A stretch of DNA of 64,000 nucleotides from Symbiodinium natans. Lineage: Eukaryota; Sar; Dinophyceae; Suessiales; Symbiodiniaceae. The position numbers and the translations under genes were made by a program. This document shows positions 1-64,000 of this stretch, piece by piece. The DNA lies in assembly GCA_905221605.1 (NCBI GenBank), contig CAJNDS010000724.1, positions 724,001-788,000 of the forward strand, written 5' to 3'. The notes under the pieces were generated by a model. That model was not told the origin of the DNA. It made no database searches and saw only the letters and a list, made by a program, of their open reading frames with translations. How positions within the stretch are numbered: position 1 is the first letter of the stretch; each line of letters begins with the position of its first letter.

Positions 1-353
1 TAAGGGCGCTGCTGGTACGTGCTATAGGGTTTAGGGTTGAGGGTCTGGCGACAAAGCCTGTGCAGCCTGAATGGCAAGGCTTCCTACGTTTTGAGGACCC
101 CAAACCCTTAATGGCACACTTGCCAAGCTTTGAGGATCCCGAAACTGCACCTATGCCTTTAGCGTAAATGGTGAACCCAAAAGCCCCGCACCCTTAATGG
201 CACGAACTTTCCAGGCTTGCAGGGCCCTGAAACTGGCTTTGGACATTGCGTTTCAGGTCGTAAGCGCTGAACCCCAAAGCACCGAAACCCTCAATGGCAT
301 GAGCTTGCCAAGCTTTCAGAACCCTGAAACTGACAAAGCATGGCCCTGGCGAG
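1..353. repeat. Degenerate ~95 bp tandem repeat, presumed intron
   Basis: The motif CCTTAATGGCAC followed by CTTGCCAAGCTTT and a stretch like CCTGAAACTG recurs about four times with drift (around 75-150, 180-230, 290-330). No reading frame here continues convincingly into the exon at 354. I read it as the repeat-filled end of an intron; it could also be an older exon-derived duplication. Confidence 0.45.
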
Positions 354-1281
354 GCATCTTGGGACGTGACGAAGTGCATGCCCGCTGGCCTCACCGATCC
401 GAAGTTCTGGCGAACCATGATCTGGTTTGCGGAACGCGCCATGTTGCAGCTCATCCCTGTGTACTTCGCCGAGAAGAAACAGCAGAAGAATTGCAAATCC
501 CAACTGCATCAGTACCTCTCGCAAACTGGAGTGTTTGACCCCTGGTGGGATGACGGCAACTTTTCCCAAGCAGCCAACGCAGCAAAGATCCGGCCCATTC
601 CTTTGTCCCAGTTGTGGGCTACCGAGGAGATCTCTGCCCCGGAGCTGAAGTTCATCATGCAGCGCTTGGTAGGTGCACAGACGCGGGAAGTGTTTGCGTG
701 TGTGCACATACGTGATTTGTTTCGAAGTTTTGGAGATCTAAAAGCCTTTTGGAAACCTTGGAGTCCCTGTCAAATCCTCCTGAAACCTTCTTCATGCAGT
801 CCGGGACAGGCATGTATTGTTCCCAGTCTGCGTCAGAGCGCATCAACGGATTGATCAAGTTTGTGACGGGCGACCCTTTAAGAAACAACTTGAAGTATGA
901 CACGAGATGCAGCTTGGCCACAGTCGCGAGCAAGTACAAGGCCATGAAAGGAGGTCGCAAGGAGCACAAAAGTTGAAAAACACTCTTCCTACCCTAGTGG
1001 TGTTCTGTTTTGGGAAAGGGTCGGCCAATCGCATTACCCATGAAAACATGTGTGATATCGACTAGGAGAAGGAGCAAGATGGCTTCTGGCAGGAGGACTG
1101 GAACATGGAAGCCGATTCAGATGCGGAAATGTGGTCGGACGAGGAGGAAGCAGCCGCCGCCGGTGCCGGCCTGGGCTTCGCCGCGGAGGATCCTGACTCC
1201 GATGAGCAGGAGCTCAGCGATGACAACGGTGCAAGTTCTTCATCGGAGACGTCTGAGAGCAGCGCAAGCGATTCCGATTGA
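354..1281 (+). CDS. 3' end of a multi-exon gene, unknown product with acidic C-terminus (three exons)
   Basis: Three exons join in phase: 354-668 (GTAGGT donor), 800-961 (GA donor) and 1066-1281 ending in TGA. Together they encode about 230 residues; the 5' part lies outside the window or upstream of 354. Exon 1 contains GLTDPKFWRTMIWFAERAM and FDPWWDDGNF. Exon 2 contains CSQSASERINGLIKFV and SLATVASKYKAM, a pattern (SASER, later R..L, later K.Y) that loosely recalls the C-terminal dimerisation region of hAT transposases. Exon 3 is a low-complexity acidic tail (WSDEEEAAAAGAG, then SSSSETSESSASDSD). Introns are short (131 and 104 bp) compared with the rest of the window. I do not recognise the protein with certainty; a domesticated transposase-like protein is one option, an unrelated hypothetical protein another. 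Confidence 0.6.
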
Positions 1282-1640
1282 TGTATCCTGCAAGGTCGTC
1301 GCATGCTCCAGGGTGTCCAAACGTAATCCCGCTGGTGTAAGAGGCAACACGGATCGCGGGCAACACCGTACTCAATATGACGGATTGCTGGCGCCCTGTA
1401 AATGTTGCAGGCCCCCGGAATCTGAAATCATATGCTCCTGGCCCCGGAAGCATAGGAAATGCCCGCCACGAAAAGCCAAAAACACTAAAACCCCATCCCT
1501 TAAACTTTTTGGACGCCTCAAACCCTAAAATCCCAACCCCCCCGACCCCTAAGCCCTTACAAACCCAGACAAGTCCCTGACGGCGCATCCTAAACCCAAC
1601 CGCTAAAGACCCCGAGCCTTTCACCTAGACAAGTAGACCC
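1282..1640. other. Intergenic sequence after the acidic-tail gene
   Basis: There is no supported gene. CCCTAAA-like units begin around 1475 and grade into the tandem repeat that follows. No polyadenylation signal could be singled out. Confidence 0.4.
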
Positions 1641-3830
1641 TGAGTCGTATTCAGCAATGATCCTTGCAACTGCGCACCTGCACAGAGCAGTTTCGGGTTG
1701 AGTTTCTTTTGCCCGCGAGACACAAGCAGCCCCATATGCGATGTGGTGCCGCTGTCGATCCTTGCTTTTAGGGGGCCCAAACATAGTTTCATCTCTGGTC
1801 TGTAATCTGTTGGGGAGAGTTTACTTTATTTGTTCCATAGAGACTCAAGTTGTTGTAGCCAGCCATGGATTCGGACTCCTTTAGAAGAAAAAAGGATCGT
1901 CGGCAACAGTACAGGTCTGGCGGATTCTTGGGACCCTGGGGCACTGCTCCCTTGCAGCCCGACTACAAGTAAAACGTTTGAGGCCTCCAGAACCACAAAC
2001 AAAGATCCCTGCAACACCTGAAGCCCTGGAAGCCCGAAAACGAACCCCGAACAAACCGAAACCCCATACACCCCTAACCCCTAAACCTTCTGGAGCATTG
2101 AAACCCTATGCTGCAAGGACCCTTCAACCCTTACGAACTCCTGGAAATCCTTAGAGACCCCTAAAAGCCCCGAAGCCCGTGAGCCTTTCAAAGCGCTAAA
2201 ACCCGAAGCAGTCGCTTCTAGGGAAAGTCGGATTCAGCAGTGATCCTTCTGCGCAGAGCAGTTTCGGTTTGAGTTTCTTTGGCCCGCGAGACACAAGCAG
2301 CGCCATCGATCCTTGCTTTCAGAGGGCTCAAACATAGTTTCAGCGCTGGTCTGTAGTATTTGGGGAGAGTGTACTTCATTTGTTGCATAGAGACTCAAGT
2401 TGTAGCCAAACATGGATGTGGGCTGGCGGATTCTTGGGGACCCTGGGGCACTGCTCCCTTGCAGCCCGAGTACAAGTACAACGTTTGAAGCCTTCAGAAC
2501 CACAAACAAAGATCCCTGCAACACCTGAAGCCCTGGAAGCCCGAAAACGAACCCCGAACAAACCGAAACCCCATACACCCCTAACCCCTAAACCTTCTGG
2601 AGCATTGAAACCCTATGCTGCAAGGACCCTTCAACCCTTACGAACTCCTGGAAATCCTTAGAGACCCCTAAAAGCCCCGAAGCCCGTGAGCCTTTCAAAG
2701 CGCTGAAACCGGAAGCAGTCGCTTCCAGGGAAAGTCGGATTCAGCAGTGATCCTTCTGCACAGAGCAGTTTCGGTGTTTGAGTTTCTTTGACCCGCGAGA
2801 CACAAGCAGCGCCATCGATCCTTGCTTTTAGGGGGCTCAAACATAGTTTCAGCGCTGGTCTGTAGTATTTGGGGAGAGTGTACTTCATTTGTTCCATAGA
2901 GACTCAAGTTGTAGCCAAACATGGATGTGGGCTGGCGGATTCTTGGGGACCCTGGGGCACTGCTCCCTTGCAGCCCGAGTACAAGTACAACGTTTGAAGC
3001 CTTCAGAACCACAAACAAAGATCCCTGCAACACCTGAAGCCCTGGAAGCCCGAAAACGAACCCCGAACAAACCGAAACCCCATACACCCCTAACCCCTAA
3101 ACCTTCTGGAGCATTGAAACCCTATGCTGCAAGGACCCTTCAACCCTTACGAACTCCTGGAAATCCTTAGAGACCCCTAAAAGCCCCGAAGCCCGTGAGC
3201 CTTTCAAAGCGCTGAAACCGGAAGCAGTCGCTTCCAGGGAAAGTCGGATTCAGCAGTGATCCTTCTGCACAGAGCAGTTTCGGTGTTTGAGTTTCTTTGA
3301 CCCGCGAGACACAAGCAGCGCCATCGATCCTTGCTTTTAGGGGGCTCAAACATAGTTTCAGCGCTGGTCTGTAGTATTTGGGGAGAGTGTACTTCATTTG
3401 TTCCATAGAGTCAAGTTGTAGCCAAACATGGATGTGGGCTCCTTTAGAACAAAAATGGATCCTCGGCAACAGTACAGGTCTGGCGGATTTTGGGGACCCT
3501 GGGGCACTGCTCCCTTGCAGCCCGAGTACAAGTACAACGTTTGAAGCCTTCAGAACCCTGCAACACCTGAAGCCCTAGAAGCCCGGAAAAAAGGCCCGAA
3601 CAAACCGAAACTCCATAAACCCGTAACCCCTAAACCTTGTGGAGCATTGAAACCCTATTCTACAAATCCCCGCTGCCCTTGAACCCAAAGCCCCTAAACC
3701 CCTGAGCCTTTTAAAGCGTAAAAACCTGAAGCAGTCGCTTCCAGGGAAAGTCGGATTCAGCAGTGATCCTTGCAACTGCGCACCTGCACAGAGCAGTTTC
3801 GGTTTGAGTTTCTTTTACCCACGAGATACG
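1640..3830. repeat. Tandem repeat with ~509 bp unit, about four and a half copies
   Basis: The landmark TTCAGCAGTGATCCTT recurs at about 2230, 2739 and 3248 (spacing 509 bp) and again near 3755. A diverged copy starts near 1653 (spacing about 575). The second and third units are nearly identical, including GTAGCCAAACATGGATGTGG, while the outer ones carry indels, as expected from unequal crossing over. Each unit contains CCCTAAA-like stretches. Open frames of 60-130 codons in it recur with the repeat period on both strands and are not supported as genes. Confidence 0.85.
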
Positions 3831-3899
3831 AGCAGCACCATATGGGACTTGGTGCCGCTTGTCGATCCTTGCTGTAGGAGGCCTATACATAGTTTCAGT

Positions 3900-4645
3900 A
3901 CTGATGAGGGACTCATCATCTTCAGACAAGGATCGGCGGCAACAGTAGCTTTGGCTGACCTTTGACGCCGGAAACCGCTCCCTTCCAGCCCGAAAGGACA
4001 GGACCTGCAATGTTCTACGCTCTTCAAACCTCGAGCCACAAACCCCTTAACCTCTGAAAGCCCCAGAGAAGCCTCAAGACCCCAAAAGCTCAAGAACCCT
4101 TAACCCCAACGCCTTCTGGACCCTTGAAAGCATAAACTCCAAGCCGCCTAAACCCCAAAATCCACACCAAAGCTTTGGACGTGTAATCTGTAGTTTCCTG
4201 GCTCGTGAAAGGCTCACGTGTTAACCTATCCGCGTTGTAACGCCGCCTCCCGTGTAACGAACATTCCTACCTAGCCCTGCAGAGGGTTTAGGGTTTAGGG
4301 TTTAGGGTCTTGTGAGTTTTCTTGCCAAGCTCTGTGGCAGATCGTTGGCATGGTTCGCCGGCAGCGCATCAACGCCCCAATGCACGCAGGACCGGGGGGG
4401 GGGGGGGGGGGGCCTCTTGATAACCTCGAACTCAATAGCCTGAATCATGTCCAATATCCACCCTCAACTAATCCCCTAAGCTCTCCGTGTCTTGGATCTC
4501 CGGGGATTGACCTGAAGACTTACCCGACCTGACGCCCTAAACCCTAGACCCCAAACCCCAAACCCTCAACCCTGTACTCCAAGGACTTGTGCGAAACACT
4601 GCAAACCCGTAAACCCATGCAGATACATCACGACCGCTTCTACTT
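3900..4645. other. Non-coding stretch with one TTTAGGG tract and a poly-G run
   Basis: It holds diverged CCCTAAA-like units, a short TTTAGGG tract near 4285-4310, and a run of about 18 G at 4393-4412. I see no gene. Confidence 0.5.
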
Positions 4646-4756
4646 ACTGTTGGCTAGTAGGGAATGAGGGAATGAGGTACCCTACATCCCCCTATATATA
4701 CCCTTTAAGGCATTATATAGGGTACCTCATTCCCTCATTCCCTACTAACCAACAGT
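4646..4756. mobile_element. Inverted-repeat element, family A (ACTGTTGG...CCAACAGT)
   Basis: Two arms of about 37 bp are near-perfect inverted copies: the left begins ACTGTTGGCTAGTAGGGAAT and the right ends CCCTACTAACCAACAGT. The short loop includes CCCTATATATACCC. Related arms occur at 30002-30093, 37851-38076 and 43883-43976, so this is a dispersed MITE-like or foldback element rather than a one-off hairpin. It has no coding capacity. Confidence 0.75.
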
Positions 4757-4859
4757 TCGTCTACTGAACACAGACTTTGGAGAGGGCGTCTCAATGAGCC
4801 CCCTTTAAGTAGGTACCCTAGTTACCCCCGAACTCTCCGCCAAGTTGCTTAAGGCTACG

Positions 4860-5045
4860 CAAGGCTTCTTTCCTTTTTTGGCCGGGTGGGGGGGCGGGGG
4901 GGGGGCGGGGGGGGGGAAATGCTAGTGGGGGATAAGCGAGTAAGTCATGTTCCGACCTCGCCCTCCCCGGCAAATGGAGACCTTTGATCCACCTAAAGCC
5001 GGGGCCCGGGGGGGGGGGGGGGGGGGGGGGGGGGAAGGGGTTTCG
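4860..5045. repeat. Poly-G runs
   Basis: Two clusters of guanine homopolymer occur, at about 4887-4917 and 5007-5034, the second about 26 G long. Apparent proline- or glycine-rich frames here are homopolymer artefacts. Run lengths in the assembly may be inaccurate. Confidence 0.7.
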
Positions 5046-5164
5046 AACCCTGAGAAAGAGAGATTGCATAGGGTACCCCAACTCCCGACGTCCCCACTAA
5101 GCACTAGGAAGTTCGGATGCTTCCCCTTATACTAACAGTCCTTAATGGGAATTTTGAGTAGAAG

Positions 5165-5430
5165 CCCTAAACACTAACCCCTAAACCCCTACACCCCTAA
5201 CCCCCTAAACCCCTAAACCCCTAAACCCCTAAACCCCTAAACCCCTAAACCCCTAAACCCCTAAACCCCTAAACCCCTAAACCCCTAACCCCCTAACCCC
5301 CTAAACCCCTAAACCCCTAAACCCCTAAACCCCTAAACCCCTAAACCCCTAAACCCCTAAACCCCTAAGCCCCTAAACCCCTAAACCCCTAAGCCCCTAA
5401 ACCCCCTAAACCCCTAAACCCTAAACCCTA
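5165..5430. repeat. Array of the 8-base telomere variant CCCCTAAA
   Basis: About 30 tandem copies of CCCCTAAA, with a few CCCCTAAC and CCCCTAAG units, end in ordinary 7-base CCCTAAA units at the right edge. The array is internal, so it is not a chromosome end. The homogeneous 8-base unit matches the array at 25690-26072. Confidence 0.9.
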
Positions 5431-7030
5431 ATTATTTCCGCCCGACCTTGGCGCCGGTGCCAGGCGTCATGGGGCTGGACGCGTTTGTTCCAATCGGACA
5501 GGGGCCCTGCCAGCTCGCTTTTGCACAAAGGACCCGAATACCCTCAACCCTCAACTTAAGCCCTCAGCCCTAAACCCTAAGCCCTAAACCCTAAACCCTA
5601 AAACCCTAAACCCTAAACCCTAAACCCTCTCATCCGAACTGCCACTCCTGGCTGTGGCATGCCTTCATCCCCTGGCAACTGGGTGTGGGACGTGTGTGAA
5701 TGGCAACTTGGTGACCACATGAACCGTTAAATTGGGGTCATATACCCTATACTGCTATAATCCCTATTAACGTGTATGGACCATAAACCCTGTAAGGTTC
5801 ATTCGGTCCCCAAAGAAGGGTGGGTGAACGAATGTAGGTGTGTGTGTGTGGGAAGAGGTGAGGAGGTTTAGGGGGGTTTCGAGTTCTTGGGTTTGTTTTG
5901 GGGTATTCACGGGTTTGGGGGTTCCGGATTGTTTTGGGTGTTGAGGTTGTTTTGGGAGTTTGGGGTGTGGGGTTTAGGGACGAGGGTCTATGGGGTTTAG
6001 GGTTTAGGGTTAAACCCGGTAGAGGGTTTAGAGGTTTAGGTGTTATAGGGGTTAGGGGTTTAGCTTAAACCCTAAGCACCGCCGCTAGACAACTTGCAAG
6101 ACTCAGGCTATTATTGGGCTGCAAGGGTGCTGCCAGTAACTCTACCTATACCCAAGATATCAATATCAACCCTAAACCCTAAACCCTAAACCCTAAACCC
6201 TAAACCCTAAACCCTAAGCCCTAAGCCCTAAGCCCTAAGCCCTAAGCCCTAAGCCCTAAGCCCTAAGCCCTAACCCTAAACCCTGACCGAACCCTTGGTT
6301 CATGTGTTAGCATTGACAAGAGAAGTGGGCAACTATGCAGGTGTTTTGTTGAAGCAGTAACCCTGAACCCTGAACCCTAAACCCTAAACCCTAAACTAAC
6401 CTTGAGCGCAGTAGCTTCTCCGTACCAAAGCCGAAGTCCTACACCCCCAATCGTAGTGCCCCAAACCCTAAACCCCGAACCCTAAACCCTAAACCCTAAA
6501 CCCTAAACCCTAAACCCCAAACCCTAAACCCTAAACCCTAAACCCTAAACCTACTGGCTCGGCTTCTGTACAGCTGCGGGCTCCCCGAATCTTCGTAGCT
6601 GCCAGGAGTAGTCGCATGACACACAATACGCAGGATGGCGCTTTGTAGCCATAGGCTCTAGATGGGGCTTAGGGAGGGTTTAGGGTTTCGGGTTTAGGGT
6701 TTAGGGTGTAGGGTTTAGGGTTTAGGGTTTAGGGTTTAGGGCCGTCGACCAAACCTATGGACCACCCAAGGTTTAGGTTACAAGGACTTACGTGGCCTAG
6801 GGCTTTGTATGGTCGCTGGGCTATAGGTATGTAAGGTGTGCTATGCACCCTGTACCCAAAACCCTGAACCCTAAACCCTAAACCCTGAAACAGGTTTAGC
6901 ACGGAACTCATACACCAGCAGCGCTAGCGTGCCAGCAGTTAGACATGGAGGCTCTTGATATGCAGGCTGCGGATTAGCGTTGAAGAAGTTGCAGTCTGGG
7001 GTGTAGGGTTTCAGGGTTCAGGGTGTAGGC
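5430..7030. other. Gene-free stretch with CCCTAAA and TTTAGGG arrays
   Basis: Arrays lie near 5565-5630, 6165-6285 (the second half switches to CCCTAAG units), 6375-6400, 6465-6552 and 6665-6745 (TTTAGGG orientation). The sequence between them shows no supported exon. Confidence 0.55.
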
Positions 7031-7033
7031 GTA

Positions 7034-7153
7034 CAGGGTGGGGCCCCCTAGTTATAAGTAGAGTTATAAGGGCCCTAAATTGGGTTATAAGGACCCTAAG
7101 TTAGGTTATAAGTCCCTTAACTGCAGTTAGTATAGTAAGGGGGCCCCACCCTG
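7034..7153 (+). mobile_element. 120 bp MITE, copy 1 (forward)
   Basis: The terminal inverted repeats CAGGGTGGGGCCCCCT and AGGGGGCCCCACCCTG are perfect 16-mers. The interior is three staggered ANGTTATAAG-type units. TA flanks both ends (GTA before, TAG after), consistent with a TA target-site duplication as in Tc1/mariner-like families. It has no coding capacity and is one of five copies of identical length. Confidence 0.85.
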
Positions 7154-7159
7154 TAGGGT

Positions 7160-8690
7160 TTAGGGTTTAGGGTTTAAGGTTTTCCATTCAGCGTTTAGGG
7201 TTTTGGGTTTAGGGAGTTGAAGGTTCGGGTTTTGTGCGATTAGGTCCCCCGAGTAGACCCGAAAAGCCCTCAAATTCTACTTGCTTTCTTGACACCAAGA
7301 ACCTTGAATAGATCCATAAACCCTATAGCGTTCCTTTTTAAGCCCTAACTTTTCTGATCTGTCTGTAAATCCTACAAGCCCCCAAGCCCAAAACCCTATA
7401 CGCCATATTGTGCTAAGCCCTGAACCTTCAGCCAAACTCCATTTTTGCGAAGCTGCGGAGCCGTGCGCTGTCCTAAACTAACCCTAAAGCCTACACCCTA
7501 AACACTAAGCCCTGAACCCTAAACCCTGAACCCTAAACCCTAAATCCTAGACCCTAGACCCTAGACCCTAACGCTAAACCCCAAACCTGCCTCTTTGTGC
7601 AGGTGACGGAGATGTGGACCCCCATTGCCGCGGCATGGCCCGCGGGTGGAAAGCTCTGAGTGGGCTGGAAATGGGCTTAGTAGCTGAGTAGATAGCCTTT
7701 AACCTTTTTGGGTCTGCCATAATTGAAAGGTTAACCCCTTTTTGGGTCGAGGTACTCAGCAACTAGGTGGGGGTTTGGCAGTTTATAAGGTTTAGGTTGA
7801 GAGTTTGGGAGTTTAGGGTTTGGGAGTTAAGGGTTTAGGTTTAGGGTTTGGAATTTTAGGGTTTGGGAGTTTAGGGTTTAGGGTTTGGGAGTTCAGGGTT
7901 CAGGGGTTAGAGCGTATGAGAGTTTAGGGCTTAGAGTTTGCGAGTTTAGGATTTTGGGTTTCGGCTTCGGGAGATTTCGTGGGGTCCGTGCCGACATCAC
8001 AGAGTAGAAAGGGTCGTATGCTTGCGACACGATGCGTGGTGCATGACGAGGGCATTCTTTTGCTCGAGCAACCTCCAAGAAACAAGTCCCGCTTGCGACT
8101 TGCCTTCTGTAGCCACTCTGCCGCAGTGAGGTTTTGTAGGTTTTGGCTTGAAGGCTTTGGGTAGTCTACGACCCAGAAGGTTTAGGATTTAGGGTAGTGA
8201 GGTTTCCAGGCAGATCTTCCTTGGGACCGAATGAACCCTCCTATTGAGACTTAGGGTTTAGGGTTTCGGGTATGTTCTCCTCTTGGGGCCAGAAGGATCA
8301 CATTGAGCAACCATCCTGTTGGGACTTGTATAGTGAGTTTAGGGGATATTCTGTGCTTAATTGGGATGAATGGCGTCCGTAAACCTATTTGGGTTCGGGG
8401 GATGTTCTCCTCTTCCGGGTTAAAACGATGCTGTTGGAGCATTCTTTTTCAGAGGGTTGGGATCCCCTAATTCCTCTCACAAGAGGCCTTGAACAGACCT
8501 TCATTCGCCTTGATTCCCCTTAATTTCCCTGAATGGACCTTACATGGCCAGAGCAGGCCCTGATGTCCTTTCTTGCGGGTTGGGGTTCCCTTTTAGTCCT
8601 TTAAAAACCAAAACGGGGCATCCTTTCCACCCTAAACCCTAAACCCTAAACCCTAAACCCTCTCTATCACATATATATATATATATATAT
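7160..8690. other. Gene-free stretch with dispersed telomere-type units
   Basis: CCCTAAA units occur near 7490-7580 and degenerate TTTAGGG units near 7780-7935. Two diverged copies of a GATGTTCTCCTCTT-containing repeat lie near 8271 and 8401. A short (TA)n tract lies at about 8671-8690. I saw no supported exon. Confidence 0.45.
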
Positions 8691-8692
8691 GT

Positions 8693-9342
8693 AAACCTTC
8701 GGGCGATTTCGGCCAAACTGCCACCCGATGTTCGGGCGATTTCGGCCAATCTGACCCCAATGTTCGGGCGATTCCGGCCAATCTGACCCCAATGTTCGGG
8801 CGATTTCGGGCAGGCCGAAAATTTACGAACATTGGGGCCCCCAATGTTCAGGCGATTTCGGCCAATCTGAATGTTCGGGCGATTTCGGCCAATCTGACCC
8901 CAATGTTCGGGCATTGGGGTCAGATTGGCCGGAATCGCCCGAACATTGGGGTCAGATTGGCCGAAATCTCCCGAACATTGGGGGGCCAGTTTGGCCGAAA
9001 TCGCCCGAACATTGGGGTCAGATTGGCCGAAATCGCCCGAACATTGGGGGCCCCCAATGTTCGTGACTTTCCGGCCTGGCCGAAATCGCCCGAACATTGG
9101 GGTCAGATTGGCCGGAATCGCCCGAACCTTGGGGTCAGATTGGCCGAAATCGCCCGAACATTGGGGTCAGATTGGCCGAAATCGCCTGAACATTGGGGGC
9201 CCCAATGTTCGTGATTTTTCGGCCTGGCCGAAATCGCCCGAACATTGGGGGCCCCAATGTTCGTGGCTTTTCGGCCTGGCCGAAATGGCCCGAACATTGG
9301 GGTCAGATTGGCCGGAATCGCCCGAACATTGGGGTCAGATTG
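8693..9342. repeat. Palindromic array of a 32 bp unit
   Basis: The unit starts GTTCGGGCGATTTCGGCCAA and continues TCTGACCCCAAT. Copies run in this orientation from about 8699 to 8910, then in the reverse orientation (TTGGGGTCAGATTGG...) to 9342, with further local inversions marked by GGGGGCCCCCAATGTTCG. About 18 units are visible. Every frame encodes repeats such as EHWGQIGRNRPNIGV, but this follows from the DNA repeat; frames are open on both strands and none looks like a gene. Confidence 0.85.
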
Positions 9343-9713
9343 TTCGTCGGGGGGCTCGGTAGGATGGAGATTTTTTATTTTCCTAATATTGTGGGGTTCT
9401 TTGGGCGGGTGGGTTTTTTCTGAGCCTGGAACCTCCTAATGACTATGAATGCTAGAACAGTGACCCTCTAGACCCTAAACCCTAAACCCTAAACCCTTTT
9501 CATTCCTAGGTTACTTCCCTGGGTCTAGTCAGGCTCACTGCAGCTTTGCGCCTCTGTCGTGCACACCTGAGAGCCGTGTTGGGGCTTCAGGGTTTAGGGT
9601 GGTAGGGTTTTGGGTTTTGGGTTTTGGGTTCAGGGGTTTAGGGTTCAAGTTTTTTGGGGTTCAGGGTTGAGGGGTTAGGGTTTAGGTTTGGAATTCCCTT
9701 CGCAAAGAAGTCG
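9343..9713. other. Gene-free stretch
   Basis: One CCCTAAA tract lies at about 9473-9497 and degenerate TTTAGGG units run from 9590 onward. No coding signal was seen. Confidence 0.4.
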
Positions 9714-9790
9714 GGAAAAGGGGGCAAAGGGGTAAAAGGGGTCAAAGGGGTAAAAGGGGTAAAGGGGGTTAAGGGGTAAAAGGGCAAATA
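9714..9790. repeat. GGGGTAAAA minisatellite
   Basis: About eight drifting copies of GGGGTAAAA or GGGGTCAAA are visible. It may be a local telomere-unit derivative with an expanded A run. Confidence 0.6.
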
Positions 9791-9939
9791 GGGTCAGACC
9801 TTTCAGGGGTTCTTAGGTTTTCCGGTTCTTGGGACGTGCTTGGGATGGGCCTTCGGAGGGAGGGGGAGCCTTGGCGGCCTTTTCAGGTCAGGTTTTCGGG
9901 CTCTTGGGATGGTGTTCCTGGTTTTTGCCTGAGTGTCGT

Positions 9940-10038
9940 TATATGGTCCCTTCATATGCTCCCTTGCCTTCTGTAGAGGGTTCTGAAGTAAATGGGCCCT
10001 TAGGGTTCATAAGGGGTATACAAGGGGTCCCCTTTGAA
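9940..10038. mobile_element. Dispersed repeat family D (GGGCCC / GGGGTATACAAGGGGTCCCC)
   Basis: The stretch contains TATGGTCCCTTCATATGCTC, GAGGGTTCTGAAGTAAATGG and GGGGTATACAAGGGGTCCCC. Related copies occur at 25508-25670, 26870-26985, 27180-27226, 33526-33656 and 61969-62045. In longer copies the ends are inverted (TACATGGGCCC-like and GGGCCCATGCAACTA-like). Confidence 0.5.
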
Positions 10039-12850
10039 ACCCTAAACCCTAAACCCTAAACCAACCCTAAACCCTAAACCCGCAACCCCAAACCCTAAAC
10101 CCCAAACCCTAAACCGTACAAACCCTATAAACCCTAAGCCCGAAAACGCAGGAGAGACCTAGGCGTTCGCGGTTTACAGTAGGCTTGAGTATTCGAATAG
10201 GTAGATCGGTCGACCTCCATAAATTTCCTTCATCATAGCAAAGTATATATACATAGACATATCTATTCTATTGTCATAAACCAGGTATTTGTGCAGGCTT
10301 CAGGGTTAAGGGTTCATTTCTAGGTTGCACTTGGAGGTTCATGGGTACTTGAAGTATAGCCTACTGCAGCCTACTTAGAGCCGACTTAGGGGACTTCGGG
10401 GGCTTTTGAGTCCAGTGATAAGTGGGACCCTAAGCCCGAAACCCCAAACCCTAAACCAAGTGGGTCAGCCCTAAACCCTAAACCCTAAACCCTAAACCCT
10501 AAACCCTAAACCCTAAACCCTAAACCCTAAACCCTAAACCCTCTCCAATTAGGGTGCACAGTGCCCACTTCGCAAGCTTAGCTTGCAAACCCGAGTCTCG
10601 CCAGTTAGAGTGTCGGAGTTCAGGACTGAGGGTTGTAGGTTTTTTAGGAGTCTAGGGCTTTATCATGGCTTTTGGGAATTCAGGGCTTTAGGTCTCTAGG
10701 GTTTTAGGGCTTTCTTCTAAGGCTTTAGGCTTTAGGTTTTTAGGAATTTAAGCCTTTAGGGCTCTAGGCTTTTAGGGCTTTCCAAGGCTTTAGGGCTTTA
10801 GGTGTTTAGGGCTTTTTAGGTTTTTTTTTCGGGCCGTGGGTTTGTGGGGCTTTAAGGTCCTTTTAGGGTTGTAGTGATTTAGGGCTTTAGGGTTTACGTA
10901 GGCTCTCGGCCCTCTTATGTCCTCCACGCCTCACGCACGAGTTTCCTTTTTAGTGCAACAAAACCACGTAAAACTCCTACAACTCCCCCAGCAAAAGAAG
11001 CCCCCGAAACCTACAGTTGCCTGCCTGCCCGAAGTGGGAAGGCGCTCTTTCATTCACAAAAAAACACCTGCAACATCTTCGGTTGCAGCATCCTGGCCGC
11101 AATGGAATCGGATCTTAGGTCGGTGCCTGTTGAGGGTTGTAACCGTTGTAACCATAGGCTCTGAGTGGGGCTTGTTAGGGCACAGGGGTAGGGGTGCAGT
11201 TTAGGGTGCAGGAGCCCTGTAGACCTTAAGGCCTCAGTCCTCTCGGGCTCATCGCTCCACCTGCGGACAATGGGGCAGCTTCGCGTAGCCCTGCAGCCGC
11301 GCTGAAGCTCTAAACCCGAAACCTTCCGGCAGTCATATTGATGTCCGAGGATGGTTGCTTTCAAAAACAAAGATACAAAACAAGTTATACATTAGGAATC
11401 CTTATTCTTCTTCTGATAAAATTGTCATTCGTCATTATTCATGTTTATTACTCTTGTCGTATCTATCATGATTATTCCTAAGCCCTAAACCCTAAATCCT
11501 AAACCCTAAACCCTAAACTCTGCTAGCATAGACCCGCCGCACGTTTCTCGAGCTTAGCAGAGATTGTGGCGGGTTTCATTGCATCTCGCTGGGCTTGTGG
11601 GTTTTAGGGTTCAGGGTGTAGGGTTTCGGGTTTAGGAATTAGGGTGCAGGTCAACCCCAAAACTCTCCCTAAGTCCTAAGCCTCAACCTTTGCTGCCCAG
11701 TGTTTCAAGTCTAAGGCACTACTCCATATCAGGCCGGGCCCAAGGGGGCCGGAGTGGGGGCTTGGGGGGGGGGTCGGGGTCAGGTTGCGGGGCGGAAGTG
11801 ATCTTCTTGCAGTCCGCGTGCCTAAGCCCCAAATCCTGAACTCTAAGCCCCAGAACGCTGCAGTTGCAACCCCGAATCCTGCCTGCAACGTCCACCCCCC
11901 CAAAACCTCGAAAGCCCATGGCACCCTTTTGTCCTTTTTGGGTTCGAGGTTCCGTGCTAAAGTAGCCAACATAAAGAGGGGTACCCTTGTTAACATATGG
12001 TTACCCTAAACTCTAAACCCCTAAACCCTAAACCCTTGCTACACTCTGATGACGGGGCGACCAAGCAACACCCTCAAAACCCTAAGCCCTAAGCCCCAAC
12101 CCTCCAGCTCAGGGACTCAGACCTCGGCTCAAAAACCTGAAACCTCACACCCGAAACCTAAACCCTAAGCCCTGCACCCCAAACCCGAAACCCTAAACCC
12201 GAAACCCTACACTGGCCCCTACACCCTAAAACCCGGCAAACCCGATTCCTAACCCGACACCCATAGCCCCGAACTTGGAGGGCTCAAAGGGGCAGGGGCT
12301 GATCGTTCATCCCTCAACCCCCAACCCTAAGCCCTAAGCCCCTAAGCCCTAAACCCTAAACCCTAAACCCTAAGCCCTAAACCCTAAACCCTAAACCCTA
12401 AACCCTGAACCCTAAACCCTGAACCCTAAGCCTCGCTGTGATGTAGAGCCGCCTCAAGGTTTTATGGCATTTGAACTTTAAGACTTTGCGCCTCCTTCTA
12501 ACCCCAAGCCCAATGCCCCAAAGTATGCAGGCTTTCCAGCAGGGGGCGCTTTCCATGAATGTTGAAGAACTACATAGCCCTATAGACAGCCTGAGCCCGA
12601 ACCTGAAGCCGTTAAACCCTGAGGCCAAAACCCCAGACCCTGAGCCCCCAACCCTCATCCCTCAGCCCTAAACCCGAAGGCCAAAACCCTAAACCCTGAA
12701 CCCGAAACCCTAAGAACCCTGAACTCTGAACCCTTAGCCGGAACCCTCAGCCCCAAACCCCAAACCCTAAACCCCAAACCCCAAACCCTAAACCCTAAAT
12801 CCTAAACCCTAAATCCTAAACCCTCAGCCGGGACCTCGAAGCTCGGGAAC
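10039..12850. other. Gene-free stretch with arrays
   Basis: The main arrays are near 10035-10135, 10455-10545 (about 12 clean CCCTAAA units), 12305-12435 and 12745-12825. Degenerate AGGGCTTTAGG-type units fill 10625-10895. A family-B element end (CACTTGGAGGTTCATGGG) lies at 10328. An open stretch near 11060-11120 is not convincing as an exon. Confidence 0.45.
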
Positions 12851-12866
12851 CAGAGCTCCTGTCGAG

Positions 12867-12924
12867 GTCAGAACATGACTTCTTCTACCAGCTCCGTCGC
12901 TTCCCTGATGTACGATGTCTTGGA
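12867..12924 (+). CDS. Possible small exon
   Basis: After the acceptor GTCGAG the frame reads SEHDFFYQLRRFPDVRCL with codon use like the confident exons. It ends at either a GT (after GAT) or a GA donor. No join to neighbours was established. Confidence 0.3.
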
Positions 12925-13599
12925 GGCCTTTAGGGGGGTTTAGGGTTTAGGGTTTAGGGTTTAGGGTTTAGGGTTTAGGGTTTAGGGTGTAGGGTGTAGG
13001 GTGTAGGGTGTAGGGTGATCCCAAGTGCCGGTTCAAGATACGTACCCCAAAATCCCCCCCCTCAATAAAGGTACTCGCATAACCCCCTACCCTGACGGGT
13101 AAGGTCCCTTGAGGTCCAGGTGGGGTTCAGGGAGCGGTGGGGTCCATGCTTGAAGGATCAGAGGTACTTCTAAGCGGGGTTGGGTGTTGGGTGACTGTAA
13201 TAGCCCATCGTAACTCTCATCAGGGTACTTAGTGGTACGCAGAACCTATGCGTATATCAGCCCCTCAACCTTCAAGTAGTGCCGAGAATCAGGCGATGGA
13301 GCGGAAGCGGCAGCAGTGGTCACACGAGGGTTCCAAGGGTAGGCTAAAGGTTCAGGGTTCCAGCCCGACTCGCAAATCAACACCGGGGCAAAGATAGATT
13401 CGCGAAGTTTTCGGGTTCAGGGTTCTTGAATTTCGCCGTAAACCCTAAACCCTAAACCCTGAACCCTAAAAACCCTAAACCCTAAACCCCAGGCTGATGC
13501 TGCATGACCGCGAAGCTTCAATGCTAATTTCAACGACCTGTGCACTTGCGGGCAGAACTGCAGTTAAGACAGAAGCCGAAGCAAGGAATACCGATTGTT

Positions 13600-13702
13600 T
13601 GGGGTTTAGGGTTTTAGGGTTTTAGGGTTAGGGTTTAGGGTTTAGGGTTTAGGGTTTAGGGTTTAGGGTTTAGGGTTTAGGGTTTAGGGTTTAGGGTTTA
13701 GG
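13600..13702. repeat. TTTAGGG array
   Basis: About 13 near-perfect tandem TTTAGGG units follow a few TTTTAGGG units at the left edge. Confidence 0.9.
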
Positions 13703-13715
13703 AGCCCACAAACCA

Positions 13716-13797
13716 CATAAACATAAGGATCCTACTATTGGGGTATAAGGGCCCCTATAAGGGGGTTTCTGGAAAAAACCCTGTTTGTAGAATCCTT
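13716..13797. repeat. Inverted-repeat element (ACATAAGGATCCTAC)
   Basis: Arms ACATAAGGATCCTAC and GTAGAATCCTTATGT face each other across a GGGCCCC-containing loop. The element directly abuts the end of the TTTAGGG array. Confidence 0.55.
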
Positions 13798-14142
13798 ATG
13801 TGTATCTGTTCTTTGCGGCCCCTAGGTTATCCCTTACAAATCCCAAAAGAATCGCCCAAACTAATTGCCACGATCCTCCCCTTACAAATCCCCAAAGAAT
13901 GATAAACAACGCACTGTGAATGAACTAACTTCCCATGAATACCCATTCGCATTGAGTAGTAGGCCCCTCTGCTAGGCGGTTCCCTTCTTGTGTCCGAGAG
14001 GAACTCATGCACACAAATACTTGTTCACAATGTTCAACTGGCCAACCCTAGAAACATGCTGAGGCGTCTTTCCCAAAGGATCCATGACCCTAAACCCTAA
14101 ACCCTAAACCCTACATGGGCCGAGGGGTTCCTACATAGTAGC

Positions 14143-14192
14143 TCTAGGGCCCAAGTATATACCCATGTCTGTACATGGGTCCTTTTGGTATA
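14143..14192. repeat. Inverted repeat around TACCCATGT
   Basis: AAGTATATACCCATGT faces ACATGGGTCCTTTTGGTATACTT. The GGGCCCAAGTAT end is shared with the larger inverted repeat at 46798-46908. Confidence 0.5.
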
Positions 14193-14438
14193 CTTCTCCT
14201 CTGCCGCCAGATTCTGCATCCGCTGGCGTCAGAGTTCGTGATCCTTGGGCACAAAATGAACCCTAAAAGGGTTCATGGTCTGCATGAACCTTCATAGGGT
14301 GACTGGTAGTCTAGGGTCTATGACCCCTGCACCCCTAAACCTTAAACCCTAAACCCTGAAAACCCTAAACCCTAAACCCTTGTGAGAACCCTAAACCCTA
14401 AGCCCTGAGCCCTCTTAGGGTTCCTTCGGTCCCTTAAG

Positions 14439-15993
14439 GATGTTCGCCTTGGCCGCCATCATCTACCTTCTCTCCACGCGCGCCTTCTTGGTACCCGAGA
14501 AGCGCAAGAAGAAAGCAGGACAGCCCCGGGAGCCAAAAAGAAGACCCCCAAAAGAACCTGAGCCATAAGTCCTAAACCTTACAACCGAAGCCCTGAACCC
14601 TAAATCCTAAACCACTCTAAACCCTAAACCCTAAACCCTAAACCCTAAACCCTAAACCCTAAACCCTAAACCCTAAACTCACCTCTTGAAACAGAAGCCC
14701 AAAAGCCCCAGTTTGCAGGACCCGAGAAGCTGGAGCCGGAAGACAAGCGGGGCCGTGAGCCGCCCCGCAAGCTTTGGCGCAAGGAGATGGAGGCGCCAGG
14801 GGTTTAGGGTTTAGGGTTTAGGGTTTAGGGTTTAGGGTTTAGGGTTTAGGGTTTAAGTTTTAGGGGTTTTCGCATGATTTTGGGTGGTTATTAGGGGTTC
14901 GGGGTTTGGAGTTGTCGGATGTTTTTGGGGGGGTTTGTTTAGGGGGTTTGTGGTTCAGGGTTCTCGGGTTGGGTTAGCCCCAAAACAAAAATGCCAAATA
15001 GAACAGCCCTAATTAAACCCTAAACCCTAAGCGCTAAACCCTAAACCCTAAACCCTCCAAAAGATGCCCAACAAGCTCCCAAAAACACCACGCAAAAGAC
15101 ACGCGTTTTTTCCCAAAATAGGGGTGCCCTGAATATACCCCCAAAATAGAATAATCACTGATTGTAGGAACCCCCAAATAGGGTACCCCGAATATCGTAA
15201 AAACCCTGAACCCTAAACCCTAAACCCTAAACCCTAAACCCTAAACCCTAAACCCTAAACCCTAAACCCTAAACCCTAACATCGTAAACCCGCCGCAGCA
15301 GAAGTCCAGGAGACGTCGGCCGTGTACCACGCCATCCTGCAGCACGCCAAAAGCCGCTTGGATCGGCTCTTGGACTTTTTGGCCTCTTGGGTTGATAGGG
15401 TGCAACTTCCTCGGCAGTTTAGGGTTTAGGGTTTAGGGTTTAGGGTTTAGGGTTGAGAGTTTAGGGCTTGGGATGGTCCTCCTTTTTCTGACAGTCCTCA
15501 AGAGGGATTGAAGGACCCCCCATTATCATCCTTATTGAGGACTGTGAGTATAGGGGGGAACATCCCAAGTGTGGGGATGGCGCTTCGAGGCTTTGTTGTT
15601 TTTTTGGGTTTTTGGGCTTTTGCGTTCTGGGGTTTTGTGGGCTTTAAGCTGGTTTTGGGGTTTAGGAGTTTTGGGGTTTGGGCTTTTAGGGTTAGGGGGT
15701 TTTTAGGGTTTTAGGTTTTTTAGAGTTTTAAATTTCCCGACATCGGAGGTTTAAACGGATTTGACAGCGCCGCGGGGTTTCCGTGAACCTGAACCGAGAA
15801 GAAGGCCTGTGAACGAAGAGTAGTCTTTTGGGGGTATCCTGAAGGAGCCCTCATCCTTCTCCCCTTTATGTTTTGGAAGTGAAATTCTGCATTTGTTTCA
15901 TCTAAACAACCCACATTGCGGGGGGAGGGCGGGGGCGGCTCCGGGGAGCTCTGGGGGGGAGGGGGGGGGGCGCTCCGAGGATCTCTCTCTCTC

Positions 15994-16026
<33 letters not shown>

Positions 16027-19000
16027 TGATGTTTAGTCTTGGGGTTTAGGGTCTAGGGAAAAGAGAGAGAGAGATATATATATATATATGCAGAATTAGG
16101 ACGCCCGGACTAAGGGCCTGACGACTTCCCTAAGCAATAAACCCTGCAAGTCCTGCAAAACCCAAAATGCTTTTCCTGACGGCAGCTGCAGAATTGCCGG
16201 GATAGTGCCATTGTCAGTCGAAAGAAGGGTAGAAGCAAATAAGGCCAACTTCTGTCTTACCATGTGCCCTAAGCCCTAAACCCTACACCCTAAACCCTAA
16301 ACCCTACTAAACCTTACTAACCCCTACTAACCCCTGAACCCCTGAACCCTAAACCCTAAACCCTAAACCCATTTGTTTTCCCAATTCAAGTCCCTGCAAA
16401 GCCCACTCTTTCAAGACAATCCTAACCTCAGCCCCTAACCCCAAACCCTAAATCCTAAACCCAAAACTCTACCTAGACGCTAAACCCTAAACCCTACACC
16501 CTAAACCCTACACCCTAAACCCTCCTAACGAGGCGGCGACGCTGAGCAGGCACTGGCAGCATTGGCGGCTCTCGAGGCAAGGTGTCTAACCTTGGGTGCG
16601 TGTAGGGTTTAGGATATAGGGTTTAGGGTTTGGAATTGAGGGCTTAGGGTTTAGGGTTTAGGGCTTGGGGCTTAGGGTTTAGGGTTCCGGGCCCCGTTGC
16701 CTAGGACCCAGAGTGGGCCATCATTCCTCTTTTTTTGGGGTTTGGGTTCCCTTATTAGTAAGCCCTGATAAACCAGAAAGGGTACCCTTGTTATTCCTTG
16801 CTTACACTTAGGTCTAGTAGCGGAGCTTGTGCAATCATTCAACGAGCCCTGCACCACTGGACTGAGGTTGTGATTAGGTTTAGGGTTTTGGGTTTGGGGT
16901 TTAGGGTTTAGGCAGTTGATGTAGTGCCGAGCAGAGGTTTCGCCGTTCGAGAAAGCAGCCCTTTTCCTTCGATCTTGATTCCTGGACGTATTCCAGACAA
17001 TTTCGGTCGGAAGCACCCTAAACCCTAAACCCTAAGCCCTAAACCCTAAACCCTAAACCCTAAACCCTAAACCCTAAACCCTAAACCCTAAACCCTAAAC
17101 CCTAAACCTAATCACAACATGCCGATGTCGTCGAGTCGATGTGGCTTATGCCAGCAAGACCACTCAGCCCCATGAAACCAAAGGCCAATGCTTGCAAGAC
17201 CAGAACTCTGCATCAACATTACCCTAAACCCTAAACCCTAAACCCAAACCCTAAACCCCAAACCCTAAACCCTAAATCCTAAACCCTAAGCCCTAGCCGA
17301 TTTGCACTACTGGCTGGAGGGTTCGTCTAGTGCCCTGAAGCGGATCCGCAGCTCCCTCACAGGCTTCGGCTAAGGCTGCGTTGCCCCAGTCGGTGGCAAC
17401 GAAGGCCTGCTTGCAGTAGGGGCCTAAACCTTAGGGTTTAGGGTTGAGGGTTTAGGGTTTAGATGTATGGGCCATGGCGTTTATGGGGTATATAAGGGGA
17501 TGTATTGGTCTCTGAAATCAACGGCCCATCTAAGTGGCCTTGTAGCTACCCGCTAGATTGCTTTATCCTTCCCGCAAAGCTGCACAAGCCCTAAAACACT
17601 TTAGGGTTTAGGGCGGTTCTTCTGCCTGCCTTAATCCGCAACAATAAACCCTCAAGCTCTGTAAAATCCAAAATATATACATCCTAACCCCTTGAGGCCC
17701 GTTACAAACCCTCAACCCTAGCTTATGAACCGCTATATGTCAACCCCGTATCAACCCGCCACGGTAGGTGTGTTGTTTTGTTCCGCTCCCTTCTCACTGT
17801 GAAGGGCCTAAGGGAAGGGAATCAACTGAGGGCTGGAACTGGCATGCGATGTGTCACGGTTCCACTCGACCCTAAACCCTAAACCCTTGTAACCCCTAAA
17901 CCCGAAGCCCTAGACCCTAAACCTAACCCTAATTTAAAACCCCAAACGAACTCCACACTTTGAGCGCCACCTAGTTGCTTCTGGCCTTCCTTCTCTGGGC
18001 ACCTGACTTTCTTATCGTATCCCCCCCCCTCCCCTTTTCCCCCGCAAAATACGTTTAGGGTAGAAGTGTAGAGGTTTTCGGGTTGAGGGTTTAGGGTTGA
18101 GGGCTGAGGGCTTAGGGTTTAGGTAAACGTTTTAGGGTAGCAGTGTCGAACCTGGACTCTGAATCCAGAATTGGAGCCTGAAGGATAGAACTTCGGGCGG
18201 TTTAGGGTTTGGGGTTTGATGGTTTAGGGTTTTGGGTTTTGGGTTTGTAGGGTTTAGGGTTTGAGGATTGAGGGTTTAGGGTTTGAGGGTTTAGGGTTTT
18301 GGGTTTAGGGTTTAGGGTTTGGAGGGTTTAGGGCAGTAGAACTTTCCTAGGGCATGCGCACGTCTGGCCTGCGCAATCATCACATCTCCGCGATCATTTT
18401 CCAGGGACCCTAGCGCACACCCTGAACCCAAGTTAGACCCTAACCCCAAACCCTAAACCCCCAAAAGCCCTAGTTCCTGAAGCTCTAGCTTTGTGCCTGG
18501 AGCCAGGTTCTGTTGACGTTGGCGAGGTCCACGGACTTGTGCGAGACACTTGGGACAACAGCGTATTTACTGATTCTGCTGTATATAGTTTGGGGTTTAG
18601 GGCTAAGGGTTTAGGGTTTAGGGTTTAGGGTTTAGGGTTTAGGGTTTAGGGTTCAGGGTTAAGGGTAAGGGTTAAGGGCATGTCGTGCGTAGCCCCTGAA
18701 CCCCAGGATCATGTGCTAAAATGCAAGGCTCGGTGCAGTATAGCTGCAAGGGTTGAGTGAGTTGATGTAGGTTCTCCGGGGTTCCCGGACCCCTAAACCC
18801 TAAACCCCAAACCCTAAACCCTAAACCCTAAACCCTGAACCCTAAACCCTAAACCCTAAACCCTAAGCCCTAAACCCCCAAACCTGGGGGATCTCAAGGA
18901 ACCTCATGCACCAGTTCATGGCCCTCTCGGCCTTCTTCGACGCGCGCCTTTCCCGCCCTCGGGTTTGGGTTTTGGGGTTTTTTGGAGGGGGGTTCAGGGT

Positions 19001-19743
19001 GTCGAAGGCTCCTGGGTATGGGCCCCAGATGCTACAAGTGTATATGTGTGTATATATATATACATATATACATTATATATATATATTATATAAGTGTATA
19101 TATGTGTTATATATATATATACTTGTATTTATTTGTTATATAATAAACTTGGGGGGTCCTAAAGCTACTGTACTGCATAGGAGCCTCCGTTTTGAGGCCC
19201 AAAGCACCTCACAGAGATGCATCCTCAAGGCCTTGAGCAGCTTGGGGTTCAAGCTTTGCAGGGGCGTTTCGTTGGAGTTCTTTAAGCACCCACAAGAACC
19301 CAAACCCGAAGCTTCCCCAAAAACCCCTACCTCTTCTGGCTTCTCGAAAACCCGAAACCCTAGACCCTAGACCCTAAACCCTAAACCGCCTGACCCCTAA
19401 CTCTAAACCCACCTCTCTCAGCTGCAGCAACCCGCTGAAGCCCTCGCTCAGAGCAGCCGACATGCTGCAACTGCACGCCGGCGGTTCAGGGTTTAGGTTT
19501 AGGATTCAGGATTTAGGGTTTAGGATTTAGGGTTTAGGATTTAGGGTTTAGGGTTTAGGGGTTTTGGGGTTCAGGATTTTAGGGCTTTAGGAGTTTAAGG
19601 GTTCAAGGATTTCGGGGTTCCCTAACCCTAAACCCTAAACCCTAAACCCTAGACCCCAAAGAACCGAAGGCCCCTGAGAATCCCAACAAAGGCGCGTCTT
19701 CGAGGCTGCCGCCGCGGAGGCCTCGCGCTGGCGCAGCGTGCAG
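14439..19743 (+). CDS. Possible multi-exon gene, PPR-like in part
   Basis: Three exons join in phase. 14439-14539 includes an ATG at 14440, a hydrophobic stretch FALAAIIYLLSTRAFLV and a lysine/arginine-rich tail (GA donor). 14719-14792 reads PEKLEPEDKRGREPP...WRKEME (GC donor). 15310-15372 reads ETSAVYHAILQHAKSRLDRL (GA donor), which resembles the first helix of a PPR repeat (.VYHA.L.AHAK...LD). Further coding-like stretches lie downstream, but their junctions are unresolved: 16533-16576 (GDAEQALAALAALE), 17300-17370 (LHYWLEGSSSALKRIRSSL then a stop), 18899-18941 (NLMHQFMALSAFFD), 19431-19468 (LQQPAEALAQ) and 19705-19743 (AAAAEASRWRSVQ). Introns are full of TTTAGGG and CCCTAAA arrays. It may be a separate PPR-type gene, or distant 5' exons of the PPR gene that is clear from 33.66 kb onward. 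Confidence 0.4.
15500..15570. mobile_element. Dispersed repeat family C end (AAGGACTGT...GGGGAACATCCCAA)
   Basis: An inverted structure has GACAGTCCTCAAGAGGGAT on the left and TATTGAGGACTGTGAGTAT on the right, followed by GGGGGGAACATCCCAAGT. Related ends occur at 5122-5155, 29039-29076, 44160-44242, 50935-51018, 52571-52615 and 52718-52762. Confidence 0.55.
15980..16092. repeat. (CT)n, (GA)n and (TA)n microsatellites
   Basis: A CT tract of about 44 bp with one CG interruption is followed, after a short TTTAGGG-like spacer, by GAGAGAGAGA running into TATATATATA. Confidence 0.9.
17006..17108. repeat. CCCTAAA array
   Basis: About 14 tandem CCCTAAA units with one CCCTAAG unit near the left. Confidence 0.9.
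19035..19145. repeat. TA-rich microsatellite
   Basis: TATATATA and TGTATATATGTG tracts span about 100 bp. It is a plain AT microsatellite. Confidence 0.75.
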
Positions 19744-20252
19744 GCACGGGGGGCTCCGCAGGTATGGCTTAGGGTTTAGGGTTTAGGGTTTAGGGTTTAG
19801 GGTTTAGGGTTTAGGGCTTAGGGTTTAGGGTTTAGGATTTCGGGTTCAGGGTTTAGGATTCAGGGTTTAGGCTTTCTGGGTTTAAGCTTGCGGTTGTGGA
19901 TGTTACTTCAGGGATACGATCACTTGGATGTATAGTGGATACTTTGGATATATATATATATATATATGTATATATATGGTACCCCCCCCCCCCCCTGGAG
20001 AATCTACCTCCAAAGGGTGGGGGTTTAAGACACCTGTAGCTTTTTCGTATCGGGTTGAAGATACCTCTAACGCTTTCGTATAGATTCTTACCCTCTCATC
20101 TTCAACAAGATTCGCATTTCAATCTCTACATGATGAGAGTTTCAGATTTCCATATCCAGAGGATGAGGTATAAGAGTTTGTCTTTTGTTTTAGGTGTGTT
20201 GCTTAGAAGCAGTTGGGTTGCTTATAAGCAGTCGGGTTGCTTAGGAGGTGGG

Positions 20253-20352
20253 NNNNNNNNNNNNNNNNNNNNNNNNNNNNNNNNNNNNNNNNNNNNNNNN
20301 NNNNNNNNNNNNNNNNNNNNNNNNNNNNNNNNNNNNNNNNNNNNNNNNNNNN
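20253..20352. other. Assembly gap (100 N)
   Basis: Exactly 100 N bases separate a GGAGGTGGG edge from a C11 run followed by CTCCGCTCCGCTCCGCTCC. The round number suggests a scaffold gap of unknown true size, probably a G/C homopolymer that blocked assembly. Frames reading across it are meaningless. Confidence 0.98.
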
Positions 20353-20499
20353 CCCCCCCCCCCTCCCTCCGCTCCGCTCCGCTCCCCGCTCCAGCTCCAG
20401 GGTTTTTTTCTTAAGGTTAAGGGTTGTTTGGGCTGGGCTTGTCTCTAAAACCCTATCGGGGTTAAGGCTTTAAGGCTTTAAGGATTTAAGAGAAGCCCC

Positions 20500-21560
20500 G
20501 ACACCCTACAGGTTTAGGGTTTTAATCGCTATGCCTTAAACCTATAGGATCTAGGGCTACACCTTAAACCCTACACCTTTAAACCCTATGGGGTTTCAAG
20601 GTTAAGCAACTAAACTTAACCCTTAACCTTTAAACCCTATAGGGTTAAGGTTTAAAGGTTTAGGGTGTAAGATGTAAGGATTTCAAATCTAAGCCGGAAA
20701 TTAAACCAAAACCCTTAACTTTTAAACCCTACAGGTTTAAGATTCAGGCATTTAACCGGCAATTGAACCTAAGCCCTTAACCTTTAAACCCTATAGGTTT
20801 AAGGTGTAAAGGTTCAGGGTTTAATTAAGACTCATGCATTCAAACCTAAGCCCATAGAGTTTAAACCTTAAGTGTTTAAGGTTTAGACATTTCAACCTCA
20901 CCCTAAACCCTTTAGGGTCAGAACCCTAAAACCCTATGAAGGTTCCAAGGTCTTAACCCTAAAGGCGCTAAAAGTATAAATGCCCAGACCTTAGGTTTTG
21001 AAGGCGAATGAAGTTTAGGAATTTAGCCTTGAGGTTTAGGCATTACAATCTGCAAGCCCCATAGGATTTTACAGGTGCAAGATCTAGTGATTAAAACCTA
21101 AGGCTTGGGCATTCAATCTGTAACCCTAAAGGCTTGAACCTTAAACCCTATAGAGTCCCTATAGGGTTAGGTATTTAAACCGAATAGGTGGCCTTTAAAC
21201 TCTATAGGTTTAAAGGTTTAGGGTTTAGGTTGAAATATTAAAACCCTATAGGATGTAAAGCTTTAGGGTTATTCAGGGTGTATCTCTAGAACCCTATCGG
21301 GGCTCGCCCTTATAGGGTTTAAACCCTACATGGTTTACCCTTTTGTGGTTTAAGACTTAGGAATTTAAAAATCGTAACCCGAAACCTTGTAGGGTTTTAA
21401 CCCCTTTACTGTTTCAACGACAAACCCTGAAGCCTTACAGGGCTCACGTTTAGAATCCTTAAACCCTAAACCCGCTAAACCCTACAGTAACAGAACCTTG
21501 TAACCCTATAGGGTTTGAGGCTTAAACTCTTGAACTTTAAATCCCATAGGGCTAGGAAAA
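20500..21560. repeat. Degenerate palindromic domain built on AACCCTATAGGGTT
   Basis: Words such as TTTAAACCCTATAGGGTT, CTTTAAACCCTATAGGTTTA and AACCCTATCGGGGTT recur roughly every 50-100 bp with heavy drift. Each is a head-to-head fusion of CCCTA and TAGGG units. No open frame of useful length was found. Confidence 0.65.
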
Positions 21561-22139
21561 GCAAAGACAAAGTAGGATAAGTGCCCACATCATGTATGTA
21601 TATAGGGTATATGTACTGTATATCAATTACAGATAATGGAGAAGGAAGGACGGTACGCCTCGAACCATAAGATTGGGGGGGGGGGGTACCATCACTCAAC
21701 CCTAAACCCTAAACCTTAAACCCTAAACCCATCCAAGATCCAAGATTACCTGAAAAGGTAGATTCTCCTGGGGGGGGGTAGTATAAGCATATATATAATA
21801 TATATACATACATATATATATCTCTCTCCTAACCCTAAACCTAAACCCTAAACCCTAACCCTAAACCCTAAACCTAAACCCCCTAAACCCTAACCCTAAA
21901 CGATGGTGTCCTTGAGTGTCCTTGCTGCGCAGTGGAGGCTTAGGGCCAGGGTATCGGAGTCAGGTTCAGGCTCCTGGGCAATAGGCCCCTACAAAGCTAT
22001 GTTTTTATGTGTATATGGTATCTATATTACTGTTGTGTTTGTTGATATATATATATATATGCTACCCCCCCTCCAAAACCCCACGTTAAAGAAAAAGATC
22101 GGCGATCATCGATGTTTCCTATGACAGGCTTCGACATGA

Positions 22140-23620
22140 TGCATTTGAATAACTAAATTGTGTAAATCCTGAAAGGGGGGGCTTTAATTTATTTGAAGCG
22201 GGTGGGAGAATTGAATAGTTAAAATAATGAAAATAATTAACTAGATTAGTTAATTAAACTAATTAAGCTAATTAAATGAATGAGATTTTAAATACTCTAA
22301 ATCCTGAAAGGCCGGAGGGGGGGGGGGCAGCTCCTTCCTTCTGAGGGGGTTTCAATACTTTAAATCTTTAAATATGAAGCCCCTATTGAAACATGAAGGC
22401 CCCATCAGATTTAAATTATCTCTTCTTTTTTTACGTTCCCTTCGCGGGAGGGGGCCAGGCCCCGCCCCCCCATCAGGATTTATTAAACTATTTAAAATAT
22501 TAGAAATATTGAGTTTTTTAAATGATTTAATTAAACAATCTCCCCGAATTAAATAATTTGAGTATGAAGGTCTCTATTTATATATGAAGGCCCCTCCATA
22601 TTTACTTTATCTAATTCTCTTCCCCGAATTAAGTAATGTAAACATGAAGGCCCCTCCACATTCAAATTCTTGACTTTGGGGGAGGGGGGGGAGACTTAAA
22701 TAATTAAAAATCTAAATAGTTTGAATACATCAAATCCTAAGAAATGGAGGGGGGGTAGCTCCCCCCCTTCTGGAGGGAATGAAACAGCTAATCTTTTATA
22801 TGAAGATCCCTATTTAAATATGAAGGCCCCTTCAGATTTAAATGATTGAATTCCCCCGGTGGGAGGGGGCCAGAAAACATTAATGTAAATAAGCTAGATA
22901 ATTTAAATCCTGCAAGGGGGGAGGGCGGGGGGGGGGGCTCTCTGCTTCTGAGGGGAGTCAGATAAGTTAAATAAGTAAAAATGAAGGCACCCTCAGATTT
23001 AAACTTCATTTAATTCCCCTGCTAGGCCCTCTTTCAGGATTTAATTGTCTAAAATAGTTTCTTTATATAATTATGTAAATTATTCAATTCCTTCCCCGAA
23101 TGAAGAAATGAAATATGAAGCCCCCTTCACATGAAATTGCATACACTTGGTGAATATTTAAACACGAAGGCCCCTATTTAAATATGAAGACCCTTCCATA
23201 TATACATTATTTAGTTCAGGGGGGAGAATTTATATTTTAAATAATCCAAATCTTGAAGTGGGGGGGGGCAGCTCCTGCCTTCTGGGGGGAAACAAAAAAT
23301 CACACAATTTACATATGAGGCCCCTATTTAAATCTGAAGGCCCCCCCCCCCTCAGATTTAAATTTGTTCATTATTTAATTCTCCTCGCTGAGGAGGGGAC
23401 CGGGGCCCTTTTTCAGGATTTAAATTATGTAAATTATTAAACTATCTATATATATATATGTTTAAGTGGCATTTAAGTCCCTCCCGAATTCACTAATTTA
23501 AATATTAAGGCCTAATTAAATATGAAGGCTCCTCTATTTCTTAAAATATTTAGATTGCTTAATTCTCCTCGCCGAATTACATAGTCTAAGTACGAAGGCC
23601 CCTATTTAAATAGCAGATTT
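22140..23620. repeat. AT-rich diverged repeats with ATGAAGGCCCC
   Basis: Words such as TATTTAAATATGAAGGCCCC, TCAGATTTAAAT and AAATCCTGAAAGGGGGG followed by CAGCTCCTTCCTTCTG recur five or more times at irregular spacing. Base composition is far more AT-rich than anywhere else in the window and it contains no telomere-type units. Confidence 0.7.
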
Positions 23621-23649
23621 TTGAGGCCATCAGATGATTTGATCTGTGA

Positions 23650-24355
23650 CATGGAGAGGCAAATCTGCGATTTCAAATCTGCGAATCTGCGTTTTCTCGG
23701 GAAAAACGCAGATTTCAAATCTGCGAATCTGCGTTTTTTCGGGAAAACGCAGATTCGCAGATTTGCAGATTGGTTGGGGGCTACAAATCTGCAAATCTGC
23801 GTTTTCTCGAGGAAACGCAGATTCGCAGATTTGCAGATTAACTGGTTGGGGCTACAAATCTGCGAATCTGCGTTTTCTCAAGGAAAACGCAGATTTCAAA
23901 TCTGCGAATCTGCATTTTCTCGAGGAAACGCAGATTCGCAGATTTGCAGATTGGTTTGGGGCAACAAATCTGCGAATCTGCGAATCTGCGTTTTCTTGAG
24001 GTTTCGCAGATTCGCAGATTTGCAGATTGGTTGGGACTACAGATCTGCGAATCTGCGTTTTCTCGAGAAAAACGCAGATTTCAAATCTGCGAATCTGCGT
24101 TTTCTCGAGAAAAACGCAGATTTCTAATCTGCGAATCTGCGTTTTCTCGAGAAAAACGCAGATTCGCGAAATTTTCAGATTGGTTGGGGGCTGCAAATCT
24201 GCGAATCTGCGTTTTCTCGAGAAAAACGCAGATTCGCAGATTTGCAGATTGGTTGGGGGCTACAAATCTGCAAATCTGCGTTTTCTCGAGGAAACGCAGA
24301 TTCGCAGATTTGCAGATTAATTGGTTGGGGCTACAAATCTGCGAATCTGCGAATC
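23650..24355. repeat. Array of nested hairpins (AAATCTGCG / CGCAGATTT)
   Basis: Eleven or so hairpins share the centre CGTTTTCTCGAGAAAAACG or close variants, flanked by AAATCTGCGAATCTG on one side and CAGATTCGCAGATTTGCAG on the other. They are separated by GATTGGTTGGGGGCTAC spacers. Frames on both strands encode repeats such as KSANLRFLEKNADSQ, explained by the DNA repeat. Confidence 0.9.
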
Positions 24356-25180
24356 GGTGACCTGAGACGTGGGGTTTTTGGGGGGGGGGGGTACCATATA
24401 TATATATAGATGTGTGTGTGTGTGTGTCCATGCATTGTTTTTGCTGCGTTTAGCCAGCCAGGCCTGCCGTCAGCTCTTCCACTTGGCAGGCAGGGTTGGT
24501 GGGTTTAGGGATTAGGAATTAGGGTTTCGGGTTTACGGTTGAGGGTTTGGGGTTCAGGGTTAGGGTGGGGAGGGAGTGGCATTCGAGTAGCTTCAGGGTT
24601 TCAGGGAGAAGGGTTCAAGGGGGGTTTAGGCTTCACAGGCTCTTTCGGGTTGTAGGGTTTAGGGATGCCCAGCCTGACCCTAAACCCCAAACCCTAAACC
24701 CGAACCCCAGTCCCCGAACCCGAATCCCCTGACTGCGGGAGTTGTTGTTTGACATTGGGCTAATTTCGCCGGATCGTAGTGCGGGCACAAAAGACCTGCA
24801 GACTCTTCGGGTCAGGGTTTGGGGTTTAAGGTCCTCGCCGTGAACTCTAAACTCAGTTCCCTCAATTCCATGCTCAATTCGGGGTCTAGTGTCTGTCGGG
24901 TGTACAAGGTTTAGGGTTTAGGGTTTAGGGTTTAGGGTGCTCGGATGGCTTTAGGGTCTCTGTAGGAAATCTCGTTTGAGAGCTCACGGTTGCTGAGGGT
25001 TCCGGCTAGAAGCCTGGAACCCCGGGAGCCCTGGAACCCTAGAAGTTAGAACCCTAGAACAAGCCCAGGAACCCTAGAACCCTAGGGCTTAAGGCTTTAG
25101 GGGTTAGGGTTTAGAGTTTAGGGTTTAGGGTTTAGGACTCTAGGGTTCCCTAAAACCCTAGAACCTGGAACCCTAAACTC

Positions 25181-25461
25181 ATGGCAAACGAAGTTGGTCA
25201 GTTTTCGGTCGGTTCGGAGCCATGCTACGTCGCTGAAGTGGAGGGTCTCCCTGCGGAAGATGTGACAAAAGAGGACCTCGACGTCCTGTTCTGTGAGTCT
25301 TCCGTGCAGCTACACGAGGATGCGGGATACCACGCAGGCGACTGCGTGCATTGGCAGAACTCCTACGCCGAACAAACCTTCCCCCTCAGACCAGCAAAGT
25401 GCACGGTGCTATGTGTGCAAGAAGACACAAGCTGGTTCCACCTGCTGGTGCCTAACAGGCC
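25181..25461 (+). CDS. Possible exon or small ORF, unknown product
   Basis: An ATG at 25181 opens a frame reading MANEVGQFSVGSEPCYVAEV and later VLFCESSVQLHEDAG and CTVLCVQEDTSWFHLLVP. It runs until it enters CCCTAAA repeats near 25466. Composition is protein-like and unlike the repeat-derived frames. No family was recognised and no confident splice partner found. Confidence 0.45.
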
Positions 25462-25689
25462 TAGAACCCTAAACCCTAAACCCTAGGGAGTCCGAGAACT
25501 TTAAGGGCAGTTACATGCGCCCGTAGCATAGTCCCTTACCTCCGTTTGGGTTTAGGGTTTAGGGTTTTAGCGTTTAGGGTTTAGGGTTTTGGTCTTGAAG
25601 GGTTAAGCGGGTTAATATGCGGTCCCCTTTTGAGGGCCCATACTAAGGGGCCACGTCACTATCCTTAGATCTGAAACCTAAACCCCAAA

Positions 25690-26072
25690 CCCTAACCTCT
25701 AAGCCCCTAAGCCCCTAAACCCCTAAACCCCTAAACCCCTAAACCCCTAAACCCCTAAACCCCTAAACCCCTAAACCCCTAAACCCCTAAACCCCTAACC
25801 CCCTAACCCCCTAAACCCCTAAACCCCTAAACCCCTAAACCCCTAAACCCCTAAACCCCTAAACCCCTAAACCCCTAAACCCCTAAACCCCTAAACCCCT
25901 AAACCCCTAAACCCCTAAACCCCTAAACCCCTAAACCCCTAAACCCCTAAACACCTAAACCCCTAAACCCCTAAACCCCTAAACCCCTAAACCCCTAAAC
26001 CCCTAAACCCCTAAACCCCTAAACCCCTAAACCCCTAAACCCCTAAACCCCTAAACCCCTAAACCCTAACCC
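25690..26072. repeat. Long array of the 8-base telomere variant CCCCTAAA
   Basis: About 47 near-perfect CCCCTAAA units contain one CACCTAAA and a short CCCCTAAC patch, ending in 7-base units. It is the longest telomere-type array in the window. Confidence 0.95.
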
Positions 26073-26079
26073 TAGAGAG

Positions 26080-26140
26080 GCTTGGCCTCTGTCCACAAGA
26101 CGGAGAAGTTCCTGGTGCTCTTGGCGCCCCGGCACCGGAG
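26080..26140 (+). CDS. Possible exon
   Basis: After the CCCTAAA array and the acceptor AGAG, a frame reads LASVHKTEKFLVLLAPRHRR, with possible GA or GT donors. The end is uncertain and no partner exon was established. Confidence 0.35.
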
Positions 26141-26214
26141 AAGACCGAAACCTTCTTTAGGGTTTCGGGCCATCTCATGGGGATTCGTAGACTGAGGATT
26201 GAGGGCTTTGCAAG

Positions 26215-26375
26215 TAGGGTTTCCAGGTTGAGGGTTTAGGGTTCAGGGTTTAGTGTTTGGGGTTCAGGGTTCAGGGTTCAGGGTTCAGGGTTTAGGGTTT
26301 AGGGTTTAGGGTTTAGGGTTTAGGGTTTAGGGTTTAGGGTTTAGGGTGTCCCGGTTTAGGGTTTAGGGTTTAGCA
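26215..26375. repeat. TTTAGGG / TTCAGGG array
   Basis: Mixed TTCAGGG and TTTAGGG units on the left become pure TTTAGGG on the right. Confidence 0.85.
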
Positions 26376-26454
26376 TGGAAGGCTGTTTGGGACCACACCT
26401 TAGCAAACTGCCTGGCAACCCCAACAGCCCCTGCTGACCCTTCGGTGTGCGCTG

Positions 26455-26598
26455 AGTTGTGGATAATATGGGATCCCATGAGTTAGGGGGTTTAGGGTTC
26501 AGGGTTTCAGGGTGGAGAAGTCTGAGTTGTGGGATAGTATGGGATCCCATGAGTTTAAGGGGTCTAGGGTTCAGGGTTTCAGGGTGGAGAAGTCTGGC
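26455..26598. repeat. Tandem duplication, ~70 bp unit
   Basis: Two copies carry ATGGGATCCCATGAGTT, a TTCAGGG stretch and GGTGGAGAAGTCTG. Confidence 0.8.
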
Positions 26599-27061
26599 TT
26601 TGAGACTTTGCAGCTGGGTGGGAGTCTACATAGGTTGTGGGCTGCCGGGGGCTCGGGGTTTAAGGTTCAGGGCTTTTAGGGTTTAGGGTTTAGGGGGTTC
26701 CTGAAAAGACTGCAAACTTTCATGATCCTCTTCGGGCCATTAATACGGGAAAATATGAGTACATACATCGGTGCCTACCTAGAGATTCAGGGCTTAGGGT
26801 CTTAAGGTTGAGGAGCTGCGGTAAACCTCAAGGGGTGAAGCGTATAGGTTCTAGGTTGCACTCGTTGTCCGAGGGTAGTTTCATTGGCCATGAATATGCT
26901 CCCTTACCCTCTTTAACGGGTTCTGATGTGTGGGCTGCCCCCCTTCAAAGGGCCCGTACTCAAGCCCATGTAACTGGCCAAAGCGCTTTGGCTTTCACAG
27001 TTCAGAGGGCCTCTCTTAGGGTGTGATGGTTTCAACCCCCCCCCCCCCTTCCTCGACCCTT

Positions 27062-27128
27062 GATTTAGGGTTTAGGGTTTAGGGTTTAGGGTTTAGGGTT
27101 TAGGGTTTAGGGTTTAGGGTTTAGGGTC
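27062..27128. repeat. TTTAGGG array
   Basis: Nine clean TTTAGGG units follow a poly-C run. Confidence 0.9.
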
Positions 27129-27279
27129 CTAGGCCCTAAACTCTAAAGCATCCTACCCTCCTAAACCCTATGTGCCCTTGGCTTGTATTGAGTATATAAG
27201 GGGTATACAAGGGGTCCCCTTTTAAGGACCCTAAACTCCAACGCCTCCTACCCTGCGAAAACCTAGGAAGATAGTCCAC

Positions 27280-27576
27280 CCTAAACCCTAAACCCTAAAC
27301 CCTGAAACCCCCTAACCCCCGAACCCCCGAACCCCCTAACCCCCTAACCCCCTAACCCCCTAACCCCCTAATCCCCTAATCCCCTAACCCTACCCCCCCT
27401 AAAACCCTAAAACCCTAAAACCCTAAAACCCCAAAACCCTAAAACCCTAAAACCCTAAAACCCTAAAACTCTACTAAACCCTACTAAACCCTACTAAAAC
27501 CCTACTAAACCCTACTAAACCCTACTAAACCCTACTAAACCCTACTAAACCCTAAAACCCTAAACCCTAAACCCTA
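27280..27576. repeat. Telomere-type array with successive unit switches
   Basis: In order: CCCTAAA, then CCCCCTAA (8 bp), then CCCTAAAA (8 bp), then CCCTACTAAA (10 bp), then CCCTAAA again. Each block is internally homogeneous. The array ends just before the acceptor of the exon at 27581. Confidence 0.9.
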
Positions 27577-27580
27577 CCAG

Positions 27581-27647
27581 GTGCGTGGCCACTCCAACGA
27601 CCACGTGGCCATGCAGGTGCTGGTTGAGGACATCTTGGCCCAGACAG
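27581..27647 (+). CDS. Probable exon, unknown product
   Basis: The acceptor CTACCAG is followed by GTGCGTGGCC, and the frame reads VRGHSNDHVAMQVLVEDILA to a GT donor (ACAG|GTCGCT). CCCTAAA units lie before it and TTTAGGG units after it, the same setting as the PPR exons. No family was recognised. Confidence 0.5.
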
Positions 27648-28439
27648 GTCGCTTTGCCCTATGGGGGTCTGGTTGTTGTTTGGTTTAGGGTTTAGGGTTT
27701 AGGGTTTTGGGGTTTGGGGTTTGGGGTTTAGGGTTAAGGGTTAATTTACTGGCACTTAGTCGGGAAGCTGGGTTTTGGTGGGAATGAGGGAGTTCGGTAC
27801 CTTGTAAACAGCCAGGGATGATGTAGGGTTTAGGGCTTAGGGTTTAGGAGGCACCTGTCGTTGCCTCATGTCCTGCTAAGATCCGGTAGGTTCAGGGTTT
27901 GGGGGGTCTTTCTGGTTCAGGACTTGGGGATGTCTCTAGGGTTTAGGGTTTAGGGCTTAGGGTTTAGGGTTTAGGGTTTAGGACTTAGGGTTTAGTGGGG
28001 TTCAAGGTTTAGGGTTTAGGGTTTCGGGCTACTTGGAAGGTCATGGTTCTTTGAAAGTAGGGTTTTGCCTTTGCGGCTGCCTTTGCCCTGGCTGGTTTTC
28101 TTGTCTGATTGTCCTTGAAGGGTTTAGGGTTTAGGGTTTAAAGTTTAGGGATATAAAGGGGGGACGGAAGGTGCCTAAGTCCCATTAAGGGTACATGTTA
28201 TGGCAACATAATACTAAGAACTAGTAAGAGTTCAGGAAAGGTCTGAAACAAGCAAGCACTGAACAGAACTCAGCAAGTTCCTGACCATCCACAGCATACG
28301 CCTGCTGGCCCTCAGCTCTAAATCCGAATACCATTATCCCTTCCACGCTAAACCCGGAAGCCTAAACTAAACCCAGTAGCGCCTAAAGCTTCGAAACCCT
28401 CTAAACCCTAAACACCTCACTGCCCCTGCTGTCCACGAG

Positions 28440-28472
28440 CTTGACGTTTCGGCCTCCAAAGGGGGCTACATG
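28440..28472 (+). CDS. Possible microexon
   Basis: After the acceptor CACGAG the frame reads LDVSASKGGYM with a GT donor (ATG|GTGACT). Short, so chance cannot be excluded. Confidence 0.3.
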
Positions 28473-28499
28473 GTGACTGCTGTGTTTGGGGTATTCCTT

Positions 28500-29870
28500 G
28501 TGAAAGTATGCCTTGGCCCTTTGGAATTCGGTTGTTTCCGCAGTACGAGAAAACGTTCCAGTGTACCCTAAACCCTAAACCCTAAACCCTGAACCACCCT
28601 TCAACCCATATCCCGTGACCCCAAAACCCGCATCGTTGATAAACTGAACCCTGAACCCTAACCTCCCTCAACCCCAGCCCCCCCCCCCCCCCCAACCCTA
28701 AACCCTAAACCCTAAAACCTAAACCCTAAACCCCTAAGGTTCCCATATATCGCAGAAGGCCCCCAAGCAATGGACCCTTCCTACTATTCGCAATCCCCCC
28801 CGCCCCACCTTGGGGACCAAATTAACCCTCGAAGGGTTCATGGTCTATGTTACCTTTCGGGGGACTATAGTAGCATGGGGTATATGACCCCCAAACCCCA
28901 AACCCTAAACTCTAAGCCCTAAACCCTGAACCCTTTTAGCATAGCAGGATAGGGAATATTTCCCCTGCATGTTGAGTAGTATCTTCGGTTTCACGTGTGT
29001 TAGGATGTTCGCCCATACAAACAGTTTGTTAAATCACGATTAAGGGACTGTATATAGTATCAGAGGGAACATCCCAACCCTAAACCCTAGACCCTAAACT
29101 CCGATTTTTTAGATTCATGCGTTCCCCAAGGCATGTCTCCTAAAAAGGCACGCCCTTGGCCCGCTCCACGCTGGACGCTTTGGCCTCCCAGTGCTCCACT
29201 GCCAGCCACCTGTCTGATGTAGGGTTTACGGGTTTAGGGTTTAGGGTTTCGGGTTTGGGGTTTAGGGTTTGAGGGTTTTAGGATTTGGGTTTTAGGGTTT
29301 GGGGTTTAGGGTTCAGGGCTTCAGGGGTTTAGGGGTTAGGGTTTAGGGTTTAGGGTTGGGGTTTAGGGTGTAGTTTGTAGGGTTTAGCGTTTTGGTTTAG
29401 GGTACAGGGTCCAGGGTTTGGGCTTAGGGTTTGGGGTTTGGGGTTTAGGGTTTAGGTTTCAGGGTTTGGGGTTTAGGGTTTAGGGCTGCAGAATCAGGAT
29501 ACCTAAGATCTTTAAACAGTTTCTGTGTGCTTTTCCCGGGGGCTTTAGGGTTTCTGGGGCCAAGCCTAGGGCTTAGGGAGGTTGCTTTGCTCAATGTGGC
29601 GGTTGATACGAAAATAGGGGGCCCCATAAGATAGACCCCCAAATAACCCTAAACCCTAAACCCCTGAAACCTTAAACCCTAAACCCTAAACCCTAAACCC
29701 CTGAAACCCTAACCCTAAACCCCAAACCCTATACCCTATAAACCCCTGAACCCTAAACCCTAAACCCTAAACCCCAAACCCTATACCCTATAAACCCCTG
29801 AACCCCTGAAGCCCTCGGCCCTGCAGTCGCTTTGCGTAGGGTCGCGGGGCTTGGTCCCGGGACTTGGGGA
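28500..29870. other. Gene-free stretch with arrays
   Basis: It contains CCCTAAA tracts near 28565, 28695 and 29650-29790 and a long degenerate TTTAGGG region at 29220-29485. A family-C end lies near 29039-29076. No supported exon. Confidence 0.45.
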
Positions 29871-29873
29871 TTG

Positions 29874-29993
29874 CAGGGTGGGGCCCCCTTACTATACTAA
29901 CTGTAGTTAAGGGACTTATAACCTAACTTAGGGTCCTTATAACCCAATTTAGGGCCCTTATGACACTACTTATAACTAGGGGGCCCCACCCGG
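29874..29993 (-). mobile_element. 120 bp MITE, copy 2 (reverse)
   Basis: Same length and ends as the copy at 7034-7153, in reverse orientation. One terminal base differs (CCACCCGG instead of CCACCCTG) and the flanks do not show a TA duplication. Confidence 0.85.
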
Positions 29994-30001
29994 TAGTTTT
30001 G

Positions 30002-30093
30002 GTTGGTTAGCAGGGAATGAGGGAATTAGGGTTTAGGGTTCAGTGTTTAGGGTATAGGGTGCCTTATTCCCCCATTCCCTACTAGCCAACAGT
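30002..30093. mobile_element. Inverted-repeat element, family A, carrying a TTTAGGG tract
   Basis: Arms GTTGGTTAGCAGGGAATGAG and CCCATTCCCTACTAGCCAAC are inverted copies. The loop, about 35 bp, is made of TTTAGGG-like units, absent from the copy at 4646-4756. Confidence 0.7.
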
Positions 30094-30595
30094 AAGGTTC
30101 AGGCTTGAGTCTAGAGACTTAGGGTTCGGGTTTAGGGTTTAGGGTGTAAGGCTTTCGGGATAAGGCGCAGTGTCATGGCACAGGAGAAGACGCTTGATGC
30201 TTAGATTCCTGTCGGGCCTAAGTCCCTAACCCTACACCCTAAACCCTAAACCCTAAACCCTGACCCCTGCACAAGTTTGTAACGGCCTCTCACAGTCAAG
30301 AATGGTAAGAACTCGAGGCAACCGCAAGGCGGCCAAGCTGCTTCAGGAGCCTGCTGCTTAGGGTTAGGGTTTAGGGTTTCGGGTTTAGGTTTAGGGGCTC
30401 CATGTTAAAACACTCCCTCTACCCGAATGTTAAAGGAGCAACTCCATAACACTATAACGTACGGCCATGGTGACTTAGGGTTTAGGGTTTAGAGTTTAGG
30501 GTTTAGGGTTTAGGGTTTAGGGTTGATTCGGCCTTGGGAAGAGGTTTAGGGTTTATCGGGCTTTGACCTTTTTGACGTTTCCTCTCTGACTTTCA

Positions 30596-31801
30596 GCACC
30601 CTTTTCTATCCTTGCTGTAAGACATTCAAGGGAGATCTCATATAAACAGAAACCGGTGCCCTGTGTCTCCGGGATATCGGGGCTCGTAGCAACCTTGTAT
30701 TTGCTGTCAGGGTTGTGGTATCACATGTTTTGGCACAAGCTTCAGCCCCGGCACAGCAGACATAGATGTTGGAAGCCGTTGCACCCGCCATGCCAGAGCC
30801 ACAAGCGAAAGTGGAAGGCGATAGCATCCCGATCAAGAGGGTCGCGGATTTCTTGCCGGAGAAATATTGTGGAGAAGACTGGAAACCCCAAAGCTCCAGA
30901 AAGTTTTTTGGCTTGCATTGTCTCCCACTGGACGGGACGGTTCATGCTGTTGGAGGACAACCTCATTAAGCAGGACAAGCACGTTACCAGCGGGGCTAAG
31001 GACAACTTGGTGAGCGAGTGCACCAACACAGGTTTGATCAGTGCATTGATGCTCACCATCGTTATGCCCATGAGCTTCGACAGTGTCGCAGATTGGCTGG
31101 AGGAAGACTACGTAGGTAGTGGCTTTGCCTTCTTAGATGGCTACATCGGACAACAGCTCAGTGCCAGTCAGCTTGAGAATGCTCTGCCAGCCCTAAACGA
31201 CATTTCAATGGTCTTCTATGTGCTTGGAGTCTTCGGGTTTCTTGCGTCCACCGTTCTCACCGTGGTCATGTTGTTGTGTGTGGGTGAAGTGTCCAGCGAC
31301 AAGGGCTGCCAGGAGTTCATGCGGAGGGTGGGACATGGGACGAGGGGCCCCTACTTGCTCTTCATGTCGGGCTGCTTCTTTGCCATCCCCGCATCAATCC
31401 GTTATGCAGCGGGTATTAAGACACTGGCAGGGCTCGTGCTCTTGTTCTTGGTGGGTTGCATCATGGTCTTCATCATCATCGCAGTTTCCTATTGGTACGT
31501 TCAGGCTTGTATCCGCACTCACAATCGGATCAACGAGTTCAGTGACCTACACCTCTCCCAGGAGGAGGCACAGGAAGATGTGGAGGCCTGGTTTCGCCAA
31601 ACGCCCAAAGGAGGCACGTTGGAAGATTGCCTGCAAGATTTGGCCGGGGTTCTGGAGAACAAAGACAGCAGTCAACTGATCATTGGCCTGGATGGTATCT
31701 CTACACAACGTGTTGCCATGCACTACCACAAGAAGAACGCAGAGACTATTGGCTTGTCCCTGTCCCAGTCTGAGCTGTATCAGCTGGCTCGCCAGTGATA
31801 G
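30596..31801 (+). CDS. Intronless four-TM membrane protein ORF with probable frameshift
   Basis: An open frame from ATG 30656 to the TGA at 31796-31798 spans 380 codons, the only long one in the window. Four hydrophobic segments lie at about residues 127-139 (LISALMLTIVMPM), 185-209 (MVFYVLGVFGFLASTVLTVV), 232-249 and 257-282 (LAGLVLLFLVGCIMVFIIIA), followed by a charged C-terminus. The first ~85 residues of this frame are Arg/His/Ser/Cys-rich and unconvincing. The next frame, from ATG 30766, reads PEPQAKVEGDSIPIKRVADF and looks like real protein. It would join the main frame if one T were missing from the T6 run at about 30903-30908. A pyrimidine-rich tract ending in TTTCAG (30585-30596) could be a trans-splice acceptor. 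No intron suggests a retrogene; the frameshift is either a sequencing error or a pseudogene lesion. Family not recognised. Confidence 0.65.
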
Positions 31802-32330
31802 TGTGGACCAGCAAGCAGCTCCACAACCAACGGCTCGATGCCCAGGTTTTCTGAAGCTAAAACGGGCGTGGTTGCGCAACTGAGGCGTGAAATTCAGACC
31901 AATTCATGATGCACTTTGATGCACAGCCGAGGGCCACTCGGAAGTCCAGAAGTGTGCCTTTTCTCAGGCTGCTACGTTTGCCTTCGCGAATGTGAAGACC
32001 TGCTCCATGCCCATGGTGCCATGCCAGAAGGTATTGAGGTTCTGGGCTTGAGATATCCGATCTGCGAGTACAAAGCCCCCCTACACATCAAAGATGCCAG
32101 ACGCCAGCTTGCGATGAGTACCATGTGCAGTATGTGTATACACCATGGTTGTAGATTTTTAGATCCTCTCATCACACGCATAGTGCCCTTAGATACCCCC
32201 TGTGTGGAGGCCTTGCGTGTGGTACTTCTGCAAGAACTCGTTAGGAGCACCCCGATGCTGGCGGCGCCGGCCAAGATGTAAGCCGACAGGCGCCCAGCGC
32301 ACATCACAACATAATCACGGTTTAGGGCTG
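31802..32330 (+). other. Repeat-free flank of the membrane-protein ORF, possible 3' UTR
   Basis: This stretch has no telomere-type units. A 121-codon frame (31916-32281) reads RECEDLLHAHGAMPEGIEVL and ARRQLAMSTMCSMC, but it is in another frame and on its own is weak evidence for a second gene. It may be 3' untranslated sequence of the retroposed transcript. Confidence 0.35.
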
Positions 32331-33300
32331 TGTAGGTTTAGGGTTTGGGGTTGGGGGTTTGAGGGCTGATTAGGGTCTAGGGGTGAGTTTTTCCGGGCTG
32401 GGGTTTAGTGTTTAAGGTTTAGGGTTCAGGGTTCGTCATACCCCTTCAACCAGGTTCCAGGCAATTCTGTTCTTATCGTCTTTGTTTTCCCATCTCCTCA
32501 GGACTGAGGCGTTGTTCGTATGCTGAGACCGATCCTAATAAACCCTAAACCCTGAATCCTAAACCCTAAACCCTAAACCCTAAACCCTAAAGGCTTACGG
32601 GAAGTCACGCAAGCCCCAAAGGCCCCAGACCCTGAAGCACTTGGGTCCTTTGGGGGGGTAGCCTTGGCAAGATTGGAGTAGCAAGGGCGGGGCTGCAGGG
32701 TTTAGGGTTTAGGGTTTAGGGTTTAGGGTTTAGGGTTTAGGGTTTAGGGTTTAGGGTTTAAGGTTTAGGGGTTGATCCCTAGTGGGGATTACTTTTTTTC
32801 GTGTTTGGTTACAGTAGGCTCGCTGCCAGTACTCCCTAAACTAAGGCCCCCAGGTCCCAAGGTCCCAAATGCCAAACCCTAATCTCCGGCAGCTTTAAGA
32901 CATTGCAGGGTTTATTAGGGTTTAGGGTTTAGGGTTTTGGGTTTAGCAGCCATGTGGTGCGTACAGCTCTTTGTTGGGTTTGTCGTGTTTATGGGGCTGT
33001 TGGGGCTTATAGTGTTTGTAGGGTGTGTAGGGGTTATCGTGTTGTTTGAGTGTATGTTTACAGGGTGTTCATGGGTGTTGTCTGTATGGTGTTGAAAGGG
33101 CTTACAGGATTTGTGGCGTTATAGTGTTTTTGGTGATCATAGGGTTGCAGGGCCTATAGGTTCGTAGGGTTGACAGGACTTACATGGCGTATTCAGGGCA
33201 AATAGGGTTTGCAGGATATGGCTTGAGGAGTCTTTAGGGCTTCACCGAGGCCTAACCCAAAGTCCCCAGGGCACTACAGGACCGGGTTGTCTACGTTTTT
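32331..33300. other. Gene-free stretch with arrays
   Basis: A TTTAGGG array lies at about 32697-32768 and a CCCTAAA tract at 32545-32592. Degenerate TAGGGTTTGCAGG-type units fill 33000-33240. Confidence 0.45.
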
Positions 33301-33329
33301 GAGTTCCATGATGGGCGGTGGTTCTGCAG

Positions 33330-33378
33330 GAAGTGCTGTATGCGAGGCCCCCTGAATCTCTGTCGGCGCTGGCAAACT
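33330..33378 (+). CDS. Possible exon just upstream of the PPR gene
   Basis: The acceptor TTCTGCAG is followed by a frame reading EVLYARPPESLSALAN with a GT (or an earlier GC) donor. It may be part of the PPR gene, but its phase does not match the next exon without a further piece. Confidence 0.35.
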
Positions 33379-33432
33379 GTTTGTAGGAGGTCGGTAGCTG
33401 CTTACGACTTTGCTGTGTTGATTGTGAAGGTA

Positions 33433-33525
33433 AAGGCCCTAAACCCTAAAACCTAAACCCTAAACCCTAAACCCTAAACCCTAAACCCTAAACCCTAAAC
33501 CCTAAACCCTAAACCCTAAACCCTA
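33433..33525. repeat. CCCTAAA array
   Basis: About 12 CCCTAAA units end directly at a family-D repeat. Confidence 0.9.
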
Positions 33526-33656
33526 CATGGGCCCTTAATACGGTCCCTTACCACCTTTCAAGGGTTCTGCTGTATGGGCCCTTGGGTTTATAGGGTATGT
33601 CAGGGGTATATACGGGGCCCTTCTTTAAGGGCCCATACGAAGAATCCATGCAACTA
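33526..33656. mobile_element. Dispersed repeat family D, abutting a PPR exon
   Basis: Inverted ends ATGGGCCCTTAATACGG and GGGCCCATACGAAGAATCCATGCAACTA flank GGGTATGTCAGGGGTATATA. The copy stops within a few bases of the splice acceptor at 33662-33663. Confidence 0.5.
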
Positions 33657-33663
33657 CCCGCAG

Positions 33664-33766
33664 AAACTCGCGCAGGCACGGATGATCAGCAACTTCGGGA
33701 AAGACGGGAACCTGCACGCTGCGCTCGATATCTTTGAAAAGTTGAAGGACGCGCAGGGTCAGCAGC
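33664..33766 (+). CDS. PPR gene exon 1 of those seen
   Basis: Acceptor CCCGCAG, donor C|GTAAGC. Encodes KLAQARMISNFGKDGNLHAA and LDIFEKLKDAQ, a typical second half of a PPR repeat. The residue phase (1) does not match the next exon, so a small exon is probably missing between them, or the donor lies elsewhere. Confidence 0.75.
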
Positions 33767-36700
33767 GTAAGCCGAAGCCCTTCAAAGTCAATACCCGCTG
33801 TTGATTCACCTGAACCCTTAAACCGTCGGTAATTACTACCCCCCCCCCAAGTATAAGTCTACTTCTAGCCCAGCTACTATGTAGGGATGATAAGTGCCCA
33901 TGACCCTCCAAGAAAGCCGTGGCAGGAGTGTGGCGCGGTGACCGTCGTGGTGCCTTGTTTTGCAGGTCGTCTTCGTGCTTGTTCGGTTAGAACTTCTTCG
34001 CTGAGGCTTCATGGATCCCTACTGCCAGCCAGTATAGCCAGTAGTTCCGACAATAGATGGTCAGTTCTCTAAATTTGGTTCCCTTCTTGGGTGCCCTAAG
34101 GAAGAGGGGGCTGCCTTATAACAAGGACCCCCCCAAAAGGACTGCAATGTAAGAGAAGTCGGCAATATATGTCTTCTCTGGCAGAGTGGCCTCGTTTGGG
34201 GAGATGACATGAGACTCTGTCTGAAAGAGGAACAGCGCATTGGCAGGTTCAAGCCCGGGTTAGAACTAGATAGAAAGCTTTCTAGAACAAAGAGCTGCTC
34301 AAAATGGGTCATGTCTACAACCCCTTAAACCTCTTAAATCCTGATAAGCCCTTAAACCATTAAAATCCCTTAGACCCTTATAGGCCCTTAAGCCCTGAAA
34401 CACAGCAAGGTCTACACTTCACTCAACCCCTTAGGCCCTTATAGGCCCCGAAGCCCTGCAACCCCTAAACCCTAACCCTTAAACCCTAAACCCTAAACCC
34501 CAAACCCTAAACCCTAAACCCCAAACCCTAAACCCTAAACCACACAGCAAGGTCTACAATTGCCTGCTGGACGCCTGCATCGAGTGCCGCGACCTGCCAC
34601 GGGCGCTGGACTTCTTCCAGGTGCGAGCTTGATGCGGCATCGGGAGGGTTTTGGGGTTTGGGGTTTAGGGTTTAGGGTTTAGGGTTTAAATAGGGTTCCT
34701 AAAGCCCTGAACCCTGAGTCCCTAAACCCCAGCGCTTTCAGGGGCTTAGGGGTTTAGGGCTTGGGGTGTAGATAGGCTTCCTGATGCTGAGACGCCGGGG
34801 TCCGAGCATAAGGGTTTAGGGTTTAGGGTTTTTTGCCTTTGAAATTGATGGGTTGTTCATTTGCAAGACACCCCTCACACACGCACAGAGGGCATATACG
34901 CCACCCTAGGCAGACTCTAAATCCTAAGCCCTGAACCCTGTGGACCTTAAACCCTAGATCCGGAACTTTACAAACTTAACCCCTAGACCCTGTTCACCCT
35001 GAACCCTAGCCCCCATCAAGTTGAGGGTATAGGAAGTGTGTGTGGCAAGCCTCTGGAGGAGGGCTCTGGGCACTTGAGATTTCGGTAGTTCTCCAAGCTA
35101 AGGGTCCCTTGTGGGGTCCTTCTTTGAAAGGGTGCCGTATATGGGCATTTCCCAAAATGGGCGGTACCCCTTATATACCCCAAATAGAGCAGAGTCCCCC
35201 TAAAGGGAGGACCCCCCAAAAGGGTAACCCTCTGGACACCCCCATATAACACCCCAAAAGGGGCCCGAATTTCGGGAACTACCCCCTAAACCCTAAACCC
35301 TAAACCCTAAACCCTAAACCCTAAACCCTAAACCCTAAACCCTAAACCCCATCACCAGAGCCAGAGTTGAGCCAGGAGATGAAGGCGGCGTCCTTGGCCG
35401 ATGTCGTCAGCTACAACACCATCATGAAAGGCACGGGCCCAAAGATATCATAGGGGTCGGCATAATTGGTGGTGGTATTCCCTTGTGGCCCCTTTGTAGT
35501 CATGCTAGAAATCTCCCCCCCCCCAACAAACAAGTCCTATTAAAACTATTCGCAGTATTCAGGCCCCTGTCTTACCTCTTGTCGTCCTTGGTTGGAGTTT
35601 GAGGAACTCTCTGCTTGATGCTTGTATATATCTGCAGCCTTCCCCCCAAATCTACGGCCTAGACACCCAAACCCCAAACCCGCAACCCTAAACCCTGAAC
35701 CCTGAACCCTAAACCCTAAGTCCAAAACCCAGCCCTAAATCCGATGCAGCGTACGCCCTACAAGGGCGCACGCTGGTCCAGGAGCTTACAAGCAAGCAGG
35801 GGACCCCCCTGTTCTAAGTACTTGGAGGTTCAGGGGACCTGTAACCCTCCTTATAATGTACACTGATAAGCCCAGTGAGTCCCCTAAGTCCGCTAAGTAG
35901 GGTGCATGTGGACGCATAATTGGGGTTATAAGTTATAAGTAACCATGAACCTCCAAGAAGTTATAAGTAGAGTTATAGGGACCCTAAATATTGGGTTACA
36001 AAGATCCTAACTCAGGCTAGAAGTCCCTAAACTATAGGTAGTAAGGGGGCCCCTCCTTGTACGTAAGAGTCATTGAGTCTCGAGGCTTGCGCAGCCCTTT
36101 ATTGCGGTCTTGGGCCTGGGTCCTAAACCCTAAACCCTAAACCCTAAACCCTAAACCCTAAACCCTAAACCCTAAACCCTAGGGTGCAGCCTTTTAGGTT
36201 TTATGTTTCAGGTTTCAGGGTGGAGGCTCTAGGTGTTGCCCTGAACCCCAAACCCTTTCAACCCTTTCAACCCTTTCAAACCCCAAACCCTGAAACCTAA
36301 ACCCTAAACCCTAAACCCTAAACCCTAAACCCTAAACCCTAAACCCTAAACCCTAAACCCTAAACCCTAAACCCTAAACCCTAAACCCTAAACCCTAAAC
36401 CCTAAACATAAACCCTATAAACCCTTCGACCCGAAACCCTTCAAGCATGATGCACATCCGACGCGTGAGGCCACCTCGGCGTCGGCGACACCCAGGCAGC
36501 ACACCGCATCTTCAGCACTCCGGCATACTAGCATCCCCGGGTTGATTTGATTGGGATGTTAAAAGCCGCAAAATCCTAGACCTTAAGCCCTAAACCCTAA
36601 ATTCCAAACCCAAGACCCAAACCCTTGCCGTGCGGGTTTTGGGCTGTAGGTTTCGGGGTTGGGCGGGTTTTTGCATTTTCGGTGCTCGAGGCTTTGTAGG

Positions 36701-39700
36701 CTTCTGAGGCGGGGCTGTACTTTGCCCGACTCACACGTTTGTGTTTAAGATGCCGGGTGCCCAGGTGACATGACTGCTGCTGGTCTGATGCCAAGCCGAG
36801 CGACTTGCTGGCAGCGTATACTAAACACTAAACCCTTAAACCCTAAACCCTAAACCCGACACCCCTAAACCCTAAACCTTAAACCCTAAACCCTAAACCC
36901 TACACCCAGCCACCCAGAAGTAACACACCCTTAGCTGCTGCAGACTCAGCGCACCGAAGCCTTAATCCCCGAACTCGACAGAGCCTAAGCCTGTCCGATA
37001 GAGAGCAGCCGTGTGGTTGCAAGAGTTCCTTCTTGCCAGGTAGGCTACTTGGGGTTTAGGATTTAGGGTTTAGGATTTAGGGTTTAGGGTTTAGGGTTTA
37101 GGGTTTAGGATTTAGGGTTTAGGGATTAGGGTTTCAGGGCTTCAGAGGGTTTAAGCCAACCAGGCTGGGGACTTTTTGTTCAGATCATGGCGAGTAGCCG
37201 GCTCAAGGACGATACAAGATTCGCCCAAATGGCACCCAAAACGGGTTTTAGGGACAAGGGCTGAAGGGGGGTGAGGGTTTAGGGTTTAGGGGTTTAGGGT
37301 TTGGGGGTTTAGGGTTTAGGGTTTAGGGTTTAGGGTTTAGGGTGAGTGGCCGGTGATGTGAAGCTCGCTGAGGTGACCTACCATGCCCTCCTGAATGCCA
37401 TCATCCAGCCGCTCGAAGTTGCATGTGGAGCTGGTAGTGTCACTGCACCCTAAACCCTAAACCCTAAACCCCAAACACTAAACCCTAAACCCTAAACCCT
37501 AAACCCTAAACCCTAAACCCTAAACCCTAAACCCTAAACCCTAAACCTACATGTTCATCGTTGGATAGACGCCTGAACTTTCATCAAACATACTTCACCA
37601 CTACACGCCTGCAGGGTTCGAGCGGGCGAGGGGTTGGTTTATGGTTTAGGGCAAACCCCAAACCCTTAACTGAAGCCCAAACCCTCAACCCTAACCCCTA
37701 ACCCCACACCCGAAACTCTAAACCCTAAACCCTGAACCATACATGTACAGTAAACCCTCAGCCCTAATCCTGAAGCCCGACAACACGGACCAAGGAAGGG
37801 CGACCGCAGCGCTGCCTGGCGCTTGGTGAGCGCCCCTTGGCCCAGAACTTACTGTTGGTTAGCAGGGAATGGGTTTGGGGTTTAGGGGTTTAGGGTTTAG
37901 GATTTAGGGTTTAGGGTTTAGGGTTAAGGGTTTAATAGGGTGCCCTATATAATCCCTCAAAGGGGATATATATATATATAGGGGGGGGGTACCATATATA
38001 CATATACATATATATAGGGGGGGGATACAGGAAGATAGGGCACCTCATTCCCTCATCTTCCCTGCTAACCAACAATAAGAGAAGAGGTCTTCACGGGCTC
38101 CTGCGCCTCAAGGGTTCGGGCTTTCAAGCTGGGGCTTAGAAATTTAGCAAGTAGAAAGTTTAGGGTTTAGGTTTAGGGTTTAGGATTTAGGGTTTAGGGT
38201 TTAGGGTGTAGGGTCAAGGGTCTAGGGTTTAGGAAGCTTAGGAATTTAGGAAGCTTAGGACGCTCAGGCCGGAAAAATGGGGTGTTTCAACACTTCAAGA
38301 GACCCCTTAGTCGGCAAACCCTTGCATCCCTTGAACTCCTCCTGGGCAACAACCTACTTGGAGCTTCATGGGTACTTGTAACCCTGATCTGGGGGTTTGG
38401 GGTTTAGGGGGTTCATGGGTGCTTTTTGCCCCGAATTCCATGGGCGACGGCTGGGGTTTAGGGTTAGAACCCCCAATTTATAAGCCTACTATGGCCTACT
38501 TGGGGTACTTCGGGGTTACAAGTAGACTTAGAATTCGGGTTATGAGTGCCCTGAACCTCCAAGTGGGGGTGGGAGGTGAGCTCCCTATACTAAGAACCAG
38601 CCATTGGGACTAATAGACATGCCGAAGTCGTTGACTGGGGCTGTTCATGAACACTTGGAGTAAAACCAGCAGGCTGCAAGAACGGCAAACACAAAAAAGA
38701 AGACCCTACACCCCCAAACCCCGAAACCCTAAACCCTAAACCCCCTTTCAATGTTGTCGGCTTCTACGTGTCCCCGCATGTCCCCCCCGAAGCTTCGTGG
38801 GAAAGGACATGCAGAACAAGGGCATCGGTGCCAACACCATCACTTGCACCATCCTCCTGCGCCTCGGATGGAAAAGCGCTCTGAACCCTAAACCCTGAGC
38901 CCTAAACCTTTAACTAAACCCTAAACCCTACAGTTAGGCTTTTGCCGCCTAAACCCTGGAGTCCCTAAGGCCGCGAAGGTTTAGGGTTTCGGGTTTCGGG
39001 TTTAGGGTTTAGGGTTTAGGGGCAGCTATAGTCACCCCCGCCAGGAAGAGCATCTCCGGACGCTCCCACGGTACTGAGATGCTGCTTCCGGGCCGCAGAT
39101 GGGGTTGGATTTAGGGTTTAGGGTTTAGGGTTTGGGGTTGGGGGTTTAGGGTTTAGGGTTTAGGGTTTAGGTTGACAGTCCGAGGCTCCAGTTCTTGGGG
39201 TCTTCCGAAATTCGGGGGTACCTGATTGAGGTCCTGATGATAAGGGAATCCTACTATTTGGTGGGTTTGGAGTAGGGGTCCCTGATTTTTTGCAAACTCT
39301 CATTTCGGCGGGTTTAGAGTTTTGGGTCCAGGACAAGGATCATGGTACTAAAGTTACTAAAGGAGGGACCCTGATAAAGGGACCTGAGGGGTTCTTTGGG
39401 TTATTTGGGGGCTACTTAGGTACATTATATTAGGGGCTCTATAATGATAAGGTACGTCTAGGGGTTATATAGGGGAATCAGATTATGGGTCCCTTCTAGG
39501 GGTCTCTCCTTGTACCCCTTAGAAGGAAGATCTTGGAGCTCGGAGATGCCAGCGGCCTGCCCATGGATGAGGCGCCTTCGTTTTACACCTCCTGCCCAAG
39601 GTTTAGGGTTTAATTAGGGTTCATGGTTGACTACAGGGTGGGGCCCCCTAGTTATAAGTAGAGTTATAAGGGCCCTAAATTGGGTTATAAGGACCCTAAG

Positions 39701-42700
39701 TTAGGTTATAAGTCCCTTAACTACAGTTAGTATAGTAAGGGGGCCCCACCCTGTAACCGCACATGCATCCTGAAACTTGCAACCCTCGCACATCTGCAGC
39801 CCATGGCCAGGGTTTGATGGCTTCAGGGTCTTGGGGGTCTTTGGGTTAAGGAGGTTTAGACCCTAAACCCTAAACCCTAAACCCTAAACCCTAAACCCTA
39901 AACCCTAAACTTAGGGTGAAGGGTTTCAGGTTTCGGCGATTAGGATTCTAGAACCAGGCTTGACCAGCCCCGCGTGAGGACACAGCTGCAGGCACAAACG
40001 ACCTGATTGACTCGGCATGTGCCACATTTGCTGCACGTGTACACGTTGTAATTCCCAATGCACGCAACCCTAAGCCCAGCATCGGATCACATTAGGCCAC
40101 CGAACCCTAAACCCGAATCCCTCAACCTAAACCAAACCCTCCAAACCCTCCAAACCCTCCAAACCCTCCAAACCCTCCAAACCCTCCAAACCTCCAAACC
40201 CTCCAAACCCTCCAAACCCTCCAAACCCTCCAAACCCTCCAAACCCTAAACCCTAAACCCTAAAACCCTAAACCCTAAACCCTAAACCCTAAACCCTAAA
40301 CCCTAAACCCTAAACCCTAAACCCTAAGCCCAAGCTTATGGAGGTCCTCTTTGGCGCCTTTGCAGATGCCTCCATACGCTGCGGCAACCTCAAACTGCAC
40401 CTCGGAGAGCGGGCCCTTAAGGTGCTTCAGGGATGACAAGGGAGTTTAGGGTTTAGGGTTTAGGGTTTAGGGTTTAGGGTTTAGGGTTTAGGGTTTAGGG
40501 TTTAGGGTGCAGGGCTCAGGGTTTAGGGTTTGGGGCTTGGGGTGTTATGTTTGTGGTTTGTGGTTTAGGGTTTGGGGTTCAGGGTTTGGGGTTCAGGGTT
40601 TAGAGTTGAGGGTTTATGTGGGCAAGAATCACACAGACCCCAGCCACTCACTCCCCCCCACCCGCCCCCCAAAAAAACAAAAAACAAGGAGACATAGAAA
40701 GCAAATAATAAAGAAGCAACAACATATAAGAGTAAGGAGACATAGAAAGCAAATCATAAAACAACATATAATAGTAAGAAGAGTGCTAATTACCCTGAAC
40801 CCTAAACCCTAAACCCTAAACCCTAAACCCGAAAGCTCTGAGCCTAAGGCTGTGGGACCGCTTCAAGAAGGTGACCTCAGGTCCGAAGCCTGTTCAGGCA
40901 CCGCTTTAGACCAAGAAGGGCTTGCTTATAGGGTTTTAGGGTTTAGGGTTTAGGATTTTAGGGTTTAGGATTTTAGGGTTTAGGGTTTTAGGGTTTAGGG
41001 TTTGAGGTTTAGGGTGTTGTGTGGATTTGTATAGGGTTTGTCATCGGGTGTTTTAATGTTATAGTATGTGTAGTAGGGTTGATATCGGGGCTTAAAAGGG
41101 TTTGAAGGAGTTATAGGTTTTCATTTTCAAGGCTGCTTTTGCATGCTTTTGGAAGCCATGGGGCTTTTCTAGGGCTTTGCTAGGACGTTGCTAGGGCTTT
41201 GCTAGGGGTTTGCTAGGAGTTTTCATTTTGTGTTGTAGGGCTTTGTGGGGCTTTGCGGTTTCTGAGGCTTCGGGTTCATAGTTTTGGGCTCAGTACCTTG
41301 AGATTGTTAGGGAGCGTAACGGGGGTGGGGGCAGGCTCTGAATTCAGGGCTTAGGACGTAGAAGAACACCATAGCTTTAGGGTTTGCTGGTTGCCGACTG
41401 CTAACCCTAAACCCTAAACCCCAATAAACCCTAAACCCCAAACCCCAAACCCCAAACCCTAAACCCTAAACCCCCTACAAAGAGCAAGAGGTGTCCGGCC
41501 CCACCTACGGCAGCATGATGAAGGCCTTCGGGCAGGCGCACGACGTGCCACGCGCAGGGAGGCCAAGGAACGAAGTCTTCAGGATCCCGCTGGCCTAGGG
41601 GTTAAGGGGTTTAGGGTTTAGGGGTTTGGGGTTTAGGGTTTAGGGTTTAGGGTTTAGGGGTTTGGGGTTTAGGGTTTAGGGGTTTAGGGTTTGGGGTTTA
41701 GGGTGTAGGGTTTAGGGCCAGTTGTTTAGGGTTTAGGGTTACTCCCTAAGGCTCTGTCAGGCTCCCTGAGGTTCCCGTGACACTTACCCCCCCATGAACC
41801 CCCCTCTCTTGAGAACTCTATACAGAAACGACACCTTCCACCTGCAGCTGCAACTTGCCAAACCTTTACAACCCTGAAGCCCCGAAGCCCCAAAGCCCTA
41901 GTCAAGCCTACGTAGGGCTTGCGAGAAGAAGGGACCCGGAATATTGACCCCCCCAAAAAAAGAATGAAAAAAATCCCCTGAAAAGTTAGGGATCCCAAGA
42001 AGGCACCCCTTTAATTTCGGAAATCTCCACGTGCTAGGGCGGGATATCCACCGCCCTAGTCGTCGCCTCGTCACCCATCCAATGCCTTTGCTTCCATCAT
42101 CTCTTGTAGGGCCAGGGCTTAGGGCTTAGGCTTTGGGGCTCAGGGGCCTAAACCAGCGTAAACTCCACACATACCCTAAACCCGACAGCTTCGGGTTTTG
42201 GGTGTTTAGGGTTTTTGCGTTCGTCAGCTTGGGCAAGCACACATCACCGAGGTCAAGGATCTGTGGAACCACATGAGTGCTTGCAAGGTGTCTTGGCTAA
42301 TTATGTCAATTGAGCAGTGTCTCTCTACACCTACATCCTGAACCCTAAGCGCCACGCCCACGCTGAATCCTAAGCCTTCAGCCCACGCAACCCGAAACCC
42401 TTAAACCCGTAATCCTTATAAGCCCTAGGTCCAGCCTGAACCCTAAGCACATAAATAATATTGGGCTTCTTATTTGAGCTGCAATGACGGTATGGGGTTT
42501 GGGGCGTAGGAAGCGCCAGCACACATTGTCTCAGTTTTACACACGAGGACGTCATGTCGCTTTCTTTGGTTCATGTTTGGCTTGCTTGCGGGTTTCGACA
42601 TCAGATTTAAGCCGATTTGGCTCTTCCGTCTCCTTTTGACGCTTGAGGGAGGGAGGGAGGGAGGAGAGGAGCAGATGATACGCGAACTGGTGCAACCTCG

Positions 42701-45700
42701 CCCGCAAGCGACATGCACAGGCCTTCCAGAAGGCAGCACAGCGCCCGTCACCGAAACCATAGAGAGGGACAGTGGCGGTAGAATGAGCACCCTAAATCCT
42801 ATAAATCTAAAAAACCCTAAACCCGAAATCCTAAACCCTAAACCCCCCTTTTGTCGAAGGTTTTGAAGTCCAAAGGCTTCGTTCACGCGCATTCCAAGCC
42901 CGAGCCAGGTCAAGCTGACGGCCGTCACTTTGGGCTGCATGGTGGAGGCATCGGACACTGGACAGTTGGGTTTAGGGTTTGGGGTCATAGGGTTTAGGGT
43001 TTAGGGTTCAGGGCTGTTTCTGAAGCCCAAATCCTTCTGCACTGCATACTGAAACCCCTAAAACCCCCGCCTAAGCCGCAAGCCCTTACGACCCCTCAAC
43101 TCCAAGTCCCAACAACAGCCTAGAGCCTAAATACCCATCAGGCCAAGAGCGTGTTCCACCACCTATATAAACCTAAACCAGAGTTCCCCCCCTCAAAAAA
43201 AGCTCTCACAAATTAGGGAGTAAAATTAGGGCTTCGGGCTTAGATTTAAGGTTTAGGCTTCGGGGTTCAGGTTTTCCGGGCTTAGGGTTCAGGGCCGACC
43301 TGTTGCAGAGGCCTTGGTGGCCAACAACAACGTTGGGGAAGCCTGGCAGATCGTGCTGTCCTCGTGGGGTTGAGAGGGTGCTTGGTTTGGTCTTCGGGCT
43401 TTCGATGTAGCGCAGGGACACCTTAAGCCTTAAACCCTAAACCCTAAACCCTAAACCCTTCACATTAAACCGAAACCTTTTAGGTTGTGGGGGGTCGTGC
43501 AATTTTCAAGGGGGTCATCCGAGTTACAGGAGCCAAAGTAACTAGTGGCGAAGATTATGAGGTTATGACACGTGACCATTATAGCCTGGTTAAAGCACAT
43601 GCAGCCCAACACATCAGTTGCACGAATAGAGGCGCGGTATGACTTGTTACGAGGGAGCCTAGGGTAAGTGGGTGGAGGGGAGGGGGAGCGACGCTGCACC
43701 ATCTATACCTTCACACCTTCCTAAATGTTAAGCTAAGTTCTGCTTCAAAAGGCCACGGACACTTGTAGAAGTGCCAGGTTCCCAAATTTGAGAGATACTC
43801 CCCCCAAACAGGGCAAGGATCCATACTTAGGGCCCCACACAGAATCCAACCTGAGCAGCTGAATGAAGAGGATTTAGGCTGGCTGGTTCTTCGTAGGGAA
43901 TGAGGGAATGGGGTACCCTGTCCCTTAAAGGGTATATGTAGGGCCCCTATGCCCCTCAGCCCCTACGAAGAACCAGGGGTTGTAGGGTTCAGGGAAGACC
44001 CCACAACGTTAGGTCAACGACATCTGGGCCAAAGACGAGCAGAGGGTCCGGGCCTGGGAGGGTTTTGTGTTCTTGAAGGTACTGAGTTACCCTGAACCCC
44101 TAGTACGTACCCTAGACCACTGTTTAGGGTTTGGGGTGTAGAGTTTAGGGTCCAGTACCCTACAAAGTCCTTAATAGGGATTATAATCGGGGTACTTTAA
44201 TCCCCATTAAGGACTCTGAATTGAAGGGGGAACATCCCAAGTTATGAATGTTGTAGAACCCCGGTTGTAAACATATGGGGGGGGGGCAGCTTTGGGGCCC
44301 AGCAGTGGCAACTTCAAAGAGCCTGAGCCCGAAATACCCCAACTCAAGCCAAAGCCCGCTGTGTACGATGGCAAGCGGAACATTGTCGGTAGTTTAGGGT
44401 TTAGGGTTTATATTATTTAGGGTTTGAGGGTGTAGGGGTGTAGGGGCTTAAGCTTGGGGGGCATCCGGGTTTCGCCCGCCGGGCGGTGAACCACACTTGA
44501 TCTTTCGCGGGCAGTTGTAAGCCAGACCTTGGGAGGATCCAAAAAGTAGATCCCCTTAAGGGTTCCTAAGACTCACCCAATAGTAGCATAGGGTGCTCTT
44601 GGGGGTTGTATTCTTTTTGAATCCTCCCATGGGTTTCGGAAGCAGGGTTAAAACTAGCGTATCTAGGGCGACGCATAGGTGTAACTATGGCTATCCTACT
44701 CACAACTTTATTTTTTTCTACCCATCAACCTCCTAGCAACCGCAAGCCCGAAACCCTAAGCCCTCCAGACCCCTATCTGGGTAGTTCTCGAGATGAGGGT
44801 CCCTTTTTTGGGGGATCCTATCAGGCTGCCGAGCTAAAAGAAAAGCTGACCCAGAAAGGGACCCATAAACCCATAAACCCATAAACCCAAAACCCTAAAC
44901 CGTAAACCCTAAGCCCACTTCCCATGACGCCAAGTTATCCCTAAGCCACGAGTCCCTCCTCACGTGCCCACTTGGTGATGGAGGGGCTGTTGGGGACGGT
45001 TTGAGGTTCAGGGTTGCGGGTTTTGGGATTTTGATAGGTTTTGGGTTTAACCCGAAATCCTAAACCTTAAACCCTAAACCCTAAACCCTAAACTTTGGCC
45101 CTAAACTGGGTCTGAAAACTGGTATTTCTGGGTTGAAAGGGCGCTTGGGGATTTTGGGGGTGTAGGTCTTTGGGGTGGACTGAATCCTAGTCGACCTCCA
45201 CTCAGCTCTGGGCACAAGGACCCTAAACCCTAAACCCTAAACCCTAAAACCTAAACCCTGAAACCTAAACCCTATAAACCCTAAACCCAAGGACCTGGTG
45301 AACACGGTCATCTACTCCACCATCGTAAAGGGCTTCACCATGTCGCGCCAGCATGACAAGGCGCCTTTGATTCCTCCATGGTGCTTTACTGTAAGGGTTT
45401 AGGGTTTAGGGTTTAATGTTTCGGGTTTCGGGTTTCGGGTTTAGGGTCTAGATCCTTAGCCTTTTTGGGTTTGTTGGATTTCTTAACAAGGCAGCTAAAG
45501 CATAAATTTATAGCTACCCTGCTAAGTGCCTCAATGTTTCCTTCTCAAACGATTCGATGTGGAGGCCTTGAAAGGGATCTACCAACAGCGGTACCCCGGA
45601 AGGGGATCAATGTAGAACCCCCCCACCCACCCTTAAACAAAACAAGTAATCTTGAGTCACTTTTCGCATGGTTTCTGTTGTTTGGATGAAGCCCTTGCAC

Positions 45701-48700
45701 CCATGAACAGCAGCTTTCCTTACTGGTAATCTGGGAATGGAGTGCACTTAGGCATTACCAGGCGCCTAACCCCTAAACCTTAAACCTTAAACCCTAAACC
45801 CCAAACCCCAAACCGGGGCAAAAAAGCTCGCTGTCTTGAAGCGACTGCGCGTCTGCCTGAAGCTCTCAGCGCGGCCTTCATCGACCCCAAACCCTAAACC
45901 CCAAACCCTACACCGTAAACCCGAAAGCTTAGGGCCGAAACCCTAAACCCTAAGCCCTAAGCCCTGCCCCGGCCAAGCCGACCCCTCCAAGTAGCTGCCA
46001 GGTGGTGGCCATCTACAGGGAGATGAAGGTGCGGGTATGCCCACGACGATAGTGTTTGGGGAGGTAAAGGATCATGGGCATGTTTCAGTGGGGATAGAAG
46101 TACCTTACTTTTAAAAGGGCATACGTATATATATATACACACACACATCTTATATATATATATATATACATATTTGTGTGTGTAGAATATGGTTTATATA
46201 GGTAGAACTGCAGTTGTCCTACACTACCCATTCATGTCGCTGGTACACATGAGCCTGCAAGCACCGTTTAGGGTTAGGGTTCATCGTGCTCTCGCACGAG
46301 ATGGTGGAGGCTCTTCGGTTGAAGTCACCCCTCACAGCCAAACGAACCCCAAAATTTGCCCTATCTTACTTTCATTCTAATCAAGGGTACAGATCCATAA
46401 ACGTTAGCCCTTTCAGGGTTCGTTTGGTCCCGATGCAGCGGCTACAGCACCTTGGTGCGCAGGAGCGCGGAATTGCTTGCAACACCATCACGTGCCCCTG
46501 CTCAGAACTGCGGTGCATGCAAGCTTGAAAGTGGCCGACGAAGCACCGGCTGTTGTTGGGAGTTGGTACGATGCACCCTAAATCCTAAACCTAAGCCCAA
46601 AGCCCTGAGGCTTAAGCCCCTGACCTCGCTCCTGCTGCCCCGAAAAATTGAGTTCAGGGAGTTTAGATTTTTAAATTTTGGGTTTAGGGTTTAGGGTTTA
46701 AGTGAAGATGGTGGGACAGTAGAGGCTGCCCTTCTTCCCATGCCGACTTGAACCAAGGTGGCGATACGATACTCCCGAAGGGTCCATGTACCTTATTATT
46801 ATATACTTGGGCCCCAAAGTCCCTATGCAGGGGCTTAGGGTTTAATTCGGCTTTAGGGTCCAGGTTTAGGGTTTAGGGTTACAAGGGGTACTTTGGGGCC
46901 CAAGTATTCCCTATCTAGGCACAGCTACTTCTAGGGACTTGTAGACTCAAACTTTGCTGACACGATTTTGCCCGCAAGCCCACATTCTGGATACCTCCCA
47001 GAAGAGACCACGCGGCAGCCGAGGCGTATTCCATTGCCTGGGTTTGTTGTATAAAGCTGGGGTGAGAGAGAAGTCTCAACCCGACAGCCCGAGCCATGAG
47101 GTACAACACCATGTTGAATGCGCTGGCCCGCCTGGTTCCTGGGAGAGCGAGCGAGCGAGCGAGAGAGAGAGAGAGAGATAGAGAGAGAGGGAGAGGGACA
47201 AAAATGAGACAGACTAAACCCTAGCCAGCTAAAAGTCTTACACCCCCGACGCCCCAACGACCACCCTAAACGCCCAAAGCCCTTTGAGCCTCCTAATTCA
47301 CTCCCCTAAACCCCTTAGCCCTTAGCCCCCGAATTAAACCCAAACGCCCTGAAACGCCCTGAACCGCCCTGGGCTCCCTGGAACCCAAAGGCCCTAAACT
47401 GCAAGCCTCGAACATCCCAATCCATAACAGAAACCCCGCCCCCAAGATCCAATAACTTGATTCTGAGGGTATGTTCGAAGCTTGTTTCATGCCAGCCTCA
47501 AAAACTACTAAACGGCGTCACATGAAACCCAAGATCAGAAACTACCCTCCTGCCCCTAAATGCCCAGAAATTCCCGAAGTTTGCTGAGTTCCCCAGACCT
47601 TCTGGGAAGCCTGCCGGAGCATGGCCTGGTGCTTGGGTGCACTCAACATACATCAACCCTAAACCCTAAACCCTAAACCCTAAACCCTAAACCCTAAACC
47701 CTAAACCCTAAACCCTAAACCCTAAACCCTAAACCCTAAACCCTAAACCCTAAACCCTAAACCCTAAACCCTAAACCCTAAACCGTGACTGGTCCGACCC
47801 TTTGGCCTGATCAGACAACACCCATGGCATAGACTGTGTCTACGAGCACGCCGTGTACCAGGACAAGTACCCGCGCAAGGGACATGAGTGTACCAGAGGA
47901 ATGCGAAATGTGGTCCGGAGCTTCATCCAGGAGAAGCTTTTGTCATCGGATCCCGCTTCGTACTTGGATTTTGTGGGACCACCCTGAGTACCTTAGCTTC
48001 CCGTGCTTCCCGAACATGCCTAGACACCCCAAAAACACTAGGCACCCTAAGTACCTTAACTTCTCCAAATACTCTGAAATACCCCCACATTGCCTAGGTA
48101 ATTACCCTACACCCGAAACCCTACGCCCTACGTGCCCAAATAAAACCATGACATTCCCAAAATACCCTATACCCCTAAATGCCTCAAATGAGTAAACCCT
48201 AAACCCTACACCCTAAATTTAAGAGCCTCCGGCTCAAGCCGCCGACCCCGCTGGAGCATAGTTGAGAGGTCTATCCCAGCCTGTGAAACGTTGGGGGGGT
48301 CAGGACAAGCGCAAGCCAAAAAGACAGGCGGTGGGGGGGGGTGGGGCGGGGGGGGAGGTGGGGGGGGGGGGGGGGTGGTGGGGGGGGGGGTGGGGGGGGG
48401 CGTTCGGGGTGGGGGGGGGGGGTGTTGGGGGGGTGGGGGGTGGGGGGGGGGTTGGGGCGGGGGGGGGGGGGTGGGGGGGGGGGTGGGGGGGTGGGGGGGG
48501 GGGGTGGGGGGGGGGTCGGGGGTGGTGGGGGGGGGGGGGTGAGGTGGGGGGGGGTGGGGGGGGTGGGGGGGGGTGCGGGGGGGGTGGGGGGGGGTGGGGG
48601 GGGGTGGGGGGGGGGGGGGGGGGTGGGGTGGGGTGGGGGGGGGTGGGGGGGGGGGGGGGGGGGGGTGGGGGGGTCCACTGATTTTGCTGAGGCGCCACGC

Positions 48701-51700
48701 GCTGTGCGGGGGCGTCCTCCACGAAAAAAATTGTATGCACGACCACCCCCACCCCCCCCCTACCCCCCCCCGCGTTTTGGGGGGGTGAGGAGGGAAAGAG
48801 GGAGGTTTTCACCTCCTTTTCCCATCCAACACGCCGCCAGGGTCGGCGGACCCAAACCCCAAATCCTAAACCCTAAACCCTAAACCCTAAACCCTAAGTG
48901 CCCAAACAAAAACCTCCCTGGTTTCCCCAGGATGCGGCATGATGCACGAGGTGCCCCAGCTCCTCGAGGAGCCCCATTTTATAGGGCTTTGAGGCTTGAG
49001 GTGTTTTTGTTTTCGGGGTTAAGGGTTTAGGGTTTAGGGTTTAGGTTCGGGGGCTAGGGTTGAGGGTTTGTGGGGCTTATGGGAGGGACGGGCTTTCTAG
49101 GGCTTGGCAGGATTTCTGGAGCAAAAAAATAAGCTAAAAACAAAATATTTTTTCACTTTTTAGTAGACATGTTTTTGGCTTGGCGGACTTCCGGTCTTCC
49201 GTACGGAATTGAAGGGCTGAACAGGTTGAAAAGATTGCGGGGCTTCTTTCCGGTGTTTGGGTTGCAGTTTTTCTTGTGGTTGTTTTTGAAGTGCTTTCGG
49301 GTTTTTTGGGGTACTCGGACTCCCCCCTGCCGATGACTGGGTTCGCCAGGACATGCGTGACAGCGACCCTCCTGTGCAGCCTGACATCGTCACCTACTCC
49401 ACCATTGTCAAGGCGCAGTTCATCCGGCAAGTTGTCGAAAATTATGGCCCCCTTTCTGGGGTGTGTTGAGGGGCTTTTGAAGGTTCAGAGTGTAGAGACT
49501 TCAAGATGTGGGCAGCTCTCCCGCTGTCTCGGCCCCTTGAGGCCTCTAAAGATGTCGGTCCATGATGACAGGGAGTGCCGCGAAAGGGAGCCCCAGTGTA
49601 GGGAACCGGCCATCTCTAGGACGGATCGCAGACAGAGCCTAGGACCCACTTGGAGGTTCATGGTACTTGAACTTATAACCCTACTTATAATACCCCTAAA
49701 GGGCCTTATAGGGGTTATCCCACTTATAAGTAGGGTTATAAGTACAGTTATAATTGGTTAACCATGAACCTTCAAGCAGAGTAGGCCCGTCTTCCCATTT
49801 CTGAGGGTTTAGGTTCCCAGGGAAGCCCCTTAAAACTCAAATTCAGGTGGTTCTTCTTCGGGTTTAGGTTCCCTTATAGGCCCCCTTAAAACCAACAAAG
49901 GGCACCCATTGTGTTCCTGGGTTGCTGTTGGGTCTAGGACCCTAGACCCTAAACACTAAACCCTGAACCCTGTGAAGACCAGTAGCTCAGCGAGAGAGCC
50001 GCAGGGATACTGCATGGCGGGAGACGTCGCTGGGGGGCTCAGTGCTTGCGATCCGAAGAATGCTACCCACCCTAGCCCTAAACCCTACACCCCAAACCCC
50101 AAACCCTAAAACCCTAAACCTTAAACCTTAAACCCTAGAACCCTAAACCCTAAACCCTTTAAACCTGAGCCTTAAGCCTTCAACTTAAAACCTCAAACCT
50201 TAAATCTTAAACATTAGCCTTAAACCCTGAACCTTAAACCTTGAACCTTAAGCCTTAAACCCTCACCCTCAATGCTGCAAACCTTAATACAACCCTGACA
50301 GTGAGAGGAAAGTTGCTGAATCTGAGCTCCCCCTCAACCCTCAAACCCTAGCCCTAAACCCTAAACCCTAGACCCTACATTCTAAACCCAAAGTTCTAAG
50401 CAAACCCCGAACCCTCAACCCTCAACAAGCATGCGCAGGGCTGCGGGGTGCGGTAAATGTTACCCAGCACTCCAAGCACCTCCTACCATGGGTTTAGGGT
50501 TTAGGGTTTAGGGTTTAGGGTTTAGGGCTACCCGGTTACCGCTAAGCACGCTTCTTGTGGTTTAGCTTAAAGGGCTATAGGGCTACCCTGTTACCGCTAA
50601 GCAGGCTTGTTGTGGCTTAGTTGAAGGGTTTGTATAGGATTTGAGGGTTAACCGGGTTCAAGTTGTCTCAGTAGCCCCGAAATAGCCGGCACAGACCCCC
50701 TAGATTCCCTTTACGGGTTCACTAGCTTAATTCCAGCTTCCAAACAAAACCAGATTACTCAAATCTGCGGGTTGAAAAATTAGGGTTCATAGGTTAAGGG
50801 TTTAGGGTTAAGTGTTCAGGGTTTAGGGAAGATACCTCGTAGAGAATGGTCGACAGGCCCCTGCCATCCGCCCTGACGGGACCTCAAATGGGTGTTTCGC
50901 CAGCAGGGCCCCCAACAGGGCTTCGGGTTGAGGGGCCCTTAATCTTGATTATAGTAGGGGGGGCGGGGGGGTACTACAATCCCTAATAAGGACTGTAGAA
51001 TAAGGAGGAACAGCCCAATTCAGGAGGGAGAGTTGTACGGCCATGATCAGACCTTGACTGCTAAGGACAAGGCCTTCGCACTCCTCAAGGAGATGAGGAA
51101 GAGCAATGCCGTGACTCCTGACGAGGCGCTGAAGGAACTTGATTATGCCACAGGTTACCCGCAACAAGGGCACGGGAGTTCTTTTGCTACATCTCCCTAT
51201 TGTGGCAACATCTTATAACATCTTTTTAGTTCCTTAACAAGAGAACAGTAAACATTCCTGGAACTGCCCCCGCAAAGCCCCTAGTGGTAGACAGGCTCTT
51301 GCTATGAAGCCGTTTTCATGGTTATCAGTACATATAGTATAGCGCCCTTAGAATGGGACTCTTGATGTTTAGGCTGGTGGAGGGTCTCAAGATTTCAGGA
51401 CGGGAGGTTGAGCAGGGGTTATAGAGCTCGTTGCAAGGAGTGCGAGCATCAGAGCGATGAAGTCGCATAGCAGAAGGGGTACGGTGTTCATACACAAAGG
51501 GCTTGCAAAGCCCTACGGGTTCAGGGTGGGTTTAGGGTTTAGGGTTTAGGGTTTAGGGTTTGGGGTTTATGGTTTATGGTTTAGGGTTTAGGATTCAGGG
51601 TGTAGGGTCTAGGGTTGCTGCACCCATTCATGCCTGAAATCTTTTTTTATTCCATAGCCCGAACGACTATCCCGGAGCAAAACGCTTCAAAGCATCGTGG

Positions 51701-54700
51701 CCTCACATATCTTTGTGGTACTTTACTGTAACTTTATATCCTTACCCTTTTTTGGGTTTATTGGGTTTCCTATTAAGGCAGCTAAAAGTTTAATTTATAG
51801 CTACCCTCCTGAGTGCAGCCAAGATATAATATAGTATGCGGATCTTCGATATAGGGGTTTTCCGGTCCTAGGGGTACCCTGTTTATTTTTTGTTTTTATG
51901 TTTTTTTGGGGGGGGGGCCCTTCAAGGGGATTTTGTTCTATTTGGGGTATAAAAGGGGTGCCCCTATTTTGGGAAATTCCCATATAGTGTATAGTACGCG
52001 GATGTTTGACACACTTCCCGAAAGACTTGATCAAACAGGAGCTAAACTAACCACGCTGCAGCACAAACCTCGAGAGAACCTTTTAAACCCGCAACCTTAA
52101 GCTACTAAGCACTCCAGCCTCAACCCTTAAACCCTAAACGCCCTGAACCTCGTTAGGGGGCTGTGAGTTGTCTGGAGATGCCAACGTGTGCTGCGAGGTT
52201 CTCTACAACAGTCTGCTGGCGGCCCGTCTGCAGACGAAGCCCTACAAACTACGACCCCCCCCCCCTAAAAAAATAAAGATATTCTTCCTTGTAAGGGGAA
52301 TATATGGATGATTATCTTTAATAGTTGTTTTTTGGGGGGGGCTTCTTGAGCATAGTAATAAGCCCTCAACCCTGAAGCCTCTCGTTGGCTCCGCGCCCGG
52401 CCCTGGCTTAGGGCCATGGATGATCATGCTACCTTAGGGTTGTTAGACTGCAACATTTCGAGTTCCCGCTGTTTGTACCTAAATTTTCGTATGTTTATGA
52501 GCAATAAGCGAAGGCTTGATACCAAGAACCCGATGGGGTCCCCACTTTGGCAAGGGATTCTTGTATCCCCTATTAGAATCTCATTAAGGACTGTTCGTAC
52601 AAGGGGGAACATCCCTAAACCCTAAACCCCAAAAAACCCACCCCCTAAACCCTAAACCCTAAACCCTAAACCCTAAACCCTAAACCCTAAACCCTAAACC
52701 CTAAACCCTAAACCCAATTAGAATCCCTATGAAGGACTGTTAGTATAAGGGGGAACATCCTAAGGTCTACACTTGTTGCAGATTGGTAGACGATGCTCTA
52801 GCTCAACCTTGCCGAGCTGTCGTGTTTTTCACACTGGGCTTCCTTGGGAAAGGTTTTAGGGTTTAGGGTTTAGGGGTTAGGGTTTAGGGTTTAGGGTTTA
52901 GGGTTAGACATCTGAGGACGGCTGTGCCAAGCAGTCGCGCGTGGACGAAGCGCTGTCCCTGCTGGAGGAGATGAAGACGCAGGGGGTCGCACACCAAGTG
53001 TTTGGTCCCTTCGGATGTAAACCCTAACCCCTAAACCCCAAACCCTCCAGGGGGATGACTGGATGGAACCCTTAACCCCAAACCCCACAATCCATAAACC
53101 CCCAAAAACCCGAACCCTAAAAACCCAAAACCCCCAAAATCCCTGCTTGAGCCACCGTTTAGGGTTTAGGGTTTAGGGATCAGGGTTTAGGGTGCCTTTC
53201 AGGTCGTGCCTTCAAACTACACGCTCAGCATCCTCTGCAAACTGCTCGGCCGCGCCAGGCGCAAGACCGGCAGGGGCAGGGCTTCCCCTAAAAACCCAAC
53301 AAACAAATCCTAAAGGCCCTTAAGTGAAAAGCCTTTCCTCCCTAAAACAACCCAAAAAGCCCCTAACCAAAAAGAACTCTCCCAAGGGTTTTGGGTTTAG
53401 GGTTTAGGGTCTAGGGTATGGGTTGGGGCTTAGCTAGGGTTTAGGGTTTAGGGTTTAGGGTTTAGGGTTTAGGGTTGAGGGTTGAGGGTTGAGGGTTGAA
53501 AGGGTTTAGGGCTTAGGGTCCCTGATCACCATGGGCAGGCTTTCCCGGGCCCCTCAAGGGCGCACCTGGACTTTCCATTGTAGTTCCTTTGGCGGGTCCA
53601 GGGGTCAGGGTTTGCAGGGTTTTTACTTGCATTGTTTTTTTTGTTAAGGATTTCGGATTTAGGTGTTATTTTAGGATTTAGGCTCGAGTCCTTAAATGGG
53701 GTTTCGGGTTTCTTTTAGGGTTTTTAGGGTATAGGGTTTAGGGTGCACAGTTTACAGAAGTTGGGGGTAGTTTTGGTGCGTTTTTTGATTCAAGGTTTGC
53801 AGGGTTTGGGTTTCGGGTTCGGGTTCATGGTTACAAGTTTGGGAGAGGGATGACACAACAGCAGCCAAGCAGCCCAAAAAGGTGACGACGGTTGGGGTAA
53901 CATCCCTCGACTTCCCTTGTGGCGGCAGCAGTGCCCTGCAACGGTCATCTCTGCGTCCTCCCGCACGGAACCCTACATGCAGCTGTACAAGTCTTACACG
54001 AGGCGGTGGCAAGTAGGGCTACTGCACTTGCAGCCCACTAGAACCGTAATCCAGGTACAGGGTGGGGCCCCCTTACTATACTAACTGTAGTTAAGGGACT
54101 TATAACCTAACTTAGGGTCCTTATAACCCAATTTAGGGCCCTTATAACTCTACTTATAACTAGGGGGCCTCACCCTGTACCCCCCCAAGATGAAGCCTTG
54201 AGAGCAAGCTGGGGGGTGCGGGCCATCACCCCTCCCGAAGCTGACTGTCTCACCAGACTGAGACCATGCCCATGCAGCAGATTTTAGCACGTGAGAATCC
54301 TACTCAAGGTACCGATATCCCTAACTCTTACGTCTACCTTTATGTCCCCTGTTTGTCGTACTTTTATGTCTCTACTTGATATCGACCCACCCACCTTCGA
54401 GTTTTTCGTTAGGCCCTTAAAGGAGGGGTGTTCATGGGGGTAGGTATTTAGGGAACCTAGAGAATAGCGGGGTCCGTATCAGGGAACCTTGGGTTATGTA
54501 CCCCCCCTTGAAACCCCTTCCCCTAAGGACTCTACATAAACCCTAAACCCTAAACCCTAAACCCTAAACCCTAAACTCCACATGGAGTCGTATTGAATTC
54601 GTAGAGTAGACGTGGGGCTGTGGAACGTGGCCAGGCGACTGGATCAGGCCTGTAGCCTGGTGCAGAGCTTCACGCAGGAGCTGCGGTTTGGGGAACCGCT

Positions 54701-57700
54701 CTTGGAATTTCGTGGCCCAATTACTGTACTTACAATTTTAGGGCTTAGGGTCTAGGGTTGAGGGTATGCGTTCTTATACCCGCAATTTGCACTGATACAA
54801 GCTTGGGGTTAAGGATTTAGGGTTTGTAGGGTTTAGCTTGACCTTGGTTGTGGGGGAAAGCAAGCCTAAGCCCAACTTCAACAATGCCCCGTGCCTTATA
54901 ACGTTGTGCACGGGGTTAGGCTTCCCTAGGAAGCTCCACTAAACACAATGAGTTTAGGGTTTAGGGTCTAGCGTGTAGGGTTTAGGGTTTAGGGTTTAGG
55001 GTTTAGGGTTTAGGGTTTAGGGTTTAGGGTTTAGGGTTTAGGGTTTAGGGGTGACCCTAAACCCTAAACCCTCAACCGGAAATCTTGAGACCGCCACGTC
55101 CAAGCGACGCCAGGAGTACGGCTTCAAGGCCAACATCCAGGCAGGGGCCCTGGGGTTTCATGGCTGTAGGGTTTAGGCTTTAGGGCTAGGGTTTAGGGTT
55201 AGGGTTTAGGATTTAGGGTTTAGGGTTTATGGTTTAGGGTTTAGGGCTAGGGTTTAGAGTCTTAGGGTTTAGTGCTAGAGGACGTTCTAGGACCCGAAGG
55301 GGGGGCTTCTGGGTTCATTATTTTGGGAGATCTCAGGGATACTAAGCCCCAAAGTGGGCTCTCGTCTCTCGAAGCCTATCCCCACTACCTTAAACCCCTA
55401 AACTAGCTTCAGGTTTCAGGTTTTAGGGGTTTAGGGCCTAGGGTTTAGGGTTTAGGGTTTGGGGTTTAGGGTTTAGGGTTTAGCTACCCTAACTCCTAAA
55501 CCCCAAGACCTTAAACCTTGCACCCCCAAAGGCCTTGAAGCCCCAAGCCACACAACATCCTGAAACCCTAAGTCCTGAAACCCGAAGCTCCAACCCATTC
55601 GGGTTTAGGGTTTAGGGTTTAGGGTTTAGGGTTTAGGGTTTAGGGTTTAGGGTTTAGGGTTTAGGGTTTAGGTTTAGGGTTTAGGATTGAGGCAAAAACG
55701 GTGTGATCTTGCTGGTTCTTAGCCGGGCTTATGGTTTGGAGTTCGTAAGTTTGTGGGGTTAAGAACCCTAAGCCTTAAACCCTAAACCCTAAACCCTAAG
55801 TTTGGGGTTAAGGGTTTGGGGGTTAGGGTTTAGGGGTTTTTGGGTTTGGAGCTTAGCGCTTAGGCTTGCGTATGTGGATTCCATGGTGTTGGGTGAGGTT
55901 TTGGGGTTCAGGGCTTCGAGAAGCATAGGTAGGAATTAAGCCTCAGCCCTTTTTCCCATGAAACCCTAAACCCTAAACCCTAGATCCTACTCTTGCCAAG
56001 CCAGGTCTACACCTGCCTCATGCAAGCATGCATCCACAATCGCCAGTGCCACCGAGTGCTGACCCTTCACGACCAGGCCATTAGCGAATTAGCGTTCCAG
56101 CGTGGAGTTCGTCTCTGAAGCCCTAGACCACCTTTTCATACACCCTAATCCCTACAATCCTTGAAGGCCCTCAGCCCAAAGACCCTAAACTCTAATCCAT
56201 AGAAAAGCCTTAACAACCCTAATGCCTGAAGCCTTAAGCCGTAAGAACTCCGTAAACCCTCAAGCCCCAATCCCGAAACCCTAATCCCCAAATCCCCAAA
56301 ACAACCCTAAACTCTAAACCCTAGAACTTCCCATCAAGCTCTCAACCTTTTTGGGGGGCCGGGTTTAGGGTTTAGGGTTTTGGGTTTAGGGTTTTGGGGG
56401 TGCGCGCAGTTCTTTAACTTCTGTACCCTTTAAGGTAAATGGGGGGGGGGGGGGGGGGGAGCATCTGTTGCCAGGTGGTGAAGGGCGGAAGCTGCTCCCC
56501 TGACGAGAAGACATACACGGCACCGACTCCCAGCGGGGGTGGGGGGGGGGGGGCTGAGGGTTTAGGGTTTAGGGTTCAGGGTTCAGGGTTCAGGGTTCAG
56601 GGTTTAGGGTTTAGGGTTTAGGGGGCTTGGGGGCTTGGGGGTGCTTACGGGGGGTTACAGGGATTAAGGGGGCTTTAGGGGTTTTCAGATTTTGAGGTGA
56701 GAGTCCTAGGTTGAACCTAGAGACCCATGAAAAGGGAAACGACCTCAATCCATCGGTCTATTTGCCTTAAAGGGTGTTTTGGATTTAGGGTTTGAGGGTT
56801 TAGGGGCTTAGTTCCTCTATGGGTCTCTCTCGGCTTCAGGGCGTTGTACTGTGCCTGTGCTTGTGCTTCTTTTCGGGCTTGCTGCCTGCGCCCCAAAAGC
56901 GCACCCTGCAGCCGACTGTCTTGAGGTTTCTTGAACCCCGTTTTAGAGTTTAGGGTTTAGGGTTTAGGGTTTAGGTTTAGGGTCTAGGGTATAGGGTTTA
57001 AGGTTTAAGGTTTGAGGGTTCAGGGGCTTAGTTCCTCTATGGGTCTCTCTCGGCTTCAGGGCTTCAGGGCGTTGTACTGTGTCCGTGCTTCTTTTCGGGC
57101 TTGCTGCCTGCGCCCCAAAAGCGCACCCTGCAGCCGACTGTCTTGAGGTTTCTTGAACCCCATTTTAGAGTTTAGGGTTTAGGGTTTAGGGTTTAGGGTT
57201 AGGGTTTAGGGTTTAGGGTTTAGGTTTAGGGTCTAGGGTCTAGGGTTTAGGGTTTAGGGTTTGAGGGTTTAGGGGCTTAGTTCCTCTATGGGTCTCTCTC
57301 GGCTTCAGGGCTTCAGGGCGTTGTACTGTGTCTGTGCTTCTTTTCGGGCTTGCTGCCTGCGCCCCAAAAGCGCACCCTGCAGCCGACTGTCTTGAGGTTT
57401 CTTGAACCCCGTTTTAGAGTTTAGGGTTTAGGGTTTAGGGTTTAGGGTTTAGGGAACCCAACCAAGGTCCCCCTCCCCCCTGCTCCCCTCAACCATCGAG
57501 ATGAACAAAAATAGCATCGGGTGCTTCGAAGCTGTGAAGCAACGCACAAGCCAAGCATCCCAAGACATGAAGCACCAAAAGGCCTGCAAGAGCAACGAGC
57601 GTGAGAAGTAACTTTGTGGAAAGCACGAAGCCGAAACGCCAAGAACACGAACAGACCGAAACCATAAAATGCCAAAAGCCCTTCCGAAAGCGAAGGAAGC

Positions 57701-60300
57701 TGCGAAATGTGCAAAGACGCGGGTAAACCGACACAGAGAGCAGAAAACAAACGATGAAGCAAAGAATTGCAGAAGTGTATAATACAGTCCGCAATTGTGT
57801 GCTGGAGAAAGGGAGGTACTGTCGCAAATACCGAGGAAAGACCCGAAGAAATGGAGGATTTGCCGAACTTCCGCCGCATTCCAACTACAGGGGGGAGAGG
57901 AAACCCTAAACCCTAAAGCCACCATGAACCACCACGGGGGGCAAAGTGAAATCCCTAATTAGGCCCTCCAGCCTAACCTTAACAGCACCATGAACAACAG
58001 ACCATGAATTACAGGGGGGGAACCCTAAACCCAAATACTAAACAAAACCATGAACCACAGGAGGTGGGGGGATACTATTGCGGGGATGAGGCGGGGGGGG
58101 GGGGGGGGGGTAGCGTGAATGCTGGTGCACATAACAAATACCCTATAACCCCTAAAGACCTCTAAACCTAAACCCTAAACCCTGAACTTCCTTCATTCGT
58201 GCATTCACTGCGTTCATTCATTGATGTCAATATATACCTTATAAACCCTAAACCCTAAACCCTAAACCCTAAACCCTAAACCCTAAACCCTAAGCCCAAG
58301 GTCATGCTCCGGGGCTGTCTCCAGTCCGGCCTCAACGACAAGGCGCTGGCCGTGGCGCGGTGCGCCTACCACCTGCCGGAACCCTGGGTTGGCAGGGTTT
58401 AGGGTTTAGGGTTTAGGGTTTAGGGTTTAGGGTTTATAGGGTTTTTGCAGGGTTGTTGTAGGGTTTTTTGTAGGGTTCTTGTAGGGTATTTGTAGGGTTC
58501 TGGGTGACTTTTGTAGGGTTTATAAGGCTCATGGGACTTTTGTCGGCTTCGTGTAGGGTTTGTCAATTTAAGTGTAGGGTTTTTGTCGGATCTTTGTAGG
58601 GCTTCTGTAGGATTTTGTAGTGTGTTGTGGCGTTTGTGTAAGGTTTTTTTTTCGTCGGATTTTGCCAACCCTAACCTTGTGCGGATGAGGGCTTGAAGGT
58701 TTGCGGCCCCCCCCAAGCTTTCTGCAGGGTTTTGGGATGCTTTCGGTCACGACGATGGGGGTTCGGGTTAAGGTTTTAGATCGGGGCCTTTTTTTGGGGT
58801 TTCTGGCGTTTAGGGGTCTGAAAGGTTGGATTTGTAGAGGTTTGGGGTTTGTATTGCTAAGGGTCCTTACGGGAGGGGTTCGCGGGGGTAAGTTAGGGAA
58901 CCTTACAAAAGCTTCGGGAACCTTAGGGAGTAGTACGGAGTACTAGGGAACCATGGGTTACACACACACCCCTAAACCCCAAACCCCTAAACCCCAAAAC
59001 CCCCAAAACCCCCAAACCCCTAAACCCCTAAACCCCTAAACCCCTAAACCCTAAACACCAGCCTTATAATTACGCACCCTACAGTAGTGTTTAGGGATTT
59101 CGGGTTTAAACCCAAAACAGTAGCCTTGTAATTACGCACCCTACAGGTATCAGGGTGGGGCCCCCTTACTAAACTAACTGTAGTTAAGGGACTTATAACC
59201 TAACTTAGGGTCCTTATAACCCAATTTAGGGCCCTTATAACTCTACTTAGAACTAGGGGGCCCCACCCTGAGAGTGTTTAGGGATTTTGGGGGTTTGGAG
59301 CCGAGCCGATCTCCTGCCAAACCCAAGGCAGGGCCACTGCTTGCAAGAGACGCAGGGCGCGGCTCCAGGAGCCGGCGGCCCAGCGCTACCCAAAAAACCC
59401 CCCTTAGGATTTAGGGTTTAGGGTTTAGGGTTTAGGGTTTAGGGTTTAGGTTTTTGGGTTTAGGGTTTAGGGTTTAGGGATATATAGTGGTTTTTTTGTT
59501 TAGGGTTTAGGGTTTAGGGATATATAGTGGTTTTTTTGTTTAGGGTTTGGGGTTTATGGTTTAGGGTGCAGGGTCTAATTAGGGTCCTTGCGAGGTTTGC
59601 AGGGTGGTTCTACGGGTTTCACATACGTGTACTAGGTAAAGGGAAACTAGTACTAACCTGCAGGCAAAGAGAGTCCCGGCCCTAAACCGGAAACCCCTGA
59701 GCCTTAAACCCTAATCCCCACCCCTCAACCCCTAACCCCCTGAAACCCCTAATCCCTGTACCCTTGAAAGCTCGAAGCACACCCCCGAAACCCTGAGAAC
59801 CAAGATACCTACACCCTAAGCCCTGACCCCTAACCCCTAAACCCTAAGCCCTAAACCCTAAACCCTAAGCCCCAAACCTTAAACCCTAAACCCTAAACCC
59901 TAAACCCTAAACCCTGAGCCCCAACTCCACCAGGTCGAAGCACAGTGCCTGGAAGAGCTGCTGGGTGCTCTCGGCCCCTGCCACCAACGCGAGGTCCTCA
60001 TGAAGGCGGGTCGTGCTACTCAGAAGGGTTTAGGGTTAGGGTTAAGGGTTGAGGGGGCGTAGGACACTATGAATGCCTAAACGCCCTATCGAAGACCTAA
60101 ACCCTATATAGCAACGGCGGGGGTTCGGGTTTAGGACCCTAAACTCTCAACCGCATCTCGGAGCCGGGCATCCCGCGACAGACCCTAAACCCTAAACCCT
60201 CAACCCTCAACCCTCAACCCTAAACCCTAAACCCTGAACCCTAAACCCTCTCCAGGATCTCTACGAGCACCACGGCCTGTCAGTGTCTGCTCCTTCGCAG
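33664..60300 (+). CDS. Pentatricopeptide-repeat (PPR) protein gene, at least 33 microexons, 5' and 3' ends not fixed
   Basis: PPR proteins are strings of ~35-residue helical pairs that bind RNA, usually in mitochondria or plastids. Exons of 21-103 nt spread over 26.6 kb give about 1.7 kb of coding sequence (roughly 570 residues, enough for 14-16 PPR repeats). Diagnostic repeat cores are VYNCLLDACIECRDLPRALD, VSYNTIMKA, PTYGSMMKAFGQAHDVPR, VIYSTIVKGF, IVTYSTIVK, VLYNSLLDGCAKQ and VYTCLMQACIHNRQ. The coding sequence is accounted for by joins such as LLE|DMRDSD, NTIT|YNTML, ALA|RCGMM, TPDE|VLYNSLL|DGCAKQ and HDQ|VVKGG, where the split repeats are restored across introns. Nearly all acceptors are AG followed by G. 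Donors are GC in about 18 cases, GT in about 10, GA in three. Junctions after the exons at 33664, 35750 and 58301 are unresolved and may hide further exons. The start codon and any targeting peptide were not found; a stop at 61010-61012 is a candidate end. Intron arrays make assembly collapse or misjoin possible. Confidence 0.85.
34552..34620 (+). CDS. PPR gene exon 2
   Basis: 69 nt, phase 0, acceptor GCAAG|G, donor CAG|GTGCGA. Encodes VYNCLLDACIECRDLPRALD and FFQ. CCCTAAA units precede it and TTTAGGG units follow it. Confidence 0.9.
35100..35262. mobile_element. Dispersed repeat family E (CCCAAAATGGGCGGTACCCC)
   Basis: GGGCATTTCCCAAAATGGGC, TATACCCCAAATAGAGCAGA and CCCCCTAAAGGGAGG-like words recur in inverse orientation at 51895-51985 (CTATTTGGGGTATAAAAGGG, CCTATTTTGGGAAATTCCC). 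Confidence 0.5.
35284..35349. repeat. CCCTAAA array
   Basis: Nine clean CCCTAAA units lie near the acceptor end of the intron before exon 3; TTTAGGG units lie near the donor end of the same intron (34655-34690). Confidence 0.85.
35376..35430 (+). CDS. PPR gene exon 3
   Basis: 55 nt, acceptor AGCCAG|G, GC donor (AAAG|GCACGG). Encodes EMKAASLADVVSYNTIMK and joins exon 2 as LDFF-QEMKAA, a standard repeat boundary. Confidence 0.88.
35750..35802 (+). CDS. PPR gene exon 4
   Basis: Acceptor ATGCAG|C. Its first two bases complete an Ala codon split from exon 3, then YALQGRTLVQELTSKQ follows. The 3' edge is uncertain because no GT or GC follows; a GA donor near 35802 is possible. Confidence 0.75.
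35819..35958. mobile_element. Inverted-repeat element, family B (TACTTGGAGGTTCAGGGG)
   Basis: Left arm ACTTGGAGGTTCAGGGG, right arm AACCATGAACCTCCAAG. Family members: 10328 (one end), 38355-38564, 49647-49777, 61729-61917 and 63117-63260. No coding capacity. Confidence 0.65.
35961..36062 (+). mobile_element. 120 bp MITE, degenerate copy
   Basis: TTATAAGTAGAGTTATAGGG and GTAAGGGGGCCCCTCCTTGT match the 120 bp family, but the left terminal repeat is missing. It sits directly against a family-B element. Confidence 0.65.
36290..36416. repeat. CCCTAAA array
   Basis: About 17 CCCTAAA units follow a short CCCTTTCAA variant block at 36255-36280. Confidence 0.9.
36420..37340. other. Intron sequence, no supported exon
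   Basis: Arrays lie at 36830-36905 (CCCTAAA), 37050-37140 and 37275-37345 (TTTAGGG). A stretch near 36470-36515 resembles GDTQAAHRIF, but the PPR gene does not need it. Confidence 0.4.
37364..37410 (+). CDS. PPR gene exon 5
   Basis: Acceptor GTGAAG|C, GC donor (CAGCC|GCTCG). Encodes LAEVTYHALLNAIIQ, the first helix of a repeat. The end was chosen to keep phase with exon 6. Confidence 0.75.
37448..37548. repeat. CCCTAAA array
   Basis: About 14 units with two variant units on the left. Confidence 0.9.
37795..37825 (+). CDS. PPR gene exon 6
   Basis: 31 nt, donor TTG|GTGAGC. Encodes KGDRSAAWRL, the second helix of the repeat begun in exon 5. An alternative acceptor at 37797-37798 would give 27 nt. 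Confidence 0.7.
37851..38076. mobile_element. Inverted-repeat element, family A, enlarged by TTTAGGG and a TA/poly-G block
   Basis: Arms ACTGTTGGTTAGCAGGGAAT and TTCCCTGCTAACCAACAA delimit 226 bp, twice the plain copy. The extra sequence is a TTTAGGG tract (37872-37930) next to the left arm, plus two TATATA/GGGGGGGG blocks with GGTACC near the centre. Confidence 0.7.
38355..38564. mobile_element. Inverted-repeat element, family B
   Basis: Left arm TACTTGGAGCTTCATGGGTA, right arm GCCCTGAACCTCCAAGT. The interior includes TTTAGGG-like units. Confidence 0.6.
38806..38858 (+). CDS. PPR gene exon 7
   Basis: Acceptor GGAAAG|G, GC donor (CTCCT|GCGCC). Encodes DMQNKGIGANTITCTIL, linking the end of one repeat to the start of the next. 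Confidence 0.85.
39526..39571 (+). CDS. PPR gene exon 8
   Basis: GC donor (GATGAG|GCGCC). Encodes KILELGDASGLPMDE. The acceptor could be 39521-39522 or 39524-39525; both keep phase with exon 7. Confidence 0.75.
39634..39753 (+). mobile_element. 120 bp MITE, copy 3 (forward)
   Basis: Perfect terminal repeats, TA on both flanks (CTA before, TAA after), and an interior almost identical to copy 1. Confidence 0.88.
40130..40328. repeat. Array of CCAAACCCT followed by CCCTAAA
   Basis: About 12 units of a 9-base variant CCAAACCCT switch abruptly to about ten 7-base CCCTAAA units. The frame through it encodes alternating repeats (QTLQTL, SKPSKP) and is not a gene. Confidence 0.9.
40344..40396 (+). 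CDS. PPR gene exon 9
   Basis: 53 nt, acceptor ATGGAG|G, GC donor (AAACT|GCACC). Encodes VLFGAFADASIRCGNLK. Exons 8 and 9 join as LPMDE-VLFGAFAD in phase 0. Confidence 0.85.
40672..40785. repeat. Tandem duplication of an A-rich ~55 bp unit
   Basis: Two and a half copies of AAGGAGACATAGAAAGCAAA followed by AACAACATATAA-like sequence. Confidence 0.75.
40849..40870 (+). CDS. PPR gene exon 10 (22 nt)
   Basis: A 22 nt microexon with acceptor CTAAG|G and donor AAG|GTGACC. Its first base completes the Leu codon from exon 9, then LWDRFKK. Confidence 0.75.
41485..41553 (+). CDS. PPR gene exon 11
   Basis: GC donor (CCACGC|GCAGG). Encodes QEVSGPTYGSMMKAFGQAHD and VPR. The acceptor at 41483-41484 or 41489-41490 both keep the frame; the second fits the AG|G rule. 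Confidence 0.88.
42252..42287 (+). CDS. PPR gene exon 12 (36 nt)
   Basis: Acceptor ACCGAG|G, donor AAG|GTGTCT. Encodes VKDLWNHMSACK. Joined to exon 11 as DVPR-VKDLWNHM it completes a canonical second helix. Confidence 0.85.
42909..42947 (+). CDS. PPR gene exon 13 (39 nt)
   Basis: Acceptor GAGCCAG|G, GC donor (GTGGAG|GCATCG). Encodes VKLTAVTLGCMVE. Confidence 0.87.
43311..43352 (+). CDS. PPR gene exon 14 (42 nt)
   Basis: Acceptor GCAGAG|G, donor ATC|GTGCTG. Encodes ALVANNNVGEAWQI, joined to exon 13 as GCMVE-ALVANNN. Confidence 0.87.
43883..43976. mobile_element. Inverted-repeat element, family A variant
   Basis: Arms CTGGTTCTTCGTAGGGAATG and CCCTACGAAGAACCAG are inverted. The GGGAATGAGGGAATGGGGTA core matches family A but the tips differ, so this is a subfamily. 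Confidence 0.6.
44013..44038 (+). CDS. PPR gene exon 15
   Basis: Acceptor CGTTAG|G. Encodes VNDIWAKD with a GC donor at 44039 that keeps phase with the segment at 44306. A longer version to 44045 with a GT donor would instead join exon 17 directly. Confidence 0.65.
44160..44242. mobile_element. Dispersed repeat family C
   Basis: AAAGTCCTTAATAGGGATTA faces TAATCCCCATTAAGGACTCT, followed by GGGGGAACATCCCAAG. Confidence 0.55.
44306..44384 (+). CDS. PPR gene exon 16, linker segment
   Basis: Acceptor AGCAG|T, donor ATT|GTCGGT. Encodes GNFKEPEPEIPQLKPKPAVY and DGKRNI. It is proline- and charge-rich, not a PPR helix, so it would be a linker loop inside a repeat or an optional exon. Confidence 0.55.
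45292..45360 (+). CDS. PPR gene exon 17 (69 nt)
   Basis: Acceptor CCCAAG|G, GC donor (GACAAG|GCGCC). Encodes DLVNTVIYSTIVKGFTMSRQ and HDK, a full first helix. Confidence 0.9.
45376..45528. mobile_element. Dispersed repeat family F with an inserted TTTAGGG tract
   Basis: TGGTGCTTTACTGTAA and, after the insert, TAGATCCTTAGCCTTTTTGG match uninterrupted copies at 51711-51830 and 63297-63412. About 54 bp of TTTAGGG/TTTCGGG units (45395-45448) replace three bases of the plain copies. Confidence 0.75.
46002..46028 (+). CDS. PPR gene exon 18 (27 nt)
   Basis: Microexon VVAIYREMK, acceptor GCCAG|G, donor AAG|GTGCGG. It completes the second helix begun in exon 17. Confidence 0.85.
46115..46185. repeat. 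(TA)n and (CA)n microsatellite
   Basis: TATATATATACACACACACA, then a second TATATA tract and TGTGTGTG, symmetric about 46150. Confidence 0.85.
46463..46491 (+). CDS. PPR gene exon 19 (29 nt)
   Basis: Encodes ERGIACNTI plus two bases of a Thr codon; acceptor GCGCAG|G, donor CAC|GTGCCC. The split Thr codon is completed by the first base of exon 20. Confidence 0.85.
46798..46908. repeat. Inverted repeat TACTTGGGCCCCAAAGT with TTTAGGG in the loop
   Basis: Arms ATACTTGGGCCCCAAAGT and ACTTTGGGGCCCAAGTAT are perfect inverted copies. The loop is mostly TTTAGGG-like units. Confidence 0.7.
47101..47129 (+). CDS. PPR gene exon 20 (29 nt)
   Basis: Acceptor CATGAG|G, GC donor (GGCCC|GCCTG). Encodes YNTMLNALA plus one base of an Arg codon. 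Confidence 0.85.
47148..47200. repeat. (GAGC)n and (GA)n microsatellite
   Basis: Four GAGC units run into a GA tract. Confidence 0.9.
47655..47786. repeat. CCCTAAA array
   Basis: About 18 perfect CCCTAAA units, the longest uninterrupted 7-base array in the window. Confidence 0.95.
47815..47987 (+). CDS. Coding-like segment inside a PPR intron
   Basis: After AG at 47813-47814 a frame reads NTHGIDCVYEHAVYQDKYPR, KGHECTRGMRNVVRSFIQEK and LLSSDPASYLDFVGPP, then TGA at 47985-47987. Composition is protein-like and it is not repeat-derived. The flanking PPR exons already join without it, so it would be an exon of a nested gene, an alternative exon or a gene fragment. No family recognised. Confidence 0.45.
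48290..48676. repeat. Long G-rich low-complexity block
   Basis: About 350 bp of G runs broken by single T, rarely A or C, a strong candidate for G-quadruplex formation. Gly- or Pro-rich frames on both strands are artefacts. A C-rich block (48740-48775) follows after 65 bp. Confidence 0.92.
48931..48968 (+). CDS. PPR gene exon 21 (38 nt)
   Basis: Acceptor CCCCAG|G, GA donor (CTCGAG|GAGCC). The first two bases complete the Arg codon, then CGMMHEVPQLLE. The GA donor is required to keep phase with exon 22. Confidence 0.83.
49350..49412 (+). CDS. PPR gene exon 22 (63 nt)
   Basis: Acceptor CGCCAG|G, GC donor (GTCAAG|GCGCAG). Encodes DMRDSDPPVQPDIVTYSTIV plus K, one of the clearest PPR segments in the gene. 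Confidence 0.92.
49647..49777. mobile_element. Inverted-repeat element, family B (plain copy)
   Basis: Left arm CACTTGGAGGTTCATGGTAC, right arm TAACCATGAACCTTCAAG. The interior has CTTATAAGTAGGGTTATAAG words that resemble the interior of the 120 bp MITE. No telomere-type insert. Confidence 0.7.
49920..50840. other. Intron sequence with diverged telomere-type units
   Basis: CCCTAAA tract at 49930-49975 and 50080-50160, then a drifting CCTTAAACCTTGAA domain to 50280. TTTAGGG lies at 50490-50527. A 60 bp unit with CTACCCGGTTACCGCTAAGC is duplicated at 50527-50625. No exon seen. Confidence 0.45.
51033..51125 (+). CDS. PPR gene exon 23 (93 nt)
   Basis: Acceptor GGGAGAG|T, GC donor (GACGAG|GCGCT). 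Encodes LYGHDQTLTAK and DKAFALLKEMRKSNAVTPDE. The acceptor is one of the few not followed by G; a second AAG|G acceptor at 51064-51065 would give a 60 nt exon. Confidence 0.83.
51711..51830. mobile_element. Dispersed repeat family F (uninterrupted copy)
   Basis: CTTTGTGGTACTTTACTGTA, then TTATTGGGTTTCCTATTAAG and AGCTACCCTCCTGAGTGCAG. Matches 63297-63412 closely. Confidence 0.7.
52198..52218 (+). CDS. PPR gene exon 24 (21 nt)
   Basis: A seven-codon microexon VLYNSLL, acceptor TGCGAG|G, GC donor (CTGCTG|GCGGC). It bridges TPDE and DGCAKQ exactly, in phase 0 on both sides. Confidence 0.8.
52571..52764. repeat. CCCTAAA array flanked by two direct copies of a family-C end
   Basis: TATTAGAATCTCATTAAGGA ... 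GGGGGAACATCCC stands before the array (52614-52716), and AATTAGAATCCCTATGAAGG ... GGGGGAACATCC after it, in the same orientation. Confidence 0.75.
52917..52985 (+). CDS. PPR gene exon 25 (69 nt)
   Basis: Acceptor TCTGAG|G, donor CAGGGG|GTCGCA. Encodes DGCAKQSRVDEALSLLEEMK and TQG. Confidence 0.92.
53203..53258 (+). CDS. PPR gene exon 26
   Basis: Acceptor TTTCAG|G, GC donor (CGCCAG|GCGCA). Encodes VVPSNYTLSILCKLLGRA plus two bases of an Arg codon. Confidence 0.9.
53882..54056 (+). CDS. Coding-like segment inside a PPR intron
   Basis: A frame open across this stretch reads DDGWGNIPRLPLWRQQCPAT, VISASSRTEPYMQLYKSYTR and RWQVGLLHLQ. The PPR gene does not need it (exons 26 and 27 join directly). 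Weak on its own; it could be a fragment or a nested exon. Confidence 0.3.
54058..54177 (-). mobile_element. 120 bp MITE, copy 4 (reverse)
   Basis: 120 bp, TA on both flanks (GTA before, TAC after). One substitution in the right terminal repeat (GGCCTCACCCTG). Confidence 0.87.
54635..54692 (+). CDS. PPR gene exon 27
   Basis: Acceptor GGCCAG|G, GA donor (TTTGGG|GAACCG). The first base completes the Arg codon, then RLDQACSLVQSFTQELRFG. Confidence 0.85.
54950..55076. repeat. Head-to-head TTTAGGG / CCCTAAA array
   Basis: About 12 TTTAGGG units turn into CCCTAAA units at GGGGTGACCCTAAA (55046-55060), giving an imperfect palindrome just before exon 28. Confidence 0.85.
55114..55140 (+). CDS. PPR gene exon 28 (27 nt)
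   Basis: Microexon EYGFKANIQ, acceptor CGCCAG|G, GC donor (ATCCAG|GCAGGG). Confidence 0.83.
55598..55690. repeat. TTTAGGG array
   Basis: About 12 units, one shortened to TTAGGG plus T. Confidence 0.9.
56005..56076 (+). CDS. PPR gene exon 29 (72 nt)
   Basis: Acceptor AGCCAG|G, GC donor (GACCAG|GCCATT). Encodes VYTCLMQACIHNRQCHRVLT and LHDQ. Confidence 0.92.
56475..56519 (+). CDS. PPR gene exon 30 (45 nt)
   Basis: Acceptor TTGCCAG|G, GC donor (TACACG|GCACCG). Encodes VVKGGSCSPDEKTYT. It lies between two poly-G runs. Confidence 0.87.
56794..57440. repeat. Triplicated ~150 bp unit separated by TTTAGGG tracts
   Basis: Copies start at 56794, 57014 and 57263 with GGGGCTTAGTTCCTC and run through CTGCAGCCGACTGTCTTGAG to TTTTAGAG followed by TTTAGGG units. 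The copies are nearly identical, but the TTTAGGG tract between them differs in length (spacing 220 versus 249). Confidence 0.88.
57455..57910. other. Repeat-free island in a PPR intron, purine-rich on the plus strand
   Basis: All three minus-strand frames stay open for 130-158 codons. Their products are rich in Phe, Ser, Cys and Leu (YTLLQFFASSFVFC-like), which is what a purine-rich opposite strand gives by chance. Plus-strand frames read MNKNSIGCFEAVKQRTSQ and HKMPKALPKAKEAAK between stops. I cannot decide whether it is coding. Confidence 0.4.
58200..58297. repeat. CCCTAAA array before exon 31
   Basis: Seven clean units end nine bases before the acceptor CCCAAG. TTTAGGG units begin within 20 bp after the exon. 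Confidence 0.85.
58301..58378 (+). CDS. PPR gene exon 31 (78 nt)
   Basis: Acceptor CCCAAG|G, GA donor (CTGCCG|GAACCC). Encodes VMLRGCLQSGLNDKALAVAR and CAYHLP. An alternative end is CAG at 58393-58395 next to the TTTAGGG array. Confidence 0.87.
58436..58660. repeat. Degenerate TAGGGTTTTTGT units
   Basis: Expanded-T variants of the telomere unit (TGTAGGGTTTTTTG, TGTAGGGTTCT) of 11-16 bp. Confidence 0.6.
59151..59270 (-). mobile_element. 120 bp MITE, copy 5 (reverse)
   Basis: Perfect 16 bp terminal repeats. Flanks are TAT and AGA, so no TA duplication remains. It directly follows a second copy of TTACGCACCCTACAG (59067 and 59133). Confidence 0.86.
59477..59564. repeat. Tandem duplication, ~49 bp
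   Basis: Two copies of GGGATATATAGTGGTTTTTT with TTTAGGG units between them. Confidence 0.8.
59934..60005 (+). CDS. PPR gene exon 32 (72 nt)
   Basis: Acceptor CACCAG|G, GC donor (ATGAAG|GCGGG). Encodes VEAQCLEELLGALG and PCHQREVLMK. A linker exon may be missing before it. Confidence 0.78.
60256..60300 (+). CDS. PPR gene exon 33 (45 nt)
   Basis: Acceptor CTCCAG|G, GC donor (TCGCAG|GCGCAA). Encodes DLYEHHGLSVSAPSQ, outside the repeat region proper. Confidence 0.75.
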
Positions 60301-60354
60301 GCGCAAGGGTTCAGGGTTCAGAGCCCTGAAGTGAAAAATTCTCGTACCATGAAG

Positions 60355-60487
60355 TTTTATAGCTATAGTAAGAGTAATAGTTATAGTTATAGTAATAGTT
60401 ATAGTTATAGTTCTAGTAATAGTTATAGTCGTTCTAGTTATAGCTATAGTTATAGTTGTAGTTATAGTTATGGTTATAGTTACAGTA
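60355..60487. repeat. Hexanucleotide repeat TATAGT
   Basis: About 20 drifting units of TATAGT (some TAATAG, TTCTAG). The plus frame reads as alternating Tyr-Ser. It starts 55 bp after exon 33 and is most likely an intronic microsatellite. Confidence 0.85.
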
Positions 60488-60925
60488 GCCTTTATTGTGA
60501 TGGGGAATATTCCTCAGATTCGGTGGGTTTAGGGGTTTAGGGTTTAGGGTTTCGCAGGGAATACAGGAAGGGCAGCGGAAGATCGCGGGCACTCCAGAGA
60601 GACCAGCCCACGGTCGTGCTGCGATAGTATGGAATCATTTGAAATTACTTGAATCAAAATTGAAAAAAAACCCTAAACCCTAAACCCTAAATCCTAAACC
60701 CAAAAAAACCTTGAAAACCCTGAAAACCCTAAGCCCTAACCCCTAAACCCAAAAACCCTGAAAACCCTAAACCCTAAACGTGATGTCACTTGGGACCTTT
60801 TTTTCTGTCTGCCTTCGCTGCCACCACGTGACATGTGAAGAAGGCACAGGGTTTAGGGTTTTGGGCTAGGCTTGGGTTGCGGGTTTAGGCAACGAAGAAG
60901 CTAGCTCAGGCACCCGAGGAGGAAA

Positions 60926-61012
60926 GGAGGAACAGCGCCGGAGAGCTACCAGCATGCGTCTGAGGCGCTCGACGGGTGTCTCCGTGCCAAGTGCCTACCG
61001 ATCGAGGCGTGA
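60926..61012 (+). CDS. Possible terminal exon of the PPR gene
   Basis: A frame reads SYQHASEALDGCLRAKCLPI then EA and TGA at 61010-61012. The composition is coding-like, but the acceptor and the phase with exon 33 are not settled. Confidence 0.35.
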   Translation, partial: GGTAPESYQHASEALDGCLRAKCLPIEA

Positions 61013-61132
61013 GGTCCACCAGGTGATCACCTTGCCAAGCCCTAAACCAGTATAAAGACCCTACCCCTAGATGAAGGAAGTGGGCCCGAGGCTCGGTCCA
61101 CGCGGGTGCTGAGCACCAGTCATCGAATCCTC

Positions 61133-61216
61133 AAACCCTAAACCCTAAACCCTAAACCCTAAACCCTAAACCCTAAACCCTAAACCCTACACCCTAAACC
61201 CTAAACCCTAAACCTC
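61133..61216. repeat. CCCTAAA array
   Basis: About 11 units, one CCCTACA. Confidence 0.9.
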
Positions 61217-61375
61217 CTAGGCCCATCTTCTGCTTCGCTGCTTGATTGAATGAGGAGTGTAGGCCCTCAACCCTAAACCCTAAACCTACCCTGGGACCCC
61301 ACACGTAACGTGTTTCCCCCTTGCTTGAAGGATCTGTAAGGCTTGGCCCTTAAAACCCGTTAAGCCCACATTGGG

Positions 61376-61428
61376 TTTAGGGTTTAGGGTTTAGGGTTTA
61401 GGGTTTAGGGTTTAGGGTTTAGGCTTTG
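61376..61428. repeat. TTTAGGG array
   Basis: Seven clean TTTAGGG units. Confidence 0.9.
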
Positions 61429-61728
61429 AGGATGTGTCTGGGATTCCGAGGCTCCTGGAGGGAGGCTTAGAACCCTGGACCTTATAGACCCGGAACCAAA
61501 AACCCTACACCTTCAACCCTGCGCCTAAAACCCTACAAACCCCATAAGCCCTCGAATCTCTTCTGTTCGCCTCGATCTGTAAAAACCGTCGGAACATAAG
61601 CCCCTCTAACCCCATTAAGCCCTCTGACAACCTTTGTAAACCCTTTTTTATCAAAAAGCACTCCCCTATCACAACCCTATACAAACCCTTCGAATCACCC
61701 ATATCAAGGACCGTCTCTAACCCTACAA

Positions 61729-61917
61729 TACTTGAAAGTCATGGGTACTGTACTTGTAGCCCCAATTTGACCGATAACCTGCTTACAAGTCAAACTGTAA
61801 TGAGGGTTAGAACTGCACTCGTACCCCTAAACTCTAGTTGCAACCCTAAACCCTACTTGTATCCCTAAACCCTAAACTCATAAGTATATATCATTGGGAC
61901 CCATGACCCTCCAAGTA
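61729..61917. mobile_element. Inverted-repeat element, family B, with CCCTAAA units inside
   Basis: Left arm TACTTGAAAGTCATGGGTAC, right arm GGGACCCATGACCCTCCAAG. The interior contains CCCTAAA-like units. Confidence 0.55.
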
Positions 61918-62049
61918 CACTAGGACGAGCTGATCAAGCCTTGTATACCCCTGATATCGCCTATACAAATGTAGGGGCCATACATCAAAACCCTTCAACT
62001 TCAAAGGAGTTCAGGGATCATTTGAAGAGCCCATGCAACTACCTTCCGA

Positions 62050-63110
62050 GACTTTGCACAGGCGCCGCGCAGGCCTCGTTACCCAGGGCGTGGTGGCCGA
62101 TGAGACTTCCCACATACGGGCGACGAGGAGTTGTAGGGTTAATGGGCGTGGGTTTGGGGTTTAGGGTTTTTGGGGCATCAGGGTAGCCACAGCCCTCTTC
62201 TTCCGGAGATTGCTACATGGTCATAACTTCGTGTGTTTCCAGAAGTAGTTCGTAACTGAAAAGCTCTCTGTAGGCCGAGCTTGAGCGTAGTCGGGCGTTG
62301 ATACGCCGACTCGCACCAAAGACGCCTGGGAGCGTACGCCGAAAAGCGCAGCTACTGCTGCAACCGCGTGGTGGCTATGAATCCCTACCCCCTAAGCCTA
62401 TATCGACCCTATCATAAAAGCCCGAAGCCCCAAACCCTTTTCGTGCTGGGGGAGCCCTCAAGTTCAGGGTTTAGGCACAATGGGTTTAGGGCTTAGGTTT
62501 AGGGTTTAGGGTTTAGGGATTAGGGTTTAGGGTTTAGGGTTTAGGGTTTAGGGCACTCTCATCCGAAACATCAAGCTGCAGACACCTCCGCCAAATCCGA
62601 CAGGCAGAACTAGCACTCTGACCCTTATCCTCGAAATGCGTTTCGCCGTCCCTCCAAAGCCCACCCGCTCTTCCCCCCCCCCCCCTTTTAGGGTTTAGGG
62701 TTCAGGGTTTAGGGTTTAGGGTTTAGGGTTTAGGGTTCAGGGTTTAGGGTTTAGGGTCGTCGTAAACAAACACATGGAGTCGGGTTAAGATGCAAAAACC
62801 CAGCCGCCACCCAAATAAATTCGCAGAGGGAGAGCAAACCCTGAAGCCCAGCCCCTGAAAGCTGAAAGTCCAAACCCTAAACCTTAAGCCCTAAATCCTC
62901 AACCCTAAATCCAAACCCTAAAAGCAAAGAAACTAAGCCCTCATGCCGAACTAACACCCTTAAACAGGGAACCCTAGACCCTAAACCCAAGGGGGGCATC
63001 TAATACTCCATCGCCTGGAAATCTAAGCTTCAGTCCAAACACCACGCCAGGCTGGCAGAGGGGGGGGACACGGGGAGGACCCGAAAGGCCAAAAATTTGC
63101 GGGACTTTAG
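62050..63110. other. Gene-free stretch with arrays
   Basis: TTTAGGG arrays at 62490-62553 and 62690-62758, the second directly after a poly-C run. An exon-like ORF was not found. Confidence 0.4.
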
Positions 63111-63116
63111 CCCCCT

Positions 63117-63260
63117 CACTTGGAGGTTCGTGGGTAGACGTTTGTAACCCTAAACCCTAAACCCTAAACCCTAAACCCTAAACCAGTGCCTCCATTAGGG
63201 TTATCAAGGGCTGTGACTTCAACCCTACTTCTAGTCCAACTTATAACTACCCGTGAAGCC
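63117..63260. mobile_element. Inverted-repeat element, family B, interrupted by a CCCTAAA tract
   Basis: Left arm CACTTGGAGGTTCGTGGGTA, right arm TATAACTACCCGTGAAGCC. A CCCTAAA tract (63147-63184) sits just inside the left arm. Confidence 0.6.
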
Positions 63261-63296
63261 CCATGCAAAGCCCATCAGTATCCCAAGCACCACGGA

Positions 63297-63412
63297 CTTT
63301 GTGGTACTTTACTGTAACTTTAGATCCTTACCTTTTTTGGGTTTATTGGGTTTCTTACTAAGGCAGCTACAAGTTTAATTTATAGCTACCCTCCTGAGTG
63401 CAGCCAAGACGG
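63297..63412. mobile_element. Dispersed repeat family F (uninterrupted copy)
   Basis: ACTTTGTGGTACTTTACTGT, then TTAGATCCTTACCTTTTTTG and AGCTACCCTCCTGAGTGCAG. Confidence 0.7.
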
Positions 63413-63419
63413 ATATCAG

Positions 63420-64000
63420 GGGACCATAGGAAGTGGGAGCACGTTGGCGCATGTAGGGTTCAAATGTTTTGGGGCTTGTCGATGTTTCGTGGCCCTAAAC
63501 CCTACGCCCTAAACTATGGGGTTTAAGGCCGGATGTCGGGCTTACAGGGTTTCAGATTTAGGGACCTGCAGGGAGCGGGTAGTGCAGGAGGGCTTCAAAA
63601 TTAGGGTCTAGGGTTCTAGGGTTTAGGCCCCAAACCCTAAACCCCACTCGAACACCATGTCACTCGAATGACCCTATAACAGCTAAACCCTAAACCCTAA
63701 ACCCCCCACACCCCACACATCCCCCAAAAAGTTCAGGGTTTACGGTCATAACTCCTACATCCCCAAATCCTAAGCCTCAAAATCGAACTAAAGCCCAAAA
63801 ACCTCAAGCCTTAAACCCTAAACCCTAAACCCTAACACCAAGGTGCAGGTTTTTTGGGGTGGAGGGCTTTGGGGTCGCTCCCACTGGCACGCACCCTGCT
63901 TCCCTCCTGTTGTTGAGGGTTTTAGGGTTAAGGTCTCAGGCTTTGCGGTAGGGCGTAGGGTTTAGGGTTTAGTGTCGAGGGTCTAGGGGAAAAGGGGAAC
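63420..64000. other. Gene-free end of window
   Basis: CCCTAAA and TTTAGGG units near 63600-63720, 63810-63835 and 63955-63975. No coding signal seen. Confidence 0.4.

Follow-up and report, generated by a model that had tools for sequence, protein, structure and literature searches.

The window, by which we mean the whole 64,000-nucleotide stretch of DNA analysed here, carries on its forward strand the core of a PPR gene, which extends over 33673-60300 and consists of 37 collinear exons, in phase with one another, and 36 introns. Thirty-six exons were found with a spliced aligner, which compares a protein profile with DNA, allows introns to split codons, and accepts GT, GC, or GA donors and AG acceptors; one exon was assigned by eye. 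The profile, of 720 positions, was derived from an alignment of 61 among the 120 listed homologs of a first query, a translation of 465 aa joined by eye from the forward strand. This query matched 1162 proteins at an E value of 1e-3 or better (120 listed; 7995 candidates scored), with P0001 from Effrenium voratum as the best match and MMETSP transcript proteins among the matches listed. Exons E1 to E12 lie, in order, at 33673-33747, 34154-34180, 34552-34620, 35376-35430, 36470-36514, 36765-36799, 37373-37407, 37795-37831, 38806-38858, 39045-39083, 39526-39571, and 40344-40396; the weakest assignment is E2, which falls in a variable linker and has an AG|A acceptor. They are followed by E13 to E24 at 40849-40897, 41491-41553, 42252-42287, 42909-42947, 43311-43352, 44013-44045, 45292-45360, 46002-46028 (E20, 27 nt), 46463-46491, 47101-47129, 48931-48968, and 49350-49412, and by E25 to E35 at 50005-50028 (E25, 24 nt), 51066-51125, 52198-52218 (E27, 21 nt, VLYNSLL), 52917-52985, 53203-53258, 54635-54677, 55114-55140 (E31, 27 nt), 56005-56076, 56475-56519, 58301-58378, and 59332-59370. 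E36 (59934-60005) matches the profile up to 59978 and was prolonged by eye as far as a GC donor, and E37 (60256-60300, DLYEHHGLSVSAPSQ) was recognized by eye from the C-terminus of P0001.

The joined exons comprise 1737 nt and encode 579 aa without a stop codon, and the 36 exons found with the profile fill its positions 126-679 without a gap. Exon size ranges from 21 to 78 nt, with a median of 45 nt and a mean of 46.9 nt, and 93.5% of the core locus is intron. A preliminary description, made by reading the letters, had claimed a PPR gene split into at least 33 microexons with about 94% of the locus in introns, and both points are confirmed; its observation was right and somewhat understated. 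Three microexons that it named (52198-52218, 46002-46028, and 55114-55140) recur exactly in the spliced model. The fourth, placed at 40849-40870, has the same start and a different end, the model extending it to 40897.

The spliced-profile score on 33001-61000 was 901.6 bits for 36 exons, and harsher penalties in the aligner yielded 35 exons, of which 31 were identical. The reverse strand gave 24.9 bits, ten dinucleotide shuffles 20.5-24.9 bits, and the reversed profile 23.9 bits. Positions 1-28000 of the window gave 27.4 bits on the reverse strand and 42.9 bits on the forward strand, the latter because N-terminal exons of the same family lie at 12875-14522, as described below. Profiles in which repeat-sized blocks had been shuffled retained 155-265 bits in six trials because PPR repeats are alike. 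At the protein level, the true exon order scored 714 bits and ten exon-order shuffles 102-159 bits; the query of this homology test was a 577-residue version of the spliced protein, in which the last two exon ends were slightly off. That the locus is an assembly artefact, a product of chance matches, or a collection of PPR fragments unrelated to one another is thus extremely improbable, since the mutual similarity of the repeats accounts for the bits kept by block-shuffled profiles but not for the 902 bits in true order, shuffling the exons removes over three quarters of the score, and off-target scores stay within 20.5-27.4 bits except for the one control that contains exons of the same family.

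The spliced protein is 70.6% identical to P0001 over 494 aa. Three MMETSP transcript proteins (P0012, P0014, and P0017) match it at about 51% nearly end to end, over 582-583 positions with four gap openings each, so that the comparison of the joined translation with dinoflagellate transcript data, which had been suggested as a check, turned out positive. This collinear, full-length similarity to transcript-derived proteins assigns the product to a dinoflagellate PPR ortholog family. Pfam profiles PPR_2 (E 2e-85) and PPR (E 5.9e-68) matched the protein, and 14 repeat starts spaced by 33-38 residues were located with motifs picked by hand from the profile consensus. The protein itself is ordinary, as PPR proteins have the same tandem repeats at this spacing and match PPR_2. 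By analogy with such proteins, the product may bind organellar RNA. The introns, as had been noted from the letters, do not follow the repeat borders: only 8 of the 33 placed introns are within 2 aa of a border, and their positions within the 35-aa repeat look uniform (KS p=0.38).

Judged from its sequence, the locus is very probably one intact nuclear gene of a Symbiodiniaceae-like dinoflagellate, its product being a PPR protein that has about 14 repeats and is conserved among dinoflagellates. The MMETSP homologs are 715-718 aa long, and neither linker exons nor a last exon with the stop codon were found, so part of the window protein is missing from the model. The compact paralog described below, together with a stretch in intron 27 that by eye resembles a decayed PPR exon, could point to a copy that is dead or untranscribed, its exons being intact by chance. 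We consider this quite unlikely, as 1737 nt over 37 exons contain neither a stop nor a frameshift, all of the profile positions 126-679 are filled, and 33 of 35 acceptors retain the splice-site pattern in a model without preference. The decayed stretch itself (VYTCCRLVDDALAQPCRAVVFF, 52716-52854) lies between CCCTAAA and TTTAGGG arrays and is perhaps a dead exon copy.

Upstream of the core, three further exons were found on the forward strand. N1 (12875-12925, MTSSTSSVASLMYDVLE) starts with ATG, covers profile positions 1-17, and ends at a GC donor. N2 (14211-14239, ILHPLASEF) has a GA donor in the model. N3 (14439-14522, MFALAAIIYLLSTRAFLVPEKRKKKAG), the 3' end of which is uncertain, encodes a hydrophobic segment and resembles the N-termini of homologs, for example EAVMFAIAGLAYAVFAG in P0012. 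This hydrophobic N-terminus may act in targeting or anchoring. The N-terminal subprofile (positions 1-56) scored 42.5 bits at 12875-14522, its match ending at position 55; elsewhere it scored 16-21 bits on the other strand, in the remaining window, and on both strands of five chunks of 30 kb pieced together from other stretches of the genome. Two weaker pieces downstream of N3 in the profile alignment were not accepted as exons. With N1-N3 included, the gene extends over at least 47.4 kb and has about 40 exons averaging about 47 nt.

N1-N3 lie 19 kb upstream of E1, and in the spliced-profile alignment no convincing linker exon was seen in 14522-33673. The gap holds a conserved gene of one exon, also on the forward strand (30785-31798), and N1-N3 could accordingly be part of another copy or another gene, with the true start of the core gene nearer to 33.6 kb; a low-GC stretch at 20-24 kb in the gap points the same way. 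On the other side, the N-terminal subprofile matched nowhere else among the sequences tested, and the profile shows no PPR exon between N3 and E1. We therefore regard a separate origin of N1-N3 as unlikely, with some weight left to it, and retain these exons as the N-terminal part of the PPR gene. The protein of the 30785-31798 frame has hydrophobic stretches and matched 21 proteins, one of them its own; the identity was 62% to Durusdinium trenchii and 51% to S. microadriaticum, and no Pfam match was obtained at E 0.01. This gene seems to sit within the PPR gene's first long intron. The low-GC stretch (20001-24000) has a GC content of 0.38-0.40, compared with about 0.50-0.51 around it, ends in tandem repeats, and is perhaps an inserted element.

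The occurrence of only GT, GC, or GA donors and AG acceptors in the model is by construction, because no others are allowed. When the AG|G preference was removed and donor costs were made equal, 34 of the 36 exons were unchanged. In this model 33 of 35 acceptors read AG|G, the base rate within introns being 785 of 1673 AGs, and the donors were GC in 24, GT in 7, and GA in 4 of 35 cases. These are the donors and acceptors of dinoflagellate spliceosomal introns, and the reading as a gene needs only known dinoflagellate splicing; the introns would be removed by the spliceosome. Exon definition, which the preliminary description took to be required, would then have to act on exons of 21-30 nt. No classical branch point, branch-point consensus, or pyrimidine tract was visible in the PPR introns, and avoidance of AG upstream of the acceptor was looked for there and not seen. 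Rfam found nothing in the window at gathering thresholds.

A six-frame search of the genome (759,417,921 bases in 2543 contigs) with the spliced protein, here of 555 residues, listed 124 matches with an E value of 1e-3 or lower; among the matches listed (78 of 568 first-look candidates scored), none was on the contig of the window (C724, of which the window is 724001-788000), the locus of the query included. An ordinary search can thus miss this gene, as the preliminary description had anticipated, and that a conserved gene is unlisted by a homology search with its own protein bears on dinoflagellate gene counts. A genome search with PPR_2 gave at least 149 matches (150 of 2459 candidates scored), many of them in frames of 400-1000 codons. 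Many of the other PPR frames in the genome are accordingly long and uninterrupted, unlike the window gene. Six-frame searching with Pfam was also considered as a finder of multi-exon genes and set aside: Cpn60/TCP-1 gave 6 matches, and kinases gave 133, mostly in long open frames. We take it that short exons escape such a search. The kinase matches included an array of frames at C1019:16657-35637 with near-identical scores, many of them about 1.6 kb apart.

One match of the six-frame search with the spliced protein belongs to a paralog at C62:111072-117050, which reached 899.5 bits with 25 exons in 6 kb and shares 47.7% identity with the window protein across 524 positions. Its exons have a median of 69 nt and its introns a median of 110 nt, microexons of 24-33 nt occur here as well, the donors are GC in 9, GT in 8, and GA in 7 cases, and only 4 telomere heptamer hits fall within the gene. 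Small exons and non-GT donors are therefore common to both copies, whereas what distinguishes the window copy is its long introns, rich in telomere repeats. Over the span common to both, the window gene has 33 introns and the paralog 20. Of these 20, 2 coincide with an intron of the window gene in residue and phase; 4 do so in residue, where 1.4 would be expected (p=0.04), and 6 lie within one residue, where 4.0 would be expected (p=0.19). From this alignment, a few intron sites may be ancestral, and most are not common to both copies. Because the positions are mostly different, we infer that the split structure arose largely from intron gain, or from loss in the other copy. The introns of the window gene would then have grown through the accumulation of telomere repeats. 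Compact and inflated paralogs in one genome constitute a natural experiment on intron growth.

Exact telomere heptamers (TTTAGGG or CCCTAAA) make up 19.4% of the window and cover 19.3% of 33673-59978. We denote TTTAGGG arrays as F and CCCTAAA arrays as R, counting arrays from 14 bp. In the PPR introns, 27 F arrays were in the 5' half and 11 in the 3' half, whereas R arrays numbered 11 in the 5' half and 28 in the 3' half. A per-intron flip test gave p=0.0014, with 24 introns for the polarity and 8 of the 32 informative ones against it; when single heptamers were counted too, the test weakened to p=0.088. The same polarity appeared from the side of the exons. Where the nearest arrays within 250 nt were considered, R|F was found around 14 exons and F|R around 2 (40 exons, six without arrays), and the exon-flank polarity metric of 27 was reached by none of 499 circular shifts, in a test for which two 3' exons were still off by up to 4 nt. 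Close to the splice sites, within 70 nt, F outnumbered R 16 to 9 at donors (p=0.23) and R outnumbered F 19 to 8 at acceptors (p=0.05); with distances of 50-150 nt, p ranged over 0.23-0.71 at donors and 0.05-0.21 at acceptors. The CCCTAAA-exon-TTTAGGG orientation in the PPR locus is thus a bias, and it is a less expected feature than the small exons.

This polarity might be driven by splicing, either through hairpins at intron ends or through repeats that serve as splicing signals. Intron 3 (34621-35375), where TTTAGGG repeats are arrayed at the 5' end and CCCTAAA repeats at the 3' end, folds so that a terminal stem joins the two ends (MFE -331 kcal/mol, z -7.1 compared with 20 shuffles), and duplexes between the 5' and 3' ends of the same intron are slightly stronger than those with other introns (median -63.4 versus -58.2). 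However, pairing across exons is no weaker (median -66.0 over 35 exon gaps, compared with 36 introns), and the end-to-end distance in 32 folded introns was 12 compared with 14 in shuffles (p=0.68). Bridging of intron ends by hairpins as a general rule is therefore unsupported over the 36 introns. As to signals, 19 of 37 introns contain CTAAAC in their final 70 nt, compared with 105 of 552 body tiles, a set that includes the long gap between N3 and E1. This enrichment arises only through arrays: at array-free 3' ends CTAA[AC] was found in 0 of 17 cases, and YTNAY is rarer at 3' ends (9 of 37) than in body tiles (263 of 552). Telomere repeats were accordingly rejected as branch points, and with AG not avoided either, we hold an origin of the polarity in splicing to be rather doubtful.

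To look beyond the window we used 20 stretches of 10 kb taken at round coordinates, and hence non-random, on contigs known from the PPR_2 genome search. Three of them (L023, all N; L017, 2500 N; L014, 100 N) were left out of a set of 17, in which telomere heptamers make up a mean of 10.2%; the analysis of gaps used 19. One stretch without N (L022) has a GC content of 0.353, compared with 0.501 for the 17 stretches together. Gaps from R to a following F peaked at 80-160 nt, whereas those from F to a following R were broad (medians 124 and 270 nt; n=73 and 70; 19 stretches). For interiors of 60-200 nt, the median codon score was 10.2 between R and F (n=49) and 4.8 between F and R (n=18; p=4e-5), with R-R and F-F interiors intermediate at 6.4 and 5.5. 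The R-F interiors, which came from 12 of the 17 stretches, the other five giving none in the size range, also exceeded composition-kept shuffles. The codon score is weak on strand, finding the right one for 27 of the 36 PPR exons. In L016, seven coding-like pieces were seen by eye on the minus strand, three of them flanked as R-exon-F (array distances of 17/92, 39/63, and 7/5 nt), two as R-R, one as F-F, and one as F-R; three of the seven look WD40-like with weak Pfam support, the best Pfam WD40 match (E 0.005) falling below the cut-off.

Pooled sequence from elsewhere in the genome thus shows the same CCCTAAA-exon-TTTAGGG bias. Arrays around exons tend to point outward, which is the orientation of a linear fragment capped by telomeres at both ends. 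Direct junctions with a gap of less than 20 nt were few, 4 of 70 for F to R and 1 of 73 for R to F. It is conceivable, though on balance improbable, that introns originated or expanded through the healing of breaks, with telomeres added to both broken ends and the capped ends later rejoined. If true, intron sequence would have been made by telomerase on a genome-wide scale. If the exon-centred polarity holds genome-wide, it would point either to a mode of intron growth or to an aid to splicing without a classical branch point or pyrimidine tract, neither of which is described in the papers listed from the literature searched.

We also looked for an introner family. When the 36 introns were compared by blastn at E 1e-6 with the arrays masked, they had no sequence in common, so that such a family was rejected. 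The matches consisted of a 120-bp element in the interior of introns 11, 29, and 34 and two weaker pairs (introns 3 and 26, 19 and 26); the remaining ones fell within single introns. The 120-bp element (39632-39755, 54056-54179, and 59151-59270) is 97-99% identical, occurs in either orientation, appears self-complementary by eye, and is MITE-like and recent. In intron 33, three spaced copies of about 145 bp, 89-99% identical, lie at 56806-57418. Direct repeats at the intron ends, such as target-site duplications would leave, reached at least 5 nt in 8 of 36 introns (3.7 expected, p=0.015) and at least 4 nt in 12 (8.7 expected, p=0.08).

Among known systems, the closest are the intron-rich genes of Symbiodiniaceae. 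According to excerpts of the genome report (PMC5177918), S. microadriaticum has 21.8 exons per gene, with a mean exon of 109.5 bp, a mean intron of 505 bp, and GC, GT, and GA donors, and GC and GA donors account for 25-74% in Symbiodiniaceae, as far as the excerpted text of PMC11453091 goes. Many introns, the three donors, and introns of several hundred nt are common to the window gene and to the genes described in these excerpts, whereas the window exons, with a mean of 46.9 nt, are less than half as long as the S. microadriaticum mean and number 37-40. Since Symbiodiniaceae are known to have intron-dense genes, in which many short exons and GC donors are usual, the window gene stands at the extreme end of a familiar type. 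By their titles, no papers in the open-access literature searched deal with microexons of dinoflagellate genes. A further difference from S. microadriaticum genes is that a fifth of the window locus consists of telomere-like arrays. The introner elements described in S. microadriaticum (PMC9860276) and Amoebophrya (PMC7789003), as far as the available portions of those papers go, likewise have inverted repeats at intron ends, and the window introns show a weak excess of direct repeats at their boundaries; the inverted repeats of the window are, by contrast, telomere heptamers in tandem, varying in length and place, with no common family. No exon-flanking telomere arrays are described in the titles and opening lines of abstracts among the matches listed from the open-access literature searched. 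In mammals and other vertebrates, interstitial telomeric sequences are inserted at double-strand breaks, according to the excerpted parts of three reports (PMC7215372, PMC8537989, and PMC2246262). Telomere-type repeats away from chromosome ends are common to those sequences, as portrayed there, and to the present ones, which differ in making up about a tenth of the sampled sequence and in their tendency to be ordered by exon position. The polarised telomere-array introns are thus a new aspect of a known kind of gene, and the part most worth following.
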